From a virus, in IMG/VR virus record IMGVR_UViG_3300034119_000890, positions 1 to 39,355 of that record: a stretch of 39,355 bases of DNA; one strand, written 5' to 3'. The translations under genes were made by a program, and so were the position numbers. The first letter of the stretch is position 1; the number at the start of each line of letters is the position of its first letter. Below, piece by piece: positions 1 through 39,355 of the stretch. The notes under the pieces were generated by a model. The model saw only the letters and a list, made by a program, of their open reading frames with translations, was not told where the DNA came from and ran no database searches.

Positions 1-2
1 CT

Positions 3-83
3 AAAGTTAAATGCACTGCTACAGATGTGTTAGATGAATATGGTAAACGAATTTTTATTATTGGACTTTCTAGTGTGATATAA
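3..83 (+). CDS. 3' end of an unrecognised protein (partial)
   Basis: Only the last 26 codons are inside the window. This is the one frame open from the left edge, and it ends at a TAA. The peptide ends in a hydrophobic stretch (IFIIGLSSVI). There is too little to assign a family. It is on the same strand as the ClpP-like gene that follows after a 44 nt gap holding a late-promoter-like box. Confidence 0.5.
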   Translation, partial: KVKCTATDVLDEYGKRIFIIGLSSVI

Positions 84-114
84 TTTTATCGATTGGATTT
101 TTCTTATATTGTTT

Positions 115-122
115 ATAAATAA
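115..122 (+). promoter_or_regulatory. Late-promoter-like box before the ClpP-like gene
   Basis: ATAAATAA, within a full TATAAATA at 114-121, identical to the T4 late promoter core. It ends 5 nt before the ATG at 128, so a transcript starting at the usual distance from a gp55-type box would have almost no leader. Confidence 0.6.
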
Positions 123-127
123 ATTAT

Positions 128-757
128 ATGAGAAAATATTGGGGAATGGCTGATGAAGAAGAAAACATTCGCGAAGTTCAACCACAATCGCCTACTTCGG
201 ATATATTACTTCCCCAAGGATCAATTAAAGAATTAGATAATAGCATACATTTTTATGCTGAAATTTCTGGTACTACTTGTTCAGAATTAAATAGACTTTT
301 ACGCATTTTAGATGTTCGTATGCAACATGCTAAAATTACAATGAATGATCCAGAATTTGATCCTGTTATACATCTAAGGATTAATTCTTATGGAGGAGAT
401 ATATTTGCTGGATTAGCAACAGTAGACACTATTAGAAGTTTGCGTACTAAAGTATATACATACATAGAAGGCGCAGCAGCTAGTGCGGCTACATTGATTA
501 GTATAGCAGGAAAAAAGAGATTTATAGGTAAGAATGGGTTCATGTTAATTCATCAATTAAGTTCTGTTTGTGCGGGTACTTTTGAAAGATTAGAAGATGA
601 ACAAGAAAATAATCGTAGAATTATGAATTCTATAAAATCTTTATATAAAGAATATACTAAGATTCCTATGAAAGAATTAGATAATATTTTAAAACACGAT
701 CTTTGGTTTGATGCACAAACTTGTGTGAAGTATGGTTTGGTGGATCAAGTGATTTAA
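128..757 (+). CDS. clpP: ClpP-like serine protease
   Basis: A 209-residue protein of the ClpP/crotonase fold; bacterial ClpP is about 195-210 aa. The catalytic triad is readable: Ser119 in GAAASAA, His142 in MLIHQ and Asp191 in HDLWF, followed by the family's C-terminal pattern (A-x-x-C-V-K-Y-G-L-V-D). The glycine-rich strand SYGGDIFAG (87-95) is also typical. The first 25 residues are acidic and unlike ClpP. ATG 128 is favoured by the box 5 nt upstream; ATG 146 (MADEEEN) is an alternative. In a phage it could assemble with host Clp ATPases, form its own 14-mer, or process virion proteins. The true prohead protease homologue is a separate gene at 8295-8960, so a head-maturation role is not needed. 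Family assignment is firm; role is inferred. Confidence 0.9.
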   Translation: MRKYWGMADEEENIREVQPQSPTSDILLPQGSIKELDNSIHFYAEISGTTCSELNRLLRILDVRMQHAKITMNDPEFDPVIHLRINSYGGDIFAGLATVDTIRSLRTKVYTYIEGAAASAATLISIAGKKRFIGKNGFMLIHQLSSVCAGTFERLEDEQENNRRIMNSIKSLYKEYTKIPMKELDNILKHDLWFDAQTCVKYGLVDQVI

Positions 758-792
758 CTTTACAACGGGAATAGTTGTGGTATCATCATCGT

Positions 793-1590
793 ATGATTAC
801 TGCTAAAATTATTGCTGATAGCGTTAATAAACCATCTAATTCCAAGAGGATTACATCTTTTATTTTAACTTATCCTCGATTTATTCATGCTGAATTGTTG
901 ACACATAGAATGTTTTCTAGGAATGCAGCTTCTTCTAGAGCAATTCCAATTTCAAAATTTATCAAAGATGTTTTAACTGATCCTGCTTTACCTGTTCATT
1001 GGGGAAAATCTCAAAAAGGTATGCAGGCTGATAATGAAGTGGATGAAGAAACTAAAACCAAAGCAATCACACTTTGGAACGAAGCACGAGATTCTGCTGT
1101 TGAGTATGCCAAGAAACTACAAGAATTAGGTTTACATAAACAAGTTGTAAATAGAATTTTAGAACCTTACTTTCATATTACCACATTATTGACTGCTACT
1201 GAATTTGATAATTTCTTTAAACTAAGAGCACATAAAGATGCTCAACCAGAAATTCGGGAACTAGCATATAAAATGTTAGAATGTTATAAAAATAATGTAC
1301 CAGAAGAAAAAGATTTGGGAGAATGGCATATTCCTTTTGGAGATAAATATACATCTGGTTTATCGTTAGAACAAAAATTAAAAATTGCTACAGCTAGAGC
1401 TGCAAGAGTTTCTTATAAAACTTTTGAAGGAGAAATTGACTATGATAAAGATTATTCTTTACATGATAGTCTTTTAGCTGATGGGCATTATAGTCCTTTT
1501 GAACATTGCGCTCAAGCCCAATTTGGAGTTTTCGATAACTTTAGTCAATGGAAATCTTATAGATATTCTTTGAAGAAACCTAAAGTATAG
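793..1590 (+). CDS. thyX: FAD-dependent thymidylate synthase ThyX
   Basis: ThyX converts dUMP to dTMP using methylene-tetrahydrofolate, FAD and NADPH, supplying dTTP for phage replication. The signature segment is THRMFSRNAASSRAIP, a variant of the RHRxxSxNxxSxR motif with Thr for the first Arg. The C-terminal part has HYSPFEHCAQ and WKSYRYSL, matching the substrate-binding end of the family. About 265 aa. The frame also opens at a TTG (775), but ATG 793 (MITAKIIADS) matches where phage ThyX proteins normally begin. Its last 11 bases overlap the end of the convergent spike gene. Very AT-rich phage DNA makes a private dTMP source plausible. Confidence 0.9.
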   Translation: MITAKIIADSVNKPSNSKRITSFILTYPRFIHAELLTHRMFSRNAASSRAIPISKFIKDVLTDPALPVHWGKSQKGMQADNEVDEETKTKAITLWNEARDSAVEYAKKLQELGLHKQVVNRILEPYFHITTLLTATEFDNFFKLRAHKDAQPEIRELAYKMLECYKNNVPEEKDLGEWHIPFGDKYTSGLSLEQKLKIATARAARVSYKTFEGEIDYDKDYSLHDSLLADGHYSPFEHCAQAQFGVFDNFSQWKSYRYSLKKPKV

Positions 1591-2710
1591 GTTGCTTGTA
1601 TCCGTGCACAATTTTGCCCGCATTAACTACATTACCAGAATTCATAGCAATATTTGCTTTGTTTCTTACACCAGCATGTCCTGTGGTAAATGTACAAGGA
1701 ATATTATTGAAAGGATGTTCATGTGGATATACGAATACTGAATATTCAGGATTTGATTTAATACCACCATTACCAGCAACAGAAGCAACATTTGTTGGTG
1801 TACTGAAAACTAGTACAGGTACTTTATCAGGTAAATTCCAAGGTAATTTAGCAATGCTTGTTAAAAAATTTCCAGGTAAAATACTTTCATACAATTTTTT
1901 AATATAACTCATATCAGCCCATCCTATAACAGTACCACCTGTCGCACCTTTTAACTTACCATCTAAACCAGCATTAACCATTAACTGACCAAAACTTCCC
2001 ATACCACCACCAGTATATTGAACTTCTGCTGGACATGTAACATGACTTAAATACACTTCACCATCAACAAAAGCACATCCATTGATAACCGTATTTTTAG
2101 CTACACCTAAATTACCATCAATCATTACTTGACTTGTTGCATCTCTAGTTTTTAAACTTAAGGAGTTTGATTCTATAGTTACTCCGCGTTCTGCTCTGAT
2201 ATTTAAATTACCAGAACCAGATGATAAATTAAGTTCATGTTTAGCACTTATATTATATCTACCACCACAACCCATATGCATGTTACCACCAGTAGAAATT
2301 CCTATACCTCCATTACCTACACTTAAATCATATCGGTTTGATACTTGAACTGAATATGTACCACAAGGCCACCTAGTGTTTTCTACAGTCTCTGTATATG
2401 GAACTGGTTCATTTTTAACATAAGAACCAAATGGATCTATACTTACTTTAGTTGGAGCAAATTTTGCATTATCTAAAATACGAATAGCAGGTGTAGTGTT
2501 TACTATGGTTCCGATATGTAAATAATGATCTTTTTCATAGTATGTATGAACTGATCCACCTTTAGGTATTTGTTGTTCAATATCTAATGCTTTTTCTGCT
2601 GTATCTTGTAATACCGCATCACTCATCCCAGGCACTTTACCTGTCGAAATAACTGGAATTTTTATCCCTGTTCTAGGATCTACATATGTAGGTATTGATA
2701 CAATTGCCAT
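1580..2710 (-). CDS. Probable baseplate/central spike beta-helix protein
   Basis: A 376-residue protein directly downstream of the gp5-like hub gene (2 nt gap). Residues about 115-235 are a run of short Gly/Asn/Ser-rich strands of alternating polarity (NLSSGSGNLNIRAERGVTIE and similar), as in the beta-helical needles of contractile-tail spikes. Near the C-terminus is H330-E-H332 followed by a Cys. HxH motifs bind the tip iron in P2 gpV and phi92 gp138 spikes, but here the motif is about 45 residues from the end, so a tip role is only a possibility. It could instead be another virion structural protein. No enzymatic motif is seen. Its end overlaps the convergent thyX by 11 bases. Confidence 0.6.
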   Translation of the reverse strand: MAIVSIPTYVDPRTGIKIPVISTGKVPGMSDAVLQDTAEKALDIEQQIPKGGSVHTYYEKDHYLHIGTIVNTTPAIRILDNAKFAPTKVSIDPFGSYVKNEPVPYTETVENTRWPCGTYSVQVSNRYDLSVGNGGIGISTGGNMHMGCGGRYNISAKHELNLSSGSGNLNIRAERGVTIESNSLSLKTRDATSQVMIDGNLGVAKNTVINGCAFVDGEVYLSHVTCPAEVQYTGGGMGSFGQLMVNAGLDGKLKGATGGTVIGWADMSYIKKLYESILPGNFLTSIAKLPWNLPDKVPVLVFSTPTNVASVAGNGGIKSNPEYSVFVYPHEHPFNNIPCTFTTGHAGVRNKANIAMNSGNVVNAGKIVHGYKQPIL

Positions 2711-2712
2711 AA

Positions 2713-3972
2713 TTAAAATAATTTAATTCCCAAAAAATCATGAGGTACTATTTTCATTAATTTATTAGGTATAACCATTAATTTACTACCTAACGCTTTA
2801 ATGTTATTAGTTAACCTATTAGCAGGAAATTTAAAGTTTTGATTTACATTTTTTTTAATTATTCCTGTTAATGTTGGATCTGGGATTGGCACGATTGGTG
2901 TAGCAAATTGTGCTGAGTGTGCAAATGCAGGTTCAGTAACTTTACGCCATTCTTCATACAAAGTTTTATTTTCTAAATCACCATAAATTATATGAACATC
3001 ACCTCTATATGTTATATAAGTGTCACCTTTAATTACTTCAGCATGATCACCATTAACTGTGGTGAATTTATCTCCTTGAATTATTGAGGTTTTATTCCCT
3101 GTAGAAGCTTCAGCAATATGTTTATTATTCATTTCATAAAATGAACCACTGAAATGAGACATTTTAATTTTTTCGAAACCATCAGTTTCAGTGAATTGTA
3201 GACTTCCAGATTTATTATTAAGTACTGTTTGACCTGTAAGATAATATGGTTCTGAATCTTGAACATTTTCTGCTCCAGCTGGATAATGTAAATTAGGATT
3301 ACTTCCTTGTGGATTCATTACACTATTCCAATCAGATTTATCATAAACATATGCCATATATACAGGATGTTCAGGACTACCTTGATCAAAAAATACCCAT
3401 ACCTGTGATCCAACTCTAGGAACTGAGAACATTCCTTTACTAGCATTATTAATAGCATCTGGTGAATATGTTTGATTATAAGGATCACACAAACCAGTTT
3501 TACTTCCAACACCATGACCACCTTCAATTCCATGTTGTGATATGGAAGCTTTCGGTGCAATAGATTCGCCACTAGGTGTTATACCGTCATCACCTAATGG
3601 TTCTCTAAAACCGCTTCCTGTATAACCTTCGCCAACAGTAGCAATTTTATTTTTAGCATCAAAAACACCAGCTGTACCACCACCAATAAGTGGTGAAGCT
3701 TGTTCTGCCCATTTAAGATTTTTATTAAGTTCTTCTAATGTTTTAGCATCAAATATAGTATTAATATTTTCACCACCAACAAATCGTCCAGCATATACAT
3801 CAGGATCTAAACCAGCAGATCTTAAATAATGTATAATAAATTCTGGTATAGCAATCTTAACTCTACCACGCATTTCTGGATCATTGTTTTGTGTAACGAT
3901 ACCTTTAAGAAATCCATAATATTTTTTATGGTACGGATTTTCATATGATTCTCCTATATTATGTTCTATCAT
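2713..3972 (-). CDS. 5: gp5-like baseplate hub protein without lysozyme domain
   Basis: T4 gp5 forms the central hub and needle of the baseplate. The N-terminal OB-fold is recognisable: residues 18-45 (YYGFLKGIVTQNNDPEMRGR and on) and, after an insertion, 180-215 (SVPRVGSQVWVFFDQGSPEH and on). From about residue 255 the protein turns into short beta repeats (GNKTSIIQGDKFTTVNGDHA), the expected needle start. The roughly 130-residue insertion at 46-179 has no lysozyme E-D-T pattern and looks low-complexity, so cell-wall hydrolysis must be done elsewhere. Total 419 aa against 575 in T4. It precedes the separate beta-helix protein, which may complete the spike. Confidence 0.8.
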   Translation of the reverse strand: MIEHNIGESYENPYHKKYYGFLKGIVTQNNDPEMRGRVKIAIPEFIIHYLRSAGLDPDVYAGRFVGGENINTIFDAKTLEELNKNLKWAEQASPLIGGGTAGVFDAKNKIATVGEGYTGSGFREPLGDDGITPSGESIAPKASISQHGIEGGHGVGSKTGLCDPYNQTYSPDAINNASKGMFSVPRVGSQVWVFFDQGSPEHPVYMAYVYDKSDWNSVMNPQGSNPNLHYPAGAENVQDSEPYYLTGQTVLNNKSGSLQFTETDGFEKIKMSHFSGSFYEMNNKHIAEASTGNKTSIIQGDKFTTVNGDHAEVIKGDTYITYRGDVHIIYGDLENKTLYEEWRKVTEPAFAHSAQFATPIVPIPDPTLTGIIKKNVNQNFKFPANRLTNNIKALGSKLMVIPNKLMKIVPHDFLGIKLF

Positions 3973-3975
3973 ATA

Positions 3976-4554
3976 TTATAATAATTTATTTTGCAAACTA
4001 TATTTGTTCAAGAATGATGCTTGTCTATCTACAAATTTTGTAATACTACCATTAACTTTCATGGCTTCTGAAGATATTTGATTTGCTATTTTACTTACTT
4101 CTTTATCAACTTTCATGGCTACTTTAGCTGTTACCTTTTCTGTTACTGCTTGAGCTAAACAATTCAATAAATGTGCCCCCATATTTGCACACTGTTGTTT
4201 ATCTTGAAAGTAATTATCCATGTTCGTCGCTCGTTCTATCAGGTCTTGAATTGATAATAACGTGTTAATTATATCAATTAATATAGTTTCGATTTGACGT
4301 AAAGGTGCTAACACTGCTCCAATTATTTGTCTTGCTCGATTTATTATAATTTTCGTAACAGCTGAAGTAATTGAAGCAATCATACCAGCAGCAACACCAG
4401 CTAAACCTTGCATTAACATAGAAGGATTTAATGGTAAATTTAATAATGCATTTTTAATACACATTAAACCATTACTTGCTGCCATTATTTTATCAACACT
4501 ATTATTAACAGGAACTAAAAACCCTGTTTGTGCAGTATTATATAAAACTCCCAT
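3976..4554 (-). CDS. Unrecognised hydrophobic/helical protein next to the baseplate hub
   Basis: 192 aa. Residues about 45-75 are Ala/Gly/Ile-rich and hydrophobic (LMQGLAGVAAGMIASITSAV), followed by a long predominantly helical region with many Ile, Leu, Lys and Gln. The gene starts 20 nt upstream of a strong terminator and is followed after 3 nt by the gp5-like gene, so it is first in the hub/spike transcription unit. Position suggests a baseplate hub accessory or a protein placed in the tail-tube lumen, but no family is recognised. A TTAAATAA box 6 nt before the ATG supports the start. Confidence 0.65.
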   Translation of the reverse strand: MGVLYNTAQTGFLVPVNNSVDKIMAASNGLMCIKNALLNLPLNPSMLMQGLAGVAAGMIASITSAVTKIIINRARQIIGAVLAPLRQIETILIDIINTLLSIQDLIERATNMDNYFQDKQQCANMGAHLLNCLAQAVTEKVTAKVAMKVDKEVSKIANQISSEAMKVNGSITKFVDRQASFLNKYSLQNKLL

Positions 4555-4560
4555 ATAAAA

Positions 4561-4568
4561 TTATTTAA
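4561..4568 (-). promoter_or_regulatory. Late-promoter-like box before the 192-aa baseplate-region gene
   Basis: TTAAATAA on the minus strand, 6 nt before the ATG at 4554. It lies between the terminator at 4580-4608 and the gene, so it could restart transcription for the baseplate genes. Confidence 0.5.
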
Positions 4569-4579
4569 TAGTATAAAAC

Positions 4580-4608
4580 AAAAAACCCAGCATATAGCTG
4601 GGTTTTTT
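4580..4608 (-). terminator. Rho-independent terminator after the candidate decoration gene
   Basis: A perfect hairpin: AAAAAACCCAGC, loop ATATA, GCTGGGTTTTTT. It lies 20 nt past the stop of the 128-aa gene. The stem is symmetric, with T runs on both strands, so it could act in both directions, but only minus-strand genes flank it. Confidence 0.9.
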
Positions 4609-4627
4609 AAATATATTAATTTAATTA

Positions 4628-5014
4628 TTAAAACTCTACAGCAAATCTACGTCTTTGTCTTGGTCCCCTATTATCAAATGTAATAGTTCCTGCACTTATT
4701 ACAGAATAAAAACTAGTTCCAGTAAGACCACTGTTAACAGTAAACAATGTAGTAGAATTGTCACTATAATATAGTGCCATTTGTGATCCATGATATGCTG
4801 TGTTAACACCAATAATTAAACCATAAGAAGAAAGTGTTATGTTAGCTGAAGATGCTCCTATTGAATTATAAAGAACACCAACTACAGTTTTTCCACTAAC
4901 AGATACTCCAGTAGTATATAACACTACTTCATTATTAGTTCCAGATAAACTATCAATTAAAGAGGGTGGGGTTTGTGATGTAACGTCAAATACTTGATGT
5001 GTAAAAGTTGCCAT
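4628..5014 (-). CDS. Small beta-rich protein, candidate capsid decoration protein
   Basis: 128 aa, rich in Ser, Thr, Gly and Val with an alternating beta-strand pattern (VSVSGKTVVGVLYNS; ALYYSDNSTTLFTV) and a basic end (RGPRQRRRFAVEF). No enzymatic motif. It has its own exact TATAAATA box and its own terminator, and another terminator separates it from the major capsid gene upstream, so it is set up as a single-gene high-output transcription unit. Position and composition fit a head decoration or other abundant virion protein. That is inference; no family was recognised. Confidence 0.65.
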   Translation of the reverse strand: MATFTHQVFDVTSQTPPSLIDSLSGTNNEVVLYTTGVSVSGKTVVGVLYNSIGASSANITLSSYGLIIGVNTAYHGSQMALYYSDNSTTLFTVNSGLTGTSFYSVISAGTITFDNRGPRQRRRFAVEF

Positions 5015-5018
5015 ATTA

Positions 5019-5026
5019 TTATTTAT
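5019..5026 (-). promoter_or_regulatory. Exact T4-type late promoter core before the 128-aa gene
   Basis: On the minus strand ATAAATAA (5019-5026) lies within TATAAATA (5020-5027). It ends 4 nt before the ATG at 5014, downstream of the capsid-gene terminator. Confidence 0.65.
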
Positions 5027-5062
5027 ATTAAATCGATAAAAAATCTTTAAACTTTATAATAA

Positions 5063-5092
5063 AAAAACCCGCAGATTTCTCTGCGGGTTTTT
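5063..5092 (-). terminator. Rho-independent terminator after the major capsid gene
   Basis: Hairpin with CCCGCAGA (5068-5075), loop TTTC and TCTGCGGG (5080-5087), flanked by A and T runs that extend the stem. It sits 27 nt past the capsid stop codon and is among the most GC-rich non-coding stretches in the window. Confidence 0.92.
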
Positions 5093-5118
5093 AAATAACT
5101 TTTCAGTTAGAAGTACTA

Positions 5119-6696
5119 TTAGAAGTACACTGCTTGGTTTCCAGGAGTAAATGCCTGACCGAGATTCTTGAGAATGATTGTGTGGTAATATAGTGCAGCT
5201 CCGAAAATATTATCCACCACGCCATATCTTGTCAAGAGACCTACGCGAGGAGCGAAGTCATTTGGACCGATTGTACGTTGAATCATCACAGGAATGTATG
5301 GGCAATAAATGATACCAGAGTCATAGAACTCAGTACCTTTATATCCCAACAAGGCATACTCAACACCAGCAGTTTGACCTGAGTAACCTAAGTCACCATA
5401 AACATCGCTGTTTTGTACTTCAGTGCGGGTATCACGATAAACTTGGAATCTACCACCAAGAGAACCAACTTTAGCTACGCCAGTTTGCTGGGTAGTTACG
5501 TTACCTTGAACGGTAACCCATTGGAATTCGGGAAGCATTTCGAAGATAGCGCAAACGCGAGGGGTTGCAACGATGAAGTTTGCAGGTCCACGACGGTTAC
5601 GAATTGCTATACGGTTTGCTTCGATAATTACTCTCTGGTAGAAGTCACGATTACGTTCAACCAACCAACGACCATCAGCAGATTGAGGAGACCAGATAGA
5701 ATATCCTTTTCCATAACCACCATTTAAGGAAGTTTGGATCATGCGGATAATCATTTCACGGTCGATTTCAGCTTGGATCTCATATGCCATAGCATTTGTG
5801 ATCTCAGCATCGATATCGATACCGTTCATATTCTTTAAGTCTTGCTCAAGCTCGACGGACCATTTTGCACCTAATCTACGTGTACCAGCCTCAACAGCAG
5901 TTTTCTCGAAGGAGACTTCAACTGTTGGGATGTTTGCGTTGATTTCGAAATTCTTAAGAATTTCAGCAACACCACGATCTTGGTTAGCAATTGCCCAATC
6001 AGCATTACCTGAGAGTGCATTGTTTTGAACACCAGTATAACGAGTGTCAAGATGTTGCCATCCGAGTTCGTTATCACCTTGTGGTGTTTGTTGACCAGTG
6101 TAACTTACAGCTGTTTGTGTATGTGTACCTGGTGCAGCAACGAATTGACCACCTTTGATGTATCCTTGAACTGGACCTTGTCCAACTCCACCAACATATG
6201 CACTATAAACAGGTGTTAAAGTGCTAGATGCTGTGGATGCATCTTGATAATCACCACCAAGTGATTGATTGCTGTATTTATATCGAAGTGCAAACGCAAG
6301 TCCTACAGGACCACTCATGGGTTGAACTCCAACGATTTCGTTAGTGATCAACTCAGGGAAGGTACGACGGATCATGGGAATCAAGATCTTAGGAAGACGA
6401 GCATCACCTTGTGCGTAGAAGTCGTTATTAGCGGGGAATCTACCACCATTATCACCATTGGTAGTTAATGCATTCGAACCATATCCGAATGCTCCAGCTC
6501 CACCAGCTACGTTAGCTTCACGTAAGCAATATGCTTCTTGGTTTTCCAAAAGCATTGCTGTGTTTAAACGAGTGTGTTCATCTTCGATTGCAGCTACATT
6601 CTTGCTGGTGTAATCGAGCACGGGTGCCCATTTTTCCAAAAGAACTCTAGCTCTATCTTGATCGATATACGATTGTGCGGGTTTGATTTGTTTCAT
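5119..6696 (-). CDS. 23: Major capsid protein gp23
   Basis: 525 aa, T4 gp23 family (HK97 fold); T4 gp23 is 521 aa. Shared features in order: a scaffold-binding N-terminus with WAPVLD and LLENQE (about 23-54), a gp21-type cleavage site L-R-E60|A61 near the T4 site (E65), GVQPMSGPVG, the spine-helix region KWSVELEQDLKNMNGIDIDAE, then YEIQAEIDREM, GGRFQVYRD, YCPYIPV and RVGLLTRYG. The frame is open to a TTG at 6738, but ATG 6696 (MKQIKPAQ) gives the expected N-terminus. Unlike most genes here it has no NTAAATA box at its ATG; instead a roughly 100 nt leader carries two small hairpins. Its DNA is visibly richer in G/C-ending codons than its neighbours, as expected for the most abundant protein. 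Confidence 0.97.
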   Translation of the reverse strand: MKQIKPAQSYIDQDRARVLLEKWAPVLDYTSKNVAAIEDEHTRLNTAMLLENQEAYCLREANVAGGAGAFGYGSNALTTNGDNGGRFPANNDFYAQGDARLPKILIPMIRRTFPELITNEIVGVQPMSGPVGLAFALRYKYSNQSLGGDYQDASTASSTLTPVYSAYVGGVGQGPVQGYIKGGQFVAAPGTHTQTAVSYTGQQTPQGDNELGWQHLDTRYTGVQNNALSGNADWAIANQDRGVAEILKNFEINANIPTVEVSFEKTAVEAGTRRLGAKWSVELEQDLKNMNGIDIDAEITNAMAYEIQAEIDREMIIRMIQTSLNGGYGKGYSIWSPQSADGRWLVERNRDFYQRVIIEANRIAIRNRRGPANFIVATPRVCAIFEMLPEFQWVTVQGNVTTQQTGVAKVGSLGGRFQVYRDTRTEVQNSDVYGDLGYSGQTAGVEYALLGYKGTEFYDSGIIYCPYIPVMIQRTIGPNDFAPRVGLLTRYGVVDNIFGAALYYHTIILKNLGQAFTPGNQAVYF

Positions 6697-6733
6697 ATGT
6701 GTTTTTGTGTTTCTTTCTATTTGTTTGTTCGAC

Positions 6734-6777
6734 CTCAAGCATGTTTAACATGCAGGAACTCAAGTATGTTTATACTT
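6734..6777 (-). repeat. Tandem near-identical hairpins in the capsid gene leader
   Basis: Two copies of CTCAAG(C/T)ATGTTTA on the plus strand at 6734-6747 and 6759-6772. Each copy forms a small hairpin with its flank: GCATGT/ACATGC with a 3 nt loop (6739-6753) and AAGTAT/ATACTT with a 4 nt loop (6762-6777). In minus-strand mRNA they lie about 40-80 nt upstream of the gp23 ATG and just after the gp22 stop. They have no T run, so they are not terminators. A role in mRNA processing, stability or translation control is possible. Confidence 0.6.
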
Positions 6778-6800
6778 CTACCAAATTTTAGATAAACATA

Positions 6801-7688
6801 TTAATATTTACTCATTTCGTTCAAATAATTTGAAACGTGTGAGTAATTATTTTCTGTTTGGGGTAAGCTTTGTTGTGTTTCTTCTTCTAGTACAACACGA
6901 TCTGCTTTAACGCTACGTGTTTCGAAGGCTTCTTTTTTCAAAGAAGAAATACGTTCTTCTTCTTTTTTATCAAAAAGTGAAAGTGTGTAGTCAAGATTCT
7001 CGACAATAAATTTAGGTGTTTTACCTTCAAATACACGAAGAGCATATTCTCTTTTCTTAGGTGGTAAATTTGCTGTCTTTTGTTCGAGAACTAATTCTGC
7101 TTTTGCTTTAGCAAGTGATTCACGAAGTTGTGAAACTTCTTTATTTAATTTTTCAGCAGATTTACGAGATTCATCAATTTGTTTTTTACCATCAACAACA
7201 GCATCTTTAAGTGATTCACTCATTAATGCAGAATCAATAGCTAAATTTTCTCTCAAATTATTTAATATAATTCTAGCTTTGTGATTTTTCACAGCTTCAT
7301 TAATAGCTTTTTGAGGAATTTTTTGTTCAATGAAAATTGAAATGTAATCAGAAATCTTATCAATTAAATCTGTTTTGAATTGTGTTGCTTGTTCTTTTAT
7401 AACACTTCTATAACGGTTTACTACCATTTGAAGTTTGTTAGCATTATTAGCATCTAATGCTTCAACAACACGTTGTAATTTTTTGCAATGGTCAGCATCA
7501 ATTGCTTCGAGTAATTTTTCTGCTTTTGATGTATACTCAGCATCTTGTTCGATTAATGCTTTCTCTACGTGAATTTTAACTCTTTCGCTAACTGCTCCAT
7601 CAAAGGCTTCTTGAATTTGTGCCAAAGTTTCATCAGTTAATATTCCTTGTGTTGCTTCTTTTAAGAGTTTGGAAATTTCTTGTGCCAT
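6801..7688 (-). CDS. 22: Prohead core scaffolding protein gp22
   Basis: 295 aa, helical and highly charged, in the T4 order 21-22-23. The N-terminal pattern (LTDETLAQIQEAFDGAVSER, then EKALIEQDAEY, LLEAIDADHCKKLQRVVEAL and a repeat ending KLQMVVNRY) is that of gp22 scaffolds in T4-like phages. The middle is a coiled coil (ESRKSAEKLNKEVSQLRESL). The scaffold shapes the prohead and is then degraded by gp21. The C-terminus is acidic and Gln-rich before the capsid-binding end. No promoter box at the ATG was found, so it is probably read through from upstream. Confidence 0.9.
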   Translation of the reverse strand: MAQEISKLLKEATQGILTDETLAQIQEAFDGAVSERVKIHVEKALIEQDAEYTSKAEKLLEAIDADHCKKLQRVVEALDANNANKLQMVVNRYRSVIKEQATQFKTDLIDKISDYISIFIEQKIPQKAINEAVKNHKARIILNNLRENLAIDSALMSESLKDAVVDGKKQIDESRKSAEKLNKEVSQLRESLAKAKAELVLEQKTANLPPKKREYALRVFEGKTPKFIVENLDYTLSLFDKKEEERISSLKKEAFETRSVKADRVVLEEETQQSLPQTENNYSHVSNYLNEMSKY

Positions 7689-7740
7689 AATATTAGTTAT
7701 TCTTTTTTATATTTTTTTCTTTAGTTTATATGAAGAAATT

Positions 7741-8277
7741 TTACATAGGTTGTGTGTATTCCGAATCATCAACAAAAGATTCACCACTTCCCATTACATT
7801 CTCAAATCTCTTTTCTAATTTTGTTAATTCTTTATATAAAGCTTTAAAATTTTCTTGATGTTCAATTTCATCCGATTGACTTGCTATTTTAGTAGCTTTC
7901 AAAACTTCTGATTTTAAAGCTGGAATATCATTGACATCAATTTTCCCACTAGAGCGAACTCCATACATATGAGAATTTTGTCCACCATGATAATGTTCAA
8001 AATCGAATAAAGCAGCTAATGCTGAACTTCCATCTGGAAGTAATTCAGTTAGATCTATAATTCTAGAACCGTCTAAATCTTCTTTAACTACTTTTTTTTT
8101 GTCCTTGGATTTTTTGCTTTTAGCTTTTTTGAAAGGATGAACTTCATCAATACCTTTTTTAATTTTTTGTTTTACTTTTTCTTGTACTATAACTTCCAAG
8201 AATTTATGTGCTTGTTTATAGTTATCTACTAACAACGCATCAATAAATTTGACTGTATTTTCTTTAATAAGATCCAT
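7741..8277 (-). CDS. Probable prohead core protein (gp67/gp68 position)
   Basis: 178 aa, between the gp21 and gp22 genes. The N-terminus (about 1-45, IDALLVDNYKQAHKFLEVIV) is an amphipathic helix resembling small head-core proteins of T4-like phages. Residues about 46-65 are a Lys block (KKAKSKKSKDKKKVVKEDL), and the rest is acidic and probably helical. T4 has the small core proteins gp67 and gp68 in this cluster, so an internal-core role is likely from position. The sequence alone does not prove homology. The start is supported by a CTAAATAG box 4 nt upstream. Confidence 0.6.
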   Translation of the reverse strand: MDLIKENTVKFIDALLVDNYKQAHKFLEVIVQEKVKQKIKKGIDEVHPFKKAKSKKSKDKKKVVKEDLDGSRIIDLTELLPDGSSALAALFDFEHYHGGQNSHMYGVRSSGKIDVNDIPALKSEVLKATKIASQSDEIEHQENFKALYKELTKLEKRFENVMGSGESFVDDSEYTQPM

Positions 8278-8281
8278 AATT

Positions 8282-8289
8282 CTATTTAG
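8282..8289 (-). promoter_or_regulatory. Late-promoter-like box before the core-like gene
   Basis: CTAAATAG on the minus strand, 4 nt before the ATG at 8277. It lies in the 17 nt gap after the gp21 stop. Confidence 0.45.
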
Positions 8290-8294
8290 TTAAA

Positions 8295-8960
8295 TTATTT
8301 TATTTTGCTTAAGAACGCTAAAATCTGTTCCTTTAGATATTGTTCTACTTGTGTTTTAGGTAACTTAGATATACCTTTCTCAAGCTTATCGTATATCTCT
8401 TCATAATGTCCTGATTCACTAAGAACCCATTGTTTAGATTCTAAGATTCCGTTCACAAATGCTTTTGGAAAAGATGGATCAGCAACACAATCAACCGAAA
8501 TTAAACGAAAGTTTTTAACCACACTTTTACCACCAACACCTTCTTCTAATTGACCTAATGCACGAGAACTCATACCAACTTTAACTCCATCATTAATTAA
8601 TGCTCGTACAATGTGTCCGTTTGGTGTAGTTAACACTTTACTTTTTCCATGAAAAATATTTCCATCTTGATATAAGTCTGTAACCATGTGGCAAGCTTCT
8701 TTCAATGAAACTTCAGCACTACTTTCATGATTAAGAGTTCCCATAGCACGACCAGTTTTAATCATTTCTTGCTTATATCTATCAACCTCTTTAACCATTT
8801 CATCTAATTTATATAATCTATTATTACGATTATAATTTTCAGCCATCATATATGGTCCTTTGATGTAAAGTGTTGATGGACTATTACGATCCTTTTCTTC
8901 CACAATATATTCAAATTGTTCTTCTGAAGCAGGTTTTTCGACAATTAATCTTAATGACAT
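8295..8960 (-). CDS. 21: Prohead core protease gp21
   Basis: 221 aa, T4 gp21 family (herpes-assemblin-like serine protease fold; T4 gp21 is 212 aa). Signature elements: MAENYNRNNRLYK near the N-terminus, the catalytic His in TLNHESSAEV (about residue 78), the catalytic Ser in VGMSSRALG (about 130) and SVDCVADPSFPKAFV. It removes the scaffold and trims head proteins after a Glu in (L/I)-x-E sites during maturation. Candidate substrates in this window are gp23 and several small proteins with leader peptides. A CTAAATAA box lies 4 nt before the ATG. It is divergent from the Lys/Pro-rich gene at 9036. Confidence 0.93.
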   Translation of the reverse strand: MSLRLIVEKPASEEQFEYIVEEKDRNSPSTLYIKGPYMMAENYNRNNRLYKLDEMVKEVDRYKQEMIKTGRAMGTLNHESSAEVSLKEACHMVTDLYQDGNIFHGKSKVLTTPNGHIVRALINDGVKVGMSSRALGQLEEGVGGKSVVKNFRLISVDCVADPSFPKAFVNGILESKQWVLSESGHYEEIYDKLEKGISKLPKTQVEQYLKEQILAFLSKIK

Positions 8961-8964
8961 AAAA

Positions 8965-8972
8965 TTATTTAG
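8965..8972 (-). promoter_or_regulatory. Late-promoter-like box before gp21
   Basis: CTAAATAA on the minus strand, 4 nt before the ATG at 8960. It faces a matching plus-strand box at 9022-9029 across a 75 nt divergent spacer. Confidence 0.55.
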
Positions 8973-9021
8973 ATTACTATCTGTAATTTTTTAGATTATT
9001 TACTATAAAATCTAAAAAAAA

Positions 9022-9029
9022 CTAAATAA
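9022..9029 (+). promoter_or_regulatory. Late-promoter-like box before the Lys/Pro-rich gene
   Basis: CTAAATAA, 6 nt before the ATG at 9036. The same octamer serves gp21 on the other strand, so the two genes probably share a timing class. Confidence 0.55.
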
Positions 9030-9035
9030 ACTTAT

Positions 9036-10115
9036 ATGATTAATGATCAAAATTTAATATTTGAAGAATACATAAAATCAATTGCATGTATTTCAGAGGC
9101 TAAATATCATGCAGGTCTTCATGGTTTAAAGCAACTTGCAGGGGCACACAAAAAAGGTTATATTATGGGGCATCCAGAAGAATTAATGGGTAGACAAGGT
9201 AAGTTTGAAGATAGGTTACAAAAAAGTATTGATAATAATGAAATTGTTGATTTAATAGAATTATTAACTCAAGAATACACTAACGACGAAGGAAAGACAT
9301 TTCCCCCATTTTACGAAGATCCTGACGATGCAAAATATGCTATATTAACACTTACAGGAGCAAACTTTAGACAAAGAACAAACTTCAACCCCTTTCCAGA
9401 TGTAGAAGAAATCGGAGCATTTAGAATACCTTATTTTAGAATTCCAGATTTAATATTAAATGTAGAATCTAGATTAAAAGATGCCACAGAAGGTGATCAA
9501 GAAATATTAAATGCTTTAGATAAAGTTCTTAAAAAAACTTATAAAGAATATCAAATCAGTAAAGGACAAACTCCAGAAGATGTCACAGAATTAAGTACAG
9601 TACGCTCGTTTAGACCTCTAGAAATCGAAAGAACCGATAAATTTGGAAATAAATATAAAACAATAACCACATCAAAGTATGGTGGTAAGGAGCGTGGGGG
9701 GCAAGCAGAAAGATTTATTAGAGCTACAACCAAAGATGAATATGAAAGATTAAAACATCTAGAAGATCAAGGATTCACTGTTGTGTTTGATCCATCACAA
9801 GATCCAGAAACACTTGGACAAAAAACACCTCATATGAATCCATCTAGAGAATTACCACCATCTATAGATTTTAGAAAACATAGAACAGAAGAACCAGAAA
9901 AGAAAAAAGAAACTAAACCAAAATCTAAACCTAAAGCAACATCTAAACCCAAACAAAAAAAACCTGAACCTAAAAAACCTGAAACTAAAAAACCTGAAAC
10001 TAAAAAACCTGAACCTAAATCTAAATCAAAAAAAGAAACAAAACCTGAACCTAAATCTAAAGCTAAAAAACAAAGAGTAGAAGAATCTTATTTTTTTAAA
10101 ATTATTCCGTTTTAA
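9036..10115 (+). CDS. Candidate packaged head protein with Lys/Pro-rich tail
   Basis: 359 aa, no family recognised. The N-terminus (LIFEEYIKSIACISE|AKYHAG) resembles a T4 capsid-targeting leader with an I-S-E|A cleavage site at residue 21. A globular region of about 30-285 follows, with PFYEDPDDAKYAI and a duplicated FRIPYFRIPDL. The tail (about 285-350) is almost only Lys, Pro, Glu, Thr and Ser and includes four KPE(P/T)K repeats; such a basic tail could bind packaged DNA. It lies on the opposite strand inside the structural block, between gp21 and gp4, and overlaps the end of the convergent gp4 gene by 14 bases. Virion location is inferred from leader, promoter class and position. Confidence 0.7.
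   Translation: MINDQNLIFEEYIKSIACISEAKYHAGLHGLKQLAGAHKKGYIMGHPEELMGRQGKFEDRLQKSIDNNEIVDLIELLTQEYTNDEGKTFPPFYEDPDDAKYAILTLTGANFRQRTNFNPFPDVEEIGAFRIPYFRIPDLILNVESRLKDATEGDQEILNALDKVLKKTYKEYQISKGQTPEDVTELSTVRSFRPLEIERTDKFGNKYKTITTSKYGGKERGGQAERFIRATTKDEYERLKHLEDQGFTVVFDPSQDPETLGQKTPHMNPSRELPPSIDFRKHRTEEPEKKKETKPKSKPKATSKPKQKKPEPKKPETKKPETKKPEPKSKSKKETKPEPKSKAKKQRVEESYFFKIIPF
9960..10019 (+). repeat. Four 15-bp tandem repeats coding KPE(P/T)K
   Basis: Units start at 9960, 9975, 9990 and 10005; each reads AAACCTGAA(C/A)CTAAA. They are in frame, giving residues 309-328 of the Lys/Pro-rich protein, and flanking sequence contains degenerate copies. Copy number is likely to vary between relatives. 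Confidence 0.9.
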
Positions 10116-10563
10116 ATAAATTCTTTTCTGTTAATAATAAAAATTCAGCATTACGGGAAGCGGCAAATTTTTTTGCAGCTTCCCATTTTGCTTTATTAAC
10201 AGCCCATTGAGTAACTTCATATTGAATAGTCGCTTTCTTTTTTCTATTGGAAATTTTTGGTGGTTGTGTTTGTGAAAACGGTTTTATCTCTATAAGATAT
10301 TTTTTAATCTGTTCACCTTCTTTAATTACAACATAGTTATCAACATAATATCTATGCATCCTTTCATCTATAGGACTTTTATATGGTATAACAATATTTT
10401 CACTACCCCATTCTAATACATTAGGATTTTGATCAGCCCAAAGAAAAAACTTTCTTTCATATGAAGAACGAAAAATTGCAACTTTACCTATAAATTTTTG
10501 TGGATTTTTAGGTCTAAATATACCTTGTATAAATCTTGGATCTTTTTTGAAAAGAGGTGGCAT
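10102..10563 (-). CDS. 4: Head completion protein gp4 (TnsA/PD-(D/E)XK-like)
   Basis: 153 aa; T4 gp4 (also called gp50) is about 150 aa. The family pattern is clear: NPQKFIGK, then YRSS-like SSYERKFFLWADQNPNVLEW, NIVIPYKSPIDERMHRYYVD and a core ending YLIEIKP, the E-x-K of the nuclease-type fold. It joins the head after packaging and is needed before tail attachment. It directly follows the ADP-ribosyltransferase-like gene. Its last bases overlap the convergent Lys/Pro-rich gene. Confidence 0.88.
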   Translation of the reverse strand: MPPLFKKDPRFIQGIFRPKNPQKFIGKVAIFRSSYERKFFLWADQNPNVLEWGSENIVIPYKSPIDERMHRYYVDNYVVIKEGEQIKKYLIEIKPFSQTQPPKISNRKKKATIQYEVTQWAVNKAKWEAAKKFAASRNAEFLLLTEKNLFKTE

Positions 10564-10567
10564 TAAA

Positions 10568-10575
10568 ATATTTAA
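10568..10575 (-). promoter_or_regulatory. Late-promoter-like box before gp4
   Basis: TTAAATAT on the minus strand, 4 nt before the ATG at 10563. It overlaps the TAA stop codon of the upstream ADP-ribosyltransferase-like gene. Confidence 0.4.
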
Positions 10576-11162
10576 CTTGGATCATATCCCCATTCAAATA
10601 TCGAATTACCGTCTGTATATAAATGTTTGACTAAAACTGTTTTTGTTAAAATCTTCCCCTTTCCACCTAAAGCAGAATTTTTATGTTCTATAGCATAATT
10701 ACGATCTATAGTAACCCAATCATTTGGATTGATAGTTATTTTTGTTTCTGGTTTATCTAAATCTGGAGATCTCTGTAAAGATTCTATTTTATCAACTAAA
10801 TCACTAAAATATGTTTTTTTATCATATCCATATGGAACTCTACCTCTTCTTAAAAACTTAGATTTTTTTTGGTTCAATTCATTTATCTGATCTCTAATAC
10901 TAAGTATCTTTGGTACTGCTCTATATATTTTTATTTTTGCATTAGGTTTATTATAAAAATTTCGTATAATATTTACAGCAGTTTTATCACGATAGTCTGC
11001 ATAATGAGCATAATATCTGGCAACAGTATCTGAAGGCAAAGAATAAAAATCTTTTCCATATACATCAATTACATTCCATAATGGTGTATCGTTTTTATTT
11101 GGTGCTGTATGAGATCCTCTATAATCTTCGGATTCTAAGAAATATTGTTTAAAACTTTTCAT
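10572..11162 (-). CDS. Putative ADP-ribosyltransferase with capsid-targeting leader
   Basis: 196 aa. The N-terminus MKSFKQYFLE|SED matches the T4 internal-protein leader MKTYQEFIAE|A in length and pattern, with the Glu at position 10. The rest resembles phage ADP-ribosyltransferase-fold proteins: IKIYRAVP with the NAD-binding Arg81, then ITINPNDWVTIDRNYAIEH (143-160) and a C-terminal NSIFEWGYDP with the candidate catalytic Glu190. T4 packages the unrelated-looking ADP-ribosyltransferase Alt, which modifies host RNA polymerase on injection. By analogy this could be an injected host-takeover enzyme, but the target is unknown. It sits between a spanin gene and gp4, after a 1 nt gap. Confidence 0.7.
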   Translation of the reverse strand: MKSFKQYFLESEDYRGSHTAPNKNDTPLWNVIDVYGKDFYSLPSDTVARYYAHYADYRDKTAVNIIRNFYNKPNAKIKIYRAVPKILSIRDQINELNQKKSKFLRRGRVPYGYDKKTYFSDLVDKIESLQRSPDLDKPETKITINPNDWVTIDRNYAIEHKNSALGGKGKILTKTVLVKHLYTDGNSIFEWGYDPS

Positions 11163-11163
11163 A

Positions 11164-11703
11164 TTATTCTTTTTTAGGAATTACTTTTATTAAATTATTA
11201 AAAAATCCAGAAGGAACAAAATAAATTATTAATGATATTATCCCTATTATAATTATACAAATTGTATAAAATTTTTTATCACGTTTACTCTGATCTTTTT
11301 CTAAAGCTTCTAATTTAATATTAGAGGCTACTAATTCTGCTACAATATTATCATCTTTTTGTTTTAATTCATTTATATCTTCTTTACGTTTATCATCTTC
11401 TTTTAATATATCATCAACAAAATCATCTAACTCTTTTCCATCTAAATTTTTTATATCTTTACCATCATTATCATTTGTATCTAATAAATCTTTTATAGCT
11501 TCTAATAAAGTTCCAATTTGTTTAGTATTAGCAGATCCAGATGAAATTATATGAGAAGTTTTAACTACTAACAATTTAACATCTTTAATAGTTTCATTTT
11601 GTTTTTTTCTGATTTCACGTTGATATGTTGTATGTGTTTCTATTGGTGTACGACAACTTATTATTGAAATAAAAATTAAAAAATATATAAAGTATTTTTT
11701 CAT
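11164..11703 (-). CDS. Putative unimolecular spanin (u-spanin)
   Basis: 179 aa with the layout of T1 gp11-type u-spanins, which fuse inner and outer membranes at the last step of lysis. There is a lipoprotein signal with lipobox IISC (Cys17), a periplasmic stretch of about 18-143 that is charged and coiled-coil-like, a C-terminal membrane helix at about 146-163 (FYTICIIIIGIISLIIYFV) and a short basic cytoplasmic tail ending IPKKE. T1 gp11 is shorter (about 131 aa). A lipoprotein-anchored spanin implies a Gram-negative host. No holin or endolysin is visible in the window, so lysis genes are scattered. An exact TATAAATA box is 2-3 nt before the ATG. Confidence 0.75.
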   Translation of the reverse strand: MKKYFIYFLIFISIISCRTPIETHTTYQREIRKKQNETIKDVKLLVVKTSHIISSGSANTKQIGTLLEAIKDLLDTNDNDGKDIKNLDGKELDDFVDDILKEDDKRKEDINELKQKDDNIVAELVASNIKLEALEKDQSKRDKKFYTICIIIIGIISLIIYFVPSGFFNNLIKVIPKKE

Positions 11704-11705
11704 AA

Positions 11706-11713
11706 TTATTTAT
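11706..11713 (-). promoter_or_regulatory. Exact T4-type late promoter core before the spanin
   Basis: ATAAATAA on the minus strand (TATAAATA at 11707-11714), only 2 nt before the ATG at 11703. Late timing fits a lysis gene. Confidence 0.6.
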
Positions 11714-11733
11714 AAGTTTTTTATTATAATACA

Positions 11734-12909
11734 TTAACCTATCAAAAATATAGATGGGTCTGAGTCTCCAAATCCAGCAGCATTAGTAAATAATTGTGTT
11801 TCTAATTTTTCTTTTTCGGCTTTACCATCTTCTTTAATATCAGAAACCCAAGCTTGACCACCGAAAATATTTACACCTGAAAATTTACCTCTAACATAAC
11901 CAACACCAATTTTAGTTAATGCCAATGCATATTGATATACCCAAATTTCTTTTATTAAATCACGTATTGGTTTTTCTATATAACAGTCTAATACACCATA
12001 AAATCTAACTGAATTTGTTGGTTCTGGATAAATTCTAAGGTATTGAGTTCTATCATTAAATTCAAAACTACGTTTTGTAGCTAATACCTTTTCTCTAGTT
12101 TCCAGCCAATTCTTAACTGTATACCAACTAATTAAATCAAATCCATAATTTCCCATTGCATAACTAAAATAAGTTTGTTGTGCTAATGTTTGTTCTATAG
12201 TAAATAAAGTGTTCACTCCAGTAGTAGAACCTTCTTCAAAATTAACTACTGCCATAACCTTTCTATATTCCATAACATCATAATCAAACATGTTATTATA
12301 CATTTTTGTTTCTTGAGAATTATCAACTACTCCATTCATACTAATTTGTTCACTATAAGAGGGAACAAAAAATGTTGATACTGGTATTACATTTAATGAA
12401 GGATTATTAGCAAACGAAGTTACTATATGAGTATATGTCGTATAATCAAATATCATGTTTCTTTCCATTCCATTTGGAAATGCAGCAGATAATTCATTAC
12501 TTAAAGTGAAAAACATTTTATCCAAACTATTTTTAGTAATATAATATACATTTGGATTTAATAAATAAGGTGCTGTATCAGGAGAATTCGTTTTATGATT
12601 TACTTTATCACTTAAAGTAAAATTATTATTTGCTACTGTGTATAAATGATCTAATCTAATACCTCTACCTTTTTCATATAAAGATGAATCTAAAATCAAA
12701 TATTCTCTAGTATAACCAGCATATTTCGAAAACATTTCACATGCTATAGAAATATTTTCAAATATTTGATCTTGATGTGTTTCTACAGATACTAATGGAG
12801 CACCAATAGCACGAACAATTCTATCAGCTAATCTACCAAAAGAATCGATTTTACTATTTAAATTTGTACTTTGGAAAGCAGTAATTGGCGTAATTACACA
12901 TGTAGACAT
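11734..12909 (-). CDS. 13: Neck/head-tail connector protein, gp13-like
   Basis: 391 aa, immediately after the portal gene. The N-terminal segment (VRAIGAPLVSVETHQDQIFE, then EMFSKYAGYTREYLI) follows the R-x-L/I-G-x-P...V-E-x-x-x-x-Q-I pattern of gp13-type neck proteins in T4-like phages. The C-terminal half (TQYLRIYPEP, IKEIWVYQYALALTKIGVGY, VRGKFSG) also fits that family. T4 gp13 is 309 aa, so this one is longer. It would cap the portal after packaging and receive the tail. gp14 is not visible in the window. The 13 versus 14 assignment is from pattern memory and could be wrong. Confidence 0.7.
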   Translation of the reverse strand: MSTCVITPITAFQSTNLNSKIDSFGRLADRIVRAIGAPLVSVETHQDQIFENISIACEMFSKYAGYTREYLILDSSLYEKGRGIRLDHLYTVANNNFTLSDKVNHKTNSPDTAPYLLNPNVYYITKNSLDKMFFTLSNELSAAFPNGMERNMIFDYTTYTHIVTSFANNPSLNVIPVSTFFVPSYSEQISMNGVVDNSQETKMYNNMFDYDVMEYRKVMAVVNFEEGSTTGVNTLFTIEQTLAQQTYFSYAMGNYGFDLISWYTVKNWLETREKVLATKRSFEFNDRTQYLRIYPEPTNSVRFYGVLDCYIEKPIRDLIKEIWVYQYALALTKIGVGYVRGKFSGVNIFGGQAWVSDIKEDGKAEKEKLETQLFTNAAGFGDSDPSIFLIG

Positions 12910-12913
12910 GTAA

Positions 12914-12921
12914 TTATTTAG
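12914..12921 (-). promoter_or_regulatory. Late-promoter-like box before the neck gene
   Basis: CTAAATAA on the minus strand, 4 nt before the ATG at 12909, in the 18 nt gap after the portal stop. Confidence 0.5.
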
Positions 12922-12927
12922 TCTTTA

Positions 12928-14748
12928 TTATGTTGTAGATGATGTAGGTGTTTTAGGTGGTGGTGTAGTTCCCCCTGCTGGTGGTGGTGTTCCCCCACCT
13001 TCTGCACCAGCTTCTTCTGGTGCTGCTTCTGCTGCGCCACCTTCTGGTACTGCTGGTCCACCTGTAAATGCTGGTGGTAATCCACCTCCACCACCTCCAC
13101 CACCTTCACCAATTTCTGGTGTTTCCCCACCAGCTGCTTGTGCAGCTACCATTTCTTTCCAATTAGGACCATTTGCTTCGATTTGAGCCAATTCCCAGCG
13201 CAATTCTTTATCTTTACGTAAAAATTCACGATTAGCTTTAATATCAATATCAGACCAACCAAGATATCTTTTCTGTGCAAATGTTGGTGATATAGATTCA
13301 TTATTTGCTAAATTACTGAAATTATTAACTTTTAGTTCTAATTTTTGACTTTCTCTAAGTTCGTAAAAGTTAGTTGGAACATTAAATTCTATTTGAATAG
13401 ACTCTTCTTTTAATTCAAAATCTTTCCACAAACCTTTCATTTGTAGATGTGTAATAAAGCCTGTCTTAATTCCAGAAGAAAACAACTGTTGTTGACGAAT
13501 AATAAATCGTGCAAATTTTAATTCTTCACGCAACATATCAGCACCATCACGAAATGCGTCTTGGGGATCTAAACGTGTAGTCGGAACCTTTAATGACTGA
13601 TAAAGTTTTTTAACAAAGTACATCAAATCTTCTAGTTCTCCTAAATTTCCTGCACCAGCTAATTGAGTTACACTAGTACCTTCAGAACCAGCACGTTTAG
13701 CAAACCAAAAATTATCAAGAATACTTTGTGGATTAAACTTTTGTACTATTCCACCTTGATTAGGATCATATGTTTTAGAAGACCAATAATTTGTAACTAA
13801 TTTTTTAAGAAATGCTTCAGCTTTTGGTGCTGACATATTACCTACATCAACATTAAAAACCAGACGTTCTGGAGCACGGGCTAAACGATAAATCACAATA
13901 CTATCTTCAATCATCGATAATTGACGATAAGCTCTTCTACAATTTTCTAAAAATGGAAGACGCATAGTCTTACTTTCATTCCATACATCAGAGTTAATAT
14001 AAGTAACTTGATTTTTATCCATTGGAATAAAATCCACACCAATTTGTTTTAATGGATTATTAGGATCAAATTTAGGTTTGCGATACAAATAACCTTTAAT
14101 TATAACATTTTGTACATTAGAAAATACTGGATCGATAAGTTCAGTAGGTACTTGTACAACTCCAAGTATACCTTCTTCTGGGTAATCTTTATGTATAATA
14201 TGCTCCCAATAAATTTCTCCCTCAACCATTAATTGTCTAAAATATCCCCATCCTTTATGTTCAAAATCAAAATGACTTGTATATTTAGAAAATTCCTTTT
14301 GTAAAGTTTCTGTCTGATAATTTGATAATTGTATGTTTTTAAATTTCAGTTCCATACAATTATTTGTACTAGAATTGATATTAATTACTTCATCACAAAT
14401 TTCATCTAAAGCATTTGCAACTTCAGAAAATGCTGCCATCACTCTATAATCTCTTATTCTTGCTGCTTTATCCTTTTGGATATTAGCATACATTATCTGA
14501 CTATATTGTTTATCCGAGGTAATACTTCCCACTGAAGCATTATTATAGTCATAATTTTGTGATATTGAATGTCTAGATAAAACTTCAGCTCTTCTGATTC
14601 CTGTTTCTTCGAAATATTTGTATTTTGGATTTAATGTATCAGTTAATTTTGTTACATCAAATCCAGAATAAGGTAATTTTGATGATATATAACTCATCAA
14701 TTCTCTACCAAACGTAGAAGATTTTCCATCATCGAAGTTAGAAGCCAT
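12928..14748 (-). CDS. 20: Portal protein gp20
   Basis: 606 aa; T4 gp20 is 524 aa. Family landmarks in order: YRVMAAFSEVANALDEICDE (about 100-120), GWGYFRQLMVEGEIYWEHII, the crown/wing region LENCRRAYRQLSMIEDSIVIYRLARAPERL, and the clip/stem block NYWSSKTYDPNQGG, FWFAKRAGSEGTSVTQLAGA and LYQSLKVPTTRLDP. It forms the DNA-packaging vertex. The last about 65 residues are an unusual low-complexity tail of Gly, Pro, Ala, Glu and Thr with eight Gly in a row, encoded by a GC-rich island in AT-rich DNA. That tail accounts for most of the extra length. Confidence 0.95.
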   Translation of the reverse strand: MASNFDDGKSSTFGRELMSYISSKLPYSGFDVTKLTDTLNPKYKYFEETGIRRAEVLSRHSISQNYDYNNASVGSITSDKQYSQIMYANIQKDKAARIRDYRVMAAFSEVANALDEICDEVININSSTNNCMELKFKNIQLSNYQTETLQKEFSKYTSHFDFEHKGWGYFRQLMVEGEIYWEHIIHKDYPEEGILGVVQVPTELIDPVFSNVQNVIIKGYLYRKPKFDPNNPLKQIGVDFIPMDKNQVTYINSDVWNESKTMRLPFLENCRRAYRQLSMIEDSIVIYRLARAPERLVFNVDVGNMSAPKAEAFLKKLVTNYWSSKTYDPNQGGIVQKFNPQSILDNFWFAKRAGSEGTSVTQLAGAGNLGELEDLMYFVKKLYQSLKVPTTRLDPQDAFRDGADMLREELKFARFIIRQQQLFSSGIKTGFITHLQMKGLWKDFELKEESIQIEFNVPTNFYELRESQKLELKVNNFSNLANNESISPTFAQKRYLGWSDIDIKANREFLRKDKELRWELAQIEANGPNWKEMVAAQAAGGETPEIGEGGGGGGGGLPPAFTGGPAVPEGGAAEAAPEEAGAEGGGTPPPAGGTTPPPKTPTSSTT

Positions 14749-14752
14749 ACTG

Positions 14753-14760
14753 GTATTTAT
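14753..14760 (-). promoter_or_regulatory. Late-promoter-like box before the portal gene
   Basis: ATAAATAC on the minus strand, 4 nt before the ATG at 14748. A second overlapping ATAAATAA lies at 14757-14764. Confidence 0.5.
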
Positions 14761-14763
14761 TTA

Positions 14764-15903
14764 TTAAAGTCCAGAAATATATACTAAATTAGTATTTATA
14801 GAATTTGTGTCAGACCAACCAATAAAATTAGTTACAACAAAATTCATGTCGGCATTTTCAGTTAAATTCGGTAATGTAATATATATACTATTTTTATTTA
14901 AAATCTTATAAAAAGTTTTAGGTAAAATAAATCCTTGGACATCTGGATAGTATTCATAATTAAATGTAGTTAAATTATCGTAGAATGTTGATGAATTACT
15001 ACTTATTAATACATTTGTTGTATAATTGAAATTTTTACCCAAAATAAGAAATGAGTTTTTATTTCCTACAATAACATTAGTGTCTAATAATAAATTCGGT
15101 CCTGCTGATGTATTTAAATATAAATTTGTTATATTTGGAACACCAGATACGGATACCATTTCTGTTTCTTTACGGATATTAGTTAACGCATCATATTGTA
15201 ATCCTTCGGCAGATAATGCATTTATTTGATCATAACTTAAATCTAATTTACTAGTAGTTCTAAAATTAGATTTAACAAAATATATATTTTTAGTTAAATT
15301 ATCAGGTTCTTGAGGGAATAACCAACCTTTTATAGTAAAATTTGTATTAGCAACAAACCTAGGTTTACCTGTAGATTCAATATCTATGGGATATTCTAAA
15401 TTTATAGTTCCATCCCAAATAACTGTAGATCTTATTTCTTCTACATATTCAATACCAAATTCTTTTGGTATTTTCCAACATATAACTATATATGGATTTG
15501 AATATGGAACAAAATTTGAAATAATTTGATCCATATCACTTTGATAATTTGTTATAATGCTCATTGCAATAGATAAATCTACTGGAATTGGCATACCTAT
15601 TGCAGTGCTATTAAATCTATTTTTGTTTACTGGTGCATATAAACCATCAATTTTATTGAAAACTCTATTAACATCTCGTTGAATTGATGCAATTGAAATT
15701 GATATTACAGGAACTGTAATGTTCTGTGCTTTATTTATAATATCATAAATAACTCTTTCCTTCGGAGCATGGACATATCGAACTTTAATTGTCTCATGCT
15801 TATTTCGATTTTTATCGTATCTACCAATAACTACATCATCCATTGCCGCTATAAATTGCGTCAATAAATCACGGATCTCAAAATGAAAAGTATTATTATG
15901 CAT
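14764..15903 (-). CDS. 15: Tail sheath stabilisation/completion protein gp15 with extra C-terminal domain
   Basis: 379 aa against 272 in T4. Residues about 1-200 follow gp15: RDLLTQFIAAMDDVVIGRYD, KVRYVHAPKERV, GMPIPVDLSIAMSIITNYQSDMDQII and a domain ending FTIKGWLFP. gp15 forms the hexameric ring at the top of the tail that locks the sheath and meets the neck. The remaining about 150 residues are beta-rich (FLILGKNFNYTTNVLISSNS) with an Ig/IPT-like strand pattern absent from T4 gp15. A weaker CTAAATAC lies 9 nt before the ATG (15913-15920), outside the usual spacing. Confidence 0.8.
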   Translation of the reverse strand: MHNNTFHFEIRDLLTQFIAAMDDVVIGRYDKNRNKHETIKVRYVHAPKERVIYDIINKAQNITVPVISISIASIQRDVNRVFNKIDGLYAPVNKNRFNSTAIGMPIPVDLSIAMSIITNYQSDMDQIISNFVPYSNPYIVICWKIPKEFGIEYVEEIRSTVIWDGTINLEYPIDIESTGKPRFVANTNFTIKGWLFPQEPDNLTKNIYFVKSNFRTTSKLDLSYDQINALSAEGLQYDALTNIRKETEMVSVSGVPNITNLYLNTSAGPNLLLDTNVIVGNKNSFLILGKNFNYTTNVLISSNSSTFYDNLTTFNYEYYPDVQGFILPKTFYKILNKNSIYITLPNLTENADMNFVVTNFIGWSDTNSINTNLVYISGL

Positions 15904-15940
15904 GTTACTCTAGTATTTAGTAATACTGAGTAACTTCATA

Positions 15941-17566
15941 TTACATAAATCTTGTTAAGAAATATTTGGGAAGTTTTTTTGAATTTCTAATAACAGCTTC
16001 CGAAATGTTACCATCTAAAACATATGTAACGCATTTATCATTTTTAGTTCTAACACCTCTTCCACATGCTTGAATTAAATTATTAAGCATTTTATTAACA
16101 TACCAATCTCTGTCTTCCTTAAAAAGTCTTTTGATACGTTCATCGTGTAATGGCATATAAGCAGCTTTGGTCACTATTTGAAATCTAGCCAAATCTTCTT
16201 TTAAATCCACACCATAAGCCATAGAAGGACTCACCAATATAGTTGGTTCAGAACTTTCTATATGCATTTTAAGAATTTTTTCGTTATCAGCACCATCTAA
16301 ACGAAATATAAATCTAGGATCATCAATGTTATCTCTAAGATATTGAGTTATTTCATTAGTATGTGTATGAATAATACCTTTTACATTTTTATGTGTATTA
16401 CAAATCTTTAATACGGTATCTTTAATATAAGGTAACTTTTCCCTCAAATTTTTATGATTTAATTTGACATGGTTACTAACATATATCGGGGCATTCTTTG
16501 GATCAAATGTAGAATCCACTTCAATATATTTGAAATTTTTAATACCTAATGTTTTGGCAAAATTTTCTGGATCAATAATAGTTGCAGACATTAATAAATT
16601 TTTATCACCAAAATCAAATATATGTTTTGCTAAATTATCAACTTTAAGAGGTTTTAAAGTTACACCCTCTAAATTATATTCGATAACATATTCACATTCT
16701 TTCCACGATTCTAATGTTGATCGCATTTGTCTCAACATATTATTAAATAATTTATACCTTTGGATTTCCGAATCTAAATTATCTTTCTTTTTCTTTCTCA
16801 TAATGATCTTTTTGAGATCATCAATTTCATCACCAAGTTTAAGTACTAAAGTATCTAACCAAATCTTAAACTTTTGATAATTCTCAACAGGAACATCCTT
16901 CGGGAGGAATCCTAATCGTTTTAATAGTTTGTACGGAAGAAACCTACTAAACATTTTAACCAATTCTTCTTCAACTTCAGATGCTTCATCACAAATAATA
17001 TATTCCCTTCTCCTTACATGTTCTGGTAAAGACAAATACATACTATAGTTCAAAACACCAAATTTATTAGTTAATAAATCTCGTCTAGCATTATAATATT
17101 CACAAGTAGAATTTAAAATACACTTCTCCTTTAAACCATTCGTAAAAACACAAGGAGCAACATCTACATCATATTTCGGATCTACTTTACACAAATAATT
17201 ACATTTACCCTTTAAAGCTTTTGAATCATCAAATAATGATGTATATTGATCTTGCAAACTTTTAGTGATAGTTAATGCGAAAACACCGAAAGTTTTTTCA
17301 TTTAAACAGTCTTCCTTTTTTAAGAAATCTCCATAACTGTCTAATTTAAAAGCGTTATTAGAATCAATTAAATCTTTAAACTTTTGTGTTACTTCACTAG
17401 AAACATTAGCTAATGTTTTAGATAAAAATGATTTACCACTACCAGTAGGTGCACAACAAATTACAAATTTATATCCTTGATCAAAAGCTTCATCGATTTG
17501 ATTCAACAAATCAATCTGTTGTTGTTGTGGTGTGAATTCTTTCGGAAAATAGTCTAGTAATGCCAT
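15941..17566 (-). CDS. XPD/DinG-family superfamily 2 helicase with Fe-S-type cysteines
   Basis: 541 aa. Walker A APTGSGKS (39-46), Walker B/DEAH-like box DEAS (193-196), and the C-terminal motif VI QACGRGVR (about 507-514). Between motifs I and II are Cys122, Cys126, Cys139, Cys149 and Cys155 followed by a helix (YYNARRDLL). This placement matches the 4Fe-4S domain of XPD/DinG helicases, which unwind DNA 5' to 3' and resolve R-loops or repair intermediates. It differs clearly from the UvsW helicase at 37775. DEAS in place of DEAH is a small deviation. No promoter box precedes it, and it is followed downstream by gp15. Confidence 0.85.
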   Translation of the reverse strand: MALLDYFPKEFTPQQQQIDLLNQIDEAFDQGYKFVICCAPTGSGKSFLSKTLANVSSEVTQKFKDLIDSNNAFKLDSYGDFLKKEDCLNEKTFGVFALTITKSLQDQYTSLFDDSKALKGKCNYLCKVDPKYDVDVAPCVFTNGLKEKCILNSTCEYYNARRDLLTNKFGVLNYSMYLSLPEHVRRREYIICDEASEVEEELVKMFSRFLPYKLLKRLGFLPKDVPVENYQKFKIWLDTLVLKLGDEIDDLKKIIMRKKKKDNLDSEIQRYKLFNNMLRQMRSTLESWKECEYVIEYNLEGVTLKPLKVDNLAKHIFDFGDKNLLMSATIIDPENFAKTLGIKNFKYIEVDSTFDPKNAPIYVSNHVKLNHKNLREKLPYIKDTVLKICNTHKNVKGIIHTHTNEITQYLRDNIDDPRFIFRLDGADNEKILKMHIESSEPTILVSPSMAYGVDLKEDLARFQIVTKAAYMPLHDERIKRLFKEDRDWYVNKMLNNLIQACGRGVRTKNDKCVTYVLDGNISEAVIRNSKKLPKYFLTRFM

Positions 17567-17578
17567 CCAAGCACTTTA

Positions 17579-17935
17579 CTAGGAAACAACAGACAGATCA
17601 AGAGCATTCTTTTCGAATATGACGATTTTTTGATTATAGAATCTAGATGCAGATTTTTGATTTAAAGAAATTAATCTATAATATAATTCAGAATCAGATT
17701 TAGAAATTGCGCTTAACGAATAATTTAAAACGAAATATCCGTTTTCAGATTCAACTGAATACGGATATGGTATTTCAAATTTCTTTTGTTCTTGATTAGA
17801 ATTCTTAAGATAAAGCATTATATAATAATCATTCTTCTTATACAATAATAAATTTCCTTCTTTTATAACTTTTTTATCTAAAGAAAAAACTACATTTCGT
17901 TGAAGGAAATATTTAAATAAATCATCTACCACCAT
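17579..17935 (-). CDS. Unrecognised small protein
   Basis: 118 aa, no known family. The composition is Tyr, Ser, Lys and Leu rich with an alternating beta pattern (GNLLLYKKNDYYIMLYL). It lies between the DUF2693-like gene (33 nt upstream) and the XPD-like helicase (12 nt downstream), so it may be co-transcribed with the helicase. A TTAAATAC box lies 4 nt before the ATG. Confidence 0.6.
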   Translation of the reverse strand: MVVDDLFKYFLQRNVVFSLDKKVIKEGNLLLYKKNDYYIMLYLKNSNQEQKKFEIPYPYSVESENGYFVLNYSLSAISKSDSELYYRLISLNQKSASRFYNQKIVIFEKNALDLSVVS

Positions 17936-17939
17936 TAAC

Positions 17940-17947
17940 GTATTTAA
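17940..17947 (-). promoter_or_regulatory. Late-promoter-like box before the 118-aa gene
   Basis: TTAAATAC on the minus strand, 4 nt before the ATG at 17935. Confidence 0.4.
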
Positions 17948-17968
17948 AATGATTTATAAAATTATCAA

Positions 17969-18415
17969 CTACCAAATAGACATCCAACCTAATTTTTCTT
18001 GTGGTGTCATAAGATAAAATGTTTTATTAAATAATTCGATCCAAAACATATATCTCTCTTGTTTTGTTATTACGGGATAAACATAATTCATATAACATTC
18101 ATCCATATTAATCATCCTAAATCCCATACTCATTATATCCCAAGCACAAATCAAATTATATTTCTTAGGATCATATGGTGGTGCTTGTGTTGGTGGACGG
18201 TAACCTACTTTCATTTTACCGTTATACGAATTTAAAAAATCTAAAGAATTCGTACACAACATTCTTCTGAATGCTTTTTTACCTTCTACTGGATGACGAC
18301 GCAATACATTAAGTATACAAACATTAGATCTTAATAAAGAATCTAATTCACGATAACCAACTAATTTATAATTATATTCAGTTCCGTATTTGTATGGTTT
18401 TATTGGTGCTGCCAC
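17969..18415 (-). CDS. Small protein with a DUF2693/WYL_2-like pattern
   Basis: 148 aa with a GTG start, chosen because an ATAAATAA box stands 4 nt upstream and no ATG is nearer. The middle (FRRMLCTNS ... NLICAWDIMSMGFRMINMDE) follows the pattern of small T4-phage DUF2693 proteins, which have a short basic beta-barrel with M-x-C-T and V-W-D-x-x-x-x-x-x-R strands. Those are thought to be SH3/Sm-like nucleic-acid-binding domains. The C-terminus is aromatic and rich in Met and Trp. The match is by eye and tentative. Confidence 0.5.
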   Translation of the reverse strand: MAAPIKPYKYGTEYNYKLVGYRELDSLLRSNVCILNVLRRHPVEGKKAFRRMLCTNSLDFLNSYNGKMKVGYRPPTQAPPYDPKKYNLICAWDIMSMGFRMINMDECYMNYVYPVITKQERYMFWIELFNKTFYLMTPQEKLGWMSIW

Positions 18416-18419
18416 TTAA

Positions 18420-18427
18420 TTATTTAT
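18420..18427 (-). promoter_or_regulatory. Late-promoter-like box before the GTG-start gene
   Basis: ATAAATAA on the minus strand, 4 nt before the GTG at 18415. It overlaps the stop codon of the GroES-like gene and decides the start. Confidence 0.5.
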
Positions 18428-18837
18428 TCTTTTTTACTAGCAATACCAAACATTCTTTGTTCGTTTAAAAACATACCATTTTTAATGGTACCATATCCTT
18501 CAATTTCCATGTTAGAAACTGTAACACCTTTATCATTTGGAAAAATTACGATATCATCCTTTTTACAATAAGCTACATTAGGACCAGTCAAAACAACTTT
18601 AGCTTTTCTCCATGCTTTTGTATTCGCATTTGTAGGTACAAATATACCATTTCGCATAATAGCTGCACCTTGAGAATCTGCAACCTCATCAACAAATTCT
18701 ACCAACACAATATCATCAAATACAAATGATAATTTATAATCATCTAATCCAAAAAATCCTTCGCTATTTGCATCCAAGTCAATCATACCTTTTTTATGCT
18801 TGACGTTGTCCATGTGTGAGGGTAATTCAATTGCCAT
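18424..18837 (-). CDS. GroES/gp31-like co-chaperonin
   Basis: 137 aa. The GroES pattern is visible from about residue 35: DDIVLVEF, a mobile-loop region (DEVADSQGAAIMRNGIFVP), then KAKVVLTGPNVAYCKKDDIVIFPNDKG and an end of short strands. T4 gp31 replaces GroES so that host GroEL can fold the large capsid protein gp23; the same job is likely here. The frame is open to a TTG at 18870, overlapping the upstream methyltransferase stop, but ATG 18837 (MAIELPSH) gives the natural start. The protein has an extra N-terminal arm of about 30 residues compared with GroES. Confidence 0.8.
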   Translation of the reverse strand: MAIELPSHMDNVKHKKGMIDLDANSEGFFGLDDYKLSFVFDDIVLVEFVDEVADSQGAAIMRNGIFVPTNANTKAWRKAKVVLTGPNVAYCKKDDIVIFPNDKGVTVSNMEIEGYGTIKNGMFLNEQRMFGIASKKE

Positions 18838-18866
18838 ACTATTAATTAATTTAAATTGTAAAAAAA

Positions 18867-19499
18867 TCAATCTTTCTTTTTTAAGATAGATGTAATACTT
18901 TCTCGATTATTAGTATAATACAATTCTGTATATTCTATTCTATCATAGATAATTTTTAAGTAATCTTCATTAACATGAAAATTATCAAAACTTTCTACTT
19001 TATTAGAAAAATTAGAAATCAATTCTAATGTAGTTTTTTTAGATAAATCATTGTTATAAAAATGATGATATCCTAAACTTGTGTGCAAATCTTCTAAAAT
19101 ATAGAAACCACCTTTTTTTAATCTATGTAACATAGATACTAAAGATAATTGTTGTTGATACATAGAATGACCACCATCATCAATAATAATATCAAATTTA
19201 ACAGATGGAAATATATTATTCATAGTATTAACATCTGTTTGATCTGCTTGTTCAATAAATATTCTATCTTCTTCTAAATGTTTTAAATTTGTAATATCTA
19301 CACCGTATATTTCAGAATTTAAAAAATAATCTTTCCACATTTTTAAAGATTCTCCTTTCCAAATTCCTATCTCCAATATTTTTAGATTATTATTTCTTAT
19401 GGAAGAAAATTTATTATCATAAAATTCAGTAAATTTGTGGTCTTTTGCTTTATCAGTATTATAAAGAATTCCAATTTCTGTTAAAGATTTTTGTTCCAT
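18867..19499 (-). CDS. SAM-dependent methyltransferase (class I)
   Basis: 210 aa, Rossmann-type. Motif I is LEIGIWKGESLKMW (about 41-54), the acidic end of strand 2 is YGVDITN, and the motif IV region is FDIIIDDGGHS followed by GGFYILEDLHTS. This arrangement, with the D-D-G-x-H and E-D-x-H residues, is typical of CmcI-like methyltransferases that modify sugars or natural products. Its place just upstream of gp62 and the sugar cassette suggests a glycan O-methyltransferase. A TTAAATAA box lies 5 nt before the ATG. The substrate is not known. Confidence 0.8.
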   Translation of the reverse strand: MEQKSLTEIGILYNTDKAKDHKFTEFYDNKFSSIRNNNLKILEIGIWKGESLKMWKDYFLNSEIYGVDITNLKHLEEDRIFIEQADQTDVNTMNNIFPSVKFDIIIDDGGHSMYQQQLSLVSMLHRLKKGGFYILEDLHTSLGYHHFYNNDLSKKTTLELISNFSNKVESFDNFHVNEDYLKIIYDRIEYTELYYTNNRESITSILKKKD

Positions 19500-19504
19500 T
19501 TGGT

Positions 19505-19512
19505 TTATTTAA
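19505..19512 (-). promoter_or_regulatory. Late-promoter-like box before the methyltransferase
   Basis: TTAAATAA on the minus strand, 5 nt before the ATG at 19499, in the 17 nt gap after the gp62-like gene. Confidence 0.45.
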
Positions 19513-19516
19513 TTTT

Positions 19517-19882
19517 TTATTTTAAAAATTCAATTAATTGTTTTATTTCTCTTTGTGACAACTCCATGCAATCAGCTAATTGCTTTGTTTCTACGTCCTC
19601 TTCTTTTTTATCATTTTTTTGTTTTTTAATATATTCTATTTTACGTTTTTTTGATTTAGGAAACATATTAAAACAAAAATCATATTGATCTTGTTTTAAT
19701 GATAAAACTTCTTTGAATTGATTTGACGTTTGATTAATAATCTGAGCAAGGTCGGGAGAATACATGCTACACCAACGATTAAGCATATACAAATTGAATT
19801 GAGTTTCCCTTTCATTGATTTTATTTAGCTTTTTTTTATTAAACAAAACAGAATCTATATAATTAAAAATAGTTTCTTCCAT
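19517..19882 (-). CDS. 62: Probable clamp-loader small subunit gp62
   Basis: 121 aa. The order of short motifs follows gp62 of T4-like phages, particularly the shorter cyanophage forms: a FNLYMLNRWCSMYSPDL helix, MN-like QTSNQF, QYDFCFNMFPKSKKR and a C-terminal helix LSQREIKQLIEFL. With gp44 it loads the gp45 sliding clamp. T4 gp62 is 187 aa. No gp44 or gp45 gene is in the window. It begins 1 nt after the fucose synthase stop codon, an odd place for a replication gene. Assignment is from pattern and could be wrong. Confidence 0.55.
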   Translation of the reverse strand: MEETIFNYIDSVLFNKKKLNKINERETQFNLYMLNRWCSMYSPDLAQIINQTSNQFKEVLSLKQDQYDFCFNMFPKSKKRKIEYIKKQKNDKKEEDVETKQLADCMELSQREIKQLIEFLK

Positions 19883-19883
19883 G

Positions 19884-20792
19884 TTAAAAGTTTTTCAAAA
19901 AATCATCATAAGATATTTTCAGTCCAATGTCAAATGGTGTTTCCTCAAAATCTATTATACTTCTCAATAAATCGTTATTTAATTTTTTTCTAGGAGTTCC
20001 ATCCAATTTAGGGTCACCAGTTTTTATTATTCCTTTATAACCAACTGTTTCAGCTACTTTTTTAGCTAAATCTAAAATAGTAAATTCGTAATTAGAACCA
20101 GCATTAACCCAATCTGGAGGATTTTCTATTTCTAATAATTGTAAACAAATTTTAGCTAAATCATCGACATACAGGAATTCTCTTTTCGGTAAACCACTTC
20201 CCCATATTTCAACTTCATTTACATTATTAATTTTTGCTGTATGAAATTTATGAAACATCCCTGGTATAACATGAGAATTTTCTGGATGATAATTATCATT
20301 TAATCCATACAAATTAGTTGGCATTATAGAATGATAGATCACACCATATTGTTTTCTATAATATTGACACATTTTTAATCCTGTAATTTTAGAAATTGCG
20401 TAACCTTCATTGGTTGGTTCTAATTCCGATTGTAATAAATATTCTTCTTTAATTGGTTGTGGAGCAAATTTTGGATATATACAGGAACTTCCCAAAAATA
20501 ATAATCTCTTAACACCATGTTTATATGAACTGTTTATTAAATTAGAAGATATCATCAAATTATCATACAAAAAATCAGCAGGATAAGTTTTATTATATAA
20601 AATACCTCCAACTTTAGCAGCAGAAATAATTACAATATCAGGTTTATTAATTGATATAAACTTATCAACATCATGCTGATTCCTTAAATCAAATAATCTA
20701 TCATCTGTAATTAAGTTATAATTATTAGCAAATCTACAAATAGCAGATCCAACCATACCTTTATTTCCAGCTACAAATAATTTCTTTTTCAT
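19884..20792 (-). CDS. fcl: GDP-L-fucose synthase family epimerase/reductase (Fcl or ColC)
   Basis: 302 aa, extended short-chain dehydrogenase. N-terminal NAD(P) motif GNKGMVG (about 9-15), catalytic SSCIYP with the family Ser/Cys, YAISK (Y-x3-K) and the GDP-fucose synthase segment FLYVDDLA near the C-terminal half. Fcl converts GDP-4-keto-6-deoxymannose to GDP-L-fucose by 3,5-epimerisation and 4-reduction. The close relative ColC makes GDP-L-colitose from the 3-deoxy intermediate. The ColD-like gene two places upstream means either product is possible, and the sequence does not settle it. It follows gmd after 4 nt. Confidence 0.88.
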   Translation of the reverse strand: MKKKLFVAGNKGMVGSAICRFANNYNLITDDRLFDLRNQHDVDKFISINKPDIVIISAAKVGGILYNKTYPADFLYDNLMISSNLINSSYKHGVKRLLFLGSSCIYPKFAPQPIKEEYLLQSELEPTNEGYAISKITGLKMCQYYRKQYGVIYHSIMPTNLYGLNDNYHPENSHVIPGMFHKFHTAKINNVNEVEIWGSGLPKREFLYVDDLAKICLQLLEIENPPDWVNAGSNYEFTILDLAKKVAETVGYKGIIKTGDPKLDGTPRKKLNNDLLRSIIDFEETPFDIGLKISYDDFLKNF

Positions 20793-20796
20793 AACT

Positions 20797-21837
20797 CTAT
20801 TCTTTTTTAGCTAATTCCCAATCAGCTTTTGTCATAATTTCAACCAATTCATCAAATTTAACTTTAGGATACCAATCTAATTCTTTTTGAGCTTTTGTAG
20901 CATCTCCTAAAAGGAGATCCACTTCAGATGGTCTAAAATATTTAGAATCAACTTTTACTAAAGTTTTACCAGTTTTTACATCAACGCCGATTTCATTTTC
21001 TTGACCTTTAGAATAAAATTCTAAATCTATACCAACATATCTAAAAGACTTTTCACAAAATTCCCTAATAGTATGTGTTTCTCCTGTAGCACACACATAA
21101 TCATCTGGAGAATCTTTTTGTAAAATCCTCCACATCATATCTGTATATTCTGGAGCATAACCCCAATCACGTTTAGCATCTAAATTACCTAAATATAAAC
21201 AATCTTGTAATCCTTCTTTAATTCTTCCTACCGCTCTAGTAATTTTTCTAGATACAAAAGTTTCTCCTCGTCTAGGAGATTCGTGATTAAAAAGTATTCC
21301 GTTAGAAGCATGAATTCCATATGCTTCTCTATAATTCACAACACACCAATATCCATAGATTTTAGCAACTCCGTATGGAGATCTTGGATAAAAAGGAGTT
21401 TTTTCATTTTGTGGTATTTCTTGAACTTTACCATATAATTCAGAAGTTGAAGCTTGATAAAATCTAGTTTTATCTTTTAATCCAACTTCTTTAATAGCAT
21501 CTAAAAATCTTAAAGTACCAATAGCATCAACTTGTGCTGTATATTCTGGTATATCAAATGATACTTTTACATGACTCTGTGCTGCTAAATTATAAATTTC
21601 ATCTGGTGTTATTTTTTCTAGTAATCTATTAATATTACTAGAATCTGTGACATCACCATAATGTAATTTAAATGTTTCTTTAAAAGTTTCATTATTGAAA
21701 ATATGATCTATCCTAGATGTATTAAATGAAGATGAACGTCTAATTATTCCATGAACTTCATAACCTTTTTCCAAAAGTTGTTCAGCTAAATACGAACCAT
21801 CTTGTCCTGTTATACCTGTTATAAGAGCTTTTTTCAT
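20797..21837 (-). CDS. gmd: GDP-mannose 4,6-dehydratase
   Basis: 346 aa, typical family length. Signature N-terminus [16 protein letters not shown] with the NADP glycine motif, then [18 protein letters not shown], catalytic STSELYGK, and YGVAK carrying the active-site Tyr and Lys. [10 protein letters not shown] and the GDP-binding [11 protein letters not shown] are intact. It makes GDP-4-keto-6-deoxy-D-mannose, the shared substrate for GDP-fucose and GDP-colitose or perosamine branches. It overlaps the ColD-like gene by 4 nt, so the two are translationally coupled. All catalytic residues look functional. Confidence 0.97.
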
Positions 21838-23000
21838 GCGATTATATTATTAACTAATTTACAAATTTGTAAAACTTCTTCTTCTTCTAATTGATGATTG
21901 TTTGGTAAATATAAACCATTATAATGTACTACATCAGCAAAATCAAATTTTTCTTCACCGTATAACTCAACCCAATATGGTTGTTTACCAATCGACCCAC
22001 AAACCAAAGGTCTAGATGCTACATTATATTCATCTAATATAGATACCAATTCTTTTATTTTTGGGTGTATAATAGGATAAGCAAAATTAGAATAAAAACA
22101 ATTATCATAATCTTTAATTTTCCAAAAGTTATTTTTTATATTTTGTTGATATAACAAATAATTTCTATATCGCTTTTCAGAAAAATCATTAATTTTTTCT
22201 AATTGTTGTAATCCTATAAAAGCTTGTAAATCTGTTGATCTTAAATTAAAGGCTGGGTAATAAAAAGTGTATAATGCTCTAAAATCATTTACATTATATT
22301 TGGTTCTCAGTTCTCGTTTACTATCTTCATCCAAATCTCTATCCCAACCATGGGATCGTAAAGAAACTAAAAGTTTATATAATTCATAATCATCAGTACT
22401 AATCATTCCACCTTCTATAGTGGACATGTGATGACCATAAAAAAACGAAAAAGTACTCATCAAACCAAAATTTCCAGTCTTAATGCTATTGTATGTAGAT
22501 CCAATAGATTCACAAGAATCTTCCAATAAAATTACATCATATTTTTTACATATATCTAAAATCTCCTGCATTTTATTAGGAAAACCTAATATATGCACCA
22601 ACATAATTACAGAAGGTTTATATGCTACAACTAATTCTTCTAAATGTTTTATATCTAAACCTAATGTATCTTTATCACATTCACATAAAATTGGGTCCAT
22701 CCCAAACTGAATTGCTGGTGTTACTGTAGTTGTCCAAGATACTGCTGGTAAAATTATTTTATTATTTTTTAATTTTTTAGATTGTAATAAAGCATATATC
22801 ATTAATAAATTTGCACTAGATCCAGAATTAACATAAACTGAATATTTTTTACCCAAATATTCAGACCATTTCTTTTCAAATTCAATAGTTAAATCGGATT
22901 TGGTTAATTTAGGATTAGTTTCTAACCAACCTACTAATTTCTTAATAGTATCTAAATCTATTGTATCTCTTACTAAAGGTATGTCTAATTTGTTTATCAT
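21834..23000 (-). CDS. colD: ColD-like GDP-4-keto-6-deoxymannose 3-dehydratase
   Basis: 388 aa, PLP-dependent DegT/StrS aminotransferase fold. PLP-site segments are present: NSGSSANLL (58-66), [11 protein letters not shown] with Asp161, and [14 protein letters not shown] (185-198). In ordinary DegT enzymes the position of His190 is the Lys that forms the internal aldimine. Replacement by His is the hallmark of ColD, which removes the 3-hydroxyl of GDP-4-keto-6-deoxymannose on the way to L-colitose. The adjacent gmd provides exactly that substrate. The frame extends to 23051, but ATG 23000 ([12 protein letters not shown]) is the likely start and leaves a 20 nt gap after the upstream gene. Not an aminotransferase if the His call holds. 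Confidence 0.85.
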
Positions 23001-23020
23001 TTTAAGTTTTTGTTTTTTAT

Positions 23021-23815
23021 TTATAAATTTATATCTATTAAAGATTTCCAAAAATTTATAGTCAATAAATTTTTATTATAATTTTTAATCGTAAAAGAAT
23101 CTAATAGTTCTTGTGTTATTTCCGAAAAATCATTTACTTGCAAAATAGGCAAATCCCAAACATCATATATATAATTTTTAATTACAATAGGTATACAACC
23201 TACATATAGTGCTTCCCATGTTCTGTGACAATCTATACCATTACCAATAGGTGATAATACAAATTTATGCCCAGCCATTCTTTGTATATATTCATTAAAT
23301 GGTAAGTTATGATCATGAATATATTCTATATTATTAATTTTTAATTTATCAATTATATTAATTCTGTCTGAATTTGTTATATTCCAATTACAATAAACTT
23401 TATTTATTTTTTTAGTTTTTTCTAAAGAATTAATATTACTACCAAACCAACTGGTCATATATTGTGGTTCTAAATAACTACCTTTATGAGTTTTTAATCC
23501 TAATGGTATAGGAATTAGATTTGTATCTTTAACTGTAGGATTAATCGCAAACCATTTATTTACACATTTCGGTTTTTTATTCCATCTTTCTTGATTAATA
23601 GGATAATCACTATGGTGCGTTATTATGTTATAACTATACTTTGAATGTTTTAAATTTTCAAACAAATAATCTATAAAATCAGTTTTACAAAAAATTGTTG
23701 CATTTCTATTTAAAATTTCTGGAACAAAATATTTCCCATATGGTGGAATTATAGAATAATCACAAATATCTTCGTAATTACCAGCATTTAAAATGTTTTT
23801 AACATTAAATTCCAT
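23021..23815 (-). CDS. Exostosin-like (GT47-type) glycosyltransferase
   Basis: 264 aa. The C-terminal donor-binding segment (FVLSPIGNGIDCHRTWEALYVGCIPIVI, in parts) is typical of exostosin/GT47 and related GT-B enzymes found in phage and giant-virus sugar clusters: an Arg-Thr-Trp-Glu-Ala block followed by G-C-I-P-I-V. The N-terminal half has YSYNIITHHSDYPIN and NPTVKDTNLIPIPLGL. The acceptor and sugar are unknown. It begins directly after the methyltransferase-like gene stop and shares its strand with the whole cassette. Confidence 0.7.
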   Translation of the reverse strand: MEFNVKNILNAGNYEDICDYSIIPPYGKYFVPEILNRNATIFCKTDFIDYLFENLKHSKYSYNIITHHSDYPINQERWNKKPKCVNKWFAINPTVKDTNLIPIPLGLKTHKGSYLEPQYMTSWFGSNINSLEKTKKINKVYCNWNITNSDRINIIDKLKINNIEYIHDHNLPFNEYIQRMAGHKFVLSPIGNGIDCHRTWEALYVGCIPIVIKNYIYDVWDLPILQVNDFSEITQELLDSFTIKNYNKNLLTINFWKSLIDINL

Positions 23816-24388
23816 TTAATTAAATAAAACTATTCCTGTACCACTCCAATGTCCTATTGAAGTTATATCATGTTTTTGGTATTCTATATTATTCCAAAAT
23901 GTTTTCATTTCTTCATTTAGATGGATATCATCTAATAATAAAATACCTTTCCAATTTAATTCTTTTAATTTATTATAAAAAATATTTTCATAGATTCCAT
24001 CATGATTTACATCTAAGAAAACAAAAGGACTATCATATAAGTCATTATCTTCAGTAGAATCCCCCAAGATATACTCTACATTTTCTATTATTGGATTCTT
24101 ATCCAAAATTTGAATTACATCATAAGATTTAATTTTGTTGTTTGTATTATATGACAATGAAAGTGCAGATCTACAAGCGTTAGTCCCAACATCAAATAAT
24201 TTAACATTATTATATAATGTCGATATATATGAAAGCAATCTATAATGTTCAGTACCAGATTCTAAAGTCAAAAATCTATAGGTATGATCATATTCTAATA
24301 AATTTTTAAACTTAGAATTTAAATCTAAACTATTTAGAATATTATTATCCGTTTCTAATATCTTTTTGTAAATTTCTAAATTATTCAT
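23816..24388 (-). CDS. Second SAM methyltransferase-like protein
   Basis: 190 aa. Glycine motif LFDVGTNACRSALSLS (about 69-84), acidic strand SYDVIQIL, then FVFLDVNHDGIYENIF and a GILLLDDIHLNEEM strand-helix. This is the same general layout as the methyltransferase at 18867, with D-x-x-H-D and DDIH residues. Tiled between two glycosyltransferases (4 nt overlap upstream, abutting downstream), it is likely to modify the same glycan. The enzymatic activity is inferred, and the motif I glycines are fewer than usual. Confidence 0.65.
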   Translation of the reverse strand: MNNLEIYKKILETDNNILNSLDLNSKFKNLLEYDHTYRFLTLESGTEHYRLLSYISTLYNNVKLFDVGTNACRSALSLSYNTNNKIKSYDVIQILDKNPIIENVEYILGDSTEDNDLYDSPFVFLDVNHDGIYENIFYNKLKELNWKGILLLDDIHLNEEMKTFWNNIEYQKHDITSIGHWSGTGIVLFN

Positions 24389-25158
24389 ATTTGCATTCTA
24401 TTTAATCCTGTTCCGATATATTCCAAATGTTTATGTTGATAAGAATTCCAGTCATGACGGATATTCATCTGCTTTAAAGGTAGTCCACATGATATCAAAT
24501 AAAACCCCCACATTCTTTCTACAATACCACACATCCTATGATTACAAGTATTCATTATACCCCATCTATTTTGCAGTAAAATGTTTTCAATTTCAAGATA
24601 AAAATCGTTTAAAAATTTAGCAAATTTTAAAAATACATGTTTTGGAGTAACACTCAAACATTCACTTATCCACTCATTATTTTTAATATATTTACTATCT
24701 ATATTCATACCCAAACCATTACTCATAAATTCACATATACGATCTAGTTCATAATCTGATAAAAATAAAGCATTATTACCTCTCCTCATTTCATAAAAAA
24801 TAGTTTCTGGTTCTAATTTTAGAGATTCTATTATTTCATTAACAGAATTTTTATTAAAGATAACATCATAATGCACCACACCTACATGTGTTAAATCTTT
24901 AATCAATTCATAGTTGTTATAAAGATGCAAAAAAGTTCCATACTCATAATACTGTTTAGATTGGAAATCATAATTATTCCAAGGCAATTCCCATTCTTTA
25001 ATTGTTTTATTTACTAATGGTGATATTAATTTTTTAACCTTTTTTTGAACTGTGTATGCTGTAACAAATTTTAACTCTTCTTCAGTTAATTGTTCAACTA
25101 CTTTATTTTGTATTTGATCATATGCAACAACAAATACTTCTAAATTTACATCTTTCAT
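24385..25158 (-). CDS. Glycosyltransferase-like protein of unknown specificity
   Basis: 257 aa. The middle (YYEYGTFLHLYNNYELIKDL, then THVGVVHYDVIF) recalls DUF4422-type and related glycosyltransferases in which an E/Y-x-x-x-x-x-x-Y...N helix precedes V-G-x-x-H/Q-Y-D. The C-terminus contains RMCGIVERMWGFYL. There is no obvious signal peptide or membrane span. It is the first gene after a 55 nt gap and overlaps the next gene by 4 nt, so a transcript may start here; a weak GTAAATAG box is 5 nt before the ATG. Confidence 0.55.
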   Translation of the reverse strand: MKDVNLEVFVVAYDQIQNKVVEQLTEEELKFVTAYTVQKKVKKLISPLVNKTIKEWELPWNNYDFQSKQYYEYGTFLHLYNNYELIKDLTHVGVVHYDVIFNKNSVNEIIESLKLEPETIFYEMRRGNNALFLSDYELDRICEFMSNGLGMNIDSKYIKNNEWISECLSVTPKHVFLKFAKFLNDFYLEIENILLQNRWGIMNTCNHRMCGIVERMWGFYLISCGLPLKQMNIRHDWNSYQHKHLEYIGTGLNRMQI

Positions 25159-25163
25159 GCAGC

Positions 25164-25171
25164 CTATTTAC
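25164..25171 (-). promoter_or_regulatory. Weak late-promoter-like box inside the sugar cassette
   Basis: GTAAATAG on the minus strand, 5 nt before the ATG at 25158. It lies in one of the two largest gaps within the cassette, making this the likeliest internal start site. Confidence 0.3.
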
Positions 25172-25213
25172 TGAAATTTTAGAAACTATCAAGATTCTTA
25201 ATATTAAGAATTT

Positions 25214-25930
25214 TTAAAATACTCCTCTATGATGATAAAATAATTGTTCGTATGGTCTTTCCAATTCACTACCAAATTGAGATGGTTGAGGTAATAAATT
25301 TATGTTATATTTTTTAGCCATAATAGATAATATTGATTGATCATGTCTATGATCATGAAATTCTGGCAAATTTGGTTTAGTTATATTAGGTAAATCAGTT
25401 ATTATATTTCTATTATTAGCATAATAATAAAATTCATCCAAAAACTTTTTAACAAAATCACATTTTTTAAATAACATAATTGAAGCATCAACTTGTGGTG
25501 CATCATAATATATTTCATCATCACAATCCATTAAAACATAACAATCTCTTTTAGTCCATTTTCTATTAAAATGTTGTTTTTTCTTATCCATGTTATTAAA
25601 AAAAACTATATCATCTTTTTTACATTGTTCGATGATATAATTCAAATTATTAATTATGGTATGTCCGCTATCTACATATAATAATATATCATTATCTTCC
25701 AACTTCTCAATAGCTTGTTTAAATATACAAGATTTCCACATCCAATAACCACAACCTCTCGTATAATTATTTAAAATATCTTTATTTTTATCGAAAAATT
25801 CTTTTTCTAAATTAGAAAGGTTATAAGATATATAACCATTAACACCTTTATTTTCGGCAGATTTATTTAGATTTTCTTGGGATCTACACCATTTAGGACT
25901 TGAAGCAAATGATATTAGTAATGTTTTCAT
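25214..25930 (-). CDS. Putative GT-A type glycosyltransferase
   Basis: 238 aa. The segment RGCGYWMWKSCIFKQAIEKL followed by DNDILLYVDSGH resembles the nucleotide-sugar domain of glycosyltransferases in phage and bacterial capsule clusters, with D-S-G in place of D-x-D. The C-terminal part HDQSILSIMAKKYNINLLPQ carries the conserved H-D-Q-S-I. The last residues (FYHHRGVF) are also typical. Donor and acceptor are not evident. It is followed after 3 nt by the GT11 gene. Confidence 0.6.
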   Translation of the reverse strand: MKTLLISFASSPKWCRSQENLNKSAENKGVNGYISYNLSNLEKEFFDKNKDILNNYTRGCGYWMWKSCIFKQAIEKLEDNDILLYVDSGHTIINNLNYIIEQCKKDDIVFFNNMDKKKQHFNRKWTKRDCYVLMDCDDEIYYDAPQVDASIMLFKKCDFVKKFLDEFYYYANNRNIITDLPNITKPNLPEFHDHRHDQSILSIMAKKYNINLLPQPSQFGSELERPYEQLFYHHRGVF

Positions 25931-25933
25931 AAT

Positions 25934-26716
25934 TTATATAATATTCCAATTAGAACAATAAAGATCTTTAGTGTTATTATTTGATAATCCAAAACCAAAC
26001 CATAATTTAGGTGCTATAACTTTTTTATTTATATTTTTATTTAAGTAACTTCCCCACCAAGAGAAAGAAGAATTAGCTATAATATTATTTTTACACATAG
26101 ACATCAAATATAAATCTTCATAATCTTTATTGTTTTCTATAAAAAATTTATTTTTTAAAAATTGAAATTCGTATTTACACCATTCCATATCATCAGAAAA
26201 TATTAAAAATGTAGTATCTTTATCAAAAAAACTTATAGCTTTCTTATAGTATTCTATAGATTGGACGGGATGAAAATGTTGTAAATTTAAATAGTTACCC
26301 CTCCTAACATGTATAGAACAAGTATTTTCTGTTAAAATATTTTTATATTTATTTTTTAAATATTGTTTTGTGTTATTATCTATCTCAAACAATTTATGGA
26401 TTTGTTCAATATGATTTATGAAATATTTTTCACTTTGAAAATATCCATCTAAAGTTAAACTATGTTCCACAGTAGGAATTTCTTTATGATGAAAAAACGG
26501 TTCTTCATACATAGGAAAACTTATATCATTATTAATGAATTTAACATTTCTTAAAATATTATTATAATATGTAGATACATCAGAATGAATTCTATGTACT
26601 GTTTGTATAAAGCAAATAAATTCCTTATTATCTCTCCAAGCCACAGATTGTCCTGCTGCTACTTGAAATAAAAAATTTCCTAGACCACCTTTTAAAATAG
26701 AAGAAATAAACATCAT
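25934..26716 (-). CDS. Alpha-1,2-fucosyltransferase family protein (GT11)
   Basis: 260 aa. All three GT11 motifs are clear: GGLGNFLFQVA (about 10-20), HVRRGNYLNL (GDP-fucose binding; usual form HxRRGDY) and NSSFSWWGSYLN near the C-terminus. These enzymes move L-fucose from GDP-fucose to a galactose in alpha-1,2 linkage. With gmd and fcl in the same cluster the donor would be made locally; GDP-colitose is also conceivable, because related enzymes accept it. Two adjacent Met codons at the start (MMFISS) make either usable. Confidence 0.9.
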   Translation of the reverse strand: MMFISSILKGGLGNFLFQVAAGQSVAWRDNKEFICFIQTVHRIHSDVSTYYNNILRNVKFINNDISFPMYEEPFFHHKEIPTVEHSLTLDGYFQSEKYFINHIEQIHKLFEIDNNTKQYLKNKYKNILTENTCSIHVRRGNYLNLQHFHPVQSIEYYKKAISFFDKDTTFLIFSDDMEWCKYEFQFLKNKFFIENNKDYEDLYLMSMCKNNIIANSSFSWWGSYLNKNINKKVIAPKLWFGFGLSNNNTKDLYCSNWNII

Positions 26717-27457
26717 TTAGTTATTATATACTATTTTTAGATTTTTATATTTTTCTGTTTCATTTAAATATATTTTTTCTACTAATTTTCCATAATTATA
26801 TAAACCTAAATTATTATGTGTATCATCAGTATTATTATCAATATCACCATCTAACGGAGCATTAGAATACCGATTTACTCTCCAAGACATTCCCTCATAA
26901 TGTTTGTAATAATTTCCTTCACCATTGAAATTACCAATTTTCAATTTATTATTTCTAATATCTTCAAAAAATGACGAACCAACATCATATCTAATAACAT
27001 CTCTAGATTTCATTCGAATTTCATCGTAGAATTTAATATTATTTTCTTTAATTTTTTTAACATTAATAAAACAATGCCAAGGATTAACACGCTTATGCAA
27101 TCGTTTCCCCCCTCTATCCCCAACAATTTCACCCATCAAAGTCAAATCCAGATCAATAAATTGTTTGAATATATCACTACAATCTTTCAAAAAGATAACA
27201 TCAGTATCTACCAATAAAGCATAATCTGTAGTAATTTTCTCTAAAAGAATATCAACACTTGGACCATGTAAACCCTTTTCATTTCTAAAATAAGGTATAT
27301 TACTCTGTTTAAGTAATTTTTCCGTATTGTTATCCGTAGAGTTTTCAGAAATTAAAATTTTACATTCTTTATACAAATTAGTAAAACTTTTCAACATATT
27401 TTCTGTAACATTTGGTGTGTTATAAGAAGCTGATATTAATGTTAAATTTTTATTCAT
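26717..27457 (-). CDS. Family 2-like glycosyltransferase
   Basis: 246 aa, GT-A fold. N-terminal LTLISASYNTPNVTENMLKS with the nucleotide-binding strand, DYALLVDTDVIFLKD carrying the D-T-D metal motif (about 80), and a long tail including GNYYKHYEGMSWRVNR. It abuts the GT11 gene and overlaps the GT10-like gene upstream by 8 nt. No membrane segment, so it acts in the cytoplasm. Sugar specificity cannot be read. Confidence 0.7.
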   Translation of the reverse strand: MNKNLTLISASYNTPNVTENMLKSFTNLYKECKILISENSTDNNTEKLLKQSNIPYFRNEKGLHGPSVDILLEKITTDYALLVDTDVIFLKDCSDIFKQFIDLDLTLMGEIVGDRGGKRLHKRVNPWHCFINVKKIKENNIKFYDEIRMKSRDVIRYDVGSSFFEDIRNNKLKIGNFNGEGNYYKHYEGMSWRVNRYSNAPLDGDIDNNTDDTHNNLGLYNYGKLVEKIYLNETEKYKNLKIVYNN

Positions 27458-28283
27458 AAAGTAAAGTTCTATCGTTTTCGTATATATAATCTTCTGCTAA
27501 AAGATATTTTTTAGCTCTTTCGAAATTATCATATACATATTCTAAATTATTTTCATAATATTCTTTATTACAAAATTTTAATTTATTTTTCAAATCATTC
27601 AAATCATCAAATACAATCATACCTTTTAAATTAAAAAAATCTCCAATAGAAGGACATCCCCAATAAATTGGTATAGTTCCTGTTAAAAAACAATCTATCA
27701 ATTTTTCTGTAAAATAATAATCTACTTTACAATTTTCTATACAAAAAGTATATCTATAATCTTTTAAAGCTGTAATCTTTTTTTCTATCATGTTATATCC
27801 ATTACCATATAAATCTATTCTATCTGAACCAGCTCTAGCTATTTGATGTCTTAAATTATGTCCAGTTGTTTCGTTTTTACATGATGCTATCAAACTGAAA
27901 TCTTTATACTTATCATATACATTAAAATCATAATCATCAATCCAAGCCCCAGCATGAGGAGCAAATTTAAATTTATTATTAATAGATAATAATTCTTTGT
28001 TATGAGTGATAACGTGTTTAAAATTATCAAAATTATGTTTCATCCATTCATAATATTTCTTATTATATTCAGGAGATTCTAACAACCATCCTATATTATT
28101 TTTACTATTTTTTCTAGCCAAATTGAATGATGTATCTGTGTAAACTATTTTAATCTCATCATTTTCTGGTGGATTAAAATCCCATACCATATATTTAGAA
28201 TGTCTTACAATAGGAAGTGGATTAGATGTATATAATCCATGCCTGAAAATAGAATCATGAATATATATTTTATGTTTCTTCAT
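27450..28283 (-). CDS. GT10-like alpha-1,3/4-fucosyltransferase
   Basis: 277 aa. The C-terminal domain has the GT10 signature: YRYTFCIENCKVDYYFTEKL (about 180-200), then TGTIPIYWGCP. Ahead of it is FSLIASCKNETTGHNLRHQI and RIDLYGNG. GT10 enzymes use GDP-fucose, matching local Gmd and Fcl. It overlaps the next gene by 8 nt and the previous by 4 nt. Together with the GT11 gene this gives two independent fucose-type transferases in one cassette. Confidence 0.82.
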   Translation of the reverse strand: MKKHKIYIHDSIFRHGLYTSNPLPIVRHSKYMVWDFNPPENDEIKIVYTDTSFNLARKNSKNNIGWLLESPEYNKKYYEWMKHNFDNFKHVITHNKELLSINNKFKFAPHAGAWIDDYDFNVYDKYKDFSLIASCKNETTGHNLRHQIARAGSDRIDLYGNGYNMIEKKITALKDYRYTFCIENCKVDYYFTEKLIDCFLTGTIPIYWGCPSIGDFFNLKGMIVFDDLNDLKNKLKFCNKEYYENNLEYVYDNFERAKKYLLAEDYIYENDRTLLYE

Positions 28284-29029
28284 ACTTTATAATTCCAAGT
28301 TTTAACTTCCTCTAATAATTCCGATTTATTCATACTACGTATACGTGTAAGTTCTTGTAAGTTTATTTTATTATAAGGATTATAATCAAAAGAAGTTTCT
28401 TTTCTTTCGTGATTCAAATGAAATATTGGAGCATTCACTCTTCCTATTTTATATCCTAATTTTTTATATCTTTCATATATTTCATTATCTTCATACCCAA
28501 CTCCTAAAAATTTTTCATTGGCTCCACCACCTTGCCAAAATATATTTCTATTAAAGAAAACAGCACCTCCAACATTTTGAGTACTTAGTAATTTACAATT
28601 TTCTTTTAAAATATTATTTAAATTTTTATTATTATATATTTCATAATGATATTCTTTTGGTATATCATAAAAATATCCATTGTGTGGATAAACCACATCA
28701 AGTTGATTAGTTAATAATAAATCAACACATCTTTCTACTATTGTTTTATTTAAAATAATATCTGCATCATAATGCACAACTATATCTCTGTCAGAATTAC
28801 TAATTCCATAGTTTACTGATTTTTGTCTATTAAAAAAATTTTCAGTTTTTACAAAAACATGTTTAACATTTTTTATAGAATTACCGATTTTAGAATCTAT
28901 ATCAAATTCTGAAATTATTATTTCCGAATCTGGTAAATTATGCTGTAAGTTATCTACAGATATTTTTAAATTATTTAATCTATCCTGACTATCAATTTTT
29001 ACTCCTATTACAAACGATAAGTTTTTCAT
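28280..29029 (-). CDS. GT2/galactosyltransferase-like glycosyltransferase
   Basis: 249 aa. Metal-binding DADIILN (about 94-100) in an N-terminal GT-A domain, and a C-terminal half with NVGGAVFFNRNIFWQGGGAN followed by FLGVGYEDNEIYERYKKLGY. The latter is the acceptor-side pattern of GT7-C/galactosyltransferase domains (G-G-x-x-E/N-x-F-x-G-x-G-x-E-D-x-E). It overlaps both neighbours by 4 nt. Transfer of a hexose, probably galactose-like, is plausible. Confidence 0.75.
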   Translation of the reverse strand: MKNLSFVIGVKIDSQDRLNNLKISVDNLQHNLPDSEIIISEFDIDSKIGNSIKNVKHVFVKTENFFNRQKSVNYGISNSDRDIVVHYDADIILNKTIVERCVDLLLTNQLDVVYPHNGYFYDIPKEYHYEIYNNKNLNNILKENCKLLSTQNVGGAVFFNRNIFWQGGGANEKFLGVGYEDNEIYERYKKLGYKIGRVNAPIFHLNHERKETSFDYNPYNKINLQELTRIRSMNKSELLEEVKTWNYKV

Positions 29030-29823
29030 GATAATTTATTTTTATATATAAGTTTTAGATTATTTTTTGTTTCTTCCAAAGAAACTCTGGGAATTTCAAG
29101 TAAATGTAATTTATGTTTCTTCTTGAAATATTCATAAGATTTATTAACAATATTTCTATGATTTGGATTAGAAGAAATTGTACTAGAACTAATAGTCCAT
29201 GGAATATCTGATAGATACTTATTAGATTCATAAATATCAGCAAACCACCAAAAAGGTGGATGCATTCCTGCTTTAATAATATTATAAGTATGTTCTAGAT
29301 GTTCTGTAGCATTATAGAAATTTTCATCCATTAAACCTACTTTATTTAAACATTCTTTAGTATAAAAGGAAAAAGCTCCAACACAATGTAAATATAATTG
29401 TATTGAAGTGTTTTTATATTCAATATTTGATATTGGTTTTGGTGTTTCCGTATTAGGAAGTTTATTCATTAAACCATGCTGACTATAATTAAAATGATGT
29501 ATACCAGTTTCTTTATATGCATTTATATATCTATCAAATACTGATTTATCTTTTATAATTATATCATCTTCCATCAAAAAAATATAATCACAACCTTTAG
29601 ATATAAGATATTTAAAGGCATCGTTTTTAGATACACTTACCCCCTTATTGGTATCATGTTGAATTAATTCTACATTAATATCTAAATTATAAGGAGTACC
29701 ATCATTAACTACCACTATTTCATCTAGTGTTCCATCTCTAGGAATTGATTGAAAACATTTTTTAAAATAGTTTTCTCTATTATAAGTAACTAATCCTAAA
29801 CCGATTTTTGGTTTCATTAACAT
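29026..29823 (-). CDS. Family 2 glycosyltransferase
   Basis: 265 aa. GT2 pattern: GLGLVTYNRENYFKKCFQSI, DEIVVVNDGT, HDTNKGVSVSKNDAF, and YIFLMEDDIIIKD with E-D-D metal ligands (about 84-89). It is the first gene of the sugar cassette and overlaps the next by 4 nt. ATG 29823 or 29817 (MLMKPKIG) could start it. The 40 nt gap to the divergent fibre gene carries that gene's late promoters; no clear box is on this strand. Confidence 0.82.
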   Translation of the reverse strand: MLMKPKIGLGLVTYNRENYFKKCFQSIPRDGTLDEIVVVNDGTPYNLDINVELIQHDTNKGVSVSKNDAFKYLISKGCDYIFLMEDDIIIKDKSVFDRYINAYKETGIHHFNYSQHGLMNKLPNTETPKPISNIEYKNTSIQLYLHCVGAFSFYTKECLNKVGLMDENFYNATEHLEHTYNIIKAGMHPPFWWFADIYESNKYLSDIPWTISSSTISSNPNHRNIVNKSYEYFKKKHKLHLLEIPRVSLEETKNNLKLIYKNKLS

Positions 29824-29832
29824 ATTTTACTG

Positions 29833-29840
29833 TATAAATA
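29833..29840 (+). promoter_or_regulatory. Exact TATAAATA late promoter upstream of the fibre-like gene
   Basis: TATAAATA, 23 nt before the ATG at 29864. This is the one plus-strand full match with a normal leader length, and it is followed by a second box closer to the gene. Confidence 0.65.
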
Positions 29841-29850
29841 CAAAAAATCA

Positions 29851-29858
29851 ATAAATAA
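29851..29858 (+). promoter_or_regulatory. Second late-promoter-like box at the fibre-like gene
   Basis: ATAAATAA, 5 nt before the ATG at 29864, in the same position as at most other box-bearing genes. Confidence 0.5.
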
Positions 29859-29863
29859 TTCAA

Positions 29864-30505
29864 ATGGCTAATGAAGTTTTTATTAATATTAAAGATTTAC
29901 CAGAATTAACTGAAATCAATAACGGTGATTACATTATTGTTGAAACTTCTACTGGTACCAGAATATTAAACTTTGAAAATTTAATTATACCACCAGAAAA
30001 TAATGTACTAACTACTACAGTAGCTGATACAAATTTTTCTCTTGTAGCATTATCTACTGTTATAGATACAACTAATACTAATTTAGGTAATTTACAAACA
30101 AGTTTTAATGAAAGTATAACCAATACTTTCTACACTTTATCATCAGATATAAACACTGTAAGTACTAATTTAGAAAATTTATCGACTTATGTTGAACTTA
30201 CACAAAAATTATATGTATCTAAATGTGTAATTACTATACCTACTTTAGCTAAAACTGGTTCAAATGTATTACAACCAACTATGTCTAATTTAGGATTAAG
30301 TTTCGAAGACATCAGCGTAACTCCAGCAAATTCTTATGCTGCTAGATTTCCAGCATATGTAGAAAGCATAAACGACGAAACTGGAGTTATAACAATACGA
30401 GGAGGATTTACCAGATATGATGTATCAGGAGGATCTACGGTTGCTGTGGATGTTGTAGCAGAACAAGAAGCAGTTTACACTGTAATGGCTATATTGAAAA
30501 TCTAG
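29864..30505 (+). CDS. Putative fibre/virion structural protein
   Basis: 213 aa. The N-terminus (INIKDLPELTEINNGDYIIV, then ETSTGTRILNFENLIIPP) is a pattern shared by many phage tail-fibre and fibritin-like proteins that begin with a small domain binding the virion. A Thr/Asn/Leu coiled coil follows (about 55-110), then a beta-rich C-terminal domain ending AVYTVMAILKI. A late promoter and an opposite orientation to the sugar cassette suggest an independent late gene. It overlaps the convergent P-loop gene by 4 nt. It may be a short whisker or collar fibre. Confidence 0.65.
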   Translation: MANEVFINIKDLPELTEINNGDYIIVETSTGTRILNFENLIIPPENNVLTTTVADTNFSLVALSTVIDTTNTNLGNLQTSFNESITNTFYTLSSDINTVSTNLENLSTYVELTQKLYVSKCVITIPTLAKTGSNVLQPTMSNLGLSFEDISVTPANSYAARFPAYVESINDETGVITIRGGFTRYDVSGGSTVAVDVVAEQEAVYTVMAILKI

Positions 30506-31278
30506 CGTCTTTTAGCTTTTTTTTCATTTTCTTTCATCATAAACTCGTCTGCTAATTGTTTTTCACGTTTCAATAATTTTTCTTTCTGATCCGCAGTCAT
30601 TTGTTCCATCAAAAGATTTTCTAAATCTTTTATATTACTTGGATCTAAAATTGATCCTCCTTCTTCTCCTATAACTTGACCATCAACATTTAAATATTGT
30701 TCAATTAACGTAATTCTTTCTCTTCTGTTACCAAAAAGCTCAATAATAGCAGGGCAATCATCAGTAGGAAGAAAAGGATTATTATCAAAACTATGTTGAT
30801 ATAGATGAAAAATTGCTTTAAATAGGTTATCAATTTCATTAATGTATATAGGGTCGATATCTCTCAAATCATCTTGAACTAAAGGAACTGGTGATAATTT
30901 AGAAATAGGTATAAAAAATATAATATCAGTATACTTCATAGACTCCTTAACAATAGGAATAATTTTATCTATAAATTCTTTATTAATATCTGATGATTTT
31001 TTTTCACAAGCCCACAAAGAATATATTAAACAATCTAATGGACCTCTATCAAAGATAACATTATCTTCTTTAGAATATTTTTGCATCTCATCCACCATGC
31101 TATTTAAAATAGCCCACTGACCTTCGGTATTACATTTCTTATTACAAGGATAATTTTTAGATTTTAAAACTTCTCTGTAAGTATTATCAGGAGTTTTATA
31201 ATTCTTCCAATTCTCTAAAAAATCTTTAATAAGAGTAGATTTACCTGTATTCTGTGCTCCACTAATAGTTATACGCAT
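30502..31278 (-). CDS. P-loop NTPase of AAA_28/NadR-like kinase type
   Basis: 258 aa. Walker A GAQNTGKST (7-15), then VIFDRGPLDCLIYSLWA (about 76-90), which is the D-R-x-x-x-D segment of NadR-type and deoxynucleoside-kinase-like AAA_28 proteins. The C-terminus (about 205-258) is a separate charged helix ending KKAKRR. Phosphorylation of a nucleoside or cofactor precursor is likely but not assignable. TATTATATATT two bases before its ATG recalls the motif at uvsY and gp55. Confidence 0.7.
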   Translation of the reverse strand: MRITISGAQNTGKSTLIKDFLENWKNYKTPDNTYREVLKSKNYPCNKKCNTEGQWAILNSMVDEMQKYSKEDNVIFDRGPLDCLIYSLWACEKKSSDINKEFIDKIIPIVKESMKYTDIIFFIPISKLSPVPLVQDDLRDIDPIYINEIDNLFKAIFHLYQHSFDNNPFLPTDDCPAIIELFGNRRERITLIEQYLNVDGQVIGEEGGSILDPSNIKDLENLLMEQMTADQKEKLLKREKQLADEFMMKENEKKAKRR

Positions 31279-31293
31279 ATAATATATAATACA

Positions 31294-31764
31294 TCATTCT
31301 TGATCAAAAACAAGAGAATTATTTTCGTCTTTTATTTTATCGTAATTATCCGATTTTACTTTATTTCTTTTTTGATTAAACCAATATTTTTTTAACATAT
31401 GCATATCTTTTATAGTAAAATTACATAAAGGATATGTGTGTACTTTATCTATCGAAGCCCAAACATAATCATCATGTTCTTCACTAAGCTTTATAACATT
31501 TGGATATGCTACACCTAAATATAATTTAAAATATGGTTTACTATAAAATATTCTGAAATTTTTTAAAGTTAAATTAGTTTCTTCTTTTAATTCTCTTTTA
31601 ATACCTTGTGAAAAAGATTCATTTTTGTGTAGATGACCCCCAGGCAAATGATACTTATTCAATCTTTTCGATTTAAGTAAAAGCACTCTTGCACTCCTAT
31701 AATCTATAAGAATGATTTTTGCAATCAAATTTACGTCTAAATTATCCATATAATTACTTACCAT
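31294..31764 (-). CDS. Nudix hydrolase
   Basis: 156 aa from ATG 31764 (MVSNYMDNL); ATG 31749 is also possible, and the frame is open to a TTG at 31788. The Nudix box spans residues 43-65: G43-x5-E49-x7-R57-E58-L-x-E61-E62-x-N-L, complete except that the second-last Gly is Asn. These enzymes cleave nucleoside diphosphates linked to another group. Possible targets are damaged dNTPs, NDP-sugars or mRNA caps. It is divergent from phoH and 15 nt from the P-loop gene downstream. The C-terminal 30 residues are charged. Confidence 0.85.
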   Translation of the reverse strand: MVSNYMDNLDVNLIAKIILIDYRSARVLLLKSKRLNKYHLPGGHLHKNESFSQGIKRELKEETNLTLKNFRIFYSKPYFKLYLGVAYPNVIKLSEEHDDYVWASIDKVHTYPLCNFTIKDMHMLKKYWFNQKRNKVKSDNYDKIKDENNSLVFDQE

Positions 31765-31808
31765 ACCAAAAAGGTTTATATATAGCAATGACTTTTACGT
31801 ATCCCAAA

Positions 31809-31816
31809 ATAAATAA
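31809..31816 (+). promoter_or_regulatory. Late-promoter-like box before phoH
   Basis: ATAAATAA, 5 nt before the ATG at 31822, in the 57 nt divergent spacer with the Nudix gene. Confidence 0.5.
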
Positions 31817-31821
31817 TAGTA

Positions 31822-32592
31822 ATGGCATCACAAAAAAAACCAAAAAAGAAGAATCTTGAATTGGAATTAGAAGCTGAAGAGATCCTGAACTCAATAGAAA
31901 AAAACAGAAAACTGAGTAATTTCTGTAATTTCAGAATTAATAATAAATTTGAATTGAATGAAGTACATAATTCTTTTATGCAATTATTATTGTATAAGGA
32001 TACAAAAATGATTTTCGTAGATGGTCCAGCAGGTTCTGGTAAATCTTATTTGTCTGTGTATGGAGCATTACAAATGCTAGCAAAAAGACAAATTAATCAA
32101 ATTGTATATTTACGTTCTATTGTAGAAAGTGCTTCTAAAAGTATCGGTAGTCTCCCAGGTGAATTAGCAGATAAATTCCAACCTTGGTCATTACCATTAA
32201 TAGAAAAACTAGATGAATTAATTGGTTCTAAAGCTGGAGGAGAACTTATGGGGAATGGAATCATTAAATGTATGCCTGTTAATTTCGTTAGAGGTTTAAC
32301 ATTTCGTGATTCTGTTGTTATTGTCGATGAAGCACAAAATTTGGATTTAAAAGAAAGTATTTCTATACTTACAAGATTCGGTGAAAACACCAAATATATT
32401 GTAATTGGTGATAGTTTTCAATCTGATATCGGAAATAAATCAGGATTTAGAAAAATTCGAGATGCTTTTAATAACCCAGAGAGCGAAGAAAAAGGAATTC
32501 ACACATTTATCTTTAGTGAAAACGAAGTGGTACGTTCACAAATCTTACGATTTATTGTTAAGAAGTTGGAGGGGATTCAACAAATCCAGTAG
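31822..32592 (+). CDS. phoH: PhoH-like ATPase
   Basis: 256 aa. Walker A GPAGSGKS (about 72-79), the PhoH block VYLRSIVESA, SIGSLPGELADKFQPW, a VVIVDEAQN Walker B (about 168-176) and GDSFQSDIG. PhoH is one of the commonest accessory genes of marine and gut phages. It is probably an RNA-handling ATPase, its role in infection is unsettled, and it was originally linked to phosphate starvation. The first 45 residues are a charged helical extension. Its last 35 bases overlap a convergent small gene. Confidence 0.93.
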   Translation: MASQKKPKKKNLELELEAEEILNSIEKNRKLSNFCNFRINNKFELNEVHNSFMQLLLYKDTKMIFVDGPAGSGKSYLSVYGALQMLAKRQINQIVYLRSIVESASKSIGSLPGELADKFQPWSLPLIEKLDELIGSKAGGELMGNGIIKCMPVNFVRGLTFRDSVVIVDEAQNLDLKESISILTRFGENTKYIVIGDSFQSDIGNKSGFRKIRDAFNNPESEEKGIHTFIFSENEVVRSQILRFIVKKLEGIQQIQ

Positions 32593-32854
32593 ATTTTTCC
32601 ATTTCTACCAATTCTTTTAATGCTTCTTCAAAAGAAACTACTCGTAAATTATTAGATTTAGTAGTTATAGTTCTAGGAATATCATGATCTTTTGTTAGTT
32701 CTGCTATTCTAGAAAATACAGATTTTTCTAATTTTAAAGATTCTGGATCTCTTTCAATTTGTGGTGATCCTGAAAACGGATTAGATATTTTAGATATAAC
32801 AGAACCTTTATTCTGTACAGATTTATTATATATATTATATAAATCTTGATCCAT
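32558..32854 (-). CDS. Unrecognised small protein
   Basis: 98 aa, hydrophilic, with a C-terminal acidic helix (SFEEALKELVEMEKSTGF). It begins 1 nt after the stop of the upstream 241-aa gene on the same strand, so it is probably co-transcribed with it. Its end overlaps phoH by 35 bases. No motif was recognised. Confidence 0.55.
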   Translation of the reverse strand: MDQDLYNIYNKSVQNKGSVISKISNPFSGSPQIERDPESLKLEKSVFSRIAELTKDHDIPRTITTKSNNLRVVSFEEALKELVEMEKSTGFVESPPTS

Positions 32855-32855
32855 A

Positions 32856-33581
32856 TTATCTTAATACAGTTTCACGACTGAATATAAAAAACCAAATAAC
32901 TTTAAATGCTAATAAAGATTTATCTTCTGGAAAACTTAATTTTTTAAGAGAATTAAGAATAGAATCTTTTATTACTTTTACTATTTCTTTTTCGTCATAA
33001 TAACCATCTATTTTTTTCTGTTTTAGTATATTCTTTATTATATCTAACAAATCTGTATCTATATCAGAGGGAAAATTAATTGCAGTCATATCACTTTCAG
33101 CAAAAAGATTATATGCTTCGGTTTTTGCATTAGGTGTAATTCTATTCAAAGGTAATAAAATTTTATCCACATTCAAGTTTTTGCTTTTAACTTGATTTAA
33201 ATTAAATTTAAATTTACCTAAATTTGTTCCATTTTTTATAAAAGTAACTTTTCTCAAAAGATTGTTATCACCACTATTAATTTTTTTATTTATATATTCT
33301 TGTTCTACCAAAACATAGATTTTAGAATCTAAAGGTTTGTTGGTGTTTTTATCAACTACTTTATTTTTATATTTACTATTAAAATAATCGTATCTAACTT
33401 TGAAAAATTCTGCATAAGGATTATTTTCGGGTTTTGTAATAGTACCTAAAGGACTAGCTTTAACTACAGCTTTAACTGGTGCTGAAACCACATTAGCAAT
33501 AGCTTTACCAACAGTTGACATTATACCTTCATACAAAGGATATTTTTTTATATACAAATCATATAGATCTTCGAATTTCAT
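32856..33581 (-). CDS. Candidate packaged head protein (leader plus unknown domain)
   Basis: 241 aa, no known family. Residues 1-18 (MKFEDLYDLYIKKYPLYE|G) look like a capsid-targeting leader with a cleavage site L-Y-E18|G. Next is a short Ala/Val-rich amphipathic helix (ANVVSAPVKAVVKASPLG), then a mixed Lys/Asn-rich domain ending in a hydrophobic helix (AFKVIWFFIFSRETVLR). A small amphipathic helix just behind a processing site could interact with membrane or DNA after ejection; this is conjecture. It shares one base with the stop of the upstream gene. Confidence 0.6.
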   Translation of the reverse strand: MKFEDLYDLYIKKYPLYEGIMSTVGKAIANVVSAPVKAVVKASPLGTITKPENNPYAEFFKVRYDYFNSKYKNKVVDKNTNKPLDSKIYVLVEQEYINKKINSGDNNLLRKVTFIKNGTNLGKFKFNLNQVKSKNLNVDKILLPLNRITPNAKTEAYNLFAESDMTAINFPSDIDTDLLDIIKNILKQKKIDGYYDEKEIVKVIKDSILNSLKKLSFPEDKSLLAFKVIWFFIFSRETVLR

Positions 33582-34003
33582 TATAAATACTCCATTCTAT
33601 ATATTTCTAAAAGATCTTTTTCTGTACAACCATTATTCAATAAAAATGATTCCAATGTCTGAATATCTGGACTATTCATCACCATTTGAACTAATGGACT
33701 ATCAAATGCCATATCTTTATTTTCTTTCAAAAAAATTAAAATATTCATTTTTAATTTTTCCATCTTAGTTAAACCACTTTCTATATCTATCATCCCACAT
33801 GGTATATCAGCCATCACACCCCCTTCAAAATTTTCTATATACATTTTAGCGGTCACACCATCTTCAGACAGCACAAAACCTTCATAACCTTGAAATTTAG
33901 AAATTTCACCATTAGCACAATAAGCAGGATCAACTTTTAATCTTACTCTTCTTAAATTAGATGTTCGAAAAGTATTTTCTAAAAATCTTGAAAACTTTTT
34001 CAT
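33581..34003 (-). CDS. Small SH3/KOW-like protein with capsid-targeting leader
   Basis: 140 aa from ATG 34003 (MKKFSRFLE|N). The ATG at 34009 (MCM...) is inside the TTAAATAA box, so box spacing favours 34003. The leader has an F-L-E|N site at residue 9. Residues about 20-65 alternate as a small beta barrel (RVRLKVDPAYC, FQGYEGFVLS, AKMYIENFEG, GVMADIPCGMIDI) like KOW/SH3 domains, and the C-terminus is helical (KMNILIFLKENKDMAF). Function unknown. It lies in a run of leader-bearing genes. Confidence 0.6.
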   Translation of the reverse strand: MKKFSRFLENTFRTSNLRRVRLKVDPAYCANGEISKFQGYEGFVLSEDGVTAKMYIENFEGGVMADIPCGMIDIESGLTKMEKLKMNILIFLKENKDMAFDSPLVQMVMNSPDIQTLESFLLNNGCTEKDLLEIYRMEYL

Positions 34004-34008
34004 ACACA

Positions 34009-34016
34009 TTATTTAA
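34009..34016 (-). promoter_or_regulatory. Late-promoter-like box deciding the start at 34003
   Basis: TTAAATAA on the minus strand, 5 nt before ATG 34003. It overlaps both the alternative ATG at 34009 and the stop of the upstream retropepsin-like gene. Confidence 0.45.
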
Positions 34017-34411
34017 CATTGTATTAATGCTTTTAATGGTTCTAAAAACTTTAAACCTATTAATACTTTCTCATCATTCTCAGATCTATTACCTATAGAG
34101 AATTTTTGGTTTGTATATTTTTTATCTTTTAGAATAAAATCAAAATGAACTATAGGTCTAGATTCTTCTACACCAGCACCGACATTAATTTTAATAGTAT
34201 CAACTAATCTTTTTTGGATTCTTTTACCGTCTGATGTTGTAAAATGAACAATATCGTCTTCTATCTTTATATCATCACCATGAAGAACCCCATATGCATC
34301 ATTCCCACTATCTATTTTAGCAGAAAAATCACCAATACCAACTATAGAAATGGGCTCTTTAGGAGAAAAAGTTATTTTAGATTCGGAATAAAACTCCTTA
34401 AACGATTTCAT
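34013..34411 (-). CDS. Retropepsin-like (RimK-associated Zn_protease family) protein with capsid leader
   Basis: 132 aa. The leader MKSFKEFYSE|S matches the T4 internal-protein leader with Glu at position 10. The rest follows the PF05618-type family (retropepsin-like fold, named ATP-dependent zinc protease): FSAKIDSGNDAYGVLHGDDI with the candidate catalytic Asp34 in D-S-G, then ESRPIVHFDFILKDKKY, SIGNRSENDEKVLIGLKFL. Bacterial members have D-T-G and N-R-S-D...L-L-G-x-x-F-L. If packaged, it could act in the head or on host proteins after injection. Fold assignment is by motif order, and activity is untested. Confidence 0.65.
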   Translation of the reverse strand: MKSFKEFYSESKITFSPKEPISIVGIGDFSAKIDSGNDAYGVLHGDDIKIEDDIVHFTTSDGKRIQKRLVDTIKINVGAGVEESRPIVHFDFILKDKKYTNQKFSIGNRSENDEKVLIGLKFLEPLKALIQC

Positions 34412-34415
34412 TTAA

Positions 34416-34423
34416 TTATTTAT
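34416..34423 (-). promoter_or_regulatory. Late-promoter-like box before the retropepsin-like gene
   Basis: ATAAATAA on the minus strand, 4 nt before the ATG at 34411. It overlaps the stop codon of the upstream gene. Confidence 0.5.
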
Positions 34424-34836
34424 GGCATATTTGGTTTTGTTTTTAAACCACTACCTTGCCCAGCTTTAAATGCTGCACGAACCAACGGATTATTCAAGTT
34501 AGATTTTACTTTTTGTGCATTTGTTTGAGCTTCTTTTACTTTTTCATCAGCTTGTTTCTTAATTTCATCAGAAGTTTCATCATCTTCATCTTCTGCATCT
34601 TCATCAGTCTCAAAAGTTTCAAACAAATAATTTTGTAAAAAAGAATTTACTAAAGCATCATAAGAAGACTTAATAACTTCAGATTTCTTCTTTTTACGTC
34701 TTTTTTTACCACCACGCTTAAGACTATAAGCAATAGCAACAGCTTGTTTAGGTTCTTTACCAGCTTTAATTTCGGTTTTTACATTTTTTTGAAAACCTTT
34801 TTTAGTTTTAGCTTTAGCTCCTTTTAATAATGGCAT
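34420..34836 (-). CDS. Small basic protein, candidate internal DNA-binding head protein
   Basis: 138 aa. The first 50 residues are strongly basic (MPLLKGAKAKTKKGFQKN, KEPKQAVAIAYSLKRGGKKR). The K-Q-A-V-A-I-A-Y-S helix is a pattern common in small phage and bacterial histone-like proteins. A middle acidic run (TDEDAEDEDDETSDE, about 78-92) is followed by a Lys-rich helix and a Gly-rich end. There is no capsid leader, but the gene is flanked by two leader-bearing genes and shares their box. DNA condensation inside the head is plausible. Confidence 0.6.
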   Translation of the reverse strand: MPLLKGAKAKTKKGFQKNVKTEIKAGKEPKQAVAIAYSLKRGGKKRRKKKKSEVIKSSYDALVNSFLQNYLFETFETDEDAEDEDDETSDEIKKQADEKVKEAQTNAQKVKSNLNNPLVRAAFKAGQGSGLKTKPNMP

Positions 34837-34840
34837 ATAC

Positions 34841-34848
34841 TTATTTAT
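34841..34848 (-). promoter_or_regulatory. Late-promoter-like box before the basic protein
   Basis: ATAAATAA on the minus strand, 4 nt before the ATG at 34836; a second CTAAATAA lies just upstream at 34848-34855. Confidence 0.5.
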
Positions 34849-35228
34849 TATTTAGATGTCTGATCTTGTGGTATTGCATCAGGGAAATATTCATTTTTTA
34901 CATCTTCAATGTTTTGTAAAACTTTATCTGGACCTCCAACAGAAGCAGAACGTAAAGCATCAATAAATTTTATTTGTAATTGTTGGTCTTGAGTTTTTAA
35001 AATTTGTTCAAAAGTATCAACTAAATCTGTAACTATATCAGCTAAACCTTTTTGTTGTGCTTGAATATTACTACTAAGATCAGAATCATTCGGATCAGAA
35101 GCAGATGGTTTGTTTTGTAATTCACCTTTAGGAGGTTTAGGCCCAGGTGGATTGCCCACTTCATCCACTCCAGCAATATCAGCTTCTAATAAAACATAAG
35201 TTTTTTGTACCAATTTATCAAACTTCAT
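34848..35228 (-). CDS. Candidate packaged head protein, Pro/Gln-rich
   Basis: 126 aa. Leader MKFDKLVQKTYVLLE|ADIAG with L-L-E15|A, the best (L/I)-x-E|A match in the group. After it come a Pro/Gly/Lys-rich linker (GNPPGPKPPKGELQNKPS, about 25-42) and an acidic helical domain (IVTDLVDTFEQILKTQDQQL). No family recognised. The start is supported by an ATAAATAA box 4 nt upstream. Confidence 0.6.
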   Translation of the reverse strand: MKFDKLVQKTYVLLEADIAGVDEVGNPPGPKPPKGELQNKPSASDPNDSDLSSNIQAQQKGLADIVTDLVDTFEQILKTQDQQLQIKFIDALRSASVGGPDKVLQNIEDVKNEYFPDAIPQDQTSK

Positions 35229-35232
35229 ACGA

Positions 35233-35240
35233 TTATTTAT
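35233..35240 (-). promoter_or_regulatory. Late-promoter-like box before the Pro/Gln-rich gene
   Basis: ATAAATAA on the minus strand, 4 nt before the ATG at 35228. It overlaps the stop of the upstream 163-aa gene. Confidence 0.5.
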
Positions 35241-35724
35241 GCAATAACATTTTTATTTTAATGTTATTTTTTAATTTATCTGTTAAATAAGTTAATTCAT
35301 TTTTCTCAAAAAAGCTTTGAATTTTTTTCAAATTAGGATTTTTTTTCTTTTTTATAAATGTTTTAAATTTATATACATAGTTTATATTACTACTTTCATT
35401 AATATTCTCTTTATCAAAGATATATATATTTAAGTTTAAAGTTTTTACGTATTGTACAATTTTTGTATAAAAATCTTTGAAAGTTAAATCTTCCTCATCT
35501 TTTTGAAAAAGGAAAATATTATCATAATCAATTTTTATATTATCTATTAAATTCTTAATAAAGAAGTGTTTAAAAATTTTATTATAGTCTTTTGAAGACT
35601 TTGATATATCTTTTAAATTATTTTCGTATAAAAAATTATCTATTTCTACGGATATCTTTTCTTTTAGTAATTTATTTAAGTTAATAATATTTAAATTATA
35701 TAATTCACTAATTTCCAAATCCAT
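35233..35724 (-). CDS. Unrecognised Asn/Lys-rich protein
   Basis: 163 aa, very rich in Asn, Lys, Ile and Leu with mostly helical character and no motif recognised. It has no capsid leader and no NTAAATA box, unlike the genes downstream of it. The next gene to the right is the GIY-YIG-like gene on the opposite strand after an 81 nt divergent gap, so this gene begins the transcript that runs into the packaged-protein genes. Confidence 0.55.
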   Translation of the reverse strand: MDLEISELYNLNIINLNKLLKEKISVEIDNFLYENNLKDISKSSKDYNKIFKHFFIKNLIDNIKIDYDNIFLFQKDEEDLTFKDFYTKIVQYVKTLNLNIYIFDKENINESSNINYVYKFKTFIKKKKNPNLKKIQSFFEKNELTYLTDKLKNNIKIKMLLHK

Positions 35725-35805
35725 GATTTATTGTAGCATAGCTTTTAATGTTGTCAAATTATATTTTTAAGTTTGATAAAATATAATAGAATCATAAATT
35801 AATTA

Positions 35806-36234
35806 ATGGAATGGGAAAATATACCAGAGAAAATAGAAAATTATTTTGGATTTGTCTATCTTATAGAAAGGATAAATGCTGGAATAGGAGAAAAAAAATA
35901 TTATTGGGGTTGTAAACAATTTTTTAGTAAAATTTCTAAACCACCATTAAAAGGAAAAACAAGAAAAAGAAGAGTTGTTAAACAATCTGATTGGAAATCA
36001 TATTATGGTAGTAGCAAAGAATTGCTTTTTGATATAGAAAAATACGGAAAAGAATCATTTAAAAGGACTATTTTAAAATGTTGTACAAGTAAATGGCAAA
36101 TGAAATACGAAGAATTGAATTACCAAATACAAAATAATGTTCTTTTTAGAGATGATGTCTACAATGGCATAATTCATGTTAGATTGAATCGTGCTCCACA
36201 AAATTTGAAAGGTTTTTATCAAAACAATATTTAA
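35806..36234 (+). CDS. GIY-YIG family homing-endonuclease-like protein
   Basis: 142 aa. The two signature strands are GFVYLIE (15-21) and KYYWGCKQF (31-39), a G-F-V...Y-W-G variant of GIY...YIG. The segment SDWKSYYGSSKELLFDIEKYGKESFKRTIL (61-90, in parts) is the common continuation in phage GIY-YIG endonucleases. It is freestanding, without a recognised DNA-binding tail. It overlaps the convergent Vsr-like gene by 56 bases. Such genes spread by cutting cognate sites in relatives. Activity is uncertain because the signature Gly-Ile-Tyr is degenerate. Confidence 0.75.
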   Translation: MEWENIPEKIENYFGFVYLIERINAGIGEKKYYWGCKQFFSKISKPPLKGKTRKRRVVKQSDWKSYYGSSKELLFDIEKYGKESFKRTILKCCTSKWQMKYEELNYQIQNNVLFRDDVYNGIIHVRLNRAPQNLKGFYQNNI

Positions 36235-37060
36235 TTTCAGATAAATATTCCCTTTTTCTTGCAAGTTGATATATTTTATTTTTTATAAAATCTGTATAAC
36301 TATTATACTTATTAAGTACATAATTTATAAATTTCTCTTTATTCATATAAATATAATCTCTTTCTTTTATAGGATTTAATAAATATAATTTTTTATTTCT
36401 TAATAAAAATTGCCATATTTTATTATATTTTACTTTTATTTCCGAATATCTACAGCATTCATTTAAAATATAATCGATATCTTTTTGACTATAAGTCTCA
36501 TATAACAAATCTTTATCTTCTATTATTATAGCATCTATAGTTTTTTTAGTTATATTTAAATTAGTAAATTCGTTTATTTTTTTAATATATTTTTTAAATT
36601 GCTTTTTTATTTTTAGTATAGAATCATTTATACTTTTTAATTCATTTAAACTATTTTCTTTTATTAAAATAAATAAAATATTATTTTCTTCACATAATTT
36701 TCTTTTTGTTTTATCTTTTAAATTGCTATTTTTGTGCCAATAATAGCCATTATACTCTAATGCTATTTTATATTTTTCCGAAAAGACATCTAATTCCGTT
36801 TTATCTTTTAGGATTTTTCTTGTATTATATAAACATTTATCATTTAAAATTGTTTCTAATATTTTTTTACATATTAATTGTTGTATAGAACTTCGTCTTG
36901 TACCAAAAATATTTTTAAAATCACCTATTTCTGTTTTGTGTTTATAATAAAAATAATGAAATTTTTTATTTTTTTGTAAAAAATGTGATATTGATTTATA
37001 TTTATGTATGTTATTTTTAATATATTCTAATTTTTCTTTTTTATCATTTTTTAACACCAT
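36179..37060 (-). CDS. Vsr/EDxHD-type homing-endonuclease-like protein
   Basis: 293 aa, extremely Lys/Asn/Ile-rich. The central segment TELDVFSEKYKIALEYNGYY, then WHK (88-110), followed by KRKLCEENNILFILI, matches the catalytic core of Vsr-like and EDxHD (I-Bth0305I-type) homing endonucleases: E89-x-D91, E102 and H109. The N-terminus (about 1-60) and C-terminus (about 170-293) contain short repeated helical motifs that may bind DNA. The ATG is preceded at 4 nt by ATAAATAT. It lies head-to-head in sequence with GIY-YIG, overlapping its last 56 bases, and splits the packaged-protein gene run. Confidence 0.75.
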   Translation of the reverse strand: MVLKNDKKEKLEYIKNNIHKYKSISHFLQKNKKFHYFYYKHKTEIGDFKNIFGTRRSSIQQLICKKILETILNDKCLYNTRKILKDKTELDVFSEKYKIALEYNGYYWHKNSNLKDKTKRKLCEENNILFILIKENSLNELKSINDSILKIKKQFKKYIKKINEFTNLNITKKTIDAIIIEDKDLLYETYSQKDIDYILNECCRYSEIKVKYNKIWQFLLRNKKLYLLNPIKERDYIYMNKEKFINYVLNKYNSYTDFIKNKIYQLARKREYLSEIKYCFDKNLSNFVEHDSI

Positions 37061-37064
37061 AAAT

Positions 37065-37072
37065 ATATTTAT
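37065..37072 (-). promoter_or_regulatory. Late-promoter-like box before the Vsr-like gene
   Basis: ATAAATAT on the minus strand, 4 nt before the ATG at 37060, within a T-rich (plus-strand) 60 nt gap that holds no other feature. Confidence 0.35.
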
Positions 37073-37120
37073 TATAATGGTATTATTTTTTAAGATTTTT
37101 TAGATTTTAGATTTCTATCT

Positions 37121-37342
37121 TTATTTTTTATTTTTTCGAGATTTTTTAATTTTTAGATTTCTTTTTTGAATTTTTCCTAGTGGTTTGGCTAATATTGAAG
37201 ATCCTGTATTCCATGAATCTACATTACCGAAAGACCCCCCTGTAGCTCCAGCATCAACATTTCCATATTTAGTCATAATTCCAGAACCACCAATAGTCAT
37301 ATATTCCATTAAATATGTATATAATTCATCGAATTTACTCAT
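37121..37342 (-). CDS. Small candidate packaged head protein with basic tail
   Basis: 73 aa. Leader MSKFDELYTYLME|YMTIG with L-M-E13|Y, a Gly/Ser/Thr-rich middle (GNVDAGATGGSFGNVDSWNT) and a strongly basic end (QKRNLKIKKSRKNKK). After cleavage about 60 residues would remain, like the small DNA-associated internal proteins of T4. No family recognised. The start has a TTAAATAA box 4 nt upstream and is divergent from uvsY. Confidence 0.6.
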   Translation of the reverse strand: MSKFDELYTYLMEYMTIGGSGIMTKYGNVDAGATGGSFGNVDSWNTGSSILAKPLGKIQKRNLKIKKSRKNKK

Positions 37343-37346
37343 TGAA

Positions 37347-37354
37347 TTATTTAA
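37347..37354 (-). promoter_or_regulatory. Late-promoter-like box before the 73-aa gene
   Basis: TTAAATAA on the minus strand, 4 nt before the ATG at 37342. It is back to back with the uvsY motif at 37359-37369 in a 33 nt divergent spacer. Confidence 0.5.
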
Positions 37355-37358
37355 CTTT

Positions 37359-37369
37359 TATTATACAAT
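37359..37369 (+). promoter_or_regulatory. TATTATACAAT motif before uvsY (possible early/middle promoter)
   Basis: TATTATACAAT, 6 nt before the ATG at 37376. The identical 11-mer stands 7 nt before gp55. It contains a -10-like TATTAT and differs from the TAAATA box of late genes. Confidence 0.45.
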
Positions 37370-37375
37370 TAATAT

Positions 37376-37771
37376 ATGGAAATCTTGAAAAGATATATAA
37401 ATGATATTAATTCAGAACTGGATATAAACGAAATGAATTTAAAAGAAACTTCTATGCGTGCTCCAGCAAGAAAACATTTTTGGGTTTCTAGACTTATTAA
37501 TCACAAAATAGAATTAAATCAATTAAAAAAGACTAAAGACTCAATAGTTAAATCATTAATTGATAAAGCATCTACATCATCACCTGTAGGTTTATCAAAA
37601 TCTGCTTTAGAAAAATCTATAGAACACACTGATGAAATCAAAAAAATTAACGAAGAATTAAAAGAACATGAATCAATAATTGAATATTTAGAAAAAGTTG
37701 AAAAGATATATTCTAGTATAACATATGATTTAAAAAACATGATTCATATGACTAGTATGGAACAAATGTAA
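37376..37771 (+). CDS. uvsY: UvsY-like recombination mediator
   Basis: 131 aa; T4 UvsY is 137 aa. A helical, charged protein with the family's layout: an N-terminal helix (INDINSELDINEMNLKETSM), a central basic turn (ARKHFWVSRLINHKIELNQL) and a C-terminal helix ending DLKNMIHMTSMEQM. UvsY loads the UvsX recombinase on gp32-coated single-stranded DNA. The next gene is uvsW, starting 3 nt after this stop, which is the strongest support. Sequence similarity to T4 is weak by eye. Confidence 0.75.
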   Translation: MEILKRYINDINSELDINEMNLKETSMRAPARKHFWVSRLINHKIELNQLKKTKDSIVKSLIDKASTSSPVGLSKSALEKSIEHTDEIKKINEELKEHESIIEYLEKVEKIYSSITYDLKNMIHMTSMEQM

Positions 37772-37774
37772 CCA

Positions 37775-39205
37775 ATGATAGTAGATTATGACATAAAAAA
37801 AGGTAAAGGGGTGCTCTCTGGAGAAGATCTTCAAGAGGTTAGAGAATATTTTTCTGTATATAATGAAGCAGCAAAATTTGCTAGATCTTTTTTTGTTCCA
37901 AAAAGATTATATAGTATTTCTCCTATGGGGCATTTTGATATAGGGTTATCTGAAGAAATTAACGAGTTTTTAAAATCCAGATCCAAAAAACCTTTACAAT
38001 TTACAGAAGCTGCTTTTAAAGAATTAAATCCTAAATTAGATAAACCTATTATTAAACGTCTTAATTTAGAATTAAGAGATTACCAAGAAGAAGCAGTTAA
38101 TAAATGTTTATCTAATGGTAGAGGTATAGTTTTATTAGGTACTGGTGCTGGTAAAACTTTAACTATAGCAACATTAATAGATAATTTTTATTTATATTCT
38201 AAAAATCTACAAAAATTCAAAGCTTTAATCATAGTACCTGATCTAGGATTAGTTAATCAAACATATAATGATTTTTTGGAATATAATGTAAGTTTTAGTG
38301 TAACACGTTGGACAGGTAAATTAACTCCAGATTTAGATGCTAATGTTATTATAGCAAATATAGATATAATAAGAAGTCAATTCGAACAGAATGGATGGAT
38401 TAAATGTGTAGATGTTTTGATTTTAGATGAGGTACATAAATTTAATAGAGGTAATAAATGTACAAAACTTTTAGATAAAATTAAAACACCAAATAAATTT
38501 GGATTAACTGGAACTTTACCAGAAGATAATTTGGATAAATGGACAGTTATTGGTAAAGTAGGTTCGGTTTTAATTAAAAAAAGTTCGCATGAATTAAGAG
38601 AAGAAAAATTTTTAACAAATGCTACAATAAAAATATTTTATTTAAATTATTTAAATCCACCTAAAAAAATAAGAGATGTTTTAGATCCAACAGAAAACTA
38701 TAGAAATGAATTACAGTTTTTATCTTATAATGCTTTTAGAAACAAAGTAATTCAAAAAACTTGTGAAAATTTCAAAAATAATTCTTTAATATTGCTTAAT
38801 AATATTGATCACGGTCAACATTTATTTGATCTTTTATCTAACAACTTAAAAGATAAACAAGTATTTTTTATTCGAGGTGAAGTTGATGTAGAAGAAAGAG
38901 ATAAAGTAAAACAGATAATGGAAAAAAATAATAATGTGATTTGTATTGCTATAAGCTCTATTTTCTCTACAGGAGTAAACATTAAAAATTTACATATGAT
39001 ACTTTTTGCTGCTGGTGGTAAAAGTTTTATTAGAACAGTACAAAGTATAGGTCGTGGATTACGTTTAAATGAAAATAAAGAGAAATTATTAATTATAGAT
39101 ATTGCAGATTTATTAGAATACGGTAAAGAACATTCAAATAAAAGAATAGAAATTTATAATTCAGAAAAAATAGAATTTGAAAAACATATAATTAAAGAAA
39201 AATAA
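37775..39205 (+). CDS. uvsW: UvsW helicase
   Basis: 476 aa, superfamily 2; T4 UvsW is about 500 aa. An N-terminal region of about 80 residues precedes RDYQEEAVNKCL (Q motif region), GTGAGKT (Walker A, about 127-133), LDEVHKF (DEAH-like), GLTGTLPE (motif III, TGT), SIFSTGVN and VQSIGRGLR (motif VI). It remodels branched DNA and R-loops and helps switch from origin-dependent to recombination-dependent replication. The order uvsY-uvsW-gp55 matches cyanophage-type T4-like genomes. No frameshift; all motifs intact. Confidence 0.93.
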   Translation: MIVDYDIKKGKGVLSGEDLQEVREYFSVYNEAAKFARSFFVPKRLYSISPMGHFDIGLSEEINEFLKSRSKKPLQFTEAAFKELNPKLDKPIIKRLNLELRDYQEEAVNKCLSNGRGIVLLGTGAGKTLTIATLIDNFYLYSKNLQKFKALIIVPDLGLVNQTYNDFLEYNVSFSVTRWTGKLTPDLDANVIIANIDIIRSQFEQNGWIKCVDVLILDEVHKFNRGNKCTKLLDKIKTPNKFGLTGTLPEDNLDKWTVIGKVGSVLIKKSSHELREEKFLTNATIKIFYLNYLNPPKKIRDVLDPTENYRNELQFLSYNAFRNKVIQKTCENFKNNSLILLNNIDHGQHLFDLLSNNLKDKQVFFIRGEVDVEERDKVKQIMEKNNNVICIAISSIFSTGVNIKNLHMILFAAGGKSFIRTVQSIGRGLRLNENKEKLLIIDIADLLEYGKEHSNKRIEIYNSEKIEFEKHIIKEK

Positions 39206-39226
39206 TTTATTGATTTATATAATATG

Positions 39227-39237
39227 TATTATACAAT
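39227..39237 (+). promoter_or_regulatory. TATTATACAAT motif before gp55
   Basis: Second copy of the 11-mer found before uvsY, here 7 nt before the ATG at 39245. It would fit a gene that must be expressed before late transcription begins. Confidence 0.45.
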
Positions 39238-39244
39238 ATAATAA

Positions 39245-39355
39245 ATGGAAAAAGAAAAAAAGAAAAAAGCCAAAGATGAATTTTATGTAAATCCAGAATT
39301 ATTTAAAAAGGAGATTGAAATTTATTATCAAACTGGAGATTGCACAAATTACTTG
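39245..39355 (+). CDS. 55: Probable late sigma factor gp55 (5' part only)
   Basis: The first 37 codons, cut by the window edge. After a Lys-rich start (MEKEKKKKAKDEF) the text YVNPELFKKEIEIYYQTGDC matches the conserved N-terminal helix of gp55 in T4-like phages (Y-V-N/D-x-x-x-F-x-x-x-I-x-x-Y-Y). gp55 is the sigma factor that reads TATAAATA late promoters, the same core found throughout this window. Position behind uvsW supports it. The remainder is needed to be sure. Confidence 0.7.
   Translation, partial: MEKEKKKKAKDEFYVNPELFKKEIEIYYQTGDCTNYL

What the first reader, a model, noticed from the sequence alone, without database searches (positions are those of the whole stretch)
9036..37342. 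A set of at least seven proteins with T4-like capsid-targeting leaders
T4 internal proteins begin with a leader like MKTYQEFIAE|A that targets them into the prohead and is cut by gp21 after Glu. Here similar starts occur at 9036 (I-S-E|A), 11162 (MKSFKQYFLE|S), 33581 (L-Y-E|G), 34003 (F-L-E|N), 34411 (MKSFKEFYSE|S), 35228 (L-L-E|A) and 37342 (L-M-E|Y). gp21 and its gp23 site (L-R-E|A) are present too. Domains behind the leaders differ: ADP-ribosyltransferase, retropepsin, SH3-like, basic tails. This looks like an injected effector set that is modular behind one leader.
Basis: partly seen in the sequence, partly recalled or inferred. Interest (0 to 1): 0.86.

Follow-up and report, generated by a model that had tools for sequence, protein, structure and literature searches.

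The report
Capsid-targeting leaders on late phage proteins
An uncultured T4-like phage puts the same kind of short, probably removable "pack me into the head" tag on six or seven unrelated proteins, among them a conserved retropepsin-like protease and a mimic of the coat protein's arm.

Summary
In detail: all seven starts exist at the given coordinates, with gp21 and a predicted gp23 cut. Comparison supports a T4-type capsid-targeting leader. The retropepsin-like protein (34013-34411) has the leader with Glu at the cut in 54 of 62 distinct homologues. Another leader type sits on a body about 80% identical. A Vibrio T4-like relative of 10572-11162 starts MKTYTEFLSE|, whereas a mycobacteriophage relative, in which no gp21 was found, starts where the cut is predicted. 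"Injected effector set" is only partly supported: retropepsin homologues occur in 11 of 11 related contigs searched (one without the catalytic motif), and in nearer relatives much of the set is one syntenic block, so a head-core or maturation role is as likely. 37121-37342 resembles the post-cleavage arm of relatives' gp23. The ADP-ribosyltransferase label found no support. Besides: TAAATA lies 5-7 nt before ATG in 26 of 68 late and 0 of 93 early genes of the clade and before 5 of the 7 leader genes, suggesting leaderless late mRNAs. The leader concept is known from T4 (PMC9026906).

The parts
34013..34411 (-). E: retropepsin-like (RimB/RloA family, PF05618) protein with leader MKSFKEFYSE|S; catalytic-type motif DSG at residues 34-36
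   Evidence: TAAATA box 34417-34422
33581..34003 (-). D: leader MKKFSRFLE|N on an acidic conserved protein of unknown fold; start at 34003 preferred over 34009
   Evidence: box 34010-34015
32856..33581 (-). C: leader MKFEDLYDLYIKKYPLYE|G on a basic protein; only 22-27% identical in L087/L088, L089 and L181 (90% in L086) while the leader pattern with E|G persists
   Evidence: no box
34848..35228 (-). H: leader MKFDKLVQKTYVLLE|A on an acidic protein
   Evidence: box 35234-35239
37121..37342 (-). K: leader MSKFDELYTYLME|Y, then a likeness of the gp23 arm that follows gp23's own cut site in relatives, then a basic tail
   Evidence: box 37348-37353
10572..11162 (-). B: leader MKSFKQYFLE|S on a phrog_2579 domain that elsewhere stands alone or lies in large phage proteins
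   Evidence: no box at 5-7 nt
9036..10115 (+). A: leader-like start MINDQNLIFEEYIKSIACISE|A, divergent middle, Lys/Pro-rich basic tail, conserved C-terminus ESY..F...IPF; weakest leader of the set
   Evidence: box 9023-9028
34420..34836 (-).
   Evidence: box 34842-34847
8295..8960 (-). gp21 prohead protease (S77)
   Evidence: PF03420 107.5 bits; phrog_207; box 8966-8971
5119..6738 (-). gp23 major capsid protein, predicted cut CLRE|AN
6801..7688 (-). gp22-like scaffold, possible N-terminal cut LLKE|A, present in many but not all relatives
   Evidence: name by position between gp21 and gp23 (inference)
7741..8277 (-). small head-core candidate between gp21 and gp22 (gp67/gp68 position)
   Evidence: position and relatives; identity is inference

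Best explanation
Most of the seven are late proteins that a T4-type capsid-targeting leader directs into the prohead core, where gp21 cuts after the conserved Glu and frees the mature protein inside the head. An aromatic residue at position 3-4 and a hydrophobic one three residues later would bind the core (in T4 residues 4 and 7 target; 8 and 10 are needed for cutting: PMC9026906). The set is mixed: a block (33581, 34013, 34848, 37121, with 32856 and 34420) that more likely serves head assembly, maturation or DNA arrangement, and accessory cargo (10572, perhaps 9036) that is the better candidate for injection. In the block, 34013 would be a second, aspartic, capsid-resident protease; 37121 would place a copy of the gp23 arm plus a basic tail inside the shell, tethering DNA or core to the lattice. 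Shown by sequence: leaders, their conservation and exchange, gp21, retropepsin family and predicted fold, gp23-arm likeness, late-type boxes. Inferred: targeting, cutting, packaging, every function.
For: Leader conservation: of 62 distinct retropepsin homologues (window included) 52 match F-x-x-hydrophobic followed by Glu, 2 more do so behind an N-terminal extension (seen by eye), 2 have Asp, 3 have the leader without an acid at the usual place, 3 have no recognisable leader (the 80 best of 258 loci, fetched by a body motif, not by the leader). Leader exchange: L089 body 97 of 122 identical, leader 3 of 9, of the 34848 type. Vibrio T4-like relatives of 10572 begin MKTYTEFLSE| and MYSFSEFINLAE|, Mycobacterium phage Stark begins MSDYRGTHTAP at the predicted mature end; S77 protease found in the Vibrio phages, not in Stark. 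AlphaFold models of 10572 and 34013 put residues 4-10 in a helix of low confidence. Late-type expression: TAAATA 5-7 nt before ATG in 32 of 65 leader genes against 327 of 1691 others, Fisher p 1.2e-7. Retropepsin: 16 of 16 relatives match PF05618 at E up to 0.01; Foldseek 2pma, 9g58, 9g59 at E 3e-8 to 4e-7; PDB profile match. gp23 arm: up to z 17.9 over shuffles.
Against: No proteomics. In the phage collection no leader-bearing retropepsin was found; two searches found only the RimK-fused copy in Pelagibacter phage Mosig. The window protein itself is under the Pfam cut-off (19.6 against 27 bits). Contig G009 keeps the leader but has lost the D[ST]G motif. Relatives of 33581 in G002 and L092 lack the Glu, that in G009 has Asp. 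The gp23-arm likeness is weak against the window's own gp23 (z 1.5) and weak in two of seven K proteins (L087, L094). B and C lack the late box. gp23 and gp4 starts in the 11 contigs lack it too (0 of 11, 0 of 9). Single-genome leader enrichment is modest.
Confidence: 0.8

Rival explanations
1. All are injected effectors, the leader being a general export tag, as in T4 Ip1-3 and Alt.
For: T4 Ip1-3 share only the leader and block type IV restriction enzymes (PMC12373910, passages); many phage ARTs and other NAD-system enzymes are thought to be head-packaged (PMC9503650, passages); the 10572 domain also occurs in large phage proteins.
Against: Retropepsin homologues in 11 of 11 contigs searched and a block that keeps its order in nearer relatives are unlike the variable IP genes; 37121 imitates the coat protein.
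Confidence: 0.3
2. All are prohead-core or scaffold pieces, none enters the cell.
For: Conserved block, late-type boxes, gp23-arm likeness; sub-threshold gp67 match of 34420.
Against: 10572 was found with this leader only in G014/L171 and L172 among IMG/VR contigs, behaves like an accessory module and has homologues in phages without a detected gp21.
Confidence: 0.3
3. The N-terminal likeness is a by-product of N-terminal amino-acid bias in AT-rich genomes, not a targeting signal.
For: Single-genome enrichment is modest and in three contigs not significant; 1 profile hit in Staphylococcus phage K.
Against: Ortholog conservation and exchange; 38 of 1705 without orthologues of the window families against 1 of 431 in non-T4 controls; internal Met windows score 9 or more in 0 to 1.2%.
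Confidence: 0.07

Closest known systems
T4 internal proteins IPI, IPII, IPIII and Alt with capsid targeting sequences (PMC9026906; PMC12373910)
   Same: Short N-terminal propeptide, aromatic or hydrophobic anchors, Glu at the cut, gp21 protease, unrelated bodies behind one leader; a T4-like Vibrio relative has MKTYTEFLSE.
   Different: Cargo families differ: retropepsin-like, gp23-arm likeness, phrog_2579 domain; in relatives also cytidylyltransferase-like, sub-threshold RNA-ligase-like and DUF6267 proteins; two leader lengths; much of the set keeps its order in nearer relatives.
RimB and RloA retropepsin-like proteases (PF05618; PMC11957791; PDB 9g58, 9g59, 2pma)
   Same: Predicted fold, D[ST]G motif, family profile.
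   Different: Capsid-type leader, often a late-type box, no RimK-type partner found in 11 contigs; in Mosig the domain is fused to RimK instead.
T4-type gp23 N-terminal arm
   Same: K proteins repeat the sequence just behind the gp23 cut of relatives.
   Different: Stand-alone, 58-83 residues in the eight listed, own leader, basic tail, no coat domain.
T4 late promoter TATAAATA, read by gp55 (recalled)
   Same: TAAATA core, late genes, gp55 homologues matched 9 times in the 11 contigs.
   Different: In T4 TATAAATA lies 13-52 nt before ATG where found within 80 nt; here TAAATA lies 5-7 nt before it.

Membership tests
T4 capsid-targeted (internal) proteins | N-terminal propeptide of about 10-19 residues with aromatic or hydrophobic anchors | tested here: met
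   six of seven window proteins by sequence, 33581 with 9 residues up to the Glu; 54 of 62 homologues of 34013 with Glu at the site; 9036 deviates (21 residues, core further in)
T4 capsid-targeted (internal) proteins | cognate gp21 (S77) protease in the genome | tested here: met
   window; 15 of the 17 IMG/VR contigs searched, not found in G007 and G012, which may be fragments
T4 capsid-targeted (internal) proteins | hydrophobic-x-Glu at the expected cut | tested here: met
   all seven window proteins if Tyr is allowed (34013 has Y-S-E); the actual cut is not testable here
T4 capsid-targeted (internal) proteins | present in the virion and cut after Glu | not testable with these tools
   needs proteomics
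T4 capsid-targeted (internal) proteins | injected into the host | not testable with these tools
   needs infection experiments
RimB/RloA retropepsins (PF05618) | retropepsin fold | tested here: met
   predicted model
RimB/RloA retropepsins (PF05618) | D[ST]G catalytic motif | tested here: met
   invariant D34 and G36 in the 16 sequences of A1, which left out G009, where it is lost
RimB/RloA retropepsins (PF05618) | score over Pfam's curated cut-off for the window protein | tested here: not met
   19.6 against 27 bits, though 16 of 16 relatives match at E up to 0.01, best 7.6e-11; hence called retropepsin-like with this family's predicted fold, not a certified Pfam member
RimB/RloA retropepsins (PF05618) | cuts polyglutamate (RimB) | not testable with these tools
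   no Glu run longer than 3 in the 23 window proteins listed
ADP-ribosyltransferases (for 10572-11162) | ART fold or family match | tested here: inconclusive
   no convincing Pfam match; best PDB row an ART toxin subunit at E 0.48, prob 0.13; mainly aligns residues 85-141
T4-type late promoters | TAAATA core in late, not early, genes | tested here: met
   late 26 of 68, early 0 of 93, uneven between late genes
T4-type late promoters | transcription start 6 nt behind the box | not testable with these tools
   needs 5'-end mapping; the T4 spacing is recalled

The most novel reading that the evidence does not exclude
A widespread uncultured T4-like clade loads its heads with a conserved second, retropepsin-like maturation protease and with a small mimic of the coat protein's arm, both by T4-type leaders, and makes these and other late proteins from late promoters placed so that the mRNA begins at the AUG (leaderless late transcription).
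Probability: 0.45. Interest if true: 0.82.

Novelty: new variant of a known kind. Interest (0 to 1): 0.68.

Why it matters
It extends capsid targeting from a few T4 proteins to a cargo system of a whole clade that can be read from sequence, and gives a leader profile for finding packaged proteins in uncultured phages. A head-resident aspartic protease would be a second maturation or delivery enzyme beside gp21. The gp23-arm likeness suggests a direct way to anchor core or DNA to the shell. The late-type box 5-7 nt before ATG makes leaderless late expression in a T4-like lineage directly testable.

Tried and rejected
Polyglutamate cleaning of the scaffold by the retropepsin: no RimK match in 11 contigs, no long Glu runs in the 23 listed window proteins; not claimed. 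ART for 10572: not supported (the VIA list did not show ARTs, which excludes nothing). TATAAATA in the window as such is not enriched (13 against 17.1 expected); only the fixed distance to ATG is. Counted without gene calls, TAAATA-N5-ATG also occurs 10 times each in T4 and Staphylococcus phage K (3 and 4 for the reversed box), but not at their called gene starts. Rhodothermus phage RM378, named as Far-T4 reference in PMC4360716, has 0. The clade was not assigned to Far-T4 by a tree; phoH is only a lead (PMC4360716, passages). Gene calls in scripts are simple longest-ORF calls; one window hit (26717-27394) is surely a false internal start. The leader exchange in L257 rests on a GTG start and is less sure than in L089/L246. 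Searched contigs: searches used 11 of the 17 IMG/VR contigs; G007, G010 and G014-G017 were left out, and G014, a 31.7-kb fragment, shows no retropepsin. Papers: PMC9026906, PMC12373910, PMC11957791, PMC9503650 and PMC4360716 seen as passages; all others only as search listings. Print: 0 papers held with 'aspartic protease', 'prohead' and 'bacteriophage' together; 'retropepsin' with phage, capsid, T4-like gave 716 papers with three terms, 10 listed, none of these with 'retropepsin'; 'leaderless' with 'T4-like' gave 5 and late promoter/leaderless/phage/TATAAATA 13 (10 listed), none about this by title or start of abstract; capsid-targeting searches gave mainly T4 and giant-phage papers (lists partly capped). 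No search was made for the gp23-arm likeness.
Full report
What the window is. The 39,355-base record is a fragment of an uncultured T4-like virus (calls it a virus record). It holds gp23, gp21, portal and PhoH, head-closure and neck-type genes, a gp22-like scaffold (by position) and a block of sugar-nucleotide and glycosyltransferase-type genes (four of them searched). Its gp23 is at best about 32% identical to isolates in the 25 rows listed, mostly cyanophages; close relatives are IMG/VR contigs.

Check of the observation. The seven starts are exactly as stated. 9036 is on +, the rest on -. The start of 33581-34009 is better put at 34003. A pattern taken from the T4 literature (residues 4 and 7 target, 8 and 10 are needed for cutting; PMC9026906, passages) hits 4 of 51 window genes, four of the seven, with 1.0 expected and 3 of 300 shuffles as good; it is not significant in G001, G008 and G009 taken singly. 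With a profile trained on the clade, leaders outside the training list are 48 of 1705 genes in 11 related contigs, 1 of 431 in two phages without a detected S77 protease (SPO1, Staphylococcus phage K), 18 of 1083 in T4, KVP40, Syn9 and S-PM2. Ten of the 48 are orthologues of window leader proteins or gp21; without them it is 38 of 1705 against 1 of 431, p 0.002. The profile finds T4 ipI but misses ipII and ipIII, so it is a clade tool.

Leader as a unit. The 34013 protein was traced by a body motif: 267 stretches matched, 258 encode a relative, the best 80 loci were kept. Among 62 distinct sequences 52 match the F-x-x-hydrophobic core followed by Glu (48 short, 4 long), 2 more do behind an N-terminal extension, 2 have Asp at the site, 3 the leader without an acid at the usual place, 3 no recognisable leader. 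In T4 Asp at position 10 stops cutting but not targeting (PMC9026906). In L089 and L246 the body is about 79% identical to the window's (97 and 96 of 122) but the leader is of the 34848 type (3 of 9 identical). The 10572 domain is the second case. Vibrio phages VH7D and 1.081.O, which have S77 proteases, begin MKTYTEFLSE|Y and MYSFSEFINLAE|S; Mycobacterium phage Stark, in which none was found, begins MSDYRGTHTAP, the predicted mature end of the window's protein (SEDYRGSHTAP). In the Manatee Spring phage, also without one, the domain is the C-terminal part of a longer protein. L173, from a 354-kb virus with an S77 protease, has a longer start ending in LTE before the same domain.

What stands behind the leaders. 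34013 is retropepsin-like: 16 of 16 relatives match PF05618 at E up to 0.01 (the window protein alone is below the cut-off), a profile finds PDB 9g58 and 2pma, the AlphaFold model (mean pLDDT 87.1) matches 2pma, 9g58 and 9g59 at E 3e-8 to 4e-7, and D34 and G36 are invariant in 16 sequences; G009, not among them, has lost the motif. One homologue is found in each of the 11 related contigs searched, of 17 at hand. RimB of this family removes glutamates from a ribosomal protein that RimK modifies (PMC11957791, passages); Pelagibacter phage Mosig fuses the two domains, but no RimK was found in the 11 contigs. 37121: behind its leader it resembles the stretch that follows gp23's own cut site and ends in a basic tail. 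Scores against the five gp23 arms tested exceed shuffles by z 4 to 18 for five of seven K proteins, except the window's K against its own gp23 (z 1.5); in most of these comparisons the match begins right behind the cut. Two K proteins (L087, L094) are weak (z up to 3.0). 10572 carries a phrog_2579 domain that also lies in large phage proteins; no ART evidence. 33581, 34848 and 32856 have no convincing family match. In relatives, leaders also stand before cytidylyltransferase-like, RNA-ligase-like (sub-threshold) and DUF6267 proteins, several of them near the retropepsin gene; of ten such proteins searched, four had no Pfam or PHROG match at E up to 0.01.

Late expression. TAAATA lies 5-7 nt before ATG in front of 33581 (start 34003), 34013, 34848, 37121 and 9036, not before 10572 and 32856. 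In the 11 contigs this holds for 26 of 68 homologues of T4 late genes, 0 of 93 of T4 early genes and 310 of 1544 others (Fisher p 6e-12 for late against early). By late gene it is uneven: gp21 8 of 10, portal 6 of 9, gp18 4 of 5, gp13 3 of 4, gp25 3 of 5, gp17 2 of 6; gp23 0 of 11, gp4 0 of 9, and 0 of 9 for gp5, gp6, gp15 and gp19 together. It is 0 of 1083 in four T4-like isolates and 1 of 431 in the two controls. A count without gene calls agrees: TAAATA-N5-ATG 72 in G002 against 10 for the reversed box and 4 for the reverse complement; G011 shows no excess (5 against 9); T4 and Staphylococcus phage K have 10 each against 3 and 4. Leader genes carry the box in 32 of 65 cases, other genes in 327 of 1691 (p 1.2e-7). 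Since T4's TATAAATA ends about 6 nt before the start of transcription (recalled), the mRNA would begin at or near the AUG. In T4 TATAAATA lies 13-52 nt before ATG. A role as a translation signal instead is not excluded, but the lack in early genes speaks against a general one.

Mechanism. The most likely course: late transcription makes the tagged proteins together with gp21 and the core proteins; the leader helix binds the core; gp21 cuts after Glu; mature proteins stay in the head, and some leave with the DNA. Steps after transcription are inferred. The block around 34013 looks more like head machinery than a set of effectors; 10572 is the best effector candidate.

Novelty. Leaders with unrelated cargo are known for T4 (PMC9026906; PMC12373910). 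In an open-licence library, with partly capped lists, I saw no paper on a capsid-targeted retropepsin or on late boxes placed at the start codon; the gp23-arm likeness was not searched for in print.

Noticed in passing
window, 20 of 51 genes; most of the 11 related contigs: TAAATA box 5-7 nt before ATG in late but not early genes, suggesting leaderless late mRNAs in this T4-like clade.
   Followed up: yes
35806-36234 (+) and 36179-37060 (-): A SegE-type GIY-YIG nuclease and a homing-endonuclease-like ORF sit inside the leader-protein block.
   Followed up: no
18424-29823: Block with nucleotide-sugar epimerases, an aminotransferase and glycosyltransferase-type genes (four searched; the rest read from sequence); only 2 of 15 genes have the late box.
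   Followed up: partly
L154:4002-5387: Pelagibacter phage Mosig fuses the same retropepsin domain to a RimK-type ATP-grasp domain.
   Followed up: partly
G009:C1:7824-8189: Retropepsin homologue that keeps the leader but has lost the D[ST]G motif.
   Followed up: partly
G002:150585-151142, G004:114013-114615, G005:49193-49798, G011:28115-28720: Another leader family (..KFIKLYE|..I.RY..GGFL..D), 185-201 residues, shared by four contigs; not seen among the window's ORFs.
   Followed up: no
11164-11703 (-): Small protein with a lipoprotein-like start (..SIISC), conserved in several relatives.
   Followed up: no
L173 (353,772-base contig): Very large virus with an S77 prohead protease and the phrog_2579 domain behind a longer start.
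   Followed up: partly
L282, L293: Retropepsin homologues with an inserted K/C-rich module (..GKLVNNCVK.. or similar) behind or in place of the leader.
   Followed up: no

Follow-up and report, generated by a model that had tools for sequence, protein, structure and literature searches.

The minus-strand gene at 10572-11162 of the window (the whole 39,355-nucleotide stretch of viral DNA analysed here) is best read as encoding a head-packaged effector, most likely with an ADP-ribosyltransferase (ART)-like domain that would modify a macromolecule at DNA entry, and we assign this reading a probability of about 0.52. Packaging, which the original prediction had claimed from the sequence, is likely, judging from the leader peptide, the head-gene context and the relatives in which the domain is fused to MuF, portal, lysozyme or polyvalent proteins. 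An ART-like active site, also claimed there, is consistent with the conserved residues, although no individual match is significant; an ART-like enzyme is plausible on these residues and the predicted fold.

The gene is an intact ORF of 196 aa, separated by 1 nt from the stop codon of the gene before it and by 8 nt from the gene for a gp4-like head-closure protein that follows. The features that define its surroundings are:

10572..11162, minus strand: the 196-aa gene, an unfused member of the domain family related to phrog_2579 (intact ORF; PHROG E 1.3e-28)
10102..10563, minus strand: head closure protein (gp4-like), directly downstream of the 196-aa gene (phrog_218, E 1.6e-50)
11734..12909, minus strand: neck or head-tail adaptor (phrog_211)
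12928..14748, minus strand: portal protein (phrog_213, E 1.7e-98)
8295..8960, minus strand: head maturation protease of gp21 type, which would be expected to cleave the leader (phrog_207, E 5e-54)
5119..6738, minus strand: major capsid protein, gp23 (phrog_138, E 1.4e-83)

The minus-strand order runs from the tail sheath stabiliser through the portal, the neck adaptor, a small lipoprotein-like gene and the 196-aa gene to head closure, and resumes past one plus-strand gene with the gp21-type protease, a gene of no assigned family, a scaffold-position gene and the major capsid protein. The prohead protease gene is intact in the window, a 39-kb virus record. A gp4 homologue also adjoins the family member in a diverged phage (L016/L017). 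The lipoprotein-like gene (11164-11703, minus strand, 179 aa) carries a lipobox (ISIISC) close to the N-terminus and a hydrophobic helix at the C-terminal end, and looks like a u-spanin (one-protein spanin) amid head genes.

The N-terminus of the 196-aa protein resembles the T4 capsid-targeting sequence, in which residues 4 and 7 are important for targeting and the cut at L/I-x-E involves residues 8 and 10 (PMC9026906):

11133..11162, minus strand: MKSFKQYFLE, residues 1-10, capsid-targeting-sequence-like leader (F4, Y7 and E10 as in the T4 rules)

These residues are modelled by AlphaFold at pLDDT <50 and lie outside the fold. The leader has aromatic residues at 4 and 7, as the T4 leaders do, and Glu10, but Phe8 (F-L-E) departs from L/I-x-E, so that the gp21 cleavage motif is not present in the protein's own leader. 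Compared with the T4 record, it is identical to IPIII/IPII (MKTYQEFIAE) only at M1, K2 and E10 and to IPI (MKTFKEFTST) at M1, K2, F4 and K5. The likeness to IPI-IPIII comprises a short leader, hydrophobic residues at 4 and 7 and, for IPII and IPIII, Glu10, while F8 replaces Ile and the bodies of the proteins are unrelated; a "near-perfect" T4 leader, as first described, overstates these three or four identities. Across the family, L/I-x-E falls within 12 residues before the domain in 22 of 27 short-leader members and 11 of 45 internal copies (counts that ignore relatedness). We discarded the hypothesis that cutting off the leader frees an N-terminal YRG motif for activity, since fused members carry this motif internally.

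A second gene in the window has a leader of the same type:

34013..34411, minus strand: gene of unrelated sequence with the leader MKSFKEFYSE, candidate second packaged cargo (leader match; weak PF05618)

The pair MKSFKQYFLE/MKSFKEFYSE reaches a BLOSUM score of 35, whereas none of 1000 shuffles exceeded 31, which bears out for the window that the leader is above chance. Sharing extends to other phages: leaders vary from phage to phage, yet are common to unrelated genes inside one phage (MINFKEYLME twice in L066, MKLxxILFE repeated in L018 and in L022, MIKLKDILxE twice in L033). For 8 of the 21 phages, the leader's top match within the phage's own stretch beats every control phage, where about one would be expected; the pooled Fisher p is 0.004, modest because a partner is missing from many short stretches. 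Shared leaders would make the head cargo of T4-like phages predictable from sequence, which could be checked in phages available in culture, Vibrio phage 1.081.O among them.

Several genes with shared N-termini merit separate mention. The product of 34013-34411 (132 aa) contains a DSG motif and matches PF05618 (retropepsin-like "Zn_protease") weakly, with an E-value (9e-4) that misses the cut-off; it is possibly a protease. In L022 the gene at 6700-7092 starts MKLHSILFE, the leader of that phage's other cargo, and appears Nudix-like by eye, making it a candidate packaged Nudix protein. Neighbouring genes in L015, L026, L029 and L063 have a different leader in common, KxRLFEVMxR, which hints that these phages share N-terminal signals of a further class.

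That the protein is instead an intracellular late protein, its leader likeness being coincidental or another kind of signal, we consider distinctly unlikely. The deviation at F8 would fit such a protein, as would the Vibrio phage 1.081.O relative, which adjoins nucleotide-metabolism genes and whose leader finds no partner among the other ORFs of that phage; the head-gene context, the sharing of leaders and the fusion of relatives to virion proteins argue against it.

The family to which the domain belongs is large and essentially phage-borne, as scans of IMG/VR with progressively wider patterns recovered 8, then 132, then at least 554 relatives, against one among the 84,980 species of a prokaryote scan (on a 6.5-kb MAG contig). 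Annotated phages with a member include Vibrio phage 1.081.O (Schizotequatrovirus; AUR85775), Rhodococcus phage E3 (gp206) and a Manatee Spring myovirus. In addition to its family member, the Vibrio phage record (MG592456) has genes annotated as Sir2, macro-domain, PARP-domain and quinolinate phosphoribosyltransferase. Pfam, NCBIfam and a PDB sequence search gave no family for the domain. In PHROGs the 196-aa protein falls in phrog_2579 (E 1.3e-28), a profile matched by all 65 aligned relatives and thus the same family, labelled "ParB C-terminal domain". This label is what speaks for a DNA-binding or dimerisation domain of ParB type, a reading that we regard as very improbable: the domain has no ParB match in Pfam or NCBIfam, no ParB structure occurs among the fold matches, and the ParB_N domains found in two relatives (L072, L090) lie more than 700 residues from it. 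The label may have been inherited from an annotated member, e.g. Rhodococcus phage E3 gp206, and ParB function was rejected as unsupported.

Fusions of relatives suggest a second route into the virion. The domain is fused to MuF in L024, to portal plus MuF in L085 and to phage lysozyme in L054; further fusions are to GNAT, RadC and ParB_N (L051, L072, L090). In the polyvalent proteins L019, L046, L065 and L077 it directly follows an ART-PolyVal (H-Y-D) domain, a recurrent pairing, and in L092 an ART-PolyVal-like stretch comes after it. The pattern fits the polyvalent-protein concept (PMC5512222), and many phage ARTs have been concluded to be head-packaged (PMC9503650). While the ART-PolyVal domains are predicted virion effectors that share polypeptides with the domain, often directly upstream of it, membership of that family (PF18760) was rejected: the domain has no Pfam match, R rather than H at strand 1, and no profile similarity in hhalign (P 0.49).

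Tentatively, these proteins may form a phage-exclusive ART clade, not described before, whose single domain enters virions either behind a leader or through MuF, portal or polyvalent fusion. It is possible, at a similar level of doubt, that within such a two-route clade T4-like and large phages use a genome-specific leader common to their other cargo and other phages use fusions. If so, the packaged cargo of a phage could be recognised in its sequence by the shared leader. As far as libraries and literature show, what is new here is the family, its doubtful "ParB" label and the sharing of leaders; packaged ARTs as a theme were already known. The suggestion that the protein is an independent solution to host modification is accordingly weakened, because head-packaged ARTs beyond Alt have been described as widespread (PMC5512222, PMC9503650).

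Residue conservation was counted across 129 family members and centres on the following elements of the 196-aa protein:

11100..11123, minus strand: YRGSHTAP, residues 14-21, family-specific N-terminal motif (Y14, H18, A20 and P21 near-invariant)
10920..10922, minus strand: R81, candidate catalytic Arg in the predicted first main strand, residues 76-84 (IKIYRAVP) (128/129; paired with the catalytic Arg of ModA, ModB and Alt in the best local alignments)
10737..10901, minus strand: helical hairpin insert, residues ~88-142, missing in compact members (from the alignment; helices 89-106 and 115-130)
10710..10724, minus strand: NDWVT, residues 147-151, second strand motif ([G/N]DWV[T/S]) (D148 and W149 129/129; T/S151 121/129)
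10584..10613, minus strand: DGNSIFEWGY, residues 184-193, with E190 the candidate catalytic Glu (E190 and G192 128/128)

The pattern R81, NDWVTIDR and E190, first noticed in the single ORF, is present there, and its key residues are near-invariant across the 129 members, and so it is not a chance arrangement. R81 is R in 128 of 129 members, D148, W149 and Y156 are invariant (129/129), H160 is H in 128 of 129, and E190, like G192, is retained in all 128 members having the position. Position 151 is T in 107 members and S in 14, with A or M in the remaining 8 of 129. Two features of the R-S-E clade are seen: an Arg on strand 1 (R81, in predicted strand 76-84) and a Glu on a late strand (E190, just ahead of predicted strand 191-193). 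The STS triplet is absent from the position-151 strand motif in the 129-member alignment, and E190 lacks the usual Q/E two residues earlier, leaving no ExE. The N-terminal YRGxHTAP motif is conserved about as strongly as the R81/E190-type residues.

Structure prediction and fold comparison, the check proposed with the original prediction, gave a confident fold and an enrichment of ART chains, but no single significant PDB match. The AlphaFold model of the window protein has a mean pLDDT of 88.2, its leader being disordered, and that of the compact L044 domain a pLDDT of 95.7 and a pTM of 0.88. Foldseek against viral models recovered the family, mostly uncharacterised and polyvalent proteins. 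Against the PDB no match was significant: the best had an E of 0.67 and a probability of 0.11, and the ART matches had a TM of 0.34 or less. With the compact model, 8 of 45 nominal PDB matches are, judged by their names, ART-fold chains (2a5g, 1og3, 1gxy, 6gn0, 2wn4, 4fk7 and two chains of 4zv4), namely cholera toxin A1, rat ART2.2 (two entries), ExoS, CDTa, Certhrax and Tse6 (two chains); no PARP-type entry is among the 45. Even were 1% of PDB chains ART-fold, ~0.45 would be expected among 45, and a Poisson estimate for the excess, with the eight chains counted as six distinct proteins, is ~1e-5. With the full-length model, one of the 50 displayed PDB matches is an ART, the R-S-E ART 2a5g (E 0.67), which is the best by E-value. 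The ART-fold signal is therefore an enrichment among weak matches, not a match.

Profile comparison by hhalign with T4 ModA, ModB and Alt was likewise not significant (E 0.04-0.14), and in this non-significant range the best local alignment with each of the three pairs R81 with the catalytic Arg. A single-protein Alt scan returned chiefly close Alt relatives. The ART assignment draws on the invariant R81 and E190, T/S at 151 and the enrichment of R-S-E ARTs among weak structural matches; taken one by one, none of the sequence or structure matches reaches significance.

Alternatively, the packaged protein could carry something other than an ART: a different kind of enzyme, or a domain that condenses DNA or binds the host, in either case with a fold that the PDB does not yet contain. 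The PDB comparison, significant in no case, would fit such a domain, and the invariant Y14, H18, A20, P21 and H160 lie outside the ART pattern and suggest an active site beyond R and E; the enrichment of R-S-E ART chains and the order and spacing of strand-R, strand-T/S-helix and strand-E point the other way, and we consider a non-ART domain rather unlikely. An ART fold acting as an NAD+ hydrolase or phosphorylase, depleting or remodelling NAD+ instead of modifying a macromolecule, is improbable. The missing Q/E two residues ahead of E190 would suit it, and Tse6 (4zv4), an NAD glycohydrolase, is among the weak fold matches. Phage ARTs of such a type have been discussed (PMC9503650). However, a handful of packaged molecules would then have to deplete the NAD+ pool, and the ART-PolyVal domains that relatives adjoin are predicted to modify macromolecules.

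The preferred ART-like domain shares with T4 Alt a T4-type head, a leader expected to be cut by gp21, the residue order R...S/T...E and a proposed injection with the DNA. It differs in length (196 aa against 682), in lacking ExE and in having a 10-aa IP-type leader in place of Alt's 7-aa propeptide; similarity is not significant (E 0.14), so that the description "unlike T4 Alt" holds at the level of sequence. The contrast with Alt lies in the absence of detectable homology together with the IP-type leader. A length of only 196 aa, which had been thought distinctive, does not set the protein apart because ModA and ModB are equally small. These two, at about 200 aa, also pair their catalytic Arg with R81 in local alignment (E 0.04-0.07, not significant), but are synthesised in the infected cell, not packaged, and have no leader.

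In the mechanism that we propose, the N-terminal peptide would direct the protein into the prohead core, where the gp21 protease probably cuts it off after Glu10; the mature domain would be held in the head and enter with the DNA at injection. As for the domain, we consider a compact ART-like enzyme of R-S/T-E type, specific to phages, most likely. Its first strand would carry R81 and its second T151, with E190 ahead of the last strand, and it would draw on NAD+ to modify a macromolecule of the host or of a defence system as the DNA enters. If this is true, a large unannotated family (>500 phage loci) would join the enzymes injected at DNA entry and a misleading "ParB" label would be corrected. 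Elsewhere in the window, 18867-29823 comprises a long series of genes that by eye are sugar-nucleotide- and glycosyltransferase-like, in a T4-like phage, and include a GDP-mannose dehydratase, a GDP-fucose synthase-like protein and an aminotransferase.
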